DNA from: Allacma fusca
Taxonomy: Eukaryota; Arthropoda; Collembola; Symphypleona; Sminthuridae
Direction: 5' to 3'
Length of the DNA: 64,000 nt
Assembly: GCA_947179485.1 (NCBI GenBank)
Contig: OX359249.1
Coordinates: forward strand, 43,076,250-43,140,249
The notes beneath the pieces were generated by a model. It saw nothing but the letters and a program-made list of their open reading frames with translations, ran no database searches and had not been told where the DNA came from. A program made the translations under genes and the position numbers. Positions 1 through 64,000 of this stretch are shown here, in pieces; positions within the stretch are counted from its first letter, which is position 1; each line of letters opens with the position of its first letter.

Positions 1-1640
1 GGATCTTATGTTGCTATTGTGACCGTCTAGTTGGCAAACCATCCTCAGTCGTTCATAACTTATTCTGACGAGTCTAGTTACAGGCATTAATAAAATCTTG
101 AACCACAAACGTAGGGCCCAATTTATCACCCGATAAAATACCTTTATTCTGCCAGTTTCAATTCGTAGAGCATACGAAGGAGTATCCTGAGGGAGCCACA
201 TAAGTTTTTTTTAAGAACTGATTCTGGACTATTTCTACCTCCTCAGGCACGTCAACGGCCCAGATTTCAGAGGCATATGTCATTGTTGGGATTACTACAG
301 AGTCAAGAAGTTTTATCCTTGCATCCCAAGAATCAGTATTCGTAGCATTAAGAACCTTAATTGTGGGACCTATGGTTGCTAATGATTTACGTTTCATATC
401 TCCGGCTGCTCTACGAAAAGAGGCGAAAGCACTAAATTTAACCCCTAAATAAGTATATTCCGGCACAATTTCAATTTGTTTCCCCTTCAAAAACCATGAC
501 CAGGAGTCCATTAAAAATCCCCCTCTCCGAAAAATGACTATTTTGGTCTTCGAAAGGTTTATACTTAGATAGTTTCTGTCACAATATTCGTCTAAAATTG
601 AGATTTTATATTGAAGGCTCATTTTAGATTCTGCAAGGGTTACATTGTCATCCGCTAACAATAAGTGGTTGACAGAGTTATTGCCTCCAAGACCGACTGG
701 ACAAGCTCCCCTAAGATCAAAGAAACTATCCAAGTCAGATATATATATGGCGAATAACAAGGGGCTTAGAATGTCCCCTTGAAGGACCCCTTGTGAAACT
801 TCAAAAGCCGACGTGTGCCCTGTGCCCACCCTGACTTTAATTACTGCATTGTCATAAAGGGACTTTATGATTTTAATAAAATTGGAACTAACTCCGAAGG
901 TGGCAAGTTTTACCCATAGGAGATTGTGATTCAGGGAGTCAAATGCGCGGGCCAGATCCACAAAAAGCGCAAAGAGTTTACCCCCTGGGGTGTGAAGTTT
1001 GGTTTGTATAATTGCAAGGAGGGTAAATATTTGATCCATGCATCCCCTGTGTTTTCGGAAACCGCACTGAGTTTCTGGTAGAATACCCTTCTTTTCACAC
1101 CAGACGGACAGTCGGCTGTATAAAATTCTGGTGAAAAGTTTTGTAATGGTATTAATCAGTGCAATACCCCTATAGTTGCCTGGTAATGTTTTTTCTCCTT
1201 TTTTAAAAAGCATAAAAAGCTCAATTTCTGACCATTGTTTAGGGGTAAGGCCTGTTGAAATAGTGGAGTTAAAAAGTACGAGCAAGTGAAGGCAAAGTTC
1301 ATCTGATGCGAACTTCCAAAATTCATTGGAGAGACCGTCCGTACCAGGGGACTTGTTATTTTTTAGGGATTTCAGAGAGGACTGTAATTCTACAATAGTG
1401 ATAGGGGAATCGAGTAGTTCGTCGAATGGGTTTTTTAATGGCTCCATCAATAGAATTGACTGGATCTTGGGAGGCATTACTTCCGCATAAAATCTTTCCC
1501 AACACTCTACCGAGATAGGGTTATCGGAGGCTGGGCGTGATTTAAAAGAGATAAACGTCTTCCAAAAAACCGAAGGGGACACGTATCGTAGTTCGGAAAG
1601 TTCAACTTTGGGACACTTATCGTAGTACAACCGGAATACT
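1..1640 (-). mobile_element. LINE (non-LTR retrotransposon) copy 1, reverse transcriptase part
   Basis: A frame of about 490 codons (158 to 1630) encodes a non-LTR reverse transcriptase. Visible landmarks are a D-G-L-S-N-E-F-W box, N-Y-R-G-I-A-L-I, G-F-R-K-H-R-G-C, A-R-A-F-D-S-L (first catalytic Asp), V-L-Q-G-D-I-L-S-P-L-L-F, and L-L-A-D-D where this clade normally has F-A-D-D. There is a frameshift at an A-rich run near position 205: the natural continuation, reading L-W-L-P-Q and onward, runs in another frame to the window edge, so the 3' end is off the window. The endonuclease half is absent, so the copy is 5' truncated near 1640. It is the same clade as the LINE at 12.8 to 14.7 kb. I do not assign a clade name. 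It lies in the same orientation as the B4GAT1-like gene, inside its apparent last intron. Confidence 0.9.
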
Positions 1641-1770
1641 AATAGTTTTCAAATTGCGAAGCTTTAGATTAATTCATTCTGTAAAATGTATATTTTTAAA
1701 TGAAGTTTGACATTTAAAACAATCTAGTCTATAAAAAAGAGCGGTAAATAATGATTATTTACAAAAAAAA

Positions 1771-1883
1771 TCGAAAATGCCCAAAATGCCGGGCATTTTG
1801 AAAGTAGGGCATTTTTGGCATTTTCAGGGCATTTTCAAGCGGGCAGGCATAAAACCGAGGGCATTTTCATTTGGCCAACCCTG
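1771..1883. repeat. GCATTTTC word tract with one hAT-like terminus
   Basis: The words GGGCATTTT and AATGCCC recur every 10 to 20 bases. The tract ends in TTGGCCAACCCTG, whose complement CAGGGTTGGCC is a typical hAT-type terminus. I see no matching left end, so this is a truncated element. A second tract with the same words lies at 55.7 kb. It sits in the apparent B4GAT1 intron, about 65 bp downstream of the exon 2 donor. Confidence 0.6.
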
Positions 1884-1949
1884 ACTATGGCACATACAAA
1901 AATTGTATGTAAAAAACATCAAGAGCGGAATCAAATGACATTCTCATAC

Positions 1950-3306
1950 CTGCGTCATTTTATCCCTTCTTCCCTCCCAAGTCAGCCTCTCATCATACAC
2001 CGGATCAAGCTTTGTACCGATATAAAATGGTTCCCAGTGTTGGTACGGATGCTGTCTCTTCCCCGTATGGAACACACTCAATCCTGGCTTCATCTTTGCC
2101 TCCATCCACTCCTTCTGTTTCGGAATGGTATGACAACCACTGCAGACATATTTATGGAAAGGAATTGCGATGCTCTTATGCAACATGGACTGGAGTTCCG
2201 CTTTATCGTAAGGAAGAGACCCCACATTTGCTTCCAGTTCAAATATCGGGAGTACAAAGACTTTAGCATTAGGTCCTCTGACTCTGATCTCCGTATCATT
2301 CCTCCGGATCATAGTGAGGAAGTTTTGAATTAGATTAGGATTAGGATACAACTCAATATCGGATGCGAGCACGTAGTGAGTTTGAGCCATTTCTCGGGCT
2401 ACATTACGACCTACATTCACCGGATATGGCATGTTATTGTGTTTCTTAAACGTGACAATTTTGTCCCCAAATTCGGGCTTCAGTCTACAATTAACTGGGG
2501 ACTTCTCCAATTTCTCCCACCGACCCTGTGTAAGATGCAGGGGGATATGTTCCCGATCGAAGAATAAATGGAACGTCACGAGTTCCTTCACTAATGGGGA
2601 TGAGCACTCACGGAGGTACTGGATCCGTTTTAAGGTCTCAACGTAGTCCATCCCAGGACAGTATAAACTGATAGAGACGGGCCCTTGCCAACGATCCAGT
2701 AACGGCACTAAATTATCCAGGAAAGTATAGTCCGCGTGCGTGGTGTAAGTGATGGACTCCTCACATCCGAATTGTCTACTGGCTTTGACGTAGTTGTACA
2801 GGACCCAGTAAGGCCCACGCTGACCCATGTAGAACGCTGATCCTAGGTCACCCCGGCAGGTATTTTGATTGACCTGCTTATGACCCTCTTGGGCTAAGGC
2901 CGGATCGTTGAAACTAGGAGGACCACTCGATTTTGTAACGTTCATCGAAGCATCGTTCACATTAATTTCTGCTTCAACTACAGCATCAGGAGCTGCAGTA
3001 GTCCGCTCCAGTGAGACCATGGACCCAGTGATAGTCCTTCGATCCTCATTTGAAGTCTCCTGCTTGTCGGACTTCGAGAATAATCTGTCCTGTGTCAGAA
3101 CAAATGACATATCATGACTCTGAAGCAGCATCTGCAGGATCAAGATTCCTAAAATATTATTACTACCCATACTGAAAATTCCATTATTTGTTTACCATTT
3201 TTCCGACGCTGGGATAGCTGGAACTGAAAGAGTATAGACCAAGGCAAGCCAGCAAGACCAAACTGGCCACAATACTCACACGAAATAAAGTGTGTCTGGA
3301 AGACAT
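1950..3306 (-). CDS. B4GAT1: B4GAT1-like beta-1,4-glucuronyltransferase (GT49), 3' end off window
   Basis: Golgi type II glycosyltransferase; family members add glucuronic acid to prime matriglycan on alpha-dystroglycan. Exon 1 is 3306 to 3196. It encodes MSSRHTLFR and then a hydrophobic signal anchor (about residues 9 to 28, V-S-I-V-A-S-L-V-L-L-A). A 64-nt GT-AG phase-0 intron (3195 to 3132) joins in frame to exon 2 (3131 to 1950). Exon 2 carries the GT49 core: R-N-V-A-R-E-M, the acidic S-D-I-E-L-Y-P site in the place of the metal-binding motif, H-W-E-P-F-Y-I-G and Y-D-E-R-L-T-W-E-G. The open frame then hits a stop at 1944, but CAG|GTATGA at 1949 is a good donor, and the family's last 60 to 70 residues are missing. 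I infer that the final exon lies beyond position 1. Identity to B4GAT1 rather than another GT49 member is likely, not proven. Confidence 0.87.
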
Positions 3307-4010
3307 GTTCCTTCCTTTGTGTAAGCCCTCTTCCCAATAATAGTGAATTTGATGGCCGAGAGATGATAAGTAGGTACAGATGGACGCAAGATCAGGCCCA
3401 ATATCACAATGTGAATCAACGCGGGGCAACCTGAGATTTTTGGATTTAAAAAGCAAATGGTAATGTTATTATAATTGTGATACAGAAAGAAAAATACACT
3501 GACTGATCTATCTCTCTCTACACTGTAACTATTCCTATCCAAATTAAAATGCAGTCAACGGTGTTGGAGATCCAGTAGTTCTCGTTGAAGATTTCCAGAG
3601 CCAGTCTGACTTGCCACGTCACTCTCAAACGCCCAACAAACATGGACAACGCACTATTGCGTTCTGGAAGGCCTCATCCTCTACACCTCTACTTAAAATT
3701 ATTCCAGATCCCTTTCACATAATCACAGAACCCCATAATAACAGATTCCCTGTATAGCTGTTCAAAATGAGGATGCTGATCTGACAATGAGACCGACCTC
3801 ATAATAGACAATAATGCTCACAAAACATTAATGTTTCGAAACTCTTTAATTTTATTGTATCATTACCCCGATACTTATTTACCAAACATAGTTCATATTC
3901 TCATACTCTTCTACGATTATAACAGAATTGTAATAATCCTGTGAGTACTTTATAAGAGACAGTTTCTAGCATCTGGTGTCTGGTAATTTCGTTTTAATAC
4001 AAGAATATTC
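3307..4010. other. Upstream flank of the B4GAT1-like gene, no further gene seen
   Basis: This is AT-rich single-copy-looking DNA upstream of the predicted start codon. It should contain the 5' UTR and promoter, but I recognise no clear TATA box or initiator. Confidence 0.4.
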
Positions 4011-4090
4011 CGTGTCCAGAGCTAATCCCGCCAGTGATAACTCCGCCGAAGCAACCCCGAGGATTTAATCCCGATCTCAAAAGTATGTAA

Positions 4091-4186
4091 CCCCGCTTAA
4101 CTAGCCGTTAAAGACAGGCTTTGGTAGCTCGACTCACGACCAGCTCTTCTTCAGACTTTGACTATTTTCCTCGGCCGTATACTTAC
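4091..4186. repeat. Left arm of a 96-bp inverted repeat (partner 6434 to 6527)
   Basis: Starts CCCCGCTTA and runs through GCCGTTAAAGACAGGC and CCAGCTCTTCTTCAGAC to ACTTAC. The complement of 6434 to 6527 matches over the whole length with scattered differences. The spacer is about 2.25 kb. Confidence 0.8.
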
Positions 4187-4308
4187 AACATGCGACTCTC
4201 TCACTATTAGTTTACTAGCTCCTAGCAAACGAAGCAGTGTGCAACATCCTTGGATATTTGTGTTAGTAGCGGACTTGACTTACAATTAGGTGAATATGGA
4301 GAATCCTT

Positions 4309-4561
4309 TGAATTAATTCAAATAACTTTCTGCATGAGTCACTTACTGGGATCGAATTTTCTTATTTTTATTTGCAATGTAATAATCAAAAACCAAACTG
4401 CTAGAATTTTATTTCCAATGCATTGATGCAAATCTTTTTTATTAAACCCTTAATCAATTCCTGATTGCAACCTGACTAGACTGAATTAATTCAAATAACT
4501 TTCTGCATGAGTCACATCCTGGGATGGGAAGTCTAGTCAGTTTGGAATCAGGAATTGATTA
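4309..4561. repeat. Foldback with a duplicated 44-bp core
   Basis: A core starting GAATTAATTCAAATAACTTT occurs at 4309 to 4352 and again at 4481 to 4524. The second copy sits in the loop of a hairpin whose arms are near 4450 to 4480 (AATCAATTCCTGATT, then CTGACTAGAC) and 4530 to 4561 (GTCTAGTCAG, then AATCAGGAATTGATT). Confidence 0.7.
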
Positions 4562-5446
4562 ACATAATGTGATGTAATAATTGGAGCTAGTGACTGTAGT
4601 ACCCTAAAACATGGGGACATCCGGTCACGGGCTAAATTATCGATATATTAAGTACTATATATTGTTGAGATACGAAGGAAGAATTTAATGCAGGGTATCC
4701 CCAAGACTGACTTTCAATTTTGATAGGATTTTTCGGATACCGATTCGAATTCATTTTTTAAACCGGGTTTTGTAAGGTATTGTGAGTATTGGAATTTAAA
4801 GGTTCGTTTTGAATTTCGATTCTACTACCATTTATATATTTTTTATGCTACTAACTAATCATTGAAAATGAGCATTTAAATACAAACGAGGTTTGAAGTT
4901 TTTGAGGCAAAATGCAGTTCGAATTCCGGTATCCATACCTGGATTACATTACTAAATTGTAGGAAACATTTAAAATTAATTAAATTACGCAGGTAGGAGT
5001 TATTGTGACATGTACTGGTGGAGTAAATTAAATATACATTAAAAATACATTGAATATTATTTGAATGCAAGCAACTACATAATTAGAATATGTATGGGAC
5101 AATAAGCGTTGCCCTCCAATTTTTACACATGTATTTATGCACGTGTGTATACGTGACCTCGTTTAGTTTTCTGCGGTCGGACGAATGATCCGATCTCCTT
5201 CAAAGACAGTAGGCATCTTACTTTTGTCTAATCTACCTCTCTAGAAAATTTGAGTTGTCTGATGATCCCGAATAAACTTTTATTACTAGGTCTGGAAGGC
5301 AGGCCAAAATTGTGAGAGTCTGCAAAAGAAGTAAGTACGTAGGAATTGGAAGAAGGAGAAACAACATCAGTAATTTAATAGTAGATTGATGGAAAGAAAA
5401 TGTCAGTTTTAATAACACTTCCAAGAAATAGCTAAATGAGAAGCCA
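4562..5446. other. AT-rich spacer, no gene recognised
   Basis: Low-complexity AT-rich DNA with only short chance frames. It lies inside the inverted arms at 4.1 and 6.5 kb. Confidence 0.35.
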
Positions 5447-5488
5447 ATGAATATTGTGAGGCTGTGCGTAACAGTTACTTTTTGTCAT

Positions 5489-5683
5489 GGTTATGTATTT
5501 GAAGGGGAAGTGGAGGTGAAGTGGAGGGGTTATGTATTTGAAGGGGAAGAGGAGGTGAAGTGGAGGGGTTATGTATTTGAAGGGGAAGTGGAGGTGAAGT
5601 GGAGGGGTTATGTATTTGAAGGGGAAGTGGAGGTGAAGTGGAGGGGTTATGTATTTGAAGAGGAAGTGGAGGTGTGGTCAATT
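5489..5683. repeat. Minisatellite, 39-bp unit, about five copies
   Basis: Units begin with GGTTATGTATTTGAAG at 5489, 5528, 5567, 5606 and 5645, an exact 39-bp spacing. The last copy decays. Because 39 is a multiple of three, both strands stay open and give 13-residue repeats (G-Y-V-F-E-G-E-V-E-V-K-W-R on plus). This is an effect of the repeat and not evidence for a protein. Confidence 0.92.
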
Positions 5684-5817
5684 TGAGGGAAATGGGGGAA
5701 TTATGACTGGTTTGAGTTTCGAGCGACAGCGCTAAATAGCCGGTCTGCATTCTAAGCATTTTTTATTTTAGCCAGTTAGGAAGTTTAGCCGACGATATAC
5801 TCCTTCAATACATTGAG

Positions 5818-6426
5818 CAAAGGTGTCCACCTATCCTATTTATAGGCCTATATATAGGACAAAAATAGGCAGGATGCAAAATCCAAGTAATTATAGGTAG
5901 TAAAATAGGGTGCAGTAATTACCGCTAAAATTAATCCTATATTATATGTAGGAGCTGCAAGAGTTCACTTTTTATTTGGGAACAAGGTAGTAAGTTTGCG
6001 AAGGTAAAAATAGGCATATTTAATAATCTATTGACAAAGATTTAACCTTAAAATAAACCTCAAAAATATTCTTCAAATACGTGACATTTTAGTAATTCGA
6101 CTTTTTTCATGAGTTAGGATTGCACGCACATACATATATGATGTTTAGTTGAAAAAATAAGCCTTTATAGGCTAAAAATAGGTCTTTATAAGCTAAAAAA
6201 TAGTTCTTTATAAGCTAAAAAATAGTTCTTTATAAGCTAAAAAATAGTTCTTTATAAGCTAAAAAATAGGCCTTTATAGGCTAAAATATACATTACAGGA
6301 GTATATATGTAGGCAAATAGGTAGGCAATTTATTTTTGATAAATAATGTAGGTTAATATGTAGGGAAGGTCAAGCTGTAAAAAATATGTAGTATTTTAGG
6401 TAGGCTGAACCTTTTGGACACCTTTG
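5818..6426. mobile_element. hAT-like non-autonomous element, TAGGC word family, 609 bp
   Basis: Ends CAAAGGTGTCC on both sides; perfect 8-bp target duplication ACATTGAG at 5810 to 5817 and 6427 to 6434. Subterminal tracts repeat TATAGGCCTA, TAGGC and AAAATAGG. No coding capacity. A 22-bp tandem repeat lies inside. Confidence 0.92.
6161..6290. repeat. 22-bp tandem repeat, about six copies
   Basis: Units of TTCTTTATAAGCTAAAAAATAG at about 22-bp spacing. The first and last copies carry TAGGCTA in place of TAAGCTA, linking the array to the TAGGC words of its host element. Confidence 0.88.
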
Positions 6427-6433
6427 ACATTGA

Positions 6434-6527
6434 GTAAGTACAGCCGAGAAAAATCGTCAAAGTCTGAAGAAGAGCTGGTCGTGGGCAGAGCTACCAAAGC
6501 CTGTCTTTAACGGCTAGTCCCCGCTTA
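6434..6527. repeat. Right arm of the 96-bp inverted repeat (partner 4091 to 4186)
   Basis: Starts GTAAGTACAGCCGAG and ends TAGTCCCCGCTTAC, the complement of the left arm. It begins at the last base of the target duplication of the 609-bp element. Confidence 0.8.
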
Positions 6528-6530
6528 CGA

Positions 6531-7399
6531 TATTCCCGACCCAGGTTTTTTTGTATTAACTTCAGTGAACAATATTGTTTGCTATTATTTAATATTATCC
6601 ATGTCCTTGACAACAAGCTGTGTGCTGTTGACCGGCCGTTTTGATATGTACCTATATTGTGAATTATGACATATGCATGTAGCTACACTCTGTTCATTAT
6701 TCAGCATTATAACTAAAAAAAATCGGAAATTAACGTTAAAATGACACTTAAATAGCAACGACAGAAACTCTTTTTAAGAAGTTGCTTTTAAAGGAGATGT
6801 GCCCAGGTCTGTGTACGTGCCCAGGTTTTTCCCCTAAAAAAGCAACCTATATGCTTTTACCCATACCTCAAAAAGTGATTTTCTCAGATAACTCTTGAAC
6901 CAAAAATCGTGCTTGGAATGTCAAAGGCTTAAAGTCAATGGGAATGCAAGGCGAATCTCCATGAATTTTTACAATCGGATATCCCTTAAGGTTTGGCATT
7001 CCTTTGCAAAAATAAACAAAAATTGGTCCCAATTTCATAAAAAAATATCCATGGCCTCCGTTCATTTAGCATTGCGAGCTAGAAAAGTGCGTTCCACCCC
7101 TTGGAGCTACATGAAATTTTTCAGGAGGGTGCCTTTAGTAACTAGGACCTTAGAATAAAAATTTGGTACTGTGATCTTTAAGTGATCAGCCCTTAAATAT
7201 AGTTTTCCTTAACAATCATTGTCAATTTGTCAACAACATTTTTAACTTTCTGAACAATAAATATTAAAATTAATAAAAACTAAATTTCATAAATTCTTGC
7301 AATCTAAACGATAAAAATGCATATTCGTCTATTAAAAAAATTATTAAAATCCTAAACTTAATACTATTCAGCTAAGCAGGCGTATCTGCATATTATATG
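6531..7399. other. Spacer, no gene recognised
   Basis: AT-rich. Only a doubled GTGCCCAGGT (about 6798 to 6827) stands out. The short frames near 6868 to 7158 on both strands have no recognisable domain. Confidence 0.35.
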
Positions 7400-7650
7400 C
7401 TGCAATCCAGAGGTGTCTATCCCTCGAAGGATTTCCTTCAAAAAAGGCTTCTTTAAACGAATTAAGCGTTAGCTTTGGCAATTACGAAGGGAGCGGAAGG
7501 AAGGCTGCACGAAGGCCTCTGCGAAGGAGCATGTTAATTTTACAGCCTTCGAACGCCGTTGGAACTAGTAATCCTATTTCTTATATTTTAGATAAAATCC
7601 TTCCGTAACTACAGTACATGTACGTATACGTACACCGTAATATATATACA

Positions 7651-7682
7651 CTAGCAATCAAGCCATCCGCCTCGGCGGATGG
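7651..7682 (-). mobile_element. Helitron 3' terminus candidate
   Basis: Read on the minus strand: a perfect 9-bp-arm hairpin CCATCCGCC/GGCGGATGG, then eight bases, then CTAG followed by T. This is the canonical Helitron 3' end (hairpin, about 10 nt, CTRR, insertion between A and T). The matching 5' TC end, expected at a higher coordinate, was not found. Confidence 0.5.
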
Positions 7683-8317
7683 TATGTCTGGCAGCAATGA
7701 ATTATAATTGTAATAATAATTTGAATGCAACAATATTTTATATACAAATACCCTAGAAGTTCTATTTTTTGCAGTAATTACACCGATTTATTATATAAAA
7801 TACCAAAACAGTTAAATAATCTTAACGTGAAATGGGTTTAACTATCCAATTTGCCTGTAGCCTATTTCAGAAATTTCCTAATGTTAAATAATTACAGTTT
7901 TTCGAACATTTCGTAAATATTTATTTGTAGTAACTTCATTGCTGGAGTGGCTTCATCTGTTGTGACAAACAAAAATCGTATGGAAACTGACAGGGCTTTT
8001 TATAACCCATCAAAAAAATTTAGCTCATCCAATTTATGTTAGTATCGCTATCCCAATTGTGGGTCAATATCGGATCAGATGTTTTTTTAAATTACGTTAG
8101 GATGCCTGTAGGTCGGTTGGCAAAAGGTAAATTTTAGAATTGTTTTTAAATTAATCTGATATTGCGGCTTATGAATCTTTTTAAAAATAATTAAATGTTG
8201 TGATAAATAAAGCTGTATATCGTTCTCTCAATTTTAAAATGTAAAATTTTCATTTCATAATGTCACCATAAATGGGATCTGCAATGAAAGTGGTACTTTT
8301 TAGAATTTAGTCAACGA

Positions 8318-8707
8318 CACGGTTGGCAAAAAACCGGCGTTTATCAATAAAGGTCAAGCCATTGGCAAGAAATGGTAACAACCGATTTTTATTGGACAGT
8401 GGACTTATTTGGATAGTATTAATTATGACCATTTTATACCAACCTGGTCCGGGCGGTTAGAACCGGATTTTAACCAATAATAACCAGACCATTTCTGACC
8501 ACTTGGCAACCCTGTGTTCATGCTTGCGTAATATTAGCCAAGCCGGTGGTATGTTTTGGTTAAAACTGGTTTTTATTGGACATTGGATTTATTTGGATAG
8601 TATTAATTACGACCATTTTATACCAACATAAGCAGTTGGACCAAGCCGGTAAGAACCGGATTTTAACCAATAACGGCCAGGCCATTTCTTGCCACTTGCC
8701 AACCCTG
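8318..8707. mobile_element. hAT-like element, ACCGG/GGTT words, 390 bp, internally duplicated
   Basis: Left end CACGGTTGGCAA, right end complement CAGGGTTGGCAA. Flanks GTCAACGA (8310 to 8317) and GCCAACGA (8708 to 8715) agree at 7 of 8 bases. The interior is a roughly 180-bp unit in two direct copies (about 8346 to 8513 and 8534 to 8707), each ending GCAACCCTG or CCAACCCTG. Nested in the 2.5 kb element. Confidence 0.82.
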
Positions 8708-9382
8708 GCCAACGATATGGTGCTTTTAAAACGGTAAATTAAACTATTTAAGCATACCAAATGTTTGTCAGTCAGTTTTGTTTTGAAATTTCCCTAGTTA
8801 GTATCCATTATGCTGGACAACTTTACTAAAATCATTAGAACGAATTATGTTTAAAATCAAATGAACTATTTTTTAGTATGGCTAAATGAGCCACTCGAGT
8901 GTATGCACGTAAATGTTGGCTACTTTTTGGCGAGTTTGTTCACGTGGGGGTGACACATTCAAATATGATTGTAAAATTGATTTTTTACAAAACATTTAGA
9001 CATATTATGATCTTGATTATTGTGTAATTTGAATTTTGACCACGAAGGGGTAAATTTAAAGGATGCCGATTGACGACTGATCATATTAGCCACTTATACT
9101 AAATATTCAAAAGTTTACATAAAATGCAAGTGGTAGTTAATTCGAATTAACCATATAAATTCCAAGATGCAGCACAGCAAGTTGTTTAGCATTGCGGTGT
9201 TTCTGTTCTCTTTTTTACTTTTTTTATCTTTTGTATTTTGAAATTGCATTATTATTTTTTGACTTGGACAGAATTAAGTTGAACACTTAGTTACTATAAC
9301 TTAAGCCTGTTCCAGTTAACAAAAATAATAAAAGCTAAATTTTTATTTTAAAGAATTTTTTTCCATAAATGAAATAAAAAAA

Positions 9383-9571
9383 ATGGACCGCTATGCTTCA
9401 ACAAGGTATGTACATAAGGACGACAACCATCACTACTACTACGATGAAGCTTTTAGTAAGAAGGATACGTACACTGTTATTCAACTGAAAAACATTTTTC
9501 TGACGGACCTACTTAATGTTATTCCTGAAAAACTTATCTCACAATGGCAGCGTGATACCCGGAGCATGTAA
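9383..9571 (+). CDS. Short exon-like frame inside the 2.5 kb hAT-like element
   Basis: 62 codons from ATG (MDRYASTRY) with H-H-Y-Y-Y and E-K-L-I-S-Q-W-Q-R-D-T near the end. The frame ends over AT|GTAAGC, a good splice donor, so it could be a first coding exon. No domain recognised. It may be a remnant of the element's transposase or a captured exon, or chance. Confidence 0.3.
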   Translation: MDRYASTRYVHKDDNHHYYYDEAFSKKDTYTVIQLKNIFLTDLLNVIPEKLISQWQRDTRSM

Positions 9572-10143
9572 GCATTCTATTCCCTTCACTGTACATTAAT
9601 ACTGATACTCTGCAATAATTGCAGTTAATTGTAAGCTGTTATTAGTTTTTCAGTGGTAAGCATTTTGAATTTTAAAGCTCTGATTTTGTGACTTGTGTTG
9701 AATGAACATGGAAGGAAGGTAACGCATGAAGGGCATTTAAATATTTTTGAAGTCTGAAAGAAGGATTATAGTAGGATTTGAATGAAGGAAGGGCGAAGGA
9801 TGGGTAATTATTCAGAAGGCTTCATTTTACTGAACAATGAAGGAACGGGTAATTGGAAACGGTTCCCCTTCTGAAGGATGAACGAAGGTGATTTCAAACG
9901 GACACCTGCAATCTAAGCAAGCCATAATAATTCCCTCAAACTGAAAGCACCGTCGGGGTCGGGATACGCAACTGATATTGAACAACTAATGCTAACATTG
10001 CTAACCAACAGGCATGGAATGGAAGATATCCAGAGCTTAAGGAATATTTTAGTTTAATATTGTTGATGGTTGAAATAAATAATTTGTTTTCCTGTGTTGT
10101 TAACATTACTGGACGTGAAAATCATTTTTCCCCTTATCATTGG

Positions 10144-11073
10144 CAGAGCTATGCAAAATACTTGGTCTTCGATGCCAAAATACAAAATAAAATACCTGAA
10201 TTAAAATATGGAAAATACAAAATACAAAGTAAAATACCTCAGGTTACATTGCTAAAATACAAATAAAAATACAATACTTGGTAGAAAATTTAAAATACTC
10301 AAATACAAAATACTGTATTTTAAATACAATACTTTTCTTAAAATACCCACCTAATCCTCACTATTTTCGATTTCTAGAACAAACTTTTTAAAACAGTCAC
10401 TTCAAAGACTGCATATAAGACATGTGTAGTAACAAATTGTGTCAACGGTTGCCGAATAGGTCAGTTCATTATAATTATATTTTAAGCCGTTTTGACTGTT
10501 AATGGAGTAACAGATTAATATGAAATTTTTATTTATTAGTAAATAAATGTATTTTCGGAATAATTATTATAAAAAGGGGCTAGTAACTGAAAATTAAATC
10601 AAGTAGGCGTTCGTCTTCGGCGTATCTTAAATATCGTTGTTGAAGAGGCAAAATGGTCTGTGCTGTAAAAACCATGCGCACGTAGACCATTTCGAGTCTT
10701 CAACGACGATGTACAGTATCGAGAATCTGAACATTTTTGATGTAGACAAGGGATTCATTCCAACGTATGTTATTCCAATGTGTAAAATGGAATTTTCACA
10801 GACATTGCACATCGTATAAGCTACATACAGTGTCAAAATCAGAAATCATACCAGCGAAAAGTATTTTGAGCAAAATACTTTATTTGAATTACATTTCATA
10901 TTTCATTGAGAGTAAGTAAATACCAAATACTTTTGTACTTCCTGGCTCTCAAAATACTAAGTACAAAATACTTGCTTACTGCTTACCAACTTTGAAATAC
11001 AAAATACAAAATACTTTGTGGTCTGAAAATACGTATTTTAAAATACTGTATTTGAAAATACTGCATAGCTCTG
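10144..11073. mobile_element. hAT-like element, AAATAC word family, 930 bp
   Basis: Ends CAGAGCTATGCA on both sides; perfect 8-bp target duplication ATCATTGG (10136 to 10143 and 11074 to 11081). Subterminal tracts repeat AAAATACAAAATAC on both flanks. The centre holds an imperfect hairpin (arms about 10634 to 10662 and 10685 to 10712). Confidence 0.93.
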
Positions 11074-11117
11074 ATCATTGGATACCATTGTAATCTGTGC
11101 TTTTGATTCAAAAAGTT

Positions 11118-11694
11118 GGAAATAAATTAATAACTAAAAAAGCTAAAACAGAAGTTGCTTTTGCGCCCTCAAAAGTTAAAAACAAGTTTTCTGGTTGGAT
11201 TTGTCGAAGGAATCAATATTCTGTTACTCAAAATGATGAAAACGCTTGAAACGACGAAAAGCAACGCTACGATGTATTTATAGTCACCATAAAGTAGCCG
11301 AGTAGAAGCAGCATACCTTTGTTTCAGAATAAGGATTGATCTAACTTTATGCATTCCTAATATTCTAAAATACGAAATTCCGCCTTAGTATTTTCAACAT
11401 GTGAGAATTTTTGAATTTCCTGGAATTGCAATAATTGTGTAATCAATGAACAATAAATGCAGCATATTGTGGGATTGCATAAAAATAAGGTATAGTGCTG
11501 CTACTCGGCTACTTTATGGTGACTACAAACTATACACATATCGTAGCGTTGCTTTTCGTCGTTTCAAGCGTTTTCATCATTTTGAGTAACAGAATATTGA
11601 TTCCTTTGACAAATCCAACCAGAGAACTTGTTTTTAACTTTTGAGGGCGCAAAAGCAACTTCTGTTTTAGCTTTTTTAGCTATTAATTTATTCC
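11118..11694. repeat. Long inverted repeat, about 200-bp arms, 171-bp spacer
   Basis: Left arm 11118 to 11317, right arm 11489 to 11694, differing at only a few per cent of sites. Landmarks are GTTGCTTTTGCGCCCTC on the left and GAGGGCGCAAAAGCAAC on the right. A transcript across it would form a long hairpin. It lies just inside the right end of the 7.9 kb composite. Confidence 0.92.
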
Positions 11695-12285
11695 TATCTT
11701 TGCTTATTATTTGTTTATTATTCGGATCTGTACATCGGATCTTGAGTGCTCAACTGTTGTATCTTCAGTTGTTATAGCAACATCATTTTATATTCATTAA
11801 ATTCTGTGTTTCATTGTATGGCGGGATTGTCTCATTAGTGTCGGGATTATCGTGAGCGGGATTATATACATCGGTCAAACTGACAGCGGGATACTGTTCG
11901 CGGGAATAATTCCAGCGGGATTAGCTCTGAACTCAGAATATTCTACTGTATCCGCTGTGTCTGATTTTGCATATTCAACAATCAGTCCTATCCTAATAAA
12001 AAACGACCTAGAAGGAACAAACTCATCGTTGAAGAACCCTCATATTAGCCAAAGTTGTATATTTTGCATTACAATGGAACTGCCATCTGTGATTAACCCT
12101 TGGCACACAAAATCTAATGGTTTTACAATGAACAAATGTTTTTCTTTTCAAATTGGAAAACATGTGTTGCGTGTGGCATTTTTACTTCGAAGCCAATGCG
12201 TCATCTGGTTTCATTATGTGTCACAATATGTTAACCACAGAAGTAGGGAAACAAACCTAACCTACGGGATGCACTTTCGACAACG

Positions 12286-15014
12286 CAGGGCTGGAGTATT
12301 CGAAAAATATGGATACGATTCTGATTAAGATTAACCCTAACGGATTCCAATCCCAATTCAGATGTATTTGTTTCAAAAAACGAAAATTCAAATCCAATTT
12401 ATTCGAATATTTTCTATGAATTCCGATATAATTAAAATACTTTATTTATTAAATAGTATACCTGGAGTTACTAGTCACGAAAAACATCGTAACATTTAAA
12501 CCCGAAAGTATATAAATTCGGCAATTACGAATGAAAAGAAGCCAGTGAATATGTCAGACCATTTTATAAAGGCATAACTGCTTAATCTACATAAGTACCA
12601 TAACCGTATATAACTTGTTGATTCACTTTGTTTTTCAGGGATACTCTAGTACTAAAAACGTGAGCTGCATGCTTTTTCCCCTGACAAAATTAGACCCCTT
12701 TTTATCAATTGAGAAAATTACTGACAAATGAATTCAGTGCTTACAGATTGTAGCAAATTCATTTCAATTCAATTCAATTCAATTTATTCATGTCATTCGG
12801 GTCTCGCCCATAACACGTTAAAAATTTCTTAATTAGTGGCACGTAATGGTAAACATTCTTTTATGAAATTTACTAAGCTGTACAGATGTTCTGTATCCTG
12901 AACTTTGAACAGATCATACAAATTCTCTATCCTTATATTAGCTATATAATTTGCCAGGAATTTTTCCCTAAGGGGAATTAGATAAGTACACTTCACAAAA
13001 AAATGGTATGCGTTATTTTCTTCATTTAGAGAACAAAATTTACAGTTCTCATGGTCAAAATTAATTTTAGATTTCTTATAATATATAGTATGGTGGTTCA
13101 CTCTTAGTTGGGCAACTAGTCTTTTTACGCTTAGAGGGATATTAGCCCTTAGGTAGTTCGAGGCATATGCGTCTGTTTTGTAAAATTTAAAATCACTTGA
13201 GTATGATGACTTCAATATTCTTTGGACGTCTTTTTCTTCGCATTGGAGCTGAACTGTTTTCAAGATATCATCAAGGTTTTCTAAGAATATATCTGCGGAC
13301 TGTCTTTTCCAGATTGAAATTAGTCCAAAGTTTAAAAACAGCGTTTTTGTTTGGTGGACCCAATTGTGTTTCATATTTACTAATTTCTGTTTTGACAATT
13401 CAAAGTCTATCGTAACACTGTCTTACGTATCTACGTTCGTCCATACTTAATATTTTCACTAGTAGCAACACAGTCAGTTTTACAATTTGTACGGTGGCGT
13501 TTGTTTTTCCCGTCTCAGCTCTGATCCAGTATCTTGGTGTAGATTGGGGTAGCCATAGGAGTCGCTTAAGGAAGTATTGTTGTATAATCTCCACCTCCTC
13601 CAGTGCAGGCTCCATATTGGTGATGCGTACTGGTAAATCGGCAAAATGGTGGCATTTAGGAGTTTTGCCGTACTATCCCATGAGTCCATAGAAGCTTCAT
13701 TCAATGTTGATATTAGAGCATTTGAGGCTACGTTTGCTTTTGATTTTATATGATGGAAGTGCTTCTTAAATGTTCCAGTCGATTGAAAAATGACCCCTAG
13801 GTATGTGTATTCTTTAGCCTTTTGTATTTCCTGTCCCTCAAGGAACCATTTGAGCTTTTTCGGAATAATTCCCCTGGGGGAAAAGACAACTACGTTAGTT
13901 TTCAACAGGTTTATTTCAAGACTCATTTCTTGGCAGTATTTGCTTAATATATCTATTTTCTTTTGAAGTCCATTTTTGGTGTCTGCCGGTATACATGTAT
14001 CTTCTGCAAAGAGAAGTTGGTCAATTTTGTTGTTTACTCCCATGTTTACTGGACTTGCTCCATTTTCTTCCATATATTTATCAATATCGCTGATGTAAAT
14101 AGAGAAGAGTAGTGGGCTTAAAATTTCCCCTTGAAGTACCCCCATGGTAACTGGGATGGGTTTTGTAAGACCTTCCTCACATCTTACAATTAGATTGGCG
14201 TTGTCGTACAGGCTCCTGAGGATGTTTATGATTTTGGCACTGATTCCTAGCTTATTCATTTTTGCCCACAAAATTTCCTGCCGAATGGAATCGAATGCTC
14301 GTTTGAAATCCACAAATAGGACATGAAGCTTGGTGTTTCGTGACAGTCGAGATTGTATGAGTGCATTGAGACAAAAAATCTGGTCTTGACAACCCCGTTT
14401 CTTCCTGAAGCCTGCCTGCGATTCAGGCAGGATGTTTTTTTCTTCACACCATTTGTAGAGCCTATTTTGAATTACTGTTGTGAATAATTTCGACATTGTG
14501 TTGATTAGAGCGATACCTCTGTAGTTGATAGGATGAGATTCGTCTCCTTTTTTGAATAGAGTCGTCAGTTCAATTTCGGACTATTTTCTGGGTGTTTCTT
14601 CTGTAGTCATTGTATCATTAAATAATTTGAGTATTTCATTTATTGTACTTGGGTGAATAGCACATTCATTTCCAGAAAAAAATTAGTATCGTTGCTCGGC
14701 GTCATTTTATGGAGTCAAACGTAATCCTAAATTTTGTATTCCAATGATTAATTTAAAAAAGTTATGTAATGGCTGACTGAAAACTTCCTTTGATGTTTGA
14801 ATTTACGAGATAAGCTTCAAAATGTCACGGATTTTTCGGATATCTAAGCATTGGATACAGTATTCAAACATATTTTGAATACTAATTCTAATTCAGATAT
14901 TTCTTTTCGATTCAATATAGATTTAAATACTTGAAAAAATATATTTAAAAATACCACAAAATAGAAATGAAATACCGATTCCAATTCTAATTCCGATTCG
15001 AATGACTGGCCCTG
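12286..15014. mobile_element. hAT-like element, GATTCCAATTC words, split by a LINE
   Basis: Left end CAGGGCTGGAG, right end complement CAGGGCCAGTC; perfect 8-bp target duplication CGACAACG (12278 to 12285 and 15015 to 15022). TTCCAATTC, ATTCGAAT and GATTCTGATT words occur next to both ends. The LINE at 12.76 to 14.69 kb inserted inside, so the hAT-like element is older. Confidence 0.9.
12761..14690 (-). mobile_element. LINE copy 2, reverse transcriptase and C-terminal zinc-finger region
   Basis: Same clade as the LINE at the left edge: W-C-E-E-K-N-I-L-P-E-S-Q, G-F-R-K-K-R-G-C, K-R-A-F-D-S-I, V-L-Q-G-E-I-L-S-P-L-L-F, and F-A-E-D where F-A-D-D is expected, so a catalytic Asp is replaced by Glu. 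The RT frame is 14496 to 13480. The 3' part (13398 to 12829) is in another frame and holds C-K-F-C with Y-H-F-F-V-K-C, the usual C-terminal zinc motif. Upstream of 14496 the frame continues with a TAG where copy 1 has Trp (S-E-I-E-L context), then stops near 14690: a 5' truncation. The 3' end has AATAAA and an (ATTGA)n tail at 12761 to 12790. Inactive. Confidence 0.9.
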
Positions 15015-15022
15015 CGACAACG

Positions 15023-15572
15023 GTATTCCAAGTTTTGCATGCGCTTGTAGTATGTTATGCAATAAAAATTACAAGAGATTTACTTTCTGGAATAGTTCCC
15101 TGGCCACGGGTTTTCAAAAACAAATTCGTTGAAATTTAGTCCAATTTTATAAACATTTTGACAAGGATGCTTTTGTAGAATTTCCCCTTGTTTCTTGTAT
15201 CGGTTGGAATTTTGGAGAATCAATTTGGGCTCAAATCGATTTTGAAGTTTGCGGAAGAAAACATTGCGCTGAAGGGTCCGGCGCATATGCGACAAACAAT
15301 CTGAGCCTTGCATTAAAATAAAAAGTCAACCAAGGTTGAAGGGATATTAGCGTGACGCGTGACTCCTATCGGTCGATATTGTAACACAAATAATAAAAGT
15401 TTTGTGCGGGGAACTTTGTACCTCGAACAGCGCCGGTTCCTTATGTATTAGCATGTATTTAAATGTGACCTATTTTAATTTCCTGAGGTCAAATTGATGA
15501 CCCGAACTGCTCACAAATCAATAGGGTTAGTGACACATTAGATAGTGTCTTACTGCAAAATTTTTGAATTAT
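15023..15572. other. Spacer, no gene recognised
   Basis: Short frames only. No repeat structure of note. Confidence 0.35.
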
Positions 15573-15580
15573 GTGGTAAC

Positions 15581-16835
15581 CAGAGCTGCGCTCAAGTTAC
15601 GACAAGTATCAAGTCAGGTCAAGTTCGGAGCAAGTTCGGGATCGTCAGCGTTTCTACTTGGTTGAATCGGGTCAAGTTCAAGTATTTGCTGGATCCGAAC
15701 TTGGAATTTCAAGTCGGTTCTGTTACAAGTGCAAGTCCACAGAATTGACTTGAACTAAGGATCAAGTTCAAGTTCGGGTCTGGGCATGGATTTTACTTGA
15801 ACCCGAACTTGAGCTTTCAAGTACCAATTCAAGTATCCTAGTTCCAACTTTTGCTTCCTTTGTGCGTTCTTACTCGGTTTTTCGCACTTCTGCAGCACGC
15901 ATTCTAGAAACTAGTGATGCCCATGGTCTGGTTTGATCCAGATTTTATGAAACTGTTCTGATCCAGTCGTTCGGGCCAGACCAGACTAAGGAGCATGCTC
16001 CGGATTATGGTCCAGAAAACCATTGAGAGCAATTAACTAATTACATTTTATCCCGTCAAATTCTTCTTTTATTTCCGGAAATGTCAGTTTTAACTCAAAT
16101 TTTTATTTTGCGTACGTTTGAGACCATGGACCTGTGGTCAGGTCTGGTCTGGTCCTGAAACTGGACCAATTGTATCTGGTGTGGTCCAAGTGTTGAATCA
16201 GAGCGGTACGGTCTGATTAGGCCATACAAATCTGGGACCAGACCGGACCATACCAATAGCGGACCATTATAAATGGTCCGGACCAGACCATTGACATGCC
16301 CAATAGAAACCATGGCTGCAGAGATGTGCACAGAAGCTGGAGCTCACTTTCGTTTGGAGTTACTGTTGTGCATTCTTTAAATCGTCGTGCTTAAAACTAT
16401 TCTTCTAGTTTTTCATTATTTTTGAAAAACTATTGAAGTAAATTGTCCGGTAAGACTGTAACACGAGGAAAAACCATGAGTGAACCCGAATCTGAATTTA
16501 ATAAAGACGACGGAAATTGAAAATCTTAGTTCCAACCGTTGGAATGTTTTTGCTACTTCATACTACAAAGTTGTAAGGTTCAAGTACTTGAAATCCAAGT
16601 TCGGGTTCAAGTCAATTCCAAGTTCGGTTCGCAAGATTGTTTGTTCCCGAAATTCAAGTATCAGATCAAGTTCGGGTTTAGGAAAGATTACTTGCAAGAG
16701 TTGACTTGGTATGACAAGTAATTCCTGGGAGCCGAAACGCCAAGTTTGGGTACTGACAAATATCTACTTGAAAGTTCAAGTGCAGGTCAAGTTCAAGTTC
16801 GGATCCTCAAAATACTTGACCCGAACGCAGCTCTG
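15581..16835. mobile_element. hAT-like element, CAAGTTC word family, 1.26 kb
   Basis: Ends CAGAGCTGCG on both sides; perfect 8-bp target duplication GTGGTAAC (15573 to 15580 and 16836 to 16843). CAAGTTC, GTTCGGG and their complements fill both flanks. The centre has a short ATG frame (16476 onward, M-S-E-P-E-S-E-F-N-K) that ends quickly, perhaps a transposase remnant. Contains the nested 391-bp element. Confidence 0.94.
15912..16302. mobile_element. hAT-like element, CTGGTCC word family, 391 bp, nested
   Basis: Left end TAGTGATGCCCATGG; right end complement TGGGCATGTCAATGG. Flanks CTAGAAAC and ATAGAAAC agree at 7 of 8 bases. Words TCTGGTCC and GGACCAGACC run throughout. Same end type as the element at 46931. 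Confidence 0.82.
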
Positions 16836-16843
16836 GTGGTAAC

Positions 16844-17519
16844 CTTGTTTTGAAAATTATCTTAAGGATGGACAACCGGAAATCAAAGCGATAACAATAT
16901 TGAACTTCGCTTCACGCCGACCCTAAAAAGTAAACGATAGGTGGTGGCAAAAAATGTTGACACAAGATAAGGGGATGGGAAACACACTGGCAATAAATTC
17001 CTTCTGCAAAAATTTACAGGAGACACGAAAAACTTTTTTGTGAAAAACATTAAATTAGCGAGGGATTTTTTCCATTCTCCCCTTTATGGATCGCTAGCAT
17101 GCCTTGGTGGATGGGAAAACTGCGATAGCAATGGTTTGTAAACCATAAAAGAATATTTACATAACTTAACAATATATAATTAGGTCGTTTTTACATATAA
17201 GGCTGTTCTTCGTTTAAATAATTGCAACGGATCCTTTAAAACTAATTCGTTTGTATTGGGTAAAATCTGTGAGAGAAACCAACTTCGTCGCTTATTAATA
17301 GCTTTATACATTATTTTTTTCATTCAAAGGTAAGTTAAATTAAAATTTTTTTTAAACCTATGTGAATTTAAGGGGTGTCAACTCCGGTCCTGCCAGGATA
17401 CACAAAAGGCCCTCAGATTCCATTCGGAAAGGCCTTTCTATTTATTTGATTATTTCTGTTATTCAAAGTTCCCCGTCACTGACCTACATGAGCAATGGCT
17501 TAATATTAACTGCTTTACC
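16844..17519. other. Spacer, no gene recognised
   Basis: Moderately AT-rich. No domain-bearing frame or terminal repeat seen. Confidence 0.35.
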
Positions 17520-18053
17520 CAGAGATGCGCTACCTTCGAAGGTTAGCCTTCCAAGAAGCCTTCCTTGAAGGCGGAAAGGTAACTTTCTTAACGTTGCAGA
17601 AGGAATGGAAGGATGGCGATACTTTTTCTTGAAGGCTGAAGGAAGCCTTCACAAAAACTAGCAATGAAGGATTGTGAAGGAAGGGTTCCTAAATGTTAGC
17701 CCTCTAAGACCGTGAAGGCCTCCAGGTACACGAAATATCTATAACGTGAAAGCATATGCAACGAAGGTTTGCTGCTAGCGCAACAAAACACCCAATTCGT
17801 GAACTCACAGCTGACATTGTCTTCACTGAACTGAATTCTGCTGGTGGAAAACGTTTTTAAGCGGGTTGTAGTTTAAACTTGAAGGAAGGCTAGTTTTAGA
17901 TGAAGGCAAAAATGAGTATGTATTTTGGAAGGAAGGGCGAAGGAAGGCAGATTTTTTAGAGGGCTTCATTCCAGGACATGTTGAAGGGGAAATTTTTACT
18001 GAATTTTCGCCTTCGAAGGCTTGAAGGAAGGCTATTTCCTTTGCGCATCTCTG
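17520..18053. mobile_element. hAT-like element, GAAGG word family, 534 bp, no target duplication
   Basis: Ends CAGAGATGCGC on both sides, with GAAGGAAGG and CCTTCG tracts between. The flanks GCTTTACC and GTTGAGAC do not match, so one end may have been rearranged. The end sequence is shared with the element at 40195, whose words are different. Confidence 0.72.
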
Positions 18054-18700
18054 GTTGAGACTGTGCGAATGATCGCACTTGCTGCGTAATGATGCCCTGC
18101 TTGCGTCTGAGATTGTATGAATACTCCAGTTTTCCGTCCGTGGAATGTCCAAGAATCCATCCAGGCACCTTTACATGTTACAGTACTTCCAGTTCTTAAG
18201 CCCACCATTTGAACTTCGCAGAGATTTCACCTGGTACTTCTGTATCCCAACCGATTTTACTTTCCCAAATCATCTGCAGTAGTTTCTTTGGCTCGTTGCG
18301 GATGCCGTGAATACGATGGGGTCAAAAATCTTACTAGCAACTGCCAAAATTCTTCTTTTAGTGATTATCTCTGTGTCACCATTTAATATTGCAACACAAC
18401 TCAATGTGTCCTCTACCTTGTCCCAAATGCCCAGCAGTGGAACTTCCCGACCTCCTACTCCGGTACCATCGTTGGGCAAGCATGTATGATCTCATCCTCT
18501 CAGATCGAACTTATCTGTGAATAAATCCTGTGATTCTTGCATAAATGTAATCAGCTCTAATTCAGAATTGTCACTGATCGCAACATTGTCGACGTAGAAT
18601 GCCGTTTGAAGTAGTTCTGCGACTGATCTCAAGTTGTCCGGTGCAGAATTCAAATGAAGCCCTTTCCTAACAGGAAAGGGCTACTAGATACTCAAAAAAC
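18054..18700 (-). mobile_element. Bel/Pao fossil fragment (reverse transcriptase and RNase H part)
   Basis: Minus-strand pieces read F-Y-V-D-N (the Bel/Pao form of the catalytic box), L-L-G-I-W and T-K-R-R-I-L-A-V-A-S-K-I-F-D-P, typical of Bel/Pao pol. A short fragment, broken several times and old. Confidence 0.72.
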
Positions 18701-18839
18701 TTCTCTAGTGGCGTGAAACGACGTACTGTAGGATCCTGCCACCATAAGAAACACAAAATACCAATGACACATACAAGCTCTTCGAATCTCTCCTCTTTCT
18801 GTATTTTATTATATACTACAATGCATGTAAGGTTAATTA

Positions 18840-19340
18840 CATATTTAAGCGGTGTAAACCTTTTACAATTCTTCGTGCTGAATCAGCTAAGCAGTTGGTG
18901 GGAAACGTTCCTAAGCGAAGAATCACTCCAAATCTCGCCTTTGTTACAATTGGCATTGACTATTGTGGACCTTACCTCCTCTTTATATGCTTCGCTACCA
19001 GAGGCATTCATTTGGAGTTGGTCAGCGATATGACTCATGACAGTTTCATAGCAGCCGCGCGAAGATTCATAGCAGAAGATGCAAACCAGCAGAAGTATAC
19101 AGTGATTGCGGATCCAATCTCGTCGCTAATAACAAGGAATTCAAGGAATTACTCAGACTGGTCGAATTGAAAGAGCATAGTAGTCACGCAAGCAGAACCT
19201 TAGCTGACCAGTCAATTACTTGGAATTTAATCCCCCGGCCCCTCATGTGGGTGCCCTTTGGGAAGCAGGTATTAAATCCACCATGCATCAACGCGTCCGC
19301 GGGATGAACACTACTTTGGGAGATCGAAGCATGCTTGAAT
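18840..19340 (+). mobile_element. Bel/Pao fossil fragment (integrase part)
   Basis: Plus-strand pieces show the integrase landmarks I-D-Y-C-G-P, R-G-I-H-L-E-L-V-S-D-M and A-A-R-R-F. It is opposite in strand to the neighbouring RT piece, so the two are rearranged or come from different insertions. Broken and old. Confidence 0.75.
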
Positions 19341-21555
19341 TCCCGACCATTGTGTTAAGCAAGTAACAACCCATACGACATGACAGCGTTGTGTCCAAGT
19401 CACTTCCTGAATCTTGGACCATCAATTGCTAATATATAACCAATATTATATAACTACACTGACCCGAAGCTGAATCGAATGTCACGGTAGCAACTTATTT
19501 AGAGGTTACTGCAAGAATTCTGGATTTGGAATTCCGTATACCTAACCCAAGCCTACCTAACCCCCTACCACTACAACAGCACCAAAAATGGTGGTCGCAT
19601 CATCCGAATGTCAAGGTTGGAACATTGGTTTTATTGATAACAGGTGTGCTCTGGAGATGACGATCCGGTTCGTGTAGTCAAAGTTATAACTGCCTCAAAC
19701 CACACCAATAGTTGTTATAGTATGTGTGTAAGTTGTTATTAGTATGTAAGTAAGTACTACTTACTATGTAAGTCGTAGTAAATGGTCTAGGTCTAGGGAT
19801 TAGGAAGATGAGAAAGAAACGTCGGAGGGATGAGAGGAGGTTGGCATGGGTTTATGGTAGCGGGATTGGTAGAAGTTGGTGCAGTAGGGAGTTCAGCGCG
19901 GAACTCGTCCCCATGCCAAAAGGAAATAGTGCTACAGTATATACAAACTATATTTCTAAAGGGATCGTTCTCTTTGGAAATAAGTGCATTATTGTTGGAA
20001 ACAACTATGACACACGGTACAAGTCTTCTTTCCTCAATGCACATGAATTCGATTTAAGTCCCTTCTGCAAGCATGACATGCTACGCTAAGTGAACTATGT
20101 TTGGAATTATCAACATCGCACAATATGTCTTGTAAGGAATAATTTTTATGGTGGCTCAAAGTTATTCCTTACAATGAGAAACACAACTAACGAAACAACA
20201 AACCTTAATTAACTTGCAGTAACAATACTAACATTAATATTGGAAGGCTAAAGTTGACCAGAGCCTAAATATAATCAATGAAGAAGAGCTTATATAGCAA
20301 GAACACGTAATGATAATAAGACCTGGAAACAATCAATAATTAATTCAACCTTGAAATAAGAGAAAATTCACTACTGAGATTCTCAGTAGAGGGCGACTGG
20401 ATTTCAGGTTAGAGTTTCAGAACCCAAAAAGAGTCTGATCTTCCATTCTTTCTCACTACCATCACCAACAGAAACCTACCTTTTCATTGGTCGCATTGGC
20501 AAGGTAGTCAATAGTTTTGCATTTGACATAATAGTAATTTGATTTTAAGATAGTTTAATGAAAATGTAAGTGTTAGTTTGTCAGCTAATTTAGTTACATT
20601 TTTATTGATATTAACACAAATATGCATATACCATTAGGATACCCGGGTAGTAGACCTAAAGTCCAACAATGCGGATACCACCAAAAGGTGCCCTCATACA
20701 TAGCATTTGATTTTAGGATAGTTAAATGGAAATGTAAGTGTTAGTTTTATAACTTACATTTTTAGTGATATTAGTACACATATGCATATACCATGTATTT
20801 AGATAGGGAATGTTACATAATGTTACCATAGCTAATTTATTACCTATCTGTTTACTAAGGAATAGTTAATACTGCAAACAATAGATATTAAGCTTAAATG
20901 ATTGGATTTGTGTAAAGAACGTATTATATGGTGTGTATAAGTAGGATGAGAAAATGAAGACTAGGCATAATAGAATTGGAACGCGAGTGAAACGGACGTG
21001 TTAGGTTAATAAAGCACTTTACTATTTTCTTTTACGATTAATCCTGATTTTCATCTCGCGTTAGGCTAGCAAAGGCTGGCACTTCGACAGGATTCGTTGA
21101 TAGAAAAGAATAATAGACAATAGGAGACTAAGTCTCTGGTCCTTCGAAACAATATAAAGAAGAAATTGCGGCTAGAAGAAAATAACTTGTGGTCAATAGT
21201 TAAGGCAATAACAGAATGTAATTTTTACAGGTAATAGGTCGGGTTGCTTCCACTGCAAAAATTCAACCAAATATGTTTGGCGATAAAATGCTTTACTTGG
21301 CGCGATTGCCTGCTAAAATAATCCTGCACTTATTGCATTTCATATTTACGGCAACCTATAGTCAACTGGTACCTGTTTGGTAAGTCAAGTTTGGAAAACA
21401 TTTAAATTAAATGTTTTCCAAACTTGTCATTCTTCGGCTATTTCGTGTAGTATAGTTTGAGACATTGAATATTAAGGCTTTGTTGTGTTAAAGGTTAAAT
21501 TAAAACAGCATTTAGATTCTGTTGCGATTTACGATTATTAAATAAGAGGACAAAG
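19341..21555. other. Gene-poor stretch with a local duplication
   Basis: A unit of about 95 bp (ATTTGATTTTA, then AAATGTAAGTGTTAG, then ATATGCATATACCAT) occurs at about 20537 to 20634 and again at 20704 to 20793. The last 600 bp could be the leading terminal repeat and leader of the Gypsy fossil that follows, but I could not match it to a second copy. Frames at 19793 to 20089 are chance-like. Confidence 0.4.
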
Positions 21556-22616
21556 AAATCACGCTATCCACTTCCTAGAATAGACGATGCATTTGACAGA
21601 CTGCATGAATATGACCAAATCACCATGGACCCCGAAAAAAAGGACAAAACAGAATTTGTAACTCCTGATAGCCTTGGATTAGTAGGCAGCCCTTATTCGT
21701 GGCAACGATTAATCGATTACGTCAAATGGAACATCTTTAGTATTTCTTGATGACATCTTATTCTTTGCAAAATCCTTCGAAGAACACAACCGAAGATTAG
21801 AACTTGTTTTACAGGTTTTACAAAATGCCAACTTGACACTTAAACCTAGTAAACGCCAATTCGGAACGGCAGAAGTCAAGTACTTAGGCCACATCATATA
21901 ACAAACGGAATTTTACATAACCCAGAAAAACTCATAGCTGTACTAGAGTTTCCAACACCAACTAAAGTTAAACATTTCCTTTGTAGAAGTCTTCTTAAAG
22001 CCGAAAAATTGGGGTGTTACACATTGAATGCTTAGTTGTCATTTATGGAATTGAAAAAGTAAGACTATAAATATTTGTTAAACACTTCAAAGTCGTCACA
22101 GATCACTGTTCTCTATGTCACCTTATGAAAACCAAGGAACTGAAATCAGTAAAACTCTCTAAGATGGGAACTTTGCTTACAAGAATTTGACTTCGACATT
22201 ATTTACAATTCTGGAAAGAAACACAAAATGACGCTTTATCCAGGTACCCCACATCAGATCCGGCACCTGTAGAAGACTTCCCAGAATCCTTCTTATTAAC
22301 TATAAACCCAACAACCACAAGTTATGAAACCAGAATAATTCAGTTACATCAAGAAAACACAAAATTATCAAAAATCATCAACTGCATAATCAGCAACAAC
22401 TGGAACTCTTTCAAACAATTTTTCATCATCAATAACGTACTTTACAAATCAAGACCTAAATTCAGCAACAACATTTTCATGTATTTTCTGTATCCCTGAA
22501 AGTTTAAAAATTGAAATGACCGTTCATGACAATCCAACTGGAGGACACCTAGGCTTTATCAAAACATGTCACACTATTCAACATATGTTTCTTTGGAGAA
22601 AAATGGAACAAGACGT

Positions 22617-25600
22617 ATTATTGCTATTATTATTAATCTTTATTAAAGCGTCGCAAGGAGTCATTATTAAAATACTGGTTTTCACCCTTGATGCTGTCAC
22701 TTCATCGAGATACCTACAAGGTTACAGTAATAAAACAGACATAAGTCGTAAGGAGCTTAAACAAAATTATTAAGTACATACATCATCTCTTTCAACCAAA
22801 ATATGCTTAATTAGGAGTTTGTCAAATACTCCATATGCACAGTCACGCATTCGACACAGAGTAAGGAGATCATTCCATGCTTTGACACACACATACATAA
22901 TATACATTTGAATAATAGCCGATTTAGCAACACTATGATAAAGTAAAATAGTACTAGAGCATAGCAACCTACCTGACGTTAGTTTTGACAAAAGCATCCC
23001 ATTAACGTAGTTGATTTTACTCCCATAGTGTACAAGTTGATACATAAACTTGCATCTGTAGTATCTGACCCGTTCAGATATAGATAGTATATTATAGTGT
23101 TCATATAGTTAAGACAGAGCTAAAACATTTTTGTCATTACGATTACAAGAATGCAATCTCAAAAGGAAAGTATCTAATTTACACTGTAGTCGATCAATTC
23201 GCGACTTGCAAGCATTGCTCCAAATGAGTATACAATAATCAATGTGACTAAGAACCAGGGAATTGATCAATAAACGTTTAGCACTGTCATTTAAGTAACG
23301 CTAGACCCTAACCAAAGAACCCATATATTTTGCTAATTTTTTAAGAATATATTCAACATGATCTTTGTAGGTAAATTTGTCGTCCAATAAGACACCCAAA
23401 TATTTAAAAACCCACTCTTTCCAGTTGTTCACCGTTTACATACAACTGACAGTCAGACTCAATTGCAGTCGTGGATTTGTTAAAAATGATATATTTAGTT
23501 TTAAGTTTGGGAATTATCATTCATCCAACTATGTACAGCAGATAAATAGTCCTGCATTCGTTCAAATAATCTTAAAATACAAGTATCATAGATAAATATA
23601 ACAAGGTCATCCGCATAAGCGACATAGTCAACAGTAAGATGTTCATTTAAATCAGAGAAAAACATTATAAATAAGTATGGACCAAGTATGGAACCCTGAG
23701 GTACTCCATTCACATCATTGAAGGTATCTGATACAAAATTATTACAAATTATTTTAAATTTACGGTTATGTAGATAGTCATATAGGATACGAAGAATAAA
23801 TATATTGCAAGAAAACCTGGATTGAAGCTTATGTAGTAATAATATACGGGACACAGAATTGAAGGCTTTCTTTAGGTCAATAAACACAGCCAATTCTTTT
23901 ACCAAAGGAGCACTGAGGTACGTGCAAATTTTATGGACAAAGACCAGCACAGCAGTCACACATGCACGATGACGCCTAAACCCATGTTGATTTTCATCAA
24001 GCCTTTTCTCACAATCTAATCACATGCGTTTATATATGATTTTTTCAAACAGTTTGTTTAAGAAGGGGAAACAATGTATTGGTCGGTAGGAATCAGCTTC
24101 CGACCTAGGCCCTTTCCCTTTATAGATAGGTTTTATATGTGCAGTCTTAAAGTAGGAAGGTAAACAACCTAGAGAAAAAATCATATTAAACAACAGCATG
24201 AGTGGTGTAACTAGGGGTGCCTTTAAAAATACATGGCGATTAATAGTGTCATAAGAATTACCTTTGGGACTAAGAGTCATGAACACATTCCAGATTTCTT
24301 TGGGTTCAATGTAAACACCTTTCATAACCAGGGACTGCTTGAACTGCAAGATGTCATTGTCAGTATAATCGCATGCTACGGTAAAAGAAGTGGCTAGTTC
24401 ATTACATATTTCCTTAGGTTCATAAACATATGAGCTAGTAGAGCATAATTTGTAAATTTGAGAGCCAGTTTTCCTATCTATACTTAGAACTTCATCCACA
24501 GTATTCCAAATACCACGAGACGTAGAAATGTTATTCTCAAACTGTGTATTGTAATATATGCGTTTAGAGTGGTAAATACTCGACTTTACATTAGATCTGC
24601 TTTGAGTACCTACTCCACATTGAGTTATAATTATTCAAAATGGCTAGTTTTTTACATTTGTCTCTTAAGTTAATTAATTTGCTTATCTTATCATTGACCC
24701 AACACTTACTAGAAATTTTCACAAATATTTTCTTTAGGGGTGCATTCTAGTTTAAATGTTCGAGGGCAGTAGTAGCGATAACATTATAAACAAAATTAAT
24801 GGGATACCTACCATCTTTCAGAAAACCCCAATTAATTTTACAGAGGTCTGTATTGAGCGATACCCAGTCGATATGCTTAAAAATACGGTACTCTAAAACC
24901 TTACGTGTATTAGCACTACCATTCTTAAAGCTATATTCGAAGTAAAGATAATCATGGTCAGATAAGCCCGTAGAGTTAGAGTGCCATGTAATAGACATTG
25001 CCTTAGGAATATACAGGTGATCAATGAGGGAGCTACTTGTACGCTTACCAACCGTGCGCCTTGTCTGTACATTAATAATTTGCTTGTATTCAAAAGATTG
25101 TAGGCAAGTTAATAGCTCAAATGATTCTAATGAGGAATTAGAAACATCAATATTAACATCTCCAACTATGAAACATTTAGACTTGAGGTTACTTATTTGC
25201 TTTAGAAGGTTTTCCAGAAACATCAAAAACTTTCTTACAAGTGAAGAAGGAGGTCTATACATGGTGATTAAATATATGGACTGATGTTCAGATAAACCTA
25301 CTTTGCATGCAAATAGCTCCACTCCACAGTTAAACAGGTCTAAAACCCAGTTGATAATTTTGTACCTTACTCTATTATGCATATTGTATGTACCCAAGTC
25401 AGTTTGGGAATCAAAGAAGGTTTCTACAAGAGAACATATATCTATAGATTGGCCATAAATAATACTCTTTAACTCTTCGAATTTGTAAGCAGCAATATTA
25501 TTATGAGGAAGTGAGTCAGTGAGGAAGTGAACGTAACAAACTGCATTAAAACCTGCGAAACCAAAAATATATTCGTCGCAAATACCGACGAATATATTTT

Positions 25601-25625
25601 TCTGGACCCATGTGTCCCTTAGAAG
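22617..25625 (-). mobile_element. LINE copy 3 (Jockey/CR1-like) with endonuclease and RT
   Basis: The 5' frame (25640 to 24747, 297 aa) is an AP-type endonuclease: M-Y-R-P-P-S-S, V-G-D-V-N-I-D and the terminal L-S-D-H-D-Y box. Then an RT N-terminal piece (24499 to 24020, with K-P-I-Y-K-G-K-G) and the RT core (23959 to 23501: D-L-K-K-A-F-N-S, G-V-P-Q-G-S-I-L-G-P, Y-A-D-D-L). A C-terminal part runs to about 22770. Frames are separated by stops and shifts, so it is inactive. The 3' end carries AATAAA and an (AAT)n-like tail at 22617 to 22645. Inserted in antisense to the Gypsy fossil. Confidence 0.88.
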
Positions 25626-26875
25626 TACGTGATATCCCATTTCACACTCTTGGAGTAGACTTCCAAGGTGTTTACTCTGAATCGGAGAATGGAAACAAAT
25701 ACGCGCTTTTAATCAACGATCATCTCACTCGCTACATTGTAGCTGCCCCCGTTTCTTTACAAGACACATATAATACTATCAAATGTTGAACTTCTCTAAT
25801 AATCCAAATACATCTGCAATTAATTCAAGATTGAATTACATATTACTTCTCCAAACAATCATGCCACAAATGGATTAGCTGAGAAAGATAATGGTACGAC
25901 CAAAAGAATAATGGCAAAATTTCTGAACCGAAATCACAACGAATGGGAACGTCTACTCCCCTGGGCAGTGTACGCTCACAATGTTACAGTCCATTCTGTG
26001 GCAAATTCTCGCCAGTTTATTTGATTTATGGTCACGAACCAGTTTTACCATGTGAAAAAAAGTTCCCTCAAATACAACTTAAAGAAAAAATTAATCCAGA
26101 ACGTAAAATACAAAAAGTGACATTTTCGAGAGATATCGCTAAGCAAGTTACGGAAAAGTTTCGAAAACGAGTAAAACAAACATTTGATTTGCTACACCCT
26201 GTAATTCCTTATCAAATTGGAGATTTAGTATTATTAGCCGATTTAACTAGTAAAACAGGTACTGCACAAAAATTTATACCCAGGTGGAAAGGCCCCTTTG
26301 AAATTATCGAACAAGAAAACCCTCGCCGTTTTATACTGATTGACAAAAGAGAAAACAAAAACTCTAAAGCGTTTACTGCCATTTCCCAACATATCAAACG
26401 TTTCTACTCACCCGAGATCTATTAATCAAAAATACAGTCTGCCCAACCATTACGATCAATGATCTAATTACTTTCATCACTTACTTTTAGATTTTTAGGG
26501 CATTCTTGATGTACAGCCGTCATTTAACGACATTCAAATCATTGAATGTACACCCGGCGACTCTTTGCCACAATCGACCTATGTTACGAGTACTAAAACT
26601 TCAAACTACCATGACCCGATATTAAAATCACCGTATCCAAAAATTCCTAGATTTGTTTACACTGACCGATCACCTCCTACATGAACAATTTCTACATTTC
26701 GCGGTTTTATAGACGACATGAACAACGCACTTGACTATGGCGAACTTCCTCTGACTCTTCCAGCGACTCGAAAACATTCACCATCCAAACATATAGAAAT
26801 CGACGATGAACTCATTTACCTATCGTCCGGACAAACTACACCAAAATCATCACCACCAACGTCACTACCGGCAAC

Positions 26876-27276
26876 CAGGGGTCGGATTTATGTAGGAAGA
26901 CGGGAAGAATCTTCCCAGGGAAAAATATTTTTCACCAGGGAAATTTTCATACGGAGTTGCAAACAGGGATTTTCAAATCTGTTGACCTTTTTTTCAGCAG
27001 GGATTTTCGAAATTGTTGAGGTGTTTCACTGGAAATGATTTTTGCCAACAGGGATTTTTGAAATTGTTGAGGTGATTTACGAAAATATTTTTGTGTCAGC
27101 AGTGATTGTCAAATTCGTTGACCTTTTTTCAGTAGGGATTTTTGAATTTGTTGGGGTATAATACGAAAATTGTTTTGTCAACAGGGAGTTTTAAACTTGC
27201 TTCGAACAGGGACATCATGACCAGCAGGGAAATTGAAAAAAATCTTCCAGGGAGATTTACAAAAATCCGACCTCTG
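26876..27276. mobile_element. hAT-like element, CAGGGGTCGGATTT ends, 401 bp
   Basis: Left end CAGGGGTCGGATTTATGTA, right end complement CAGAGGTCGGATTTTTGTA; perfect 8-bp target duplication CCGGCAAC (26868 to 26875 and 27277 to 27284). The interior repeats CAGGGATTTTTGAAATTGTT. Inserted in the Gypsy tail. Confidence 0.94.
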
Positions 27277-27450
27277 CCGGCAACTTCTCCCTTTAATTTT
27301 GAATGGTTTAATTGTATCCCCTTTCCTACAGACAACATTTTCCATCGACAACAAGATGAACTCGCGAAAACAATGTTCACCACCTGTGAACAACATTATT
27401 TAAACCTGCAAAGGCCTTATCTTCCTCCAGAAAATGTAGATTGAAGAGTG

Positions 27451-30400
27451 AGACGGCCGCTCGCTGATTGTATAGGAATGGCAGGAGTGAATGACTGACT
27501 TAGTGACAACATTATCTAATGAGCGTGCTTTGTATTAAAGTTAAGGACGCGTTTTGTAATGTTCTTTGTTTTATTTATATTTTTTGAGGGAGAGTCCAGA
27601 AAATCTTATCATGACCTACTTTAACCTCAAGCTGTTCTTGAGGACGCTCTATCCGTGAAAAAAACTAATATTCTTTAGTGGCTTGTAACATTTAAAGGAA
27701 AACAGTAGCTTTTAACTGCTCGATACCCAAACCCACGAATTTCTTTTAATTTTTGTAAATTATTTGAAAGGTTCTTTTTAATTAAAATTATTTTAGTTGT
27801 TGGGTACTTGCTTTACATTTATTTTCCATCAAATCACAGACATCCTAAAATTCACAGTCTTTGCCTACATCTGCAGCCATCAAACAATTTATTCTATAAA
27901 ACTATTTATTCAATTTTAGGTATAATAGATTAAGAGAATGCATTCATGACTTCATTATAGAAATGCATTAAGAAATGGGCTTAAAGATTGAGGAGCCAAC
28001 TACTCCGAAATAAAGTTAATGACTCGTTTTTTCAACTGACCTGACCGGAAGTACTCTATTTTACTCTTAGTGCCCGTTCTTAGCTACACTCACCAACCCT
28101 CTACCACTTTTCCTCCTCTTACAATATATATATATATATTAAATTTGCATTTTTGGTGCTTCTGTATGTAGCTATGATTCTAATGCTGCTCATTTCATGT
28201 TCAAGTGTACAGTCGCCTCCGCTTTTTACTAATCACTAATCACCACTCTTAAAATGCTTGTATTTGGCTGAGACTGACTTATTTGACCTTAGCAAAGATC
28301 GAGACTCTGCCTTCCTAATTTACATGTGGGAACTCGCGTCCTAGAGAAAGATACTAGCTCTTCGTACCAACAGATTCAACTCAAGGTTACAGGTGAGAAC
28401 AACTCACAAACCACAGCCCTCAGAGTTATAATTTGGTCAACTCATATATTAGCTTGAAAATTAATCACTTACGTTTAACACATTACAGACTGACCTGCCA
28501 GTTTTATCTCCAGTTCCAGTGGTCTCTCATGCGTACTTTGTACTGTACTATTATAGCAATCAGCAAATGCTTTGATTTTTCTCTTTTAATAATACTATCA
28601 CTTTTTGAGTAAATAAAGTCGGCTGCTTTTGAAGTAACAAAAAATTACCAAAATTTTACCAATAGGTACTCACCTGCTTGCTTCATTGTGTACTTCAGAA
28701 CTCTTTGAGTTACATGTGCCTGGTTAGCTAGCATCGGAGATTGACATTACCAACTCACACAGTTTTTTGCACAACAGGTAATCCAAATCCCTTGCTCAAA
28801 TTCTCGTCCTCTTACCTGCTTGTTTAGCAATCCATGTGGCCTAAAGGCCGTTACTCCGTGTCACTTTCTGGTCTTTGACCCTTTGAATGTTATCCCTGAG
28901 GATTTGACGAGTACAAAATTACTTCAAAGTGTGCGTTATCAATAAATTGTATAGCATTTTGGGCATTTCTGGCAGAAGGATTATCTACTTACATTGCAAA
29001 AGGAAAATATGGGGAAATCTCTTATACATGACAAAGAATTAGGTGAGCATATCATATTAAAAGATTTCCCCCTCAAAAATGGAAATTAGCTTGAGTCATC
29101 GAGTTGTTTCCTGGTGATGATTTACATGTTCGTGTATCTACGGTGAAAACAAGTGAAAGTGAACACACAAGACCTATTCCCAAGATATGTCCACTTCCGA
29201 AAGAGTTTTTTACTTACGGGCATCGAAAGTGATTGTTTCAATTAAGCTTCAGTTGTTCTGGAAAATCACTTTTTGGTGCTGTGTCAACATTTTCGATTTC
29301 TATTTTAGCCTCAATACATATGCCTATTTTTAAGATGTATTTATTGTGGAGTCAAATATTATGATTCTATGAAGTATCATGTTGTTATTTTCCACTCACT
29401 TTACATTTCAAATTACCTGTTTTCTTGAACTGGAATTGTTCAAGCCTTCAACTGAGTTCTTTATTTCACTGAAAATGTTGTATCCAACCTGTATTTTAAC
29501 TAGTCGCACTGTCTCCGGTGGTTTGCAGTGTTTCTCTTAAAAAGAGTACGACGCAGGCTAGTAGTTTTACGGCTAGTAATATTAAAATTCTTTTTTGGGA
29601 ATTTTTTCCCGAGGTGTTCCTCGTGATTTTGAATAAATTTTATTTTTATTAAAAATATAACGTTACACGTTACAAAACTTCCTTAAGTACACAATTGCTT
29701 GTGTCCGTTCAGTCAACTCATCATTTCGCCCAGCGCTGCAAAGCCAGCTGTTGTTGGCTTTTAAAAACGTTTCATAGTTTGTTGGTTCAGTTGCACGATT
29801 AAGAATAGTTCTGTGCAAATGCTAGTAGCTATATATAAACATTAGCATAACACACAGAGAAAGGGCGAAAGGTTTAATCGGTTAATGTTAAAATATTCTA
29901 GACAAAATGATGCAGTTAATGAAATGAGCCATCGGCTTCGCCCATGGTAAATATATACACTCAAATTGTAAATACATTCCTATTACAAACCGCAAATAAG
30001 CCGAACAGTTATCCTTCAAGGTAATTGGTAATCTCAATCACAAATCAATACGAGCTTTTAGCCGTTAAGAGGGAGAGCGAATATTTACTTCTCATAAACG
30101 TAAAATTGTGTTATCAGATATGGGATCAAGCCACTCCTTGCGTTTATCGCGTATAACCACCATTTCCCAATAACAGCCTATTGGCTTGATCCGCTAATAT
30201 TAAAATTATATTGCCGAAATATTTTTTTCCAAATCGAGTTTTGTCCTTCTTTTCTGAAATTGTGCACGGATTTAATTTCTTCCCTTCACGCGAAATTCAA
30301 AAGATTTATGACCAGGCCAAATTATTCTACAAAGTACGTAATATCTTCTGAATATTCCTGCTCTTAATGAGGATGGACTTTTCACCTACTTTCCCATCAC

Positions 30401-30696
30401 GCACAACCGACAACTGCACAAGCAGGAAACAAGTTACCGACAATCACACCCGATTCGGCCAATGATAGAATTTCCGTGATCCGATTCCTTCAACTCAATT
30501 ATTTCAATTCAATAGCTCATTCCCTGAGTGAATCAATGATTGATTTTGAGCCGGCGCCAAAACACAGAATTGACTTGACAGTTCACTCATCCTCTCTTCG
30601 TTTTTTTACTTACACTCACTATCCTTGTGATATCCTTTTCCAGCTTTTCCTATTTTTAATTTGCAAAATTACTTGCTTGGGGATACAGCATTACAT
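27451..30696. other. 3.2 kb gene-poor stretch
   Basis: No domain-bearing frame on either strand. A (TA)n run lies at about 28126 to 28139. An imperfect hairpin CCATCGGC/GCCCATGG is near 29932 to 29950 without Helitron-type flanks. GC is low throughout. Confidence 0.4.
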
Positions 30697-30704
30697 AGCT
30701 ATAC

Positions 30705-30979
30705 CAGGGGTCGGATTTTTGTAAATCTCCCTGAAAGATTTTTTCATTTTCCCTGCTGGTAATGGTGGCCCTGTCGGAAGCAAGTTTAAAACTCCCTGTC
30801 GAAAAAACAATTTTCGTAATACACCCCGCCCCCCCCCCAACGAATTCAAAAATCCCTGCCAAAAAAAGGTCAACAGATTTAAAAATCCCTGTTTGCAATT
30901 CCGTTTGAAAATTTTCCCGCTGAAAAATTTTTTTCCCTGGGAAGGTTCTTCCCGTCTTCCTACATAAATCCGACCCTTG
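30705..30979. mobile_element. hAT-like element, CAGGGGTCGGATTT ends, 275 bp
   Basis: Same family as the element at 26876 but in the opposite internal orientation: the words here are AAAATCCCTG. Left end CAGGGGTCGG, right end complement CAAGGGTCGG; perfect target duplication AGCTATAC (30697 to 30704 and 30980 to 30987). Confidence 0.93.
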
Positions 30980-30987
30980 AGCTATAC

Positions 30988-32660
30988 AGAGCTTTGTGAT
31001 TACCTTTGCTTTGGAACTTCTCTCAAATTCACTTCATTCGATCCTATCTATTATGAGGTATTAATATTAGTCTTCCTTATTGTGTTAAAGCACCAAGTGC
31101 CAATGTATTGTGTATAATTATATTATGTTATATTTATTACTTAAAAATAAAAACAAGCGGAGGATGCTTGCGTGCTTGCTTGCGTTATAAGGTAGTTCCC
31201 CGCATGGGTACAAAAATGTAATTTTTTGAGGTCAGAAATAGATCACGAAATCAAAAATTAAAATAGCTGCGACCAAGACATTTTGACTTAAAAAATTTAG
31301 TTATGCATCATACCATGTGACCTTTATTTTTTATTCTTCGAAAGCATAACTTAGTACTAGAATTATCAATAGCTATAAACGTGATTATATAAGTGTAGAA
31401 AATGTAACATATATCAAAATCTACGAAATGACCGACAAGTTCAGTGCAATATTTTCGATTAAGCGAGGCAGACACGGTTTCACTTGGTAATCATAGAGCT
31501 TCCTGGAAAGGTTTCTGATATATTCGGTTGAATGTAAATCAGATTTCAAATTCGAGTTCCTCATGCTCTATACCTTCTAGTTACGCTGCATTTTGGTAGA
31601 ATACGTCCAATAATATTTCGAGTTTTTTGACTGAGGTTGGTGTTGGATGAGCTCCCTGTTTTCTCTGATATTATCAGTGGATTGCATATCAGAGTTCACA
31701 CTCAAGTACCCCATGCTCTATAAGTTCTAGTTACGCTGCATTTTGCTAGAATATGCAAAATAATATTTGGAATATATTTGTAGGTGAATGTTTGCTGTGT
31801 GGTTTTTTAGATGTCTCTACTTAAGATTGGTATTGCAAGGCGTAGCTCTCGAGCTATCGAGTATAGCTATTTGCAGCGCCGATGTAGTTTTACTTTCCGG
31901 AAGGTTGGTCTGGAAATGTTGCAGATAAGATGTTATATTTGGTATCTCCCATAATTAAGTGATTTGGGAATAGCTTAATCTTACTATACGAAGAATAGTT
32001 TGTGGGGAATGTTTTTTGCAGCGATTTATATTGCAGCGAGAGTAAATGGTGAACGTCTTCTCAAGAGTAAATCCAAGATCGTAATGATAACATTTATTGA
32101 GAATTAATCATAATCAGAAATAAGCACTACGGCAAATCTCATCGACAATAATCTAAAATTCTGAAATAATAAATTGTAGTTGATTCTTAATCTAAATAAT
32201 ATGAAGCGCTGTTGTTGTTCGCAACAATATTTGCGTGGAGTTCAAATTTAGAATACCAGCAGGAGCAACTGAAATTCATACTAAACTAAAGCAGATTCGG
32301 TTGCTTTCCTGCGGGTAATGAAAAAAACCTTCCTGTGAGAAAGATGTTTGGAAAAATGAAATTAGAGGTACAAAAATGTTGAAAAATTCCGTGTAAGTAA
32401 TATTTGAACATATCCAACAATAAATACATATATACCGTTAAAACGTTTTACTTGGCAATTGTTATCGCTATTATACTTTGACTTAAGATAGTTATAGTAA
32501 AAATCTAATGTTTGCTAATGTCTAAACATGAAATTCATGCGTAAATTGGTTGATTTAAGTACACACTACTTTTTGCCATAACAAATAGAGCAATATTGGG
32601 AGTTACCATGATAATGTCCTTGAAAGAGGATTTTCTGAAAAAATTTAAATATCTATCATT
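30988..32660. other. Gene-poor stretch with a 150-bp direct duplication
   Basis: A block with ATGCTCTATA and TTCTAGTTACGCTGCATTTT occurs at about 31520 to 31622 and again at about 31668 to 31772 (150-bp spacing). No gene seen. Confidence 0.5.
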
Positions 32661-32666
32661 GTACCT

Positions 32667-32892
32667 TCAATTTGAATTTTTATTTTTAGTTATGACATGA
32701 ATCTTCGTTCTATTTCTAACTAAATCCACCGATTTTCCAAAAACGTTGTTTACAATCTGCTTGTAGAACGTCTTCTCAAATTGTGAATCAGTGTCCAACT
32801 TTCCAACCTTCATGGAACCGTGAGGTAATTTCAAGTCGCTCTGTAATTCAACTTGGTGAGCAGACATTTCAAAGATATTGTCAGTGTCATTG
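32667..32892 (-). mobile_element. Polinton/Maverick fossil: DNA polymerase B fragment
   Basis: The minus-strand frame carries N-N-V-F-G-K-S-V-D-L-V-R-N-R, matching the N-x-x-F-G-K-x-x-E-x-x-R-x-R signature of protein-primed B-family polymerases of Polintons and relatives. Only a small piece of the polymerase remains. An old, broken fossil. Confidence 0.65.
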
Positions 32893-32950
32893 CTTGTGGC
32901 ATGGTAACTGGTATAGCGCCCCGCGCTGAACCAGTTACCATACCACAAGC
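32892..32950. repeat. Palindrome with 21-bp arms at the edge of the Polinton fragment
   Basis: GCTTGTGGCATGGTAACTGG at the left and its complement at the right differ at one base; the 17-bp spacer holds GCGCCCCGCGC. It marks where recognisable polymerase sequence stops. Confidence 0.85.
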
Positions 32951-33499
32951 AACCTCAACCAATCCTATCCTCTCCCTTTAATTCCTAAAACCTTCTCCAA
33001 TCTCCTCTCTTCCCTCTTATTCCCATCTCCTTATTCTCATCTTCCGGACCTAACTTAACTTACATACTATGACTATGGACTATGAATTCTATAAAATAAT
33101 GCTTACATCTATGTACTTACTATTACCTAACCTAATTTTTGGTATTCATTCTTTGGCCTTGAAAGCGCGAACTTCTTCCGATTCCTTGTCTAAATCTAAT
33201 TTTCTTTGGTGAATTCTTATTATTGCTCTAAAATTATCTTGATTTGACTTGCACTAACTTTATTCTAATTCTTTGGTGGATTACGGTTTATTGCTTCATT
33301 TTGGTGTTACTTATAATAAACTTAACCTAACTGTACACAAAGTACCCCCCGTCATTTTCTTCTCTTCCGTCCTTAACTATTTTAATATTCACGCATAGCT
33401 CCTTCTTTTTCTATTGGCGGAAGCTCCTTCTTTTGCAAGTCATCAAAAGAAGTTTATGCTTCGTAAGGAAAGATACCTGATAACCGCGGATGGAGAAGC

Positions 33500-36400
33500 G
33501 GACTGTGTGAGATGAAAAACGTGCAGTCGGAATGTTACGTGTATGAAGAGATGTGTGAATGAATGCCTGGACTCACTATTGGTTATATTTTTAAACCCAA
33601 AAAATAAAGTAATTTTAATTAGTCAAAATAATATTAAGAAAATGGCAAGTGGATCAGAAGTAGATGGTTCTTGGTTGGGTTCTGGATAGATACTCTTTGA
33701 ATAAATAAAAATACAGAAAAGTACGAAGTGGCTTGAGCGCCAAAATAATATTCCAGAATATTTTCTGGGTCAAGTTTGATAAGTGACACAAAGGTGAAAA
33801 ATACCTAATGATGGTCAAGTCATGGTTCAGGGTGGCTGTCCCTGATTTACATTATCGGCCAGGTAGTCGATAGTCTAAAAATACAGAGAGAACATTCTAA
33901 GTGTTGCACCAGGTTCCTACAAGCTACTTATCTGCTTTGCACTTATTAACTTCCTCCAGGTCGACACACAGGACTGACTTCTTACAGGCAGGTTCACTCT
34001 AAATGTTGGTTATTCACATAGGGAATAAACATGCCGCCCCCGCACTATGTATAGCAAAAGTAAAAAACTGCCCGCAGGTACTTCGCCAACACCGAATCCT
34101 TTCCCCATTCCATACCGTAGCATCCACAATAGACAGCGTCCTTTCGGATTACAGAGCTTGCGCTCCCGCATAATCTATTGGTCTGCTTGCGGTATCACAA
34201 GTAATGTTGGAGGTGACCTCCTCGATTGTGGTTCCACCGGGAAGCAACACCAGCTTGGTCACTGGCCTCTTAAAAGTGCCAGTTGCTGTTCGCACTGTGA
34301 CCGTTCGGATGAGCTGTTGGTCATCTGCAGGGTTGGGGTGAACTTCTTGGATTCGTCCTAACTTCCAGGTTTGTGGCGGATGCTGGTCGTCTCGGATTAC
34401 AACCAGGTCTCCCACCTCTATGTTCTTCTGGATGCTCTGCCATTTGTTCCTCCTCTGGAGTTGTTGCAGGTACTCGGCCTGCCAGCGATCCCAGAAGTGC
34501 TGCTTCAGCTGTTGCTGGAGCTGCCAACGGTCAAGTCGGTTGACCTTGATGTGTCGAAGGTCCGGTTCAGGTAGTGCCATGGGTGGTTGTCCCTTTAGGA
34601 AGTGTCCCGGGGTTAGCGCTGTCAGGTCGTTCGGGTCTGATGATAATGGACACAGTGGCCTCGAATTCAGGCAGGCCTCAACCTCCTTTAGTAGGGTGTC
34701 GTATTGGGCGTAGTTCATGACTGTCTTCCCAATCACTCTCTTTAGGTGATGTTTTGTAGACTTCACGGCCGCCTCCCATAAGCCTCCCATATGCGGTGCT
34801 GCGGGTGGGATGAAACTCCAGGAAGTGCCATTGTTCGCCAGCGCCTTAATGACGTCATTTTGAAATTCCTGGGTCATCATTAGGTCAAAAAGATCCTGAA
34901 TTTCCCGTCGAGCTCCGACAAATGTTGTCCCATTGTCGCTCTTAATCGTGGTGGGTCGGATCCGTCTGCCACAGAAGCGTCTTAGGGCTGCTAGGAACGC
35001 ATCCGTGGTCAGGTCCGAGACCAACTCCAGGGTCACTGCCTTGGTGCAGAGGCATACGAAGACGGCTATGTAAGCCTTATGTGTCCTGGTTCCTCTACCT
35101 GTCAGGGTGTCTCGGATGCTTACAGGTCCAGCGTAGTCCGTTCCAGTATTTGTAAATGGAGGGCTGATTCTGACCCTTGGTTCAGGAAGGTCCGCCATCA
35201 ATTAGAACGGGGATTGCGCCTTCTGAATGACGCACTCCTTGCATCTATTAATGACTTTTCTCACCTGAGCCTTTCCTCGGATGATCCAAAACCGGCGCTG
35301 CAACGTAGCCAATGTTAGGCTGACTCCAGCATGCTTCAGGTCCAAGTGATGATGTTTAATTATCAGATCCGTGATGTGGTTCCTGGGTAATAAGAGGGGA
35401 TGACGGTTGTCATAGGGCAAATCCGCTGCTCTCAGTCTCCCTCCAACTCTGACCAGGTCATCCTTCAGATATGGGGTGAGTGACAAAAGGTTGGATTTTT
35501 TATGGCTGGGTTTCATCTCCCTCAAATTTAATAATCTCGGGTCTGAAATTGGATTGTTGTACTGTGTATATCAGTCGGTTCTCGGCATTGCGCAATTCTC
35601 CAGGACTGAGCTGAACTTCGTGGACTTGTTGTCGTGGCTTCCCATGATATCTCCATAATCTTATCCACCAGCATACGTGTCGTCGGAGCCTGTTCCAATT
35701 TGAGTACCTGGTCACAATTTCTAGGATATCTGGATACCGTGTTTCTGTAGTTGCGGTGAGTAGCACCTGTTGCTGTAAGGGGCGGAGCTCCGCCTGGAAT
35801 CTTTCCTCCTGCTGCAATGTCAATGAGGGCTGCTTTGTTGCGGATCGAGTTGGTTGGGGATGTAGGCTAGTTTCCTGGAGGAAGTTCGGGCCTTTCCACC
35901 AGAGGGCATTTTCAATAAGATCTGCCGTGGATATGCCTCTTGATAGCAAATCCGCTGGATTTAATTTTCCAGGTATGTGGTACCATTGGGTTGCTGGGAC
36001 GTGACTCTGAATCTGAATCACACGGTTCCTCACAAACGTCTTCCACTTCTGTGGCTCACTCTTGATCCAGGCTAATTTTATTGTTGAGTCCGTCCAGGCA
36101 ATACATTCGGTGTGGATAATCTCCAGGGATTTCTTCACAGTGATCATCCACTCGGCCAGTAATGCTGCTGCGCATAACTCAAGTTTAGGTAAACTTTGTT
36201 CTTTTGTGGGTGCTATCCTGGTTTTTGCACCCACGAGTCTGATTGTGATTGTTGTTGTGGAGAAGCTCCTGAGGTACACTGTCGCTGCATACGCCTTCTC
36301 GGATGCGTCTGCAAATCCATGTAGTTGGTACTGGGTTGCTCCTAACCAACTAATGCAGCGTGGGATCCTTACTCGTTCCAGGTCCCTAATCTCCTGGTAA

Positions 36401-37500
36401 TTTCTCCAAATGGCTTGCAGGTCTGGTGGCACTGGGCTGTCCCATGTGGTTTTACACTTCCACAGATCCTGCATTATCAGCTTCGCCCGGACTGGTGCCA
36501 GAAATCCTAATGGGTCGAAAACCTTCGCAATTTCGGACAGGATTCGTCGCTTCGTGGGCTTCAAATCCATCATTGGCTGGACTAAAAATCTAAAATCATC
36601 CTGGGCGGGATTCCAGGTGAGTCCTAGGGCTTTCAGGGAATCATCCTTGTCTAAAGAAAGTGGGATGGACGACTCTCGACACTCCTCTGGTATAGCTGCT
36701 AGGACCCTTGCGTCGGACGATGACCACTTCCTGAGATTGAAGTTGGCCTTCCTGGTAATGGTAATTAGCTCCTTATGAAGCTTTATGGCTTCTTGTGTAC
36801 AATTGGCTCCTGTCAGGCAATCGTCCACATAGAAGTCACGCATAAGGACCTGGGCTGCTTCGGGATGATTACATCTCTCCTCTATCGCCAACTGTTGGAT
36901 GGTCCGGATGGCCTGGTATGGGGCGGATGCCGTTCCACCTTCTTGAGCCGGTAACACATGATCCGGTTGTCGCCTTCACTCCGCCAGAAAATCCGAAGGA
37001 AGTTCCTGTGCTTGGGATGCACCTCAATGAACATGTACATCTGTTGTATGTCGGCTGTGAGGGGAACCTTCCAGTATCTCCAACGTATGAGCAGGGTGGC
37101 CAGGTCATGTTGAATGACTGGTCAAATCATCAGCTGATCATTTAGGGACTGTCCGGAGGAGCTCTCTGCGCTCGCGTCAAAGACAACACGTAGTTTGGTG
37201 GTGGTGCTGCTTTCTTTTACCACTGCGTGGTGGGGTAGGTGAAATACCTCCTCATCTGGAAGGGCCAGTTCATTGGCGGGAACCAACTCCAGGTGTCCAT
37301 CTCGGATGAGATCCTCTATCGTTTGGCTGTACTGCTCCCGTAGTGTATGGTGCCGAACGAACTTTGCCTCCAGTGAGAACAGTAGTTTCAATGCCATTGA
37401 CTTGGAATTGCCCAGGGACGTGGTTGTTGACTTAAATGGTAGCTCAACCTGGTACGTACCTGATGACAATCTTGTTGTGGTGGTCTGGTAGTGTGTTTCA
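33500..37500 (-). mobile_element. Bel/Pao fossil with RT, RNase H, integrase and 3' terminal repeat
   Basis: In coding order: RT N-terminal part (about 37469 to 37122), RT and RNase H (36957 to 35500; Y-V-D-D, K-R-R-I-L-S-E-I-A-K-V-F-D-P, L-H-G-F-A-D-A-S), integrase zinc region and core (35525 to 34149; T-G-T-D-Y-A-G-P, S-D-N-G-T-T-F-V-G-A, A-A-P-H-M-G-G-L-W-E-A). A G-rich tract GCGGGGGCGGCA is followed by TGTTTATTCCC at 34031, a plausible start of the 3' terminal repeat, which runs to about 33.5 kb. The gag and protease half and the 5' repeat are absent. Long frames with few breaks, so moderately young. Confidence 0.88.
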
Positions 37501-37653
37501 CATTGATTGCACTATTGTTAACATTAACGAATAAACATTTTTTACTACAATCTAAAGCATTTTCACGTAAATATAGTAGCTTGGCGTAAGTACCGCCCCG
37601 CAAGAACTGATACTTGGTAATAATCATATCGAGAATGGGTATGTCTATTAAAA

Positions 37654-38320
37654 CTAACCCTGACCCATTCGCACTAGCTTTTGTATAATTGTTTCTATAG
37701 TCTGATCTATACTATTTACATGAAGAATTATATGAGAAAACGGTGACATCCATTTGACTATGCTCTGAGAGTTACCCTCAGAATCAAACTTTTCAAAAAT
37801 ACAATTAATGTGAATGATAATTTTAATATTAGTGCAAATCTCCAAATCATTTCGAATCTGGTGAACTAACTGGGACCTTACAGCGTTCATTAAACTTCGT
37901 AAATCGGTTGCATTTGCTATATTCGTTAAGTTAATCCTATATGGTTTTAAATTATTTGAAATATTGGTACTAGTTGGATAGAGTTTTACCTTCGTTTTAT
38001 TAGGCTTTTTACGACTCTGACGCTTGCGCGCCTTCTCATTACTTTTAACCACATTTTTAACAACCTCATTAATAACTTCGATCTGATGTTCCTGCACATG
38101 TTCATCATAAACTTTCTAAAGCTAAATGTCATGATACAAATATTACATCTATAATTTTTTTGAGCATGAGTTTTTTATGAGCTGAATATTCGAAGTCGTG
38201 GAAATAGCGGGGGCAATCAGGACATTTTTGTAATTTTAGTGAACTTTGCTGTTGTAAGTTGCCACGGTGATCTTGCTGTTGAAGTGGATTGAGGTCCAGC
38301 ACTTCTATCATCTCGTTCAT
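37654..38320 (-). mobile_element. Possible Polinton-like polymerase N-terminal region (fossil)
   Basis: Minus-strand pieces: one with a C2H2-type finger (C-P-D-C-P-R-Y-F-H-D-F), then one with basic R-K-R-Q-S-R-K-K and L-M-N-A-V-R-S-Q-L-V-H-Q-I-R-N-D. From memory this order is seen upstream of the B-family polymerase in some arthropod Polinton-like proteins. Broken. Assignment tentative. Confidence 0.4.
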
Positions 38321-38699
38321 GGCGTGAGTTGAAGCGATTGGGAGAAGTTGGGAATCCGGAGCGTTGTGAAACCATACCTGAGTATGCTGATCCTCAGCTC
38401 CAGTCTAAACATGCACCGGCGGTGGAGCAGCTGCTAGGACTTCCCGCATTCTTAGGTCCGTACTGTAGTTGCACAAGTCCCTGGAGGTGCAAGTCAGATC
38501 GCCAGCTTGGCAGAAATGTCCTTCAAAAGAATCTGAAATGGAAAAGAGCATGAGGTATCAAATACTATTCCACCCCGAACAACTACACGTGACAAAACAC
38601 GATAAAGCCGGAATTTGTTTGGGTTCTATAAATAGATTCCAATTTGTTTTCCAAAAAAGGCGCTTTTTGTAGACAAAACTTTAAAAAATAAAATTGTTT

Positions 38700-40194
38700 T
38701 TAATAAAATGTTGATAAAATACATTCATCATCATTGGCCATTGCAATCGCCTCAGGACTTTGAGGCTGAGCTTCCACATCAGGAACTTGGGGCGGAACTT
38801 GATCTAACTGCTCCATAATTTCGGATATCCTGACAGCCTCCAGCAGGTCCTCTTCAACATCAGTCCTTACCATCCAAATCTGAATAAGATTATATAAAAT
38901 CATATAGAATTAATTCAATAATAAATAGAACTTGTAAATAATATTAAAAATATAATACACTTACTTCTTTTTTAATGGGAATTACGGATGGTGGCATTGG
39001 AGCGATCCGTTTCAGTATTTCCCGCCTGCCAGTCTCCGCCAGAGCTCTACAATCAGCTGCCTCTTTTGTCCTAGTTGCAAGGTACCTCATTGTCAGGGCA
39101 TTTTTCAGCAAAGTGATTTGCCAAATCTTCGATCTTGAATCGTTTTTAGTTGCACTTGCAAAGGAAATACGGCCTGATGAAGGACAAATTCCTTTTTGTC
39201 CAGCGTGAAAATGCTTATTGAGGCATAAAAAAAATTACAGCCGATTTCTGATTTTAAGTCCTGATAGGGCTCTGCTGCATTGGCCTCATTTATGGTGACT
39301 GGACTGGACAAAGCCGTGACTTCGAATGCGGCTGATGGAATCGACAGTTCCGGCAAATTGGAAATGACAAAATCAGTTTCCTGTGCTACTAGATGGAATC
39401 ATTAACTTTAAACGTATATACTCGTTATTATATATAATCATAATACATTCGTTAAATACAATAACCTGTATCTTATCATCTATTAAACAAAGTAACAATG
39501 AACACATTAGATATATACATACGCTGGTAAAGATTTGTGGCGGGTACCAAAAACTCGGTATCTGGAGGATCCAAAGAATTATTCGGATTTGGGATTAGAT
39601 CAGCGTCCTGTTTATCTGACGAAGTAAAATTATTCTCGGACGGGCCAAAGTTGTATAGGAAATCTTCACGTTGATTAGAACTTCTTATACGCTTTTGAGG
39701 CTGGATCGCTTCAGGCTTATACTCCGATTCCAGGTTTGAAGTTTCTTCAGCTTTCTTGGCCCATGTAAGCCCTGCCTCATAGTCATGTGTGTCATAAAGA
39801 AAAATTTCATTCAGGATGATATTTGTAGATTATTTTAACATATGATTATAACATACCTTTGTTTTACAAATATTTATAGCTTTATATATATCCTCAAATT
39901 TGAAAATACAATTTATGCCTGCATAAAATTAGTCCATTGAAACAATATCATTTATTCTTAAATAATAAATTACTAACCCAACGAGCGGTATAACCGAATT
40001 TCATACGATTTCCAGGTGTCTTTCAATGGAGGAGTACAATTCTTTATTGCTGCTGACAATTGTTTCCCTTTGAGTTTAGGCCAATAGCACTTAAGAATAG
40101 ACTTTTCTTCGTAAACCCAACAATTTGGAATCAATGCAACTGATTTATATTTCAAAAACTCCACAACTGAGTATTTTTTTTCATTATTCACATT
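38700..40194 (-). CDS. Multi-exon gene with a DUF4806-protein-like N-terminus
   Basis: Predicted exons on minus: up to 40194 to 39978 (Y-S-V-V-E-F-L, I-P-N-C-W, C-Y-W-P-K-L, W-K-S-Y-E-I-R-L), 39918 to 39857, 39775 to 39523 (K-K-A-E-E-T-S-N-L-E-S-E), 39385 onward, a piece ending about 38966 at GAA|GTAAGT, and a last exon 38879 to 38700. The first four junction phases agree (1, 0, 1), and the last is phase 0 on both sides. The split inside 39385 to 38966 is uncertain. The start matches the pattern V-V-E-F, W, C-Y-W-P, W-x-x-Y-x-V/I-R seen in DUF4806-containing arthropod proteins, often linked to transposons; I see no convincing DUF4806 domain at the C-end. The hAT-like element at 40195 cuts the 5' side, so the native start is unclear. 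Function unknown. Confidence 0.5.
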
Positions 40195-41125
40195 CAGAGA
40201 TGCGCCCGTTACGTTACTTTTACCCAACAATAACGGAATAACGCCGTTTTTTAACGTAACGGCCTATATTTGGAGCAGGCAATAACGTAACGGTAACGGA
40301 ACTAGGGTGTGCTAAACACTTATCCGAATAACTATAGCGTTCCAGCGTGTGTAAACAGAAAACGATATTGTAACGTAACGCAACGCTATCAAATAAATAT
40401 ACTTATGCATGTACATATTTTTTTTGCATTATGCATTGACATCTATTATTGGCTTTGCTTGGAGTAACTGTGCATGCAAATAAACGGGTGATATACATAT
40501 TAAAACTTTAGTTGGATGTGGACACCCTGATCCCTGAGCATCATTATGTACGTTATTGAAAACATGGTAAATTTCAATAGGAAGTTTTTGACCCTTTATT
40601 TTGCTCAATCCACACGCTTTTGCTAAAAAAACGATGTGTGATCGGCTTACGAATTAAGTTTTGGTTTTAACGTTGAGTTAGTAGATAAGAACTAACCATG
40701 GAGAATACTGTTGCTAGTAAAAGGAGAAAAATGAATTTGAAAAAGGACAAATGTTGAGATTACCCCACCGGGTAGTCGGGATGCGGATCACATTGCAGGT
40801 GAATCAAGAACTACACAGAAACTGTAAATTGCCTTTTCGCTACATTTTTTGCATACCAGGTACGTCTGGCAACACTAGTTGTTTGACATTTTAGTTTATA
40901 ACGAGCGGACAATAATAGTAACGATAACGGAAAGTAACGGCTATTTTATATTTTTAAATGGTAACGAAAATTAACTCTGGAGTATTACCGTTGTCTTGTA
41001 GTAACGGAACGGTAACGCGGAATTTTTCATACGATATTTAGTAATATAATGATAATTAACGACAATTTTAAAACCTATCGTAATAGTGTAACGTAACGTA
41101 ACGAAACTGTGGATGCGCATCTCTG
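40195..41125. mobile_element. hAT-like element, GTAACG word family, 931 bp
   Basis: Ends CAGAGATGCGC on both sides; flanks TTCACATT (40187 to 40194) and TTCACGTT (41126 to 41133) agree at 7 of 8. AACGTAACG and GTAACGG words fill both flanks. In the centre an ATG frame at 40698 (M-E-N-T-V-A-S-K-R-R-K-M) soon stops, possibly the start of a lost transposase. Inserted at the 5' edge of the DUF4806-like gene. Confidence 0.92.
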
Positions 41126-41429
41126 TTCACGTTACAATAAATTTGACTTACAATTGATCAAACTCCTACACACCGCTACACTCCCAGACTCACAATAAGA
41201 CTTAAAGTGTGCCTGCAATAAACGAGTGCTGCCAAAGGGTTTTTGAATAATGTAACGGCTATATAACAATATCATTTCGTTTAAAACCGCTCATTATTGC
41301 CGTTGACGTTTCAGCATGGGAATCTTTCCGGGTTCGTTGCATTCGTTTCCAACGAATAACCGGCGGTTAGACTTATGGCCTTTTACTAATGGGCGTCCTG
41401 CAGCGTTACCTAAATATCGGCTAATAAAA

Positions 41430-42215
41430 TGCAACGTTTAGGGATTTTGCTGGAACATGTCCCACAATTATATGAGACCTTACCGTTGCGGTATCAGAGC
41501 TGGATTCCGCCGCTGAAGCGAGTCCAGCATACACCAAAACACCCCACCTCCTCTCTTCAACGTTGGGTGGCAGTAACAGCGTTTGAGTGCCTCACCATTC
41601 TTTCTCCACACCCTGAGCCGCCAGTCGGAGTTGTACATTATAAAATTAGTTTCGTCTGTTGGCAAAACTGAGTTCCAAAAAGACTGGCTAAGCACTCAAA
41701 CGCTGGTACTGCCACCCAACGTTGAAGAGAGGAGGTGGGGTGTTTTGGTTTGGGGCTGTATGGGGACTTCTGGGGCAGGTAACTTGGAATTTATTGACGA
41801 AATAATGAGTTCTGATTGTTGCCATGGAATATTGGATCGGAATATCAAGCCTGGTGCGTGAAAACTTATCCTGGGTAGCCATTTTGTGTTTCAGGAGGAT
41901 AATGATCCTAAACACACATCTAAGTCAACATCACTTTTCTCCCGGAAAAACAAATTTTTGGTGATGAAATGGCCAGCACAAAGCCCAGACATGACCCCAA
42001 TTGAACAATTTTGAGATTTTATTGCGACGGAGTTGCAAAATTTCAACATTTCTGGGAAATCCACGTTGAAAAATCTGGTCACCGAAATACGGGAAAAGAT
42101 CCCCCGGAGTTACCCGGAAGCTAGTGGAGAGCATGCCCCGGAGGATAGCAGCTGTCCTAGCAGTCAGAGGTGGGCTTACGCGGTACTAAAGTTCAGGAAT
42201 TAAGTGGTAATTGAG
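41430..42215 (+). mobile_element. Tc1/mariner transposon, internally inverted
   Basis: Plus-strand transposase pieces from about 41700: V-W-G-C-M-G-T-S-G-A-G, V-F-Q-E-D-N-D-P-K-H-T-S (second catalytic Asp), W-P-A-Q-S-P-D-M-T-P-I-E (catalytic Glu, DD34E type) and S-M-P-R-R-I-A-A-V-L near the end. The segment that should precede them, with the first catalytic Asp (L-P-T-D-E-T-N-F), is on the minus strand at 41691 to 41591. Stops interrupt the plus-strand part. Inactive. Terminal repeats not found. Confidence 0.85.
41533..41749. repeat. 58-bp inverted repeat inside the Tc1 transposon
   Basis: Arms 41533 to 41590 and 41692 to 41749 match at about 57 of 58 bases. The 101-bp loop is the inverted transposase segment. 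Near-identity of the arms suggests a recent event or gene conversion. Confidence 0.93.
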
Positions 42216-42640
42216 GTAAAAAAATAGTTAAACGCAGCTGTCCAACTTCAAATGACACCAATTTTTTAACCCGATTTTGTTTCAAATTTTTTTACAGCGT
42301 ATGAGGTGTACTGTGTACAATAATACGTACAAGTATCTAATCCCCATACAGGCACTCCGGAATAAGGGGGGACAGGAGGGACATTGTCCCTCCCAAAAAA
42401 TGTCAGGGAGGGACAGTCTATACTGCTGTCCCCCCCACTTAGAAATATACCCGTAGTACTGTATTAAAAAATACTTTTGAAAATACTAGACGTCGTAATA
42501 TCAAATAAGCTTTTTGCATTTTAAAATAAAATATACACTATAATAGATTCCATACCTTTGGCTTATGTACGTGATTAGCTTTATTAAACAAACTAAATTA
42601 TATGCAAGCTTTCGACATCTAACAGGCTATCATCCTCAGA
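42216..42640. other. Spacer with a GGGACA word tract
   Basis: From CAGGCACTCCGG at about 42353, the words GGGACA and TGTCCC recur to about 42436; this looks like one end of another hAT-like element. No right end found. Confidence 0.4.
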
Positions 42641-43300
42641 CATTACTGTAACAAGCAAGTGATAGATAAATTTGCACAATTGAGAAAAATACAATTCTTA
42701 AAAATTATTAATTTTTGATGAATGCATTTTTTTAAAATTAGTAGTTATAATTCTCTGAATCAATGGCTCTCATGTAACGTCCAATAGAAAACCAAACGTT
42801 CATCAAATTCTTGTCGAATTGTTGGATTATTACAACTTCCTTAATTTTCCTCAGTAATTGATTAGGTTCCTTTATAATTGATTTCGCGTTATCTCAATCG
42901 ATGGAATGCTTACTGTTGTTGAAAATATGTCGAACAATTGCTGATTTATCACGGTTATTCAAACGAACATGGTTCATGTGTTCTTTCAGTCGTATGTAAA
43001 GGACGATAAGTTTCACCGTAGTAAATTTTGTCACAGGAATTGCATGGAATCTTATATGTGACATTAGTTTCGTTTTCCTCTTTGTCCATGATTCGGTTAA
43101 GCATACTTTTGATTTTCTTACCGGGTAAGAAAGTTATCTTCCATTGAAATTTTCTTCTTAATAATCCGGCATTTCTGTTGGATAAATTACCAAGAAATGG
43201 AATGGGAACCCACTTGGGTTCTTCTTGCTTCTTTTATTCTAATTTCAATTTGACAGTCATTGACAGACATTTCTTGTGGATCAATTATATTGATTGATTA
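42640..43300 (-). mobile_element. Penelope-like element remnant with GIY-YIG endonuclease
   Basis: Minus-strand pieces: F-L-G-N-L-S-N-R-N-A-G-L-L-R-R-K-F (end of the RT region), then Y-K-I-P-C-N-S-C-D-K-I-Y-Y-G-E-T, the GIY-YIG-type start, then N-N-R-D-K-S-A-I-V-R-H and N-N-S-K-H-S-I-D. Order and spacing fit the 3' end of Penelope-like retroelements. 5' truncated and broken. Confidence 0.8.
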
Positions 43301-43392
43301 GATTGGGTATATTCTGTATGTTGGTTGAATTTAATTTTAGACGCATTCTATTTGACCGCCCACACCATGGTCTGAGCATATAAACTTTAAAT

Positions 43393-43421
43393 AAGGATAC
43401 TTTAAACTTTAAAGTATCCTT
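43393..43421. repeat. Perfect hairpin, 12-bp arms
   Basis: AAGGATACTTTA, 5-base loop, TAAAGTATCCTT. AT-rich stem; no gene context seen. Confidence 0.8.
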
Positions 43422-43942
43422 TAAACTGCTTAACTCTGTTACGTACCTCTGAGAATTATTGCCTCAATGTACTTATAATTGACTTTCAAAGATATGCGAT
43501 CTTAAGCGTATAATTCATATATAAGTATTGGTTGCTAATTGTAAGCATTACTTTCTTAAGTACAAGTAGGAGCCAAATAGCATGCTTCAAACGGAAAGAC
43601 GAACTGTTTTTTGTGTACTTATGAGCAGTATACCAACTTATTTATCAGGATACCTCAGAGCGCTATTTGTTTGGTCGGTATTAAAACATGTAAGAGTGAC
43701 GAATTATCTATTCAAAATTTTATTATACTTTCATAAATTATAACAATTACGACTTTTCTGAAGTGGAATTCAAATTACCTTATATTTTTTATCGAAAATA
43801 TTACAAGTACGTAAAAATTTAATTTAATTAGAATTCTAAAATAAACTAAAATACAGTATATACTTTAGTATACATGCAATGTAATAAAACTACTAATCAT
43901 TGTCAGATTTTTGTTCCGGCACTGCAACTCTCGTGCTACATT

Positions 43943-46685
43943 TCATTCACCGATATGAGCATAATTATTTAAAAATTTGCAGAAGTACAAAGTATTATTT
44001 TTCTCAATTTTTAGGGCAATATCTTTCAATTCTGTTACATTTAGCAGTTCCTTCGTTGCTGCCGTTGCAACGTAGACATGCTCTAAATTAAAGGTAGCTC
44101 TTACAGTATGCAATTCCCCCAAAGCAAATACTGTCCCACAACTGGAATCTTTTCCAAAAGCGATTATCTCAACAATAGTGGAGTCGCTGGTGAAGACGTA
44201 AAAACTTTCGCGTCGAACGCTTTTGGTATACAATTTTGAATGATAAACAACTCTGCCTGGAGAGACAAATTTCTGAAAAAACCGGACGACACAAGATCCA
44301 TGATGTCCTAGACATGCAATATTAAGAATTAGTGTCTCATTTGTATACATATAATGAATATCTGTAATAATTAATCATATTATTGTTAGCATTTACTGTG
44401 TAAAACGTCCTCTGAAGACTGTAATCTATCTCTGCTCACTTCAAAACCCAGTTGCGCCAAGGAAGCATCACATATACCATGGTTCGTAGCATCCGTTTTC
44501 CCTCCAAATTTATTGACAACTAAATTAGGCATATTTCGTATACTAATTTGGGACAAAACCGATTGTGAGTTGGTTACATATTTACGCAATATCATATTAT
44601 ACGATTCAAAACAAGACATAGAATGATGTTGTAACGATCCATACAATTTTGCAAAAGCACATAAATGTCTGAGTAAATGAACATTGAACCGTTCGCTACA
44701 AGTACCATACAGAGAGCGTATTTGACTGCTAAAATCTTCGAGGCAGAGGCCGCCCCTCTCGATATCATCAATTGAAGCGTTAGCTTTGACCATCTGACTA
44801 ATTCCATCCACCAAGAGAAGCCAATGTTGATAATATTGTGAGGGTAATACATCCTGTAGTAAAACGGGTGAGTAGTACAGCAGCCACATATTGAACTCAT
44901 GCGCTTTAAAAAATTTCAGAAACATAAAACTTCGTGGAACTCGACTGACTCTATATGGGGGCTTTATGCATTCTAAAGCATGATTTAGACCAGTCCGTTG
45001 GGCATCATTAAGGTAAAATGGTTTTCCGTGATTTTCCGTGTTTATCCAAATTTGAGCAAAATGTTTGGCTACTCCTAAGTCGACACAGTGTAGTATGTCC
45101 GGTGGGCACCCTAGATCATTAATTGAAAGGGTTACAGTTTCACTAAGCTATTTTGTCATATTCCAAATTATAACTAATTAGTTAATCTGTATGATATCAA
45201 AGTAGGGAAGATGATACAACGGAGATACGCTAACAATTCCTTTTTGCTTGAATTCCACAAGGCCAGAATTAACAAAGCTTGTAAGAATGTTTCTAACGTC
45301 ATCATTAGTTCGGGCTGTTGGTAGCGTAGGCGTATGTGAAAAATATGGACCAGGTTGGTAATGATAGCAATAATTACATCCGTACTCAGAATTGAACTGC
45401 ATCATACCCATAACGGGAGGACGGGCAATAGAGTCACATTATCTTGGAAAGCAGTACACGTGTAACTACTAATTCTCCATTACTACGTCGCCAAGTTACG
45501 CCACGGGAGTACATGTCCTTTAAATCTTCAACTATTGGTTTCAAAAACGAAGCAAAATTCGGTTTAGAACCTGTCTTCCCAGTCCAAACACCAAACATAA
45601 GCATAAATGCTTTCTTATGTTTTTCTGACAATCCGTTGACGTAACCAATTATTGGCCAGAGGGAGGAATTGCTGCTTTTAAACAAGGGGGCGCCGTCAGT
45701 GTTCAAAGTCAGTAACAAATCTCTGCTTCCACATTGCGCCGCCTGAAGCACACAATTATCCCTGTTACTGTAGTGTTGCCGTTGTACTAGGTCAAAAAAT
45801 GTTGGCAGCGCCATCTGTAAGATGTATTTGGTCGAAAACACAGCAAAATGGTCACAGTTTTGGCTAAACAAAATTTCACAGCAGGTTTGCCTCTGCAGAA
45901 TCTTGTATGAAGATGCATGGTGTAAGAATTTACAAATGGAGCAATTCCAGTAATATGTTATAGAACCTTCGTCAGGGGATAGTGCTGAAGACCAGTCTGT
46001 TAAACATCGAGGCACATTATTAACAAATCCCTGAAGTGACACCTTTCGCAACAATTTAATGATATCATCCACGCATGCATCTGTAAGATTATGTTTTGCT
46101 GTTAATGCTGCCAAATGAAGATTAATTAATTGAGGATTGGAGTCGTCTTCATCCGACAAAATTTCTTTGCAAGAGTTGTTTTGAAATATTTCTTGTCTAG
46201 GTTCTGTAATGATATCGGGTTCGAAAACTTCAACGGGTGCGTCGGGAACTGTTTCAGGCAAATTTTGATGTTGGGTCCAAGTAACAGAGAGATTATTTAA
46301 TTTCACAAGTCCGGATTCAGATGGTTGCACCAATAACCTTGCTTGATCTTGTTCCGGAGGGATGTTCGCAGCGTTTGTCGGATCTTTAGCCGCAAGGCCT
46401 GGGTTTTCTATGTACAATATAATAATGGGCTTACACATGGCTAGGTACATCTCATTTTTGGTGTCCAGATGTATCAAAAAGTTGTAATTAATCCTGCTAA
46501 TACTCTCCACATTAATTACTAACAAATCACTAACCATAAAAGTTAACTCAGTCGTGCTCTAAAATTTACCTAAATCTATTGAACTATTTAATATCAAATC
46601 TCTATCTTATTCACGTTAACAAACCTTCCAGTCGTCGCCGTTTGACAATTTTCTTCTGGATGCGATACTTAGTTGCCTGTGACAT
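43943..46685 (-). pseudogene. Tnp2 (CACTA/EnSpm-like) transposase gene, probably broken
   Basis: Candidate exon 1 46685 to 46625 (MSQATKYRIQKK) ends AAG|GTTTGT. A 217-nt intron joins it in frame to 46407. The large exon to about 45434 contains L-N-T-D-G-A-P-L-F-K-S-S and W-P-I-I-G-Y, the core of animal Tnp2-like transposases. Next, in a shifted frame, come D-S-I-A-R-P and N-S-E-Y-G-C-N-Y-C-Y-H, then V-S-P-L-Y-H-L-P-Y-F-D-I. After a TAA (45180) and a TAG (45150), D-I-L-H-C-V-D-L-G and L-L-Y-Y-S-P-V-L-L follow to 44397. A 35-nt GT-AG intron (44396 to 44362) joins in frame to the C-terminal exon ending at 43943. One frameshift near 45440 and two stops suggest a pseudogene, unless an unusual intron removes them. 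Superfamily assignment is from motif memory. Confidence 0.75.
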
Positions 46686-46930
46686 GATCTAAACGTCTTA
46701 ATGGTAATCAAAGGTGGGAGATTAAGACATACTCTTGTATGGTGTTAACAAGAATTATCTGATTATATCATACTTGAAAGGATATTCCCACACGTTGAAT
46801 CTTTGAAAACCAATTAATACTCATTCCGGGATAATTTTCACGTTATCCAATGTAATACACCATCCCTATATAAGGAATGATTTACAACGGTTGCAGTTTG
46901 CAGAAAGTAGTCGCAATAGTGTGCACATGG

Positions 46931-47429
46931 TAGTGATGTGATTGTTCCGGTCATTTCCAAGTTTTCTGGTCTAGTCTGGTCCAGGAGTAAGACCATTCCA
47001 AACTGTATGTTCCACACTGTCGGGTCAAACAACATTGTTCAATGGATTTTCAAGAGCAGAAATATATGACCTGGTCCATCTGTCCACTAATTGGAACAAA
47101 CAATAGTGGTGAATTATTTCAAAAAAATATTTCATCAAACAACATTTAATACAAATATTAGCTAATTAATATGCAGGTATAGCACTGTTAAAATTTGCTC
47201 TTATGGTTTTCCTGTTTGTGACACCTTTTAAAACGAAATTGGTAATCAAAAACCCGTCGAGAATATAATTGGTTCCGACCAACAATTCAAATGGTCAGAT
47301 AAAAATTTGTGGAACAGAATCACTGATCTAGCATTCATTTGGTACGGATCATTTTCAAGTGGGCTGAGAATTGGAACAGACGAGACAAGACCAACATTTT
47401 TGGCCCGGACCGGAACATACTCATCACTA
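46931..47429. mobile_element. hAT-like element, TAGTGATG ends, 499 bp
   Basis: Both ends TAGTGATG; TTCCGGTC lies near each end. Perfect 8-bp target duplication GCACATGG (46923 to 46930 and 47430 to 47437). Sits between the divergent Tnp2 and BEN-like genes, so it may alter their shared upstream region. Confidence 0.93.
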
Positions 47430-47604
47430 GCACATGGTGCAGTGTATGTTACAACGGACAGCAGCATTACACCAGCAAGACACCACATCCCTCGTGTGAA
47501 CTGAAAACTAACGGATCATAGCGCCATATTGACAAGGCTCCTGGCCAAACATTTCAGTCTCAGGCTTTAATAATTGTTTCCAGGAGTAATTACTAATTGC
47601 AAAA

Positions 47605-49074
47605 ATGGCTAATTTCTTCACGCAGCAAGAATTCGAGGATACACAATTTGACGTAAGTGTTAATTTTATACTAAAAATAAGTTGTTGTATCAGTTAGAAC
47701 ATTGATATCATTAGCTTGCATAATAATATCGTATAGGTTGATAACATACAATACAGCTGATATTATGAAGTTTAAATTGTAATGTTTGTTTATTAGCTAT
47801 TACCTGTTTCATTTTGTTATTATTCAAGAACGGCTCTTCAACAATAGGCGAAGATTTGAAGTCACTGCTGTCCAGCTCTCGACAAGTTGTTAGAGGTAAA
47901 AATTAACTTATTATATTATTTCAATGCTTATACCAGTTATACAATTGCCATTGATTAAAGCGGTCTTCACGCCTTTTACTACAATGAAAAATGAAGCTGA
48001 ACGCAAAATTATTATTCTATTATTCTGTTTCAAACAAATCTCGAACGATGAACATGCCTAATATTAAAAGTCTGAATGTACATGTATACTATAGCATGCA
48101 AAAGTTTTTTTAACAAAAAAGCATTTGGATTTTAATCAAATACATCTGTAGGCGGCTTTACAAATGCATAGTGTGAATTCTGCAGCTTATTTTTGTATTC
48201 CAGAATTAGGAGAATTGCGTGGAATGACGGGACAAATTCTGGAAAAAATACAAACTTTGGAATCCAATGTAACGAGCCATGAGCAGCAGAAAATATTTCC
48301 ACCACCGGAGACAGCAAGTGCAACGGCTCAGGTACAACCATTCTGACTGAGGGTGACACTTATTGTTAGGCTGAAATTTTATTTGCTTATTGTAGCCTTT
48401 TGTATCAATTGTGGACGATCTCGACGTGAAACACTTGATTCTGTCAAAGTCAACCATGAATCAACTCTTGGGCGCAACGACGGAACGTGAGGTGGTGCGA
48501 ATTCTGCTCCTTCATTTCTACGATGTCAAAGTTATTCGAGGCTAAACTTTGAGCGGCAAAACGTGAGCATACAGAACATTACACATTTTTGATTAAACAT
48601 AAGCAGTTCTTTTAAATCCATTTATTGCTATTTTATAGCCGAACTGCCCCAGGTAACCAAACTATCGAAGGAGATGCCGAAGCACCTACCAAAATGATTC
48701 AACCACATTATTTCAAGCTCATTGAGGGTAAACCAACACTATATCTATATATACATCTACAATTAATCCTTCTGTATTGATGTTTCGAATTTAGATACTG
48801 GTATAAAAATGATTAGGAATTGATTGTTTTGTTTTTAGCGGCTGTATTTTTGCTCTTTCCTGTTTCGAAGGAAGTCAAGAAAAGCGATCCTGGTGCCTAT
48901 GAACTTCTTGTGAAAACAAAGAAAACGAATTGCAGGTCTAGTATCACTGCTTTGATACAATATTTTAAGGATCATTACGACACCGATGGTAAAAGGAAGG
49001 CGTCCCCTGGAGCCTCGAAGAATCAGAAAAAACAAAGGCGCCGATGTGAATCCGACTTGGATGGTACCGTGTAA
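47605..49074 (+). CDS. Six-exon gene with coiled coil and BEN-like domain
   Basis: Exons 47605 to 47652, 47829 to 47895, 48204 to 48331, 48396 to 48562, 48639 to 48727 and 48839 to 49074. All junctions are GT-AG and phases agree (0, 1, 0, 2, 1). The product begins MANFFTQQEFED, has a predicted coiled coil (E-L-G-E-L-R-G-M-T-G-Q-I-L-E-K-I), then a region with L-S-K-S-T-M-N-Q-L-L, E-R-E-V-V-R-I-L-L-L-H-F and later Q-P-H-Y-F-K-L-I-E-G that fits the helical pattern of BEN DNA-binding domains, and ends in a basic tail K-N-Q-K-K-Q-R-R-R. One TAA (48543 to 48545) interrupts exon 4 where the frame otherwise continues correctly. The gene is therefore recently dead, or the TAA is an allele or error. 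Divergent from the Tnp2 gene. The BEN call is tentative. Confidence 0.55.
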
Positions 49075-51405
49075 ATGATTATTTATTTTAAGCGGGTCAA
49101 TGTAAACAAATAATTATTACTTAAAGGAAATAAACATTTATCTTGAAACGTCAATCTTGCTGAATATGTAAACCACATGTAATTAAGTGCACAATATGTA
49201 GTGGTAAATCCTAAATACAATTTTATTTAATATTAAAATCATATCAATGAGAAATAGTCATAAGTATGTAGTTGGCACTAATTAATGGGTATACAACAAT
49301 CATTCCTCCAGTAAGTATTCTCACTCATGGTTACGAAGAGTATTCTCCTGGAATGTCACAAAGACAATGCAGTGCAGTTTGTTTGAAGGGTATACAACTG
49401 TGAGGTATTATTATAGCTATCCCAGTGATATCACAAAAGAGTCTAGTATAAGTTTGAAGCGTTCTTCAAAGTATGTTCATGCATATTCTGGTACGCATAA
49501 CTCTTAATACCTAATATGAGAAATTAGCATACCTCAAACTGCATTTTTTAGTATAACATTTTTCAATGCTTACACATGCTTCGACTGTGGTGTGGGCGTC
49601 TTGAAATTAGACTTGATGGATATCCATTTCGCTGTAAAATATTCTTGACATATAGGATTTCATCTTCTAAGTAATCTTTATGACATACGAAAAATGCTCT
49701 GAACAGTAAAATATCAATAACGGGGATTTTGTTTGATTGATTATGATATGATTGATAATGTAAATATCGTTCTGCATGGGTGCTTGTATGGGTACGGTCT
49801 GTATACTTTGGTTTTAATTGTGTTATCTTCTTGTCTGTGTATAGAAAAGTCTAAGAAAGTTTTTTGCTCATTAGTTTCCACTTAAAATGTAAAATATATA
49901 TATTATATCAAAATATACACTGTTTCCCTTTCCAAACAATTACCAAAATACTTACGGGCTAAAATACACATTTTCAACTACAGTACTTGAAAATACTCCA
50001 CATCTCTGCTGACTAATATAATATATGTATATTGATAGCCAATACTCACTTAATTGTTCGAAAGTTTACATTACGCAATGTCATTGTATTCGTTAGTTTT
50101 CCTGTAAACACAATTTTTTACGTTGAAATTTTGGTTTGATCAGGGAGGTTCTCTAATTAGTCATTTTTGATTCAGGGACCATTACATCCAGTATACACGT
50201 CAAAATATTTTAACTTATCAATTACGTATTCAAGAAAATAAATAATTTTAGTGGCTTGCTTTCATATGAGCTCTGAACTACTGAGATATGCCTGTCAAAA
50301 GTTATTGCAGTTTTTCGAAAATCAGGATTGATTCAGTTTTTCAACATTCATTTGAAAATTTTTCATGTGTAATCAAAACAATCACAGTACAACTAGTCCT
50401 GAGTCCTGAGGAAGGAGGCGGGATATTAAATGATTTGTACTAGAAGAAAAAACAATACTAAAATGTTGGTAAAAAAAAGTTAGTCTTTTTAATTATCCCG
50501 GCAAAATTTTGGCTACAATTCTGAAATTTCAGTCGAGGTGTTTTTTTCTTAGAATAATTATTCAACAAATTTAATTTATGTCATTAACGACAGAAACGCG
50601 AGTTGTTTTGAAAATTTGGAATTCTGGCCAACATATGCTATAGAGTCTGAAAATTGTATAACTTACTTCTTCGAAGAAAACTAAGGACATTTTATAGTTT
50701 TATTATGGAATACTGCAGTCAATATTTTCTAGAATTAATCCCTTATTATTTACATAATTTGATCACTTTGACTTTGAATAAATTTTATTCACCCCGCCAG
50801 ATTATATACATTTGTACATCGGCTAAGAGGAGGCAAAAGAGAAGGTTTTGCAGTTTGCACCTTTGCACACATCAGCAGTCAGAGTAAGTATTACATAAAG
50901 TTAGTAATGGTTTTGATGTTGTAGATTCTTTTTGGTTAAACTGCCAAGAAGATCCCTTGAGAGCCATCGTAGAGAAAGTCTCGGAAACTGCCTTTAACGT
51001 ATTTTCCAAACGGTGTACAGATGTGCATTGGTTGGTGCTGCGTATGCATTCTCTCATAAGCGTACCAGTTCACGTAATTTCCGTATTGTTTTTATATTTA
51101 AGATTGCAACACATACTGTCTCTTCAACCAATGCTGTCCTATTAACTAACAATAAGAGGTACCTATTAACTTTAGAAAATTACGCTAGATCAAAGTAATC
51201 CTCAGCAAAGCTGGCGAATTTTCAACTGACTATACTTTGAACTGAAAATGTCGCAGACATTTTCCAGTAATACGAACCTTTAAAATAATATTTAGCCTAA
51301 AACTAAATTATTGGTAGAGGTGTATGCATTTAAGACTAGTAAAGTTACAGTGACACGTGTGATTACATTCGTACACCACATACTACTAGTATACTATGTA
51401 CATAC
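49075..51405. other. Gene-poor stretch with one hAT-like end
   Basis: AAATAC and AAAATACTC words at about 49950 to 50000 end in CCACATCTCTG (complement CAGAGATGTGG, near 50008), a lone terminus. Frames at 50654 to 51198 show no recognisable domain. Confidence 0.4.
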
Positions 51406-51995
51406 ACTAGGATCAGGCGCGTAGCCAGGAATTGGCCAGGGGGGGGGGCAACATTAATTAGAACGTACATATGTAAACTGACACATTCTATGGGAAATCC
51501 AATTCACGAATGTAAAACGCATCAAATTTTGCAAACTGAATTTCATATTTTAAAATTCTCCACGTTTTACGATTCCATCAAATTTGAATGATTTTGGACC
51601 AGATTTTCAATTGGGCTTGATCCGATTTCGGAGTATTTCGAGACCTGGGTTCGCTTCTATCGTTTCAGCTCGTGCTTAACCTACTGTTCCTGTGACACAC
51701 GTCTTTGCTTCGAAAATAAACTGCGGATATCAGGCGTGCTTGACCTTTTCATAATGAAGAATTAAATACAATTCACTAATTTAATAATTATATCCAGCTT
51801 AAAAATTCCCTCGAAGCGATGCGTGTAAGTTACAGAAGCTAAAAGCTTTTAATATGAAAATATTTAAAGCCACTGTTACCATGCTTTTGTTGCCGTTGAA
51901 GTCAAATCGACGAGGCAAAGGTCAAAGTGAAATCGGGATTTTGCAATGCATTCAAATCACCCGCTAAGCAAGGATGAACACAATAAAAATATACT

Positions 51996-53569
51996 CTAGA
52001 ATCACCCAAAACGTCTCTTTATTGAATGGTTTATTACCCATCTATTACCCATTTACTTCCCGTCAAAAGTTGACCCATCCATAATCGCGAAAATCGTATC
52101 GAAATGCTTTTCCAATTCGATAGAAATTTATTGATCTAGAAATCCTTTGCTCTCGCAATGGACAAACATTGCGATACGATTTTCGCGCGTATGGATGGGT
52201 CAATTAATGACGGGAGGAGCCGTGGGCATAGATGGGCGATTTTCTCCCCCTCTGCCTCTTTGTGCGAGGGATGGAATATAGCCTGCTCGCACTCTCCCTC
52301 GTCATCAATCGTGCGACACGTTACGGGTTGTCCTCGTCCTTGCCCTCGTGAGGGGCTACTTTAAAATACACCCCTCTCCCTCGCACTCATGAGGGCCCTC
52401 GTTATTTTATATTACACGTAAATAACCCCCCTACAATTTCCTACAATACCTGTGCCTTCAAATAACTTTTTCGCGGACACTTGGTTAAAATATGACAACT
52501 TCAATATGTGTCGACATTCCCCCCAGTTCTGAACGTACGGAACTTTTGGATAGCTTAGAAAGTTTATAAAATTTCCTACAACCTAGAGTTCAAAACAAAT
52601 TTTAAAAAATTGTTGGTGAAATAAACTACTGTATTCAAAATTGTGCCATTCATTGGTTCAGGTTTTACACAGGTATTTGGGTACAGGTACATATTAAGTT
52701 TCGTGGTTGACATAATTGTAAAAGGTATAAAAAACTTGAAAATTTACAATGTTTTTTCGATTTTGTCCTGAAAATAACGTAAAAAACAAGTTTAAAATTC
52801 TAATTCATCGGTAAAAACTGTCTATCTTCCTTATATTTTAATTGTCGGCAAAATAGAAAACATTCAGTAGTCAAACTACAATATTTTGTTATAAAAGACA
52901 TTTTTGATAGTTTTTGACAATAATTTTTCATTATAATCGATTCCGTAGCTCAGAAAATTACTATTATTGATCAAAGCTGTTTTCTACGTCTCCGGTTAAT
53001 AAAGATTAGTCACAAATAGGTTCCATAACCTCAGACCAGTAGTATTAAATAGTAGGGTCTGAAACAGCATTAATCAAATATAAAGCCCAGGTGCCCTTGT
53101 TTACAAATGACCATGTCTCCCCGACATCCTAAAATGAAATTGTTTTATGGAGTTTAGTATGAGAAATTTTAACCTAAACAAGAGGACCTTTTACTTTTAA
53201 AAATTAAAACTGGGATTTTTGCGCAGGGCCATAAACCATGTACCTAAGACGTTATGAAGTTGGTCTTGCTACAGAACAATATATGCATGATTTTCGCATA
53301 ACGATTAAGGTAAGAGAATGTCATGAGGGCTTACATGTGTACTCTGCCTCCCCCTCTTTCGTTCACATCCTATTCATAGGTCCTCTCCCTCATGTTCATG
53401 AGGGCACCTAAAATCAACGTGTACTCGCCATCACCCTCGCAGTTTGTGAGGGCGAGGACGAGGGAGAGGGCGAGGCATCCCTCAATCCCTCGTGAGGGTG
53501 CCCATGTATGGCCGTGGGTAATAAATCATTCACACGAAACATGCAAACTTCATGGGTGATTCTAGAGTT
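51996..53569. repeat. Interrupted hairpin inside the 2.37 kb element
   Basis: Left arm about 51996 to 52106 (TCTAGAATCACCC, TTGACCCATCCATA, GCGAAAATCGTATCG); right arm 52168 to 52226 plus 53511 to 53569 (CGATACGATTTTCGCG, TATGGATGGGTCAA, GGGTGATTCTAGA). The 1284-bp CCCTCG element split the right arm. Confidence 0.82.
52227..53510. mobile_element. hAT-like element, CCCTCG word family, 1.28 kb, nested
   Basis: Left end CATAGATGGGC, right end complement CATACATGGGC; perfect 8-bp target duplication GCCGTGGG (52219 to 52226 and 53511 to 53518). CCCTCGCCCTC and GAGGGCGAGG words fill both flanks. Confidence 0.94.
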
Positions 53570-53788
53570 ATGCTGTTTATACACAGATATTTACATGGAA
53601 TACTGCATATGTTGAGTTTGGAAGTGATTTTTTTACAAATAAAAAAAATTGTACTGTCAAATCACTAAAAAGGTTTGCATGTCTCGGTATGGACTGATTT
53701 ATTTTAACCTTTTTGAGTGATTTGAGAGTATTTTATTTCGAATGGGGGGGGGGCAATTGCCCCCCCTGGCTACGCGCCTGACTAGGAT

Positions 53789-54622
53789 GATACTAGATGA
53801 ATTTACTACCCTTCCCTAACCGTCTTTGCAAAAAAAATAACGTTACATAGAGGTATAAATATTTATTGAACTATGTAGGCAAAGAGCCTATTCAATACAA
53901 GTGTCCTTTGTACTGCTTCAGGAACTATAAGCTGTCATTAAAGTTTAAAGAGATTATATTTGCTAGTAGTTGGTACACACTGTTTCTACTGTATATGTAA
54001 CTATGATACAGTTAATGCATGTGTAAGTATTAAGCATGTATATCTAACTGTTGGGAAAATATTTCTTGTTGAACTACACACATATGAAACTAATAAGTAA
54101 GATTATTGACTAGATACGTTCGTTAATGGAAATTGTATGTTTACAATCGTGATGATTATGTAATTTCTGAAGCGCGAATAGCAAAGACGCGTTGCACTTT
54201 TCTCTGTAACAGACAGGAAACGCACACCCTATACAACCACATCATACTCTCATTCCTCCGCGCAAAGGTTTTTCCACGGTAATAGACGAGAAAGTAAAGG
54301 CAACTAATTGTAAGACCATCGTTCGAGGCGAAAAAATATTTTTGAAGAAACAATAACAGATTAATTTTATTCGCAAGACTAAGTTGGGGCTGCAGCATTT
54401 CTAGAAAAAATCTGTAGCAAATACAATCAAACATCCAAAAAGTTTGTGCAATAAACTTCCAGTACTCAGCGATTATACAATGAGAAGGTGAGATGCAAAA
54501 CGACATAAGTCCAGTATACAAATTTTACATGGAAAATTAAGAACCTCTCAATCCCAAACGGTTGAGATAAAAATTACAAGCGCGTAATACTTTTAAATCG
54601 CAGAGTAATAACATGCTGTAAG
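53789..54622. other. Spacer, no gene recognised
   Basis: A 121-codon minus frame (54156 to 54521) is Cys- and Phe-rich with no recognisable motif and looks like chance. Confidence 0.35.
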
Positions 54623-54835
54623 CATTGATGGGCACCCTCACGAGGTATGAGTTCTTCCCTCGCCCTCATCCCTCGCCCTCGCCCTCAATTTTTGAGGGAT
54701 GAGGGCGAGTTCCCATCATAAAAGAAGGGCCTCAGCAAATGAGGGCGAGGCATAGCAAAATGTACGTACTAAAACGAGGGCGAGGGTGAGTACTACAAGC
54801 TAGCCCTCACGAAGTTCGAACAGCAGTATTAAATC
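54623..54835. mobile_element. Truncated CCCTCG-family element
   Basis: Begins CATTGATGGGCACCCTCACG, matching the ends of the 52227 element, and continues with CCCTCGCCCTC and GAGGGCGAG words. No right terminus or target duplication found. Confidence 0.7.
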
Positions 54836-55695
54836 CCGCGAGATAATTCTCACATTTCCTCTTTACTGTACCTTTTTCCATAAACGAGTCTGCAGAATTA
54901 GTTCAAGACCTTAAGAATTAGCTAAAGGTCTCAAGAATTAAGTGAAGGTTTGAAGGTCTTAACTGGGTGATACTGAACTAAGGGACTGGATGGGATAACT
55001 ATTTGAGGCATTTGAACATTACAATTTGTGAAACACCTGTACAGTACACGATACGGCTATAAATTAAAATATTCTAAGAACTATTTTTCCAAACTGCAGA
55101 CGATGTAAAATGAACTTCCACCATCCTGGGAATATTCACATACCCCTATGCATGTATGTATATTACTGTGATCAGAAATGTCTTTTCGGTTAAAATTTGA
55201 ACCCATACGGTAATTGTTTTGTACACCATAAAACTACAAACAACAATATTTGGGGGACCCGTATGGAGGATGTATATTGGTTTCTACTCGAGCCATTTTT
55301 GGCTGATCGTTGCAAACTGCAGACAATAGTGATGTAGAATAAAATGAGTATAAAATTCAGCTACATCACCCATTTAAATTTTGACTGATCCATTACCATC
55401 AGATTTTTACTTTAGGAGTTTGTACTCCAAAAGAAAATAGTACTTCTGCCCACCCGTCAGTGACGCATATGTAAATTTATTTAATATTATTGTTTACATA
55501 GAAATTTATTTTCGTAGGAGTGATAAATGATATCACCTCATGTGAATGAAATGAAATTGATTTGACTGTTTTTGCCATTAAAATATACGCGAAGAAGCGA
55601 ATAACCAGACATTCACATTTGTAACTTTTCCTTGGCTGCGCTTTCATGCATTTGGATGGATATTCTGAATATATGCTATAGTAATCCAATTTTGG
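54836..55695. other. Spacer, no gene recognised
   Basis: AT-rich. Contains AAGAATTAG and GAAGGT(T/C)T doublets near 54900 to 54960 only. Confidence 0.3.
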
Positions 55696-55699
55696 TGCC

Positions 55700-55866
55700 A
55701 TGAAAATGCCCAAAATGCCCAACTTGCCCTGCCCAAAATACCCAAAATCAGGGCATTTTCAAAAGCTGACCACATGCCCAGTTTTTGGGCATGTGGGCAG
55801 CCATTTCGGGCATTTTCAGCTGGGCGGGCAAATACTGCAGGGCATTTTCAATCGACATACCCTAGT
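55700..55866. repeat. GCATTTTC word tract, second copy
   Basis: GGGCATTTTC, AATGCCC and TGCCCA words, ending CGACATACCCTAG. Related by its words to the tract at 1.8 kb, but the end sequence is different. Left end not defined. Confidence 0.6.
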
Positions 55867-56343
55867 TGAAATTGATAATACAGTAATATTCTTACAATTA
55901 GTAATAATCTTAAGAATTCCGCAGCGGTATTCTCCAAAGTCCTTACATACAGGTGAGATATTGTTATGTACATACATACATATGCACTCACAAAATCACA
56001 CTGGAAATGGGAATACAAATGTGGAACAAATATTCACAATAATTGTTAATACTTATGAATCCCTCCGAGAAAAATTAACAGATGAGAGTTAGAAGATGTT
56101 GATGAAGATCGTAAACACAAATGTACCTATTGTGAATAAAGGATAGAGTACAGAAATAAGAGGCAATGTGCCTACTGTTAAGGCGCAGTCCATACCTATT
56201 ACTGTAAACCAGCTGCAATAATTTATTACAGCCGGAATCAAAAGAGACATGTATCTATAGGAATGATTGTAATGCAGGTAAAGTCTACGGTGCAACTGAT
56301 ACAGACTCTAAGGAGCACATTGTAAATACAATACACTTGCACG

Positions 56344-57208
56344 CAAAGATGCTAGCCTATCCTACATGTAGGCCTACTTGTAGGCCTATTTATAGGGTGC
56401 GAGCTATTTTCAGAAAAAATTATAGGCAAAATAGGGTGCTCTGGTTTTCGCAGACAAAATGCCTATAAAATAGGAAATGCACGCCTGCATACACGTGGTC
56501 ATATAGGCATATATGTAGGCAGCACGAGAATACGCTTGTATGAAGGCATATATATAGGATATACATATACATAAATATTGTCACATTATGGAAGTCTTAT
56601 CTCAATGCAAACCAAACCGATTTTCAAACGTTGGAATATCAGGCTACTGCAGGGACATCTCAGATTTGCCATTCAAAATAATATCCATAACTAAGTACAT
56701 ATAGGTACATATATTGTATGTGATTGCTCGATGGCTTATACTTACTGTAACGGGGAATACGACCGATCAATACGAGGTTTTACATAATGGATGAGTAACA
56801 TTAATTTTGAGGAAGTACTCACAATCAGTTTGTTTAAAAATATGATGCATATGATAGTAACAAACAATTGCAAGTGTTTGCGAATAATTGTTGCATATGA
56901 GGGATAGCCTAAATTTTGTCTAAACTAATGTTATATGTCGAAAATAAATTTGCTAAAATAAAAACAGCAAAATGTAATTATGAATTTCAATAAAAATCTA
57001 ATTTAATTCTACAGTATAGGATCCCATGTAGGAAGGGGCTAACACTTTCCGTTATCCTATATAGGGAGAAATGTAGGCAGCGGAAAATGCCTACTTGTAG
57101 GCAAGGATATAGGCCCAGCAATTGTACAAATAGGGGAGAAGGAAGGCCCCTCCTAAACTAGATATATAGGTAGGATGTAGGTTAGGCAAAATCAGTTTAG
57201 CATCTTTG
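56344..57208. mobile_element. hAT-like element, TAGGC word family, 865 bp
   Basis: Ends CAAAGATGCTA on both sides; perfect 8-bp target duplication CTTGCACG (56336 to 56343 and 57209 to 57216). TGTAGGCC, TATAGGCA and CCTATAAAATAGG words fill both flanks. Same family as the element at 5818. Confidence 0.94.
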
Positions 57209-57493
57209 CTTGCACGTATAAATAGGATGCACTCCAGCATTCAAAAAAAACTTCTAACTTAGCTGACTGCAGTCATAGCTGGTTTGCAGACAGAAATTTA
57301 GGTTAGGTCCAGGATAAGTTTAGTTAGGTACATAATACTTCTCTAGACTGTCCTCATACAGAAAGAGAAGAGATAGCACCATAAGAGGCAAAGGGTGTGA
57401 TATAAATGCACACATTAGACCGCACTACAATAATATATTTTACCTACAAAGTTACGGAAAGAATAAAATAAAATATTTGCAAGCAATATTTTT

Positions 57494-57632
57494 AATTATA
57501 TTTCAGGACTCGTCCTCTATATTACATGGTAGTAGTCTCCATCTATGCATTGGTCCACGAAATTTAAAGACTTAAAATCTCACTTCTCACTATCCCGCAT
57601 GGTATCACTATTACATCCATAACGGTCATTCT
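57494..57632. repeat. DIRS left inverted terminal repeat
   Basis: Its complement matches 62094 to about 62208 almost perfectly. The outer part (AATTATATTTCAGGACTC) is unique to this end and is copied in the internal complementary region. Confidence 0.9.
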
Positions 57633-57853
57633 CTTCATTTCGTGCATTGCGTCCACACGCTTGATTATTAGCTCAACAGTTTGGTTCCTTCTTCAGATTT
57701 TCAGGTGGTTTTTTGGTGTTAATTAGTGTGAGGGTAAGGGTAAGACTCACATTAATTAACAAGATCTCATTAAACAGACTGATTTTCATTATTTGAAGCC
57801 TTTTTTGTCAGAATTTCTTTCATAGTGGGGTTGGCTTTATTGTCCGCAGAGTC

Positions 57854-59020
57854 ATGGGGAAAAGATCCCGCTCAACCTCTAGTTCATCGGATGATGACAC
57901 GATTGAAAGCCTGAGAAGGCAGGTGAAGTCACTGTCCAAAAAGCTCAAAAAACACTCGGGAAAAACGAAATCACGCAGTCACAGTGACCGCAGTCCGAGA
58001 GGCTCGGCACGGAGACATGCTTCTTATTCCCGTGAAAGGAGCGAGAGTCACGCAAGCAGCGTGCCTCGAAGGCGACAATTACAACACTTCGGCAGGAGAA
58101 GTTTTACCAGGTCGATCTCACCTAGTCGCTCTCGCTCACCAAGAGTTCGGAGGAGCCCTTGCCATGTTCAGCAAAGAACTCTGAGGCATTCAGCAAGTCC
58201 ACGTTACAACTTAACTGAGACTCCTCGGTCCCCGTCTGTTCTTTCCATTCACGCTCCTATAGATCCTGACTTGAATGAGATTCTCGGAACGACAGACCGA
58301 CCAAAGGAAGTAGAGGGAACCCCTATTCCCGAACCGCTTGTAGCAGTTTGGTCTGATCTCATTAAAGATGGCCTGCAAACTGAAAGCTATAATAAGCTAA
58401 TGGACGCACACCCAGTACCGGTAAATTGCAAGGTACTCGATGCGCCAATTCTAAATCCAGAAGTTCAAGCTAGCATAACAAAAAATGCCAAGTTGCTCAA
58501 AAAAGAGGGCTATATGGTTTCTCAGCAAAAACAGTTGTCGGCTGGAATATCTGCCGTTGCTACCGCAATCACGAGCGCTTTGGAACTGAAAGTTACAGAG
58601 TCTGGTAATCTCTCAGCAAAAGTTAAAACGGTTAAGGCTCTAAATGATGCGGGCAGACTTCTTTGTGACTTACAGTGCAAATTATCATTAGCCCGACGAG
58701 CACATATAACTCCCACTCTCAACTTTCTAATGAAGAGCGTGGCAGACCAAACTCCTGCTGATGGTTATTTGTATGGGCAGAATTTCAAAGAGAAAATAGA
58801 AGCTGCCAAAAATATTTCTAAGGTGGGAAAGGAGTTGCGACGTGATAAACCTGGCCCGGCTAATGTTGATAAGGCTAAAGAAACTCACGTCACACCATTT
58901 AAAAGAGCTCCTTTAAACGGGAAACGCCCGCAATACCAGAAGAAACCACTGGCGATGGGCGGGCGTTATCACCGAGACCACCGGAGCCCCAAACGGAGTC
59001 CGCGCCGTCGGCACCATTAA
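57854..59020 (+). CDS. DIRS ORF1, gag-like Ser/Arg-rich protein
   Basis: 388 codons from ATG. Residues 1 to about 110 are a Ser/Arg-rich low-complexity region (R-S-R-S-T-S-S-S-S-D-D-D, many R-S and S-P pairs). The middle, about 150 to 310, is a more ordered helical region with D-P-D-L-N-E-I-L-G. The C-end is basic (R-R-R-H-H). The position fits ORF1 of DIRS elements, thought to coat the RNA. An SR region could also reach splicing speckles, but that is speculation. Confidence 0.85.
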   Translation: MGKRSRSTSSSSDDDTIESLRRQVKSLSKKLKKHSGKTKSRSHSDRSPRGSARRHASYSRERSESHASSVPRRRQLQHFGRRSFTRSISPSRSRSPRVRRSPCHVQQRTLRHSASPRYNLTETPRSPSVLSIHAPIDPDLNEILGTTDRPKEVEGTPIPEPLVAVWSDLIKDGLQTESYNKLMDAHPVPVNCKVLDAPILNPEVQASITKNAKLLKKEGYMVSQQKQLSAGISAVATAITSALELKVTESGNLSAKVKTVKALNDAGRLLCDLQCKLSLARRAHITPTLNFLMKSVADQTPADGYLYGQNFKEKIEAAKNISKVGKELRRDKPGPANVDKAKETHVTPFKRAPLNGKRPQYQKKPLAMGGRYHRDHRSPKRSPRRRHH

Positions 59021-59094
59021 ACGTAAGAACGTACGCTGGCAGATTACAATACTTTACAAATGAATGGAGGGGTTTAACGAGAAGTAAGAATATT

Positions 59095-60927
59095 TTGACA
59101 TGGACAAGGGTATTTAGACTACCATTTAAGTCAATACCACACCAGTCAATAGTACCTAAATCCATGAAATTAAATCCATCCGAAGCAAAGGTTATGGATG
59201 CGGAAATAAAGACCTTGATTCTTAAGGGGGCTATAAAACCTTGTGAGCATAGTAATGGGGAATTTATCTCACAGGTCTTCTTAATACCAAAACCTAATGG
59301 CTCAAAGAGATTTATTTTAAATTTGAAAAAACTTAATACATTCTTGGAATGCAATCACTTCAAAATGGAGGACATTCGTTTGGCCTCAAAATTAATATGT
59401 CAAGGCGACTACATGTGTAAACTTGATCTCAAAGATGCATATTTCCTTATTCCCATTGCAAAGCGTGATAGAAAATATTTACGATTCTACTGGAACAATC
59501 TTCTGTATGAATTTTGTTGCTTGCCTTTCGGGCTTTCTGTAGCACCCTGGCTATTCACAAAACTTCTCAAACCTGTTGTGGGGTACTTGAGGACGAAAGG
59601 CTACCGATTAGTTGTTTATATAGATGACATGATTATTTTTTCGTACTCGCACTTTGATTGTGAGAGGGAAATTTCAGTGTGTATTTCCGTTTTAGAATCT
59701 CTGGGATTTATTATAAACTTTGAAAAATCCATGTTACAGCCTTCCCAAGAATGCGAATATTTGGGATTTCTTTTCAATTCCAAGGATATGACAATAAAAA
59801 TACCCGACAAAAAATGCCAACAAATCTGTCAGACAATTAATACGTTCCTTCAGTTGTCTTCATGCAAAATCCGACGGTTCGCAAGATTATTGGGCATACT
59901 TAACGCAGTTTGTAAGGCAGTTCAATATGGTACACTGTATACTAAGTCCCTCGAAAGACTCAAGTTCATAAGCCTCTTACAGTGCAAGGGTAATTATGAA
60001 GGGAACATGCCAATCACCTTAGCAGCTAAAAAGGATCTGCAGTGGTGGCTAAAATCGATACCATTGAGTTTTAAATCCGTTAAAACGGTAAATTATAAGT
60101 ATACAATTTTCTCCGACGCATCCAGAACAGGCTGGGGTGCCTGCATGGGTAACAAGAAAACACATGGGTTTTGGACGCGAAGAGAGCAACAATTTCATAT
60201 AAATCATTTAGAATTATTAGCAGCTTTTTATGCTTTACAGTGCTTTGTAATAAACGAATATTCTTGCGATATTTTGCTTCGTATAGATAATACGACGGCA
60301 ATAGCTTATATTAATCGAATGGGTAGTGTACAGTTTGACGATTTAAACTCTTTGTCACGAACACTCTGGCAATGGTGCGAGTTACGTAATATTATGGTGT
60401 TTGCCAGCTACATTGCGTCAGCGGAAAATATTACTGCAGACAGAGAGTCAAGGGTACTAAGCGATGACTATGAATGGTCTCTAGATCACAACGTTTATAA
60501 TGACCTCTGTAAGAAATTCGGCACTCCGGAAATAGATTTGTTTGCTACATATGGAAATTCTAAATGCCGTATGTTTGCTAGTTGGTACCCAGATCCTTAC
60601 TCTAGCTACGTAGACGCTTTCACAGTTACTTGGAGGTCCTTTTATTTCTATGCCTTTCCTCCTTTTGCCATGATACTGAGAGTTTTACAAAAAATTGCGT
60701 CTGAAGAAGCATGTGGAATTGTAATTGTTCCGGACTGGCCAACACAGGCATGGTTCCCCATGTTTCGGGACCTATTGGTATCACCGGCAGTTAAGATTAA
60801 CCCACGGAAAACACTTTTGTCTTCTCATTCCAGAGCTCAACATCCACTGTGGAGGTCCTTGTCCCTGTTGGCCGGCAAGCTTTCCGGCAAGGGTTCAAAA
60901 AACAAGGGGTACCTGAAAGCTGCATAG
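59095..60927 (+). CDS. DIRS reverse transcriptase and RNase H
   Basis: 610 codons. RT landmarks: L-D-L-K-D-A-Y-F (first Asp, about 110 to 117), L-P-F-G-L-S-V-A-P-W, and Y-I-D-D-M near 175. RNase H near 335 to 470 with I-F-S-D-A-S, H-I-N-H-L-E-L-L-A and R-I-D-N-T. The tail has the DIRS-specific block E-I-D-L-F-A-T and Y-A-F-P-P-F. The frame stays open upstream to overlap the end of ORF1 (A-G-R-L-Q-Y-F is conserved there), and its 3' end overlaps the recombinase frame by 79 nt; overlapping frames are usual in this family. Confidence 0.93.
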   Translation: MTWTRVFRLPFKSIPHQSIVPKSMKLNPSEAKVMDAEIKTLILKGAIKPCEHSNGEFISQVFLIPKPNGSKRFILNLKKLNTFLECNHFKMEDIRLASKLICQGDYMCKLDLKDAYFLIPIAKRDRKYLRFYWNNLLYEFCCLPFGLSVAPWLFTKLLKPVVGYLRTKGYRLVVYIDDMIIFSYSHFDCEREISVCISVLESLGFIINFEKSMLQPSQECEYLGFLFNSKDMTIKIPDKKCQQICQTINTFLQLSSCKIRRFARLLGILNAVCKAVQYGTLYTKSLERLKFISLLQCKGNYEGNMPITLAAKKDLQWWLKSIPLSFKSVKTVNYKYTIFSDASRTGWGACMGNKKTHGFWTRREQQFHINHLELLAAFYALQCFVINEYSCDILLRIDNTTAIAYINRMGSVQFDDLNSLSRTLWQWCELRNIMVFASYIASAENITADRESRVLSDDYEWSLDHNVYNDLCKKFGTPEIDLFATYGNSKCRMFASWYPDPYSSYVDAFTVTWRSFYFYAFPPFAMILRVLQKIASEEACGIVIVPDWPTQAWFPMFRDLLVSPAVKINPRKTLLSSHSRAQHPLWRSLSLLAGKLSGKGSKNKGYLKAA

Positions 60928-61835
60928 ACACTATGTTATCCTCAATGACCGTATCAACTTTAAACCAATATTCGTCTGCAATAAAAGGTTGGCATGCCTA
61001 CTGCCAACACGAAAATGTCGACCTTTTTAGCTCCTCAACGCAAAATGTGTTACAATACTTACAGAAAATGTTTGAGGAAGGGGCTTCATATGCCACACTA
61101 AACACCATCAGATCCGCTGTATCTTTAATCTCAGGTGGAAGCATAGGTCAAGACCAAAATGTTTCTCGATTTTTTAAGGGGCTCGGGAATTTAAGACCTC
61201 CTAAGCCACGCTATGACCAAACATGGGATCCTCAGCTTGTTCTTACTTACTTAAAGTCTCTCCCTAACACGGCCGAATTGGGGCTAGAAAAACTGACCCT
61301 TAAGCTCGCAGGTCTACTGGCATTAACTACAGCTCATAGAGTTCAGACGTTCTCAAAAATAAAGCTACAAGATATTAAATTCGATAATGAAGGGACGAAG
61401 ATCTTGGTTTCGGCAAGGATAAAAACGTCAAGAATTTCAAAACCCCAACCATGTCTATATCTTCCAAGTTTTAAATCAGACCCAGAGTTATGTCCCAACA
61501 TTACTTTGCTTGCGTACCTAAACCTTACTGCATCCTTACGACACGACTGTGAATCCTTGTTTATATCAATAACAAAACCTCACAAGGGAGTTACTGCACA
61601 GACTATAGGCAGATGGATAAAAATATTGCTGAAAAACAGCGGTATTAATACAGATACTTTTTCTGCTCATAGTACTAGGCACGCTTCAACTTCAGCAGCC
61701 TCCAGACAAGGCGTAAATATCGAAGTCATTCGCAAAACAGCAGGCTGGACGCCATCGTCATCAGTTTTTGCAACTTTCTACCAACGTCCGATTGTAGATA
61801 ATACAGTTTTCTCAAATTCTGTCCTAAAAATGTAA
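60849..61835 (+). CDS. DIRS tyrosine recombinase
   Basis: 328 codons. N-terminal SAM-like core-binding region (about 20 to 120), then the catalytic domain with Arg in T-A-H-R-V-Q-T (R164), H-S-T-R-H (H274, R277), A-G-W (W300) and the nucleophile in F-Y-Q-R-P (Tyr 311). It joins the circular DNA intermediate into the genome, in place of a DDE integrase. Confidence 0.93.
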   Translation: MEVLVPVGRQAFRQGFKKQGVPESCIDTMLSSMTVSTLNQYSSAIKGWHAYCQHENVDLFSSSTQNVLQYLQKMFEEGASYATLNTIRSAVSLISGGSIGQDQNVSRFFKGLGNLRPPKPRYDQTWDPQLVLTYLKSLPNTAELGLEKLTLKLAGLLALTTAHRVQTFSKIKLQDIKFDNEGTKILVSARIKTSRISKPQPCLYLPSFKSDPELCPNITLLAYLNLTASLRHDCESLFISITKPHKGVTAQTIGRWIKILLKNSGINTDTFSAHSTRHASTSAASRQGVNIEVIRKTAGWTPSSSVFATFYQRPIVDNTVFSNSVLKM

Positions 61836-61920
61836 TTTCAAGGCCATTGAATATGAATAAAATTGGTGCGATCAGAGAATTGCTTGACAGTGGTTTCCGG
61901 TTTGCACTTTAAACAACTAC

Positions 61921-62026
61921 CATGTAATATAGAGGACGAGTCCTGAAATATAATTAGATGATTAAACTAAACTTACCTTGCGGTTTAATCATAATTATAT
62001 GAAGAGACTCGTCCGAATATATTACA
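61921..62026. repeat. DIRS internal complementary region
   Basis: First half complements the left outer end, second half complements the right outer end, meeting at TAATTAGATGATTAAAC. In DIRS elements this region templates completion of the ends and circle formation. Confidence 0.9.
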
Positions 62027-62093
62027 CCCGCCCTCCCAGTCATTTCGCGTAATGCTCATGACTCCCCAATAAACAAACCGGAAATGCTTTAAA

Positions 62094-62274
62094 AGAATGA
62101 CCGTTATGGATGTAATAGTGATACCATGCGGGATAGTGAGAAGTGAGATTTTAAGTCTTTAAATTTCGTGGACCAATGCATAGATGGAGACTACTACCAT
62201 GTAATATATTCGGACGAGTCTCTTCATATAATTATGATTAAACCGCAAGGTAAGTTTAGTTTAATCATCTAATT
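62094..62274. repeat. DIRS right inverted terminal repeat
   Basis: AGAATGACCGTTATGGATG onward mirrors the left repeat. The outer 65 bp (CGGACGAGTCTCTTCATATA and beyond) differ from the left end and are copied in the internal complementary region. Confidence 0.9.
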
Positions 62275-64000
62275 CTCTTTCCTTTCAAATTATTCATCCT
62301 AAACACCAACCTAGGTCACTACTGCGTTGTAAGGGAACCTAAAAAAATATAGTCGCGATTCTAGTTGACAATTGGCATTTCAGATTGCTCCAAAAATCAT
62401 TAAGCAACGTAGTTGAAGGATATGTAGAATATTTATTGAAATAAAGGTTTTTCATCATTTGTCAATTTGATTGCTGAAGAAAAGAAACAAGATGTCGGAA
62501 TTTTCTTGATATCACGTATCTTTGGAACCAATACTTTCTTACAGAACAGCTATACATCCCCCCAGCACGGCGTGCTTTTTAAAAATCTCAAGATATGTGG
62601 GAGCTTGTGTTTAAATATTATTCCGATAAATATTATGTTAGAAAGTTTGTTAAATGAAATTTGAACAAGGTTTGGGAAAACATTGAATTCCTTAGCAGTA
62701 ACTAGATTTTTAATCAACTTTTTTATTCATAATCAAGAAATGCAGTGAGTACAGGTAACAATAAGTATTATTATACAACGTTGCATAAATTACAAGATCA
62801 AGGTTTCAATAAATGTCGTAGATTTCACTTAGCTCTCATCCTTTTATTTTTCTTAGTAAAAACTTACGCACTTACATTATATTTACGCACTTATATACTC
62901 ACTAGTACATATTTGCAAACTAAGTTGTTTTTGTAAAATAATTCCAGAACGCGTTACACACCGGATGAGTGTTGCATTAGAATTTACATATCTATATGTA
63001 CATATGTTAATTTTATGTCACTTGCATTCTGACTGAGTAAATTAATTTTCACTCGTAATTTCAAAGGGAGTACTATGAAGTTTCCTCCTGTCCCAACGTC
63101 TCACAAAAGTGCGTGCGTCCGTACAGGCTTCTATTTTGTTTCCATCAACAATGTAATTACAAATTCGGGTCGGGGGATTCACAAACGGTTAACTTTTCGG
63201 TACCCAAATTTCACCTCCAATAATATGCACGTCACAAAAGATTCACTGTTTAGAGTATCTGGTTCCACTACAGTATTTCTTCAAGTCCTGTGTACTGTAA
63301 CTGTATACTCAAAATGACGATTCTTTCGAAGATAACTCATGTATCCTCGTCAATATAATGTGTACAGTATAAAAACAAATTTAGCGACATTATATTACGA
63401 ATACATACAATTTAATAGCGCGTGTAGCGTGATCAACTACTGGGATTTTAAGAATTTTGCTACAATAATGACAACGTGCAGTTTTCTACAGACATAGAAT
63501 ATCGTTCGGTGTTCGGTTACTCTATTTCATATTATTTATTCGTCGTACTTAATTTTATGCGGTCCAGTCACAGAAACAATTTGCAGATGTTTTGTAAGCA
63601 CAAGTACATAAAAGAATATACTTATACAAGGGTTGAGTTTAATTTAAAATTGATCTCTCGCGGTAGTAATTACCACAACTATACTTCCATAATTGACATT
63701 CTACGACAGGGACCCACTAATGAAAGCATATAAGAGGTGGCTTACTCCGAGTTACCTTTCCTGGTAACTTCATCAGTAGTTCAACAGTCCCTCAACATGA
63801 ACATATTAAATTTTGGAACACAACTCTGTGACAATATTTCTTCTCTCAATAAAAAAAAGTAAAATAATTTCAGCAGTTATGAGTAATTATTCATAATTTA
63901 TGCATGCAGAGCTGCGTCGCTATTGTGGACACCTTCTTGTAAAAGAACGTTATATGGCATGGAACTAAATTCTTTTACATTTTGTAACAAACGTAAGGTC
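62275..64000. other. Gene-poor right flank
   Basis: AT-rich. Short plus frames at 62467, 62745, 63075 and 63476 have no recognisable domain and no splice-phase support. Confidence 0.35.

Follow-up and report, generated by a model that had tools for sequence, protein, structure and literature searches.

A 64,000-nucleotide stretch of the Allacma fusca genome (contig OX359249.1; the whole stretch analyzed is hereafter called the window) carries 15 non-autonomous hAT-like elements, and it seems probable that these represent members of the hAT cut-and-paste superfamily with bipartite ends. Each end would consist of a short terminal inverted repeat (TIR), read and cut by the catalytic core of a transposase, and an adjoining array of short repeated words, approximately 200 bp long, that the multimeric transposase recognizes through its N-terminal BED zinc fingers. 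The words of most families would run in one direction over the whole element. For several families, the outermost word at one end would be flipped, which often creates a palindrome next to the TIR, and at the opposite end the first word would start roughly 10 bp deeper. Such polarity could distinguish left from right ends, allowing a left end to be paired with a right one, in line with a proposal made for Hermes. We infer that BED domains bind the words, that every word is matched by a transposase of its own, and that the modules for reading tip and word change independently of each other. We class the elements as hAT, and both their combination and their geometry as new.

The elements and their 8-bp target site duplications (TSDs) are observed directly (Table 1). 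Exact 8-bp TSDs flank 11 of the 15 elements, three more have duplications matching at 7/8 positions, and one (E6) has none. The original prediction listed about thirteen short elements with mostly perfect 8-bp duplications, and this holds: among these 13, with the nested TAGTGATG element E15 counted, ten have exact TSDs, two match at 7/8 (E9 and E15) and E6 lacks one, whereas E2 and E14 are added here. All ten of its listed start strings occur in the window, seven of them with an exact inverted copy as well. When pairs are defined by an exact duplication plus at least 10/12 tip matches, the window yields 11 pairs at 8 bp, compared with 0 to 3 in six Markov-1 shuffles. Other duplication lengths give 35 (length 6), 8 (length 7), 1 (length 9) and 0 (length 10) in the real window, short lengths being commoner by chance.

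Three of these 11 exact-duplication pairs are not hAT elements and were dropped, as one falls within the word array of E3 (10300-11054), another is a fold-back (41566-41716) and the third is a DIRS repeat (61999-62227). The remaining, weaker pairs were attributed to chance, except where the tip resembled that of a hAT element (E2, E9, E10, E12 and the like). Partner ends were sought for the tips at positions 1883, 54623 and 63907, and none was found.

Table 1. Elements and one-ended word tracts in the window.
Feature	Position	Strand	Ends	TSD	Word	Remarks
E1	5818..6426		CAAAGGTGTCC	ACATTGAG	TAGG	22-bp tandem array inside (6152-6290); 39-bp minisatellite ~150 bp away (5489-5674)
E14 (added)	7408..9905		left CAGAGGTGTC; right GGACAC, short of 5 nt	CTGCAATC, exact (7400-7407 and 9906-9913)	GAAGG	interrupted by E2
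E2 (added)	8318..8707		CACGGTTGGC/CAGGGTTGGC	GTCAACGA/GCCAACGA (7/8)	ACCGG, not above control	nested in E14
E3	10144..11073		CAGAGCTATGCA	ATCATTGG	AAAATAC	
E4	12286..15014		CAGGGC (6 bp)	CGACAACG	weak CGATTC, not above control	reverse transcriptase ORF in interior
E5	15581..16835		CAGAGCTGCG	GTGGTAAC	CAAGT(T)	contains E15
E15	15912..16302		left TAGTGATG; right imperfect	CTAGAAAC/ATAGAAAC	TGGTCC/GACCA	nested in E5
E6	17520..18053		CAGAGATGCGC	none	GAAGG	palindrome ACCTTCGAAGGT adjoins left TIR
E7	26876..27276		CAGGGGTCGG	CCGGCAAC	CAGGGA	51-bp tandem array inside
E8	30705..30979			AGCTATAC	CAGGGA	E7 family, orientation opposite to E7
E9	40195..41125		CAGAGATGCGC	TTCACATT/TTCACGTT	GTAACG	
E10	46931..47429		TAGTGATG	GCACATGG	GGAACA and GACCA	
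E11	51414..53780		CAGGCGCGTAGCCAGG (16 bp)	ACTAGGAT	no word array	contains E12
E12	52227..53510		CATAGATGGGC/CATACATGGGC	GCCGTGGG	CGAGGG	nested in E11
E13	56344..57208		CAAAGATGCTA	CTTGCACG	TAGG	
One-ended tract	54623..54804	+	tip CATTGATGGGCACCCTCACGAGG		CGAGGG	resembles right end of E12
One-ended tract	1773..1883	-	tip CAGGGTTGGCC at 1883		GGGCATTTT	

Duplications of 8 bp are not unique to hAT, as they are also made by the P element, Merlin and Zisupton-like superfamilies. Some of the elements might therefore belong to one of these other groups, an unlikely assignment in our estimation, and the tips CATAGATGGGC, CAGGCGCGTAGCC and CACGGTTGGC are presumably less typical of hAT. However, the elements carry short TIR tips of hAT type (that at the right end of E14 is incomplete, and those of E2 and E15 are imperfect), and most are CARAGNTG-like, CAGGG or TAGTGATG, which we take to be typical of this superfamily. 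Moreover, TIRs, subterminal repeats (STRs) and 8-bp TSDs are named together as the shared defining features of hAT elements in a goldfish Tgf2 paper (PMC4890040). Hermes is described as preferring T at position 2 and A at position 7 of its TSD (PMC8721813); this preference is weak among the duplications in the window (13/28 positions, p = 0.066, with one version used per imperfect duplication).

The transposase of this superfamily has BED, RNase H-like and dimerisation domains, and a tblastn search of the window with a Hermes query found none. When viral and prokaryote collections were scanned, using Hermes and hAT C-terminal peptides as transposase queries, no relative was confirmed. Four end patterns matched 88 loci in a viral contig collection, none of which has at least six words near the tip. 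An opposite tip is present at 8 of the 88, and because the best of these offers a 6/8 duplication with 3 words (L072, L084), all of the viral loci were taken as chance.

The identity of the elements as hAT-like carriers of subterminal word arrays is supported by a comparison of their outer 200 bp, both ends pooled, with 400 non-element control segments. End words exceed all 400 controls in 10 of the 15 elements (E1, E3, E5, E6, E7, E9, E12, E13, E14 and E15), and the score is reached by 3/400 controls for both E8 and E10, 11/400 for E2, 16/400 for E4 and 68/400 for E11. Subterminal repeats matched by no more than 3/400 controls are thus present in 12/15 elements, the exceptions being E2, E4 and E11. 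That most of the elements bear word tracts, as had been claimed, is true overall but not convincing for E4 and E11 of the earlier list, nor for the added E2. The words were picked from enriched k-mers, and several were trimmed or shifted by hand (TAGG, CAAGT, GAAGG, TAACG, GGAAC, GAGGG and GGTCC).

The extent of the arrays is directly evident. Among 11 elements, word density is 0.91-1.91 per 25 bp as far as 200 bp from the tip, 0.39-0.44 at 200-250 bp and 0-0.17 beyond 250 bp, compared with 0.07 window-wide. Capture of unrelated satellite DNA by the transposons could also have supplied the words, and the minisatellite lying near E1 and some clusters of GAAGG or GAGGG outside the elements are compatible with such an origin. 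However, most dense clusters of the tested words coincide with element ends, and 19 of 22 ends have their first word no more than 24 bp from the tip. For these reasons a satellite origin is disfavoured, and we regard it as very improbable. Helical phasing of the words, which the original prediction had put forward for examination, is absent from 10 elements at 10, 10.5 and 11 bp (p 0.48-1.0; 388 same-strand and 575 total spacings). The spacings are spread out, with no period between 8 and 13 bp.

Word direction is likewise observed directly. In 10 of 14 elements the two ends agree in majority direction, and in four (E2, E10, E12 and E15) they are opposite. With automatically chosen 5-mers, the counts become nine same, four opposite and one tie, where the 5-mer for E4 came from its list and that for E2 is not its top word. 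With either word set, agreement as high as that observed was never attained in 20,000 random strand assignments. All 14 elements were counted because restricting the count to those with pooled strand bias would be circular, given that a mirrored element shows no such bias. For individual elements, strand bias depends on how the word is cut, as evident by E1 and E13, which give p values of 0.012 and 0.036 with TAGG, and 0.27 and 0.12 with ATAGG.

Two further features concern the words nearest the tips, and the P values for both are post hoc because the patterns were noticed before they were tested. The outermost word is flipped relative to the bulk in E1, E5, E6, E9 and E13, but not in E3 or E7. 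Palindromes at the better end of 11 elements average 5.41, compared with 3.77 (sd 0.32) for interior windows of the same ends (0/20,000 draws, post hoc). Considered singly, a palindrome beside the TIR has a p value of 0.03 or less in E1, E3, E6, E7, E13 and E15, and of 0.07 in E14. The palindrome of E7 is not built from its word, that at the tip of E11 is poly-G, and E2, E4, E5, E8, E9, E10 and E12 have no strong tip palindrome.

The second feature is an asymmetry of first-word offsets, which can be read directly from the elements. In 5/11 elements, representing four words, the first word begins 12-13 bp in from one tip and 21-22 bp in from the opposite tip. In E1 the left offset is 12 bp and the right one 22 bp; values of 12/22 are seen in both E13 and E9 and 13/22 in E6, and E12 has the reverse (21 bp left, 12 bp right). 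These offsets are absent from E3, E5, E7, E10, E14 (as measured) and E15. Random rotation yields a mean of 0.14 and never the observed count (0/100,000, post hoc), although this null ignores the fact that words may simply begin where the TIR stops. Taking one element per word family leaves 4/8.

If local slippage and conversion had merely expanded short end motifs, the words would need no binding role. This explanation gains from the tandem arrays inside E1 (22 bp) and E7 (51 bp), and slippage would also yield a single direction. However, the drop-off occurs by 200-250 bp at both ends of elements that range from 391 to 2103 bp, the spread-out spacing lacks a repeat period, and the offset of the first word at the right end is alike for three different words (P = 0.001, post hoc). 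Neutral expansion therefore seems unlikely, and words that are read by a transposase are favored.

When the elements are compared with each other, those with a common word show in-register homology despite differing inner TIRs, whereas the two pairs with a common TIR but different words do not. E10 and E15 are also related in register. Pairwise blastn gives a strong match for E7/E8, short matches for E6/E14 and E1/E13, and weak matches otherwise. All four combinations of two TIR cores and two words are directly observed in the window. The proposal that word and terminal 10-mer can come apart is borne out, and in both directions; its specific example is also correct, as the CAGAGATGCGC ends at 40195 carry GTAACG words and those at 17520 carry GAAGG words. 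At least eight word lineages are present among the approximately 15 elements. The original prediction is corrected in that the word is the mark of lineage, and the TIR core recurs across unrelated word lineages.

One speculative account of this recurrence, which we consider rather doubtful, is that the catalytic tip and the BED word array are exchangeable modules swapped by recombination of transposases and ends. Lineages would keep one of the two, word or tip, and exchange the other. A word-independent grammar would be retained throughout, with first-word offsets of about 12 bp at one end and 22 bp at the opposite end, a single direction and a one-sided palindrome. Alternatively, the short TIR may be convergent or ancestral, with only a few tip variants suiting hAT cores and no exchange of modules, and we give this an even chance. 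It is compatible with bipartite ends and opposes only the step of modular exchange. Approximately four positions distinguish GGTGTCC from GATGCGC, GGTGT is also found in goldfish Tgf2 (PMC4890040), and the pairs with the same TIR and different words share no other in-register homology. Conversely, E6 and E9 agree at all four variable positions, as do E1 and the right end of E14, and the variant of each element is present at both of its ends, except that the left end of E14 deviates at the last of these positions.

Subterminal repeats of hAT elements have so far been treated as family-specific and haphazardly placed. A word-independent layout, if true, would indicate how a hAT transposase multimer recognizes an end and discriminates left from right whatever the word, and this could be checked in any hAT-rich genome. 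If tip and word are separate modules, then the word, and not the TIR, could serve to match small hAT elements with their transposases, and BED domains together with their words would form a natural series for studying change in DNA-binding specificity. Were modules indeed exchanged, one genome would harbor numerous transposition systems that follow a single plan yet are blind to one another.

Given the work on Hermes, Herves and Tgf2, words bound by transposases would be the natural reading by analogy. These transposases may be related but diverged and the arrays fast-evolving, as the original prediction supposed. For Hermes of the housefly (PDB 8edg and 8eb5), the published account (PMC10368747) gives AAG(T/C) as the BED site, a quasi-palindromic STR1-STR2 in bp 11-27 of the left end (LE), antisense STR2-7 in the LE, and sense STR1-5 in the right end (RE). 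It also reports that the RE STRs made no BED-domain contact, that symmetrised LE/LE ends were inactive, and that making one left end of LE/LE RE-like gave no rescue. Word polarity alone thus does not make a right end there. Hermes resembles the elements described here in being hAT, in the many short words that each end carries and, presuming that the paper reads ends inward from the tip, in having one word direction across the element except for the outermost; its quasi-palindrome adjoining one TIR has possible counterparts in several of the present elements. On that reading of the ends, the extent and direction of the words and the first-word offsets found here resemble the layout of Hermes BED-domain sites. 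They differ in that at least eight other words are used, in that the RE STRs of Hermes lack BED contact, and in the 12/22 offset, which does not appear in the Hermes text consulted.

The fish elements Tgf2 and Tol2 share the TIR core CAGAGGTGT with E14 and nearly with E1 (PMC4890040). The left probe of Tgf2, CAGAGGTGTAAAAGTACTT, has the GGTGT core and, counted by eye, an AAGTA word 11 bp in; its word AAGTACTT begins about 11 bp in, and its ends carry 17 and 18 STR copies. The word itself is different, and in that text the repeats are called haphazardly present, whereas first-word positions agree across several families here. Herves of Anopheles gambiae has the transposase-bound motif CG/AATTCAT repeated at both ends, and its authors state that the motifs, which vary from one hAT transposase to the next, ensure specificity (PMC3143072). 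Word diversity is already to be expected because different hAT transposases bind different motifs in that account. E4 carries a few CGATTC words reminiscent of Herves, although these are not above control, and Herves is a single element with a single motif. Finally, the domesticated hAT Kat1 of Kluyveromyces lactis has six copies of AATTCA/TGAATT between TIRs, with polarity differing between the ends, but at a single domesticated locus (PMC4763223).

The original prediction of a set of hAT-like elements with 8-bp target duplications proved to be real, as evident from a scan for exact duplications adjoining inverted tips. Requiring 10 or more tip matches out of 12, it returned 11 length-8 pairs versus 0 to 3 in six shuffles. 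The same scan yielded 8 pairs of length 7, one of length 9 and none of length 10. Three of the length-8 pairs were removed because they are not hAT elements, and the total is 15 (E1 to E15) when elements with 7/8 duplications, or with shorter or damaged tips, are taken in. E2 and E14 are additions to the earlier list; E14 is a 2.5-kb GAAGG element split by E2, and its right tip is short by 5 nt, with the exact duplication CTGCAATC adjoining that tip directly. No target duplication is present at the ends of E6. Nesting occurs in three cases (E2 within E14, E15 within E5, E12 within E11). The elements are ordinary in kind, namely non-autonomous hAT. A tblastn search with Hermes found no hAT transposase within the window (best E 6.9 and 9.3), and no relative was confirmed in viral and prokaryote collections, as expected because these contain no animals. 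Mobile elements crowd the window (G+C 37.5% by base counts), including reverse transcriptases and a DIRS-type tyrosine recombinase.

Features of the window, with words of complete elements and offsets of the first word from the left/right tip
Feature	Position (strand)	Word	Offset	Remarks
E1	5818-6426	TAGG	12/22	
E3		AAAATAC	13/12	
E4	12286-15014			
E5	15581-16835	CAAGT	12/17	
E6	17520-18053	GAAGG	13/22	
E7		CAGGGA	40/24	
E8		CAGGGA		
E9	40195-41125	GTAACG	12/22	
E10		GACCA with GGAACA	13/13	
E12		CGAGGG	21/12	
E13	56344-57208	TAGG	12/22	
E14		GAAGG	18/20	
E15		GACCA with GGTCC	97/18	
Word tract	1773-1883	GGGCATTTT		adjoins end of Glyco_transf_49 gene
Word tract	55706-55860	GGGCATTTT		without clear tip or duplication
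Tandem array	6152-6290			22-bp units within E1, some holding TAGG; looks as if words were expanding into a minisatellite
Minisatellite	5489-5674			39 bp, 4.8 copies, 97% matches, ~150 bp from E1
Tip at window edge	63907-64000			CAGAGCTGCG, identical to E5 tip; next 84 bp lack CAAGT words, unlike E5; any element would run off the window
RVT_1 ORF	158-1648 (-)			reverse transcriptase
Glyco_transf_49 gene	1944-3191 (-)			profile positions 1-272 of 329
Fold-back	11112-11701			173-bp arms
RVT_1 ORF	13480-14580 (-)			reverse transcriptase, within E4
Long ORFs	34149-37511 (-)			resemble BEL/Pao polyprotein in pieces (translation by eye)
Fold-back	41533-41749			71-bp arms; 151-bp core between copies of palindromic 8-mer CAACGTTG
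Two ORFs	43943-45147			downstream of next ORF; no Pfam match
ORF	45434-46558 (-)			weak Transposase_21 (tnp2) match, E = 8.4e-6, 25.6 bits vs cut-off 28.6
DIRS-like element	57493-62281			tyrosine-recombinase ORF (PF00589), long inverted repeats; long ORF resembling reverse transcriptase by look

Most elements had also been said to carry subterminal tracts of a short repeated word, and this held up. Each element was scored by its best 5-7-mer across the outermost 200 bp at the two ends, excluding the terminal inverted repeat (TIR), and 10 of the 15 outscored every one of 400 random segment pairs from outside the elements, a control set that still contains other word tracts and a minisatellite. 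The score was reached by 3 controls each for E8 and E10, 11 for E2, 16 for E4 and 68 for E11. A ninth word, GGGCATTTT, forms two tracts, neither with a complete element. Across 11 elements, word density per 25 bp is 0.91-1.91 within the first 200 bp of the tip, falls to 0.39-0.44 between 200 and 250 bp, and is 0-0.17 farther in (window-wide mean, 0.07). The suggested helical phasing of word spacing was not found.

Word placement appears to follow a grammar of direction, palindrome and first-word offset. Despite the inverted TIRs, the majority direction is the same at both ends in 10 of 14 word-bearing elements and opposite in four (E2, E10, E12, E15); with automatically chosen 5-mers the two ends agree in nine elements, oppose each other in four and tie in one. 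For either word set, the observed value was not reached in any of 20,000 random assignments of strand. Pooled strand bias has p < 0.05 in six single elements with 5-letter words, and in E1 and E13 with TAGG only. Beside the TIR (bp 9-38 from the tip), the better-end palindrome score of 11 elements averages 5.41 versus 3.77 (sd 0.32) for interior windows of the same ends, with none of 20,000 draws as high. Singly, p is at most 0.03 at the left end of E1, E6 and E13 and at the right end of E3, E7 and E15, and 0.07 at the left end of E14; the E7 palindrome is not built from its word, that of E11 was dismissed as a poly-G artefact, and the remaining elements have none.

An offset of 12-13 at one end and 21-22 at the other occurs in 5 of 11 elements, or 4 of 8 with one element per word family. 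Rotating the words gives a mean of 0.14 such elements and never five in 100,000 rotations, in a post hoc comparison that ignores words merely starting where the TIR ends. Three different words (E1, E6, E9) have a right-end offset of 22 in common (P = 0.001), and that of E14 also becomes 22 when the two bases it lacks relative to the tip used for the measurements are counted. A placement grammar common to different words is a point worth following.

Ends were also aligned from the tip, excluding the first 12 bp, and scored against the same end pair at shifted positions. E7/E8, E10/E15, E6/E14 (both ends) and E1/E13 (both ends) are in register, and shifted placements never matched their scores except for E10L/E15L (5%). 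Since these pairs have the same word, and E6/E9 and E1/E14 (common TIR, different word) are absent among the 22 best-scoring end pairs listed, the word marks the lineage. The inner TIR nonetheless varies within two lineages, each element having its variant at both ends: GATGCGC in E6 vs GGTGTC in E14 (GAAGG), and GGTGTCC in E1 vs GATGCTA in E13 (TAGG). As originally predicted, word and terminal sequence come apart: cores GGTGTC and GATGC occur with TAGG and GAAGG in all four combinations, and E6 and E9 have one TIR and two words. A single tree cannot produce the four combinations without convergence or exchange. We give roughly even chances to a convergent or ancestral tip, given about four informative TIR positions in four elements; goldfish Tgf2 has a GGTGT core beside another word (PMC4890040). 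That tip and word combine freely is likewise worth following.

According to the paper on housefly Hermes (PMC10368747), its BED domain recognises AAG(T/C), and the two outermost left-end sites form a quasi-palindrome within bp 11-27. The left-end sites that follow them are uniformly antisense, and the first sites of the right end are uniformly sense. If Hermes ends are read inward from the tip, one direction runs across the element with one outer site flipped, as in E1, E5, E6, E9 and E13. In the same text, symmetrised LE/LE ends are inactive, and the left end is proposed to be bound first, the right end then being captured via its TIR. Because of this site layout and end behaviour, the word arrays are probably BED sites, and their direction and offset would mark left versus right. 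The text also states that right-end STRs made no contact with BED domains and that right-like STRs at one left end did not rescue LE/LE, so in Hermes polarity alone did not suffice.

The best explanation, which we regard as probable, is that these are hAT elements with bipartite ends of TIR and putative BED-read word array. That catalytic tip and array are exchangeable modules keeping a word-independent grammar seems rather doubtful. Both are weighed slightly lower because the Hermes results oppose a simple polarity model and E2, E10, E12 and E15 run opposite. Diverse words are not a novelty in themselves, since the Anopheles gambiae Herves paper states that motifs differ among hAT transposases, ensuring specificity (PMC3143072). 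Among the titles and abstract openings listed in searches of open-licence papers, none concerned a shared offset rule or TIR core/word exchange. The Tgf2 paper terms subterminal repeats haphazardly present (PMC4890040), and the shared first-word offsets of the elements in the window do not fit such placement.
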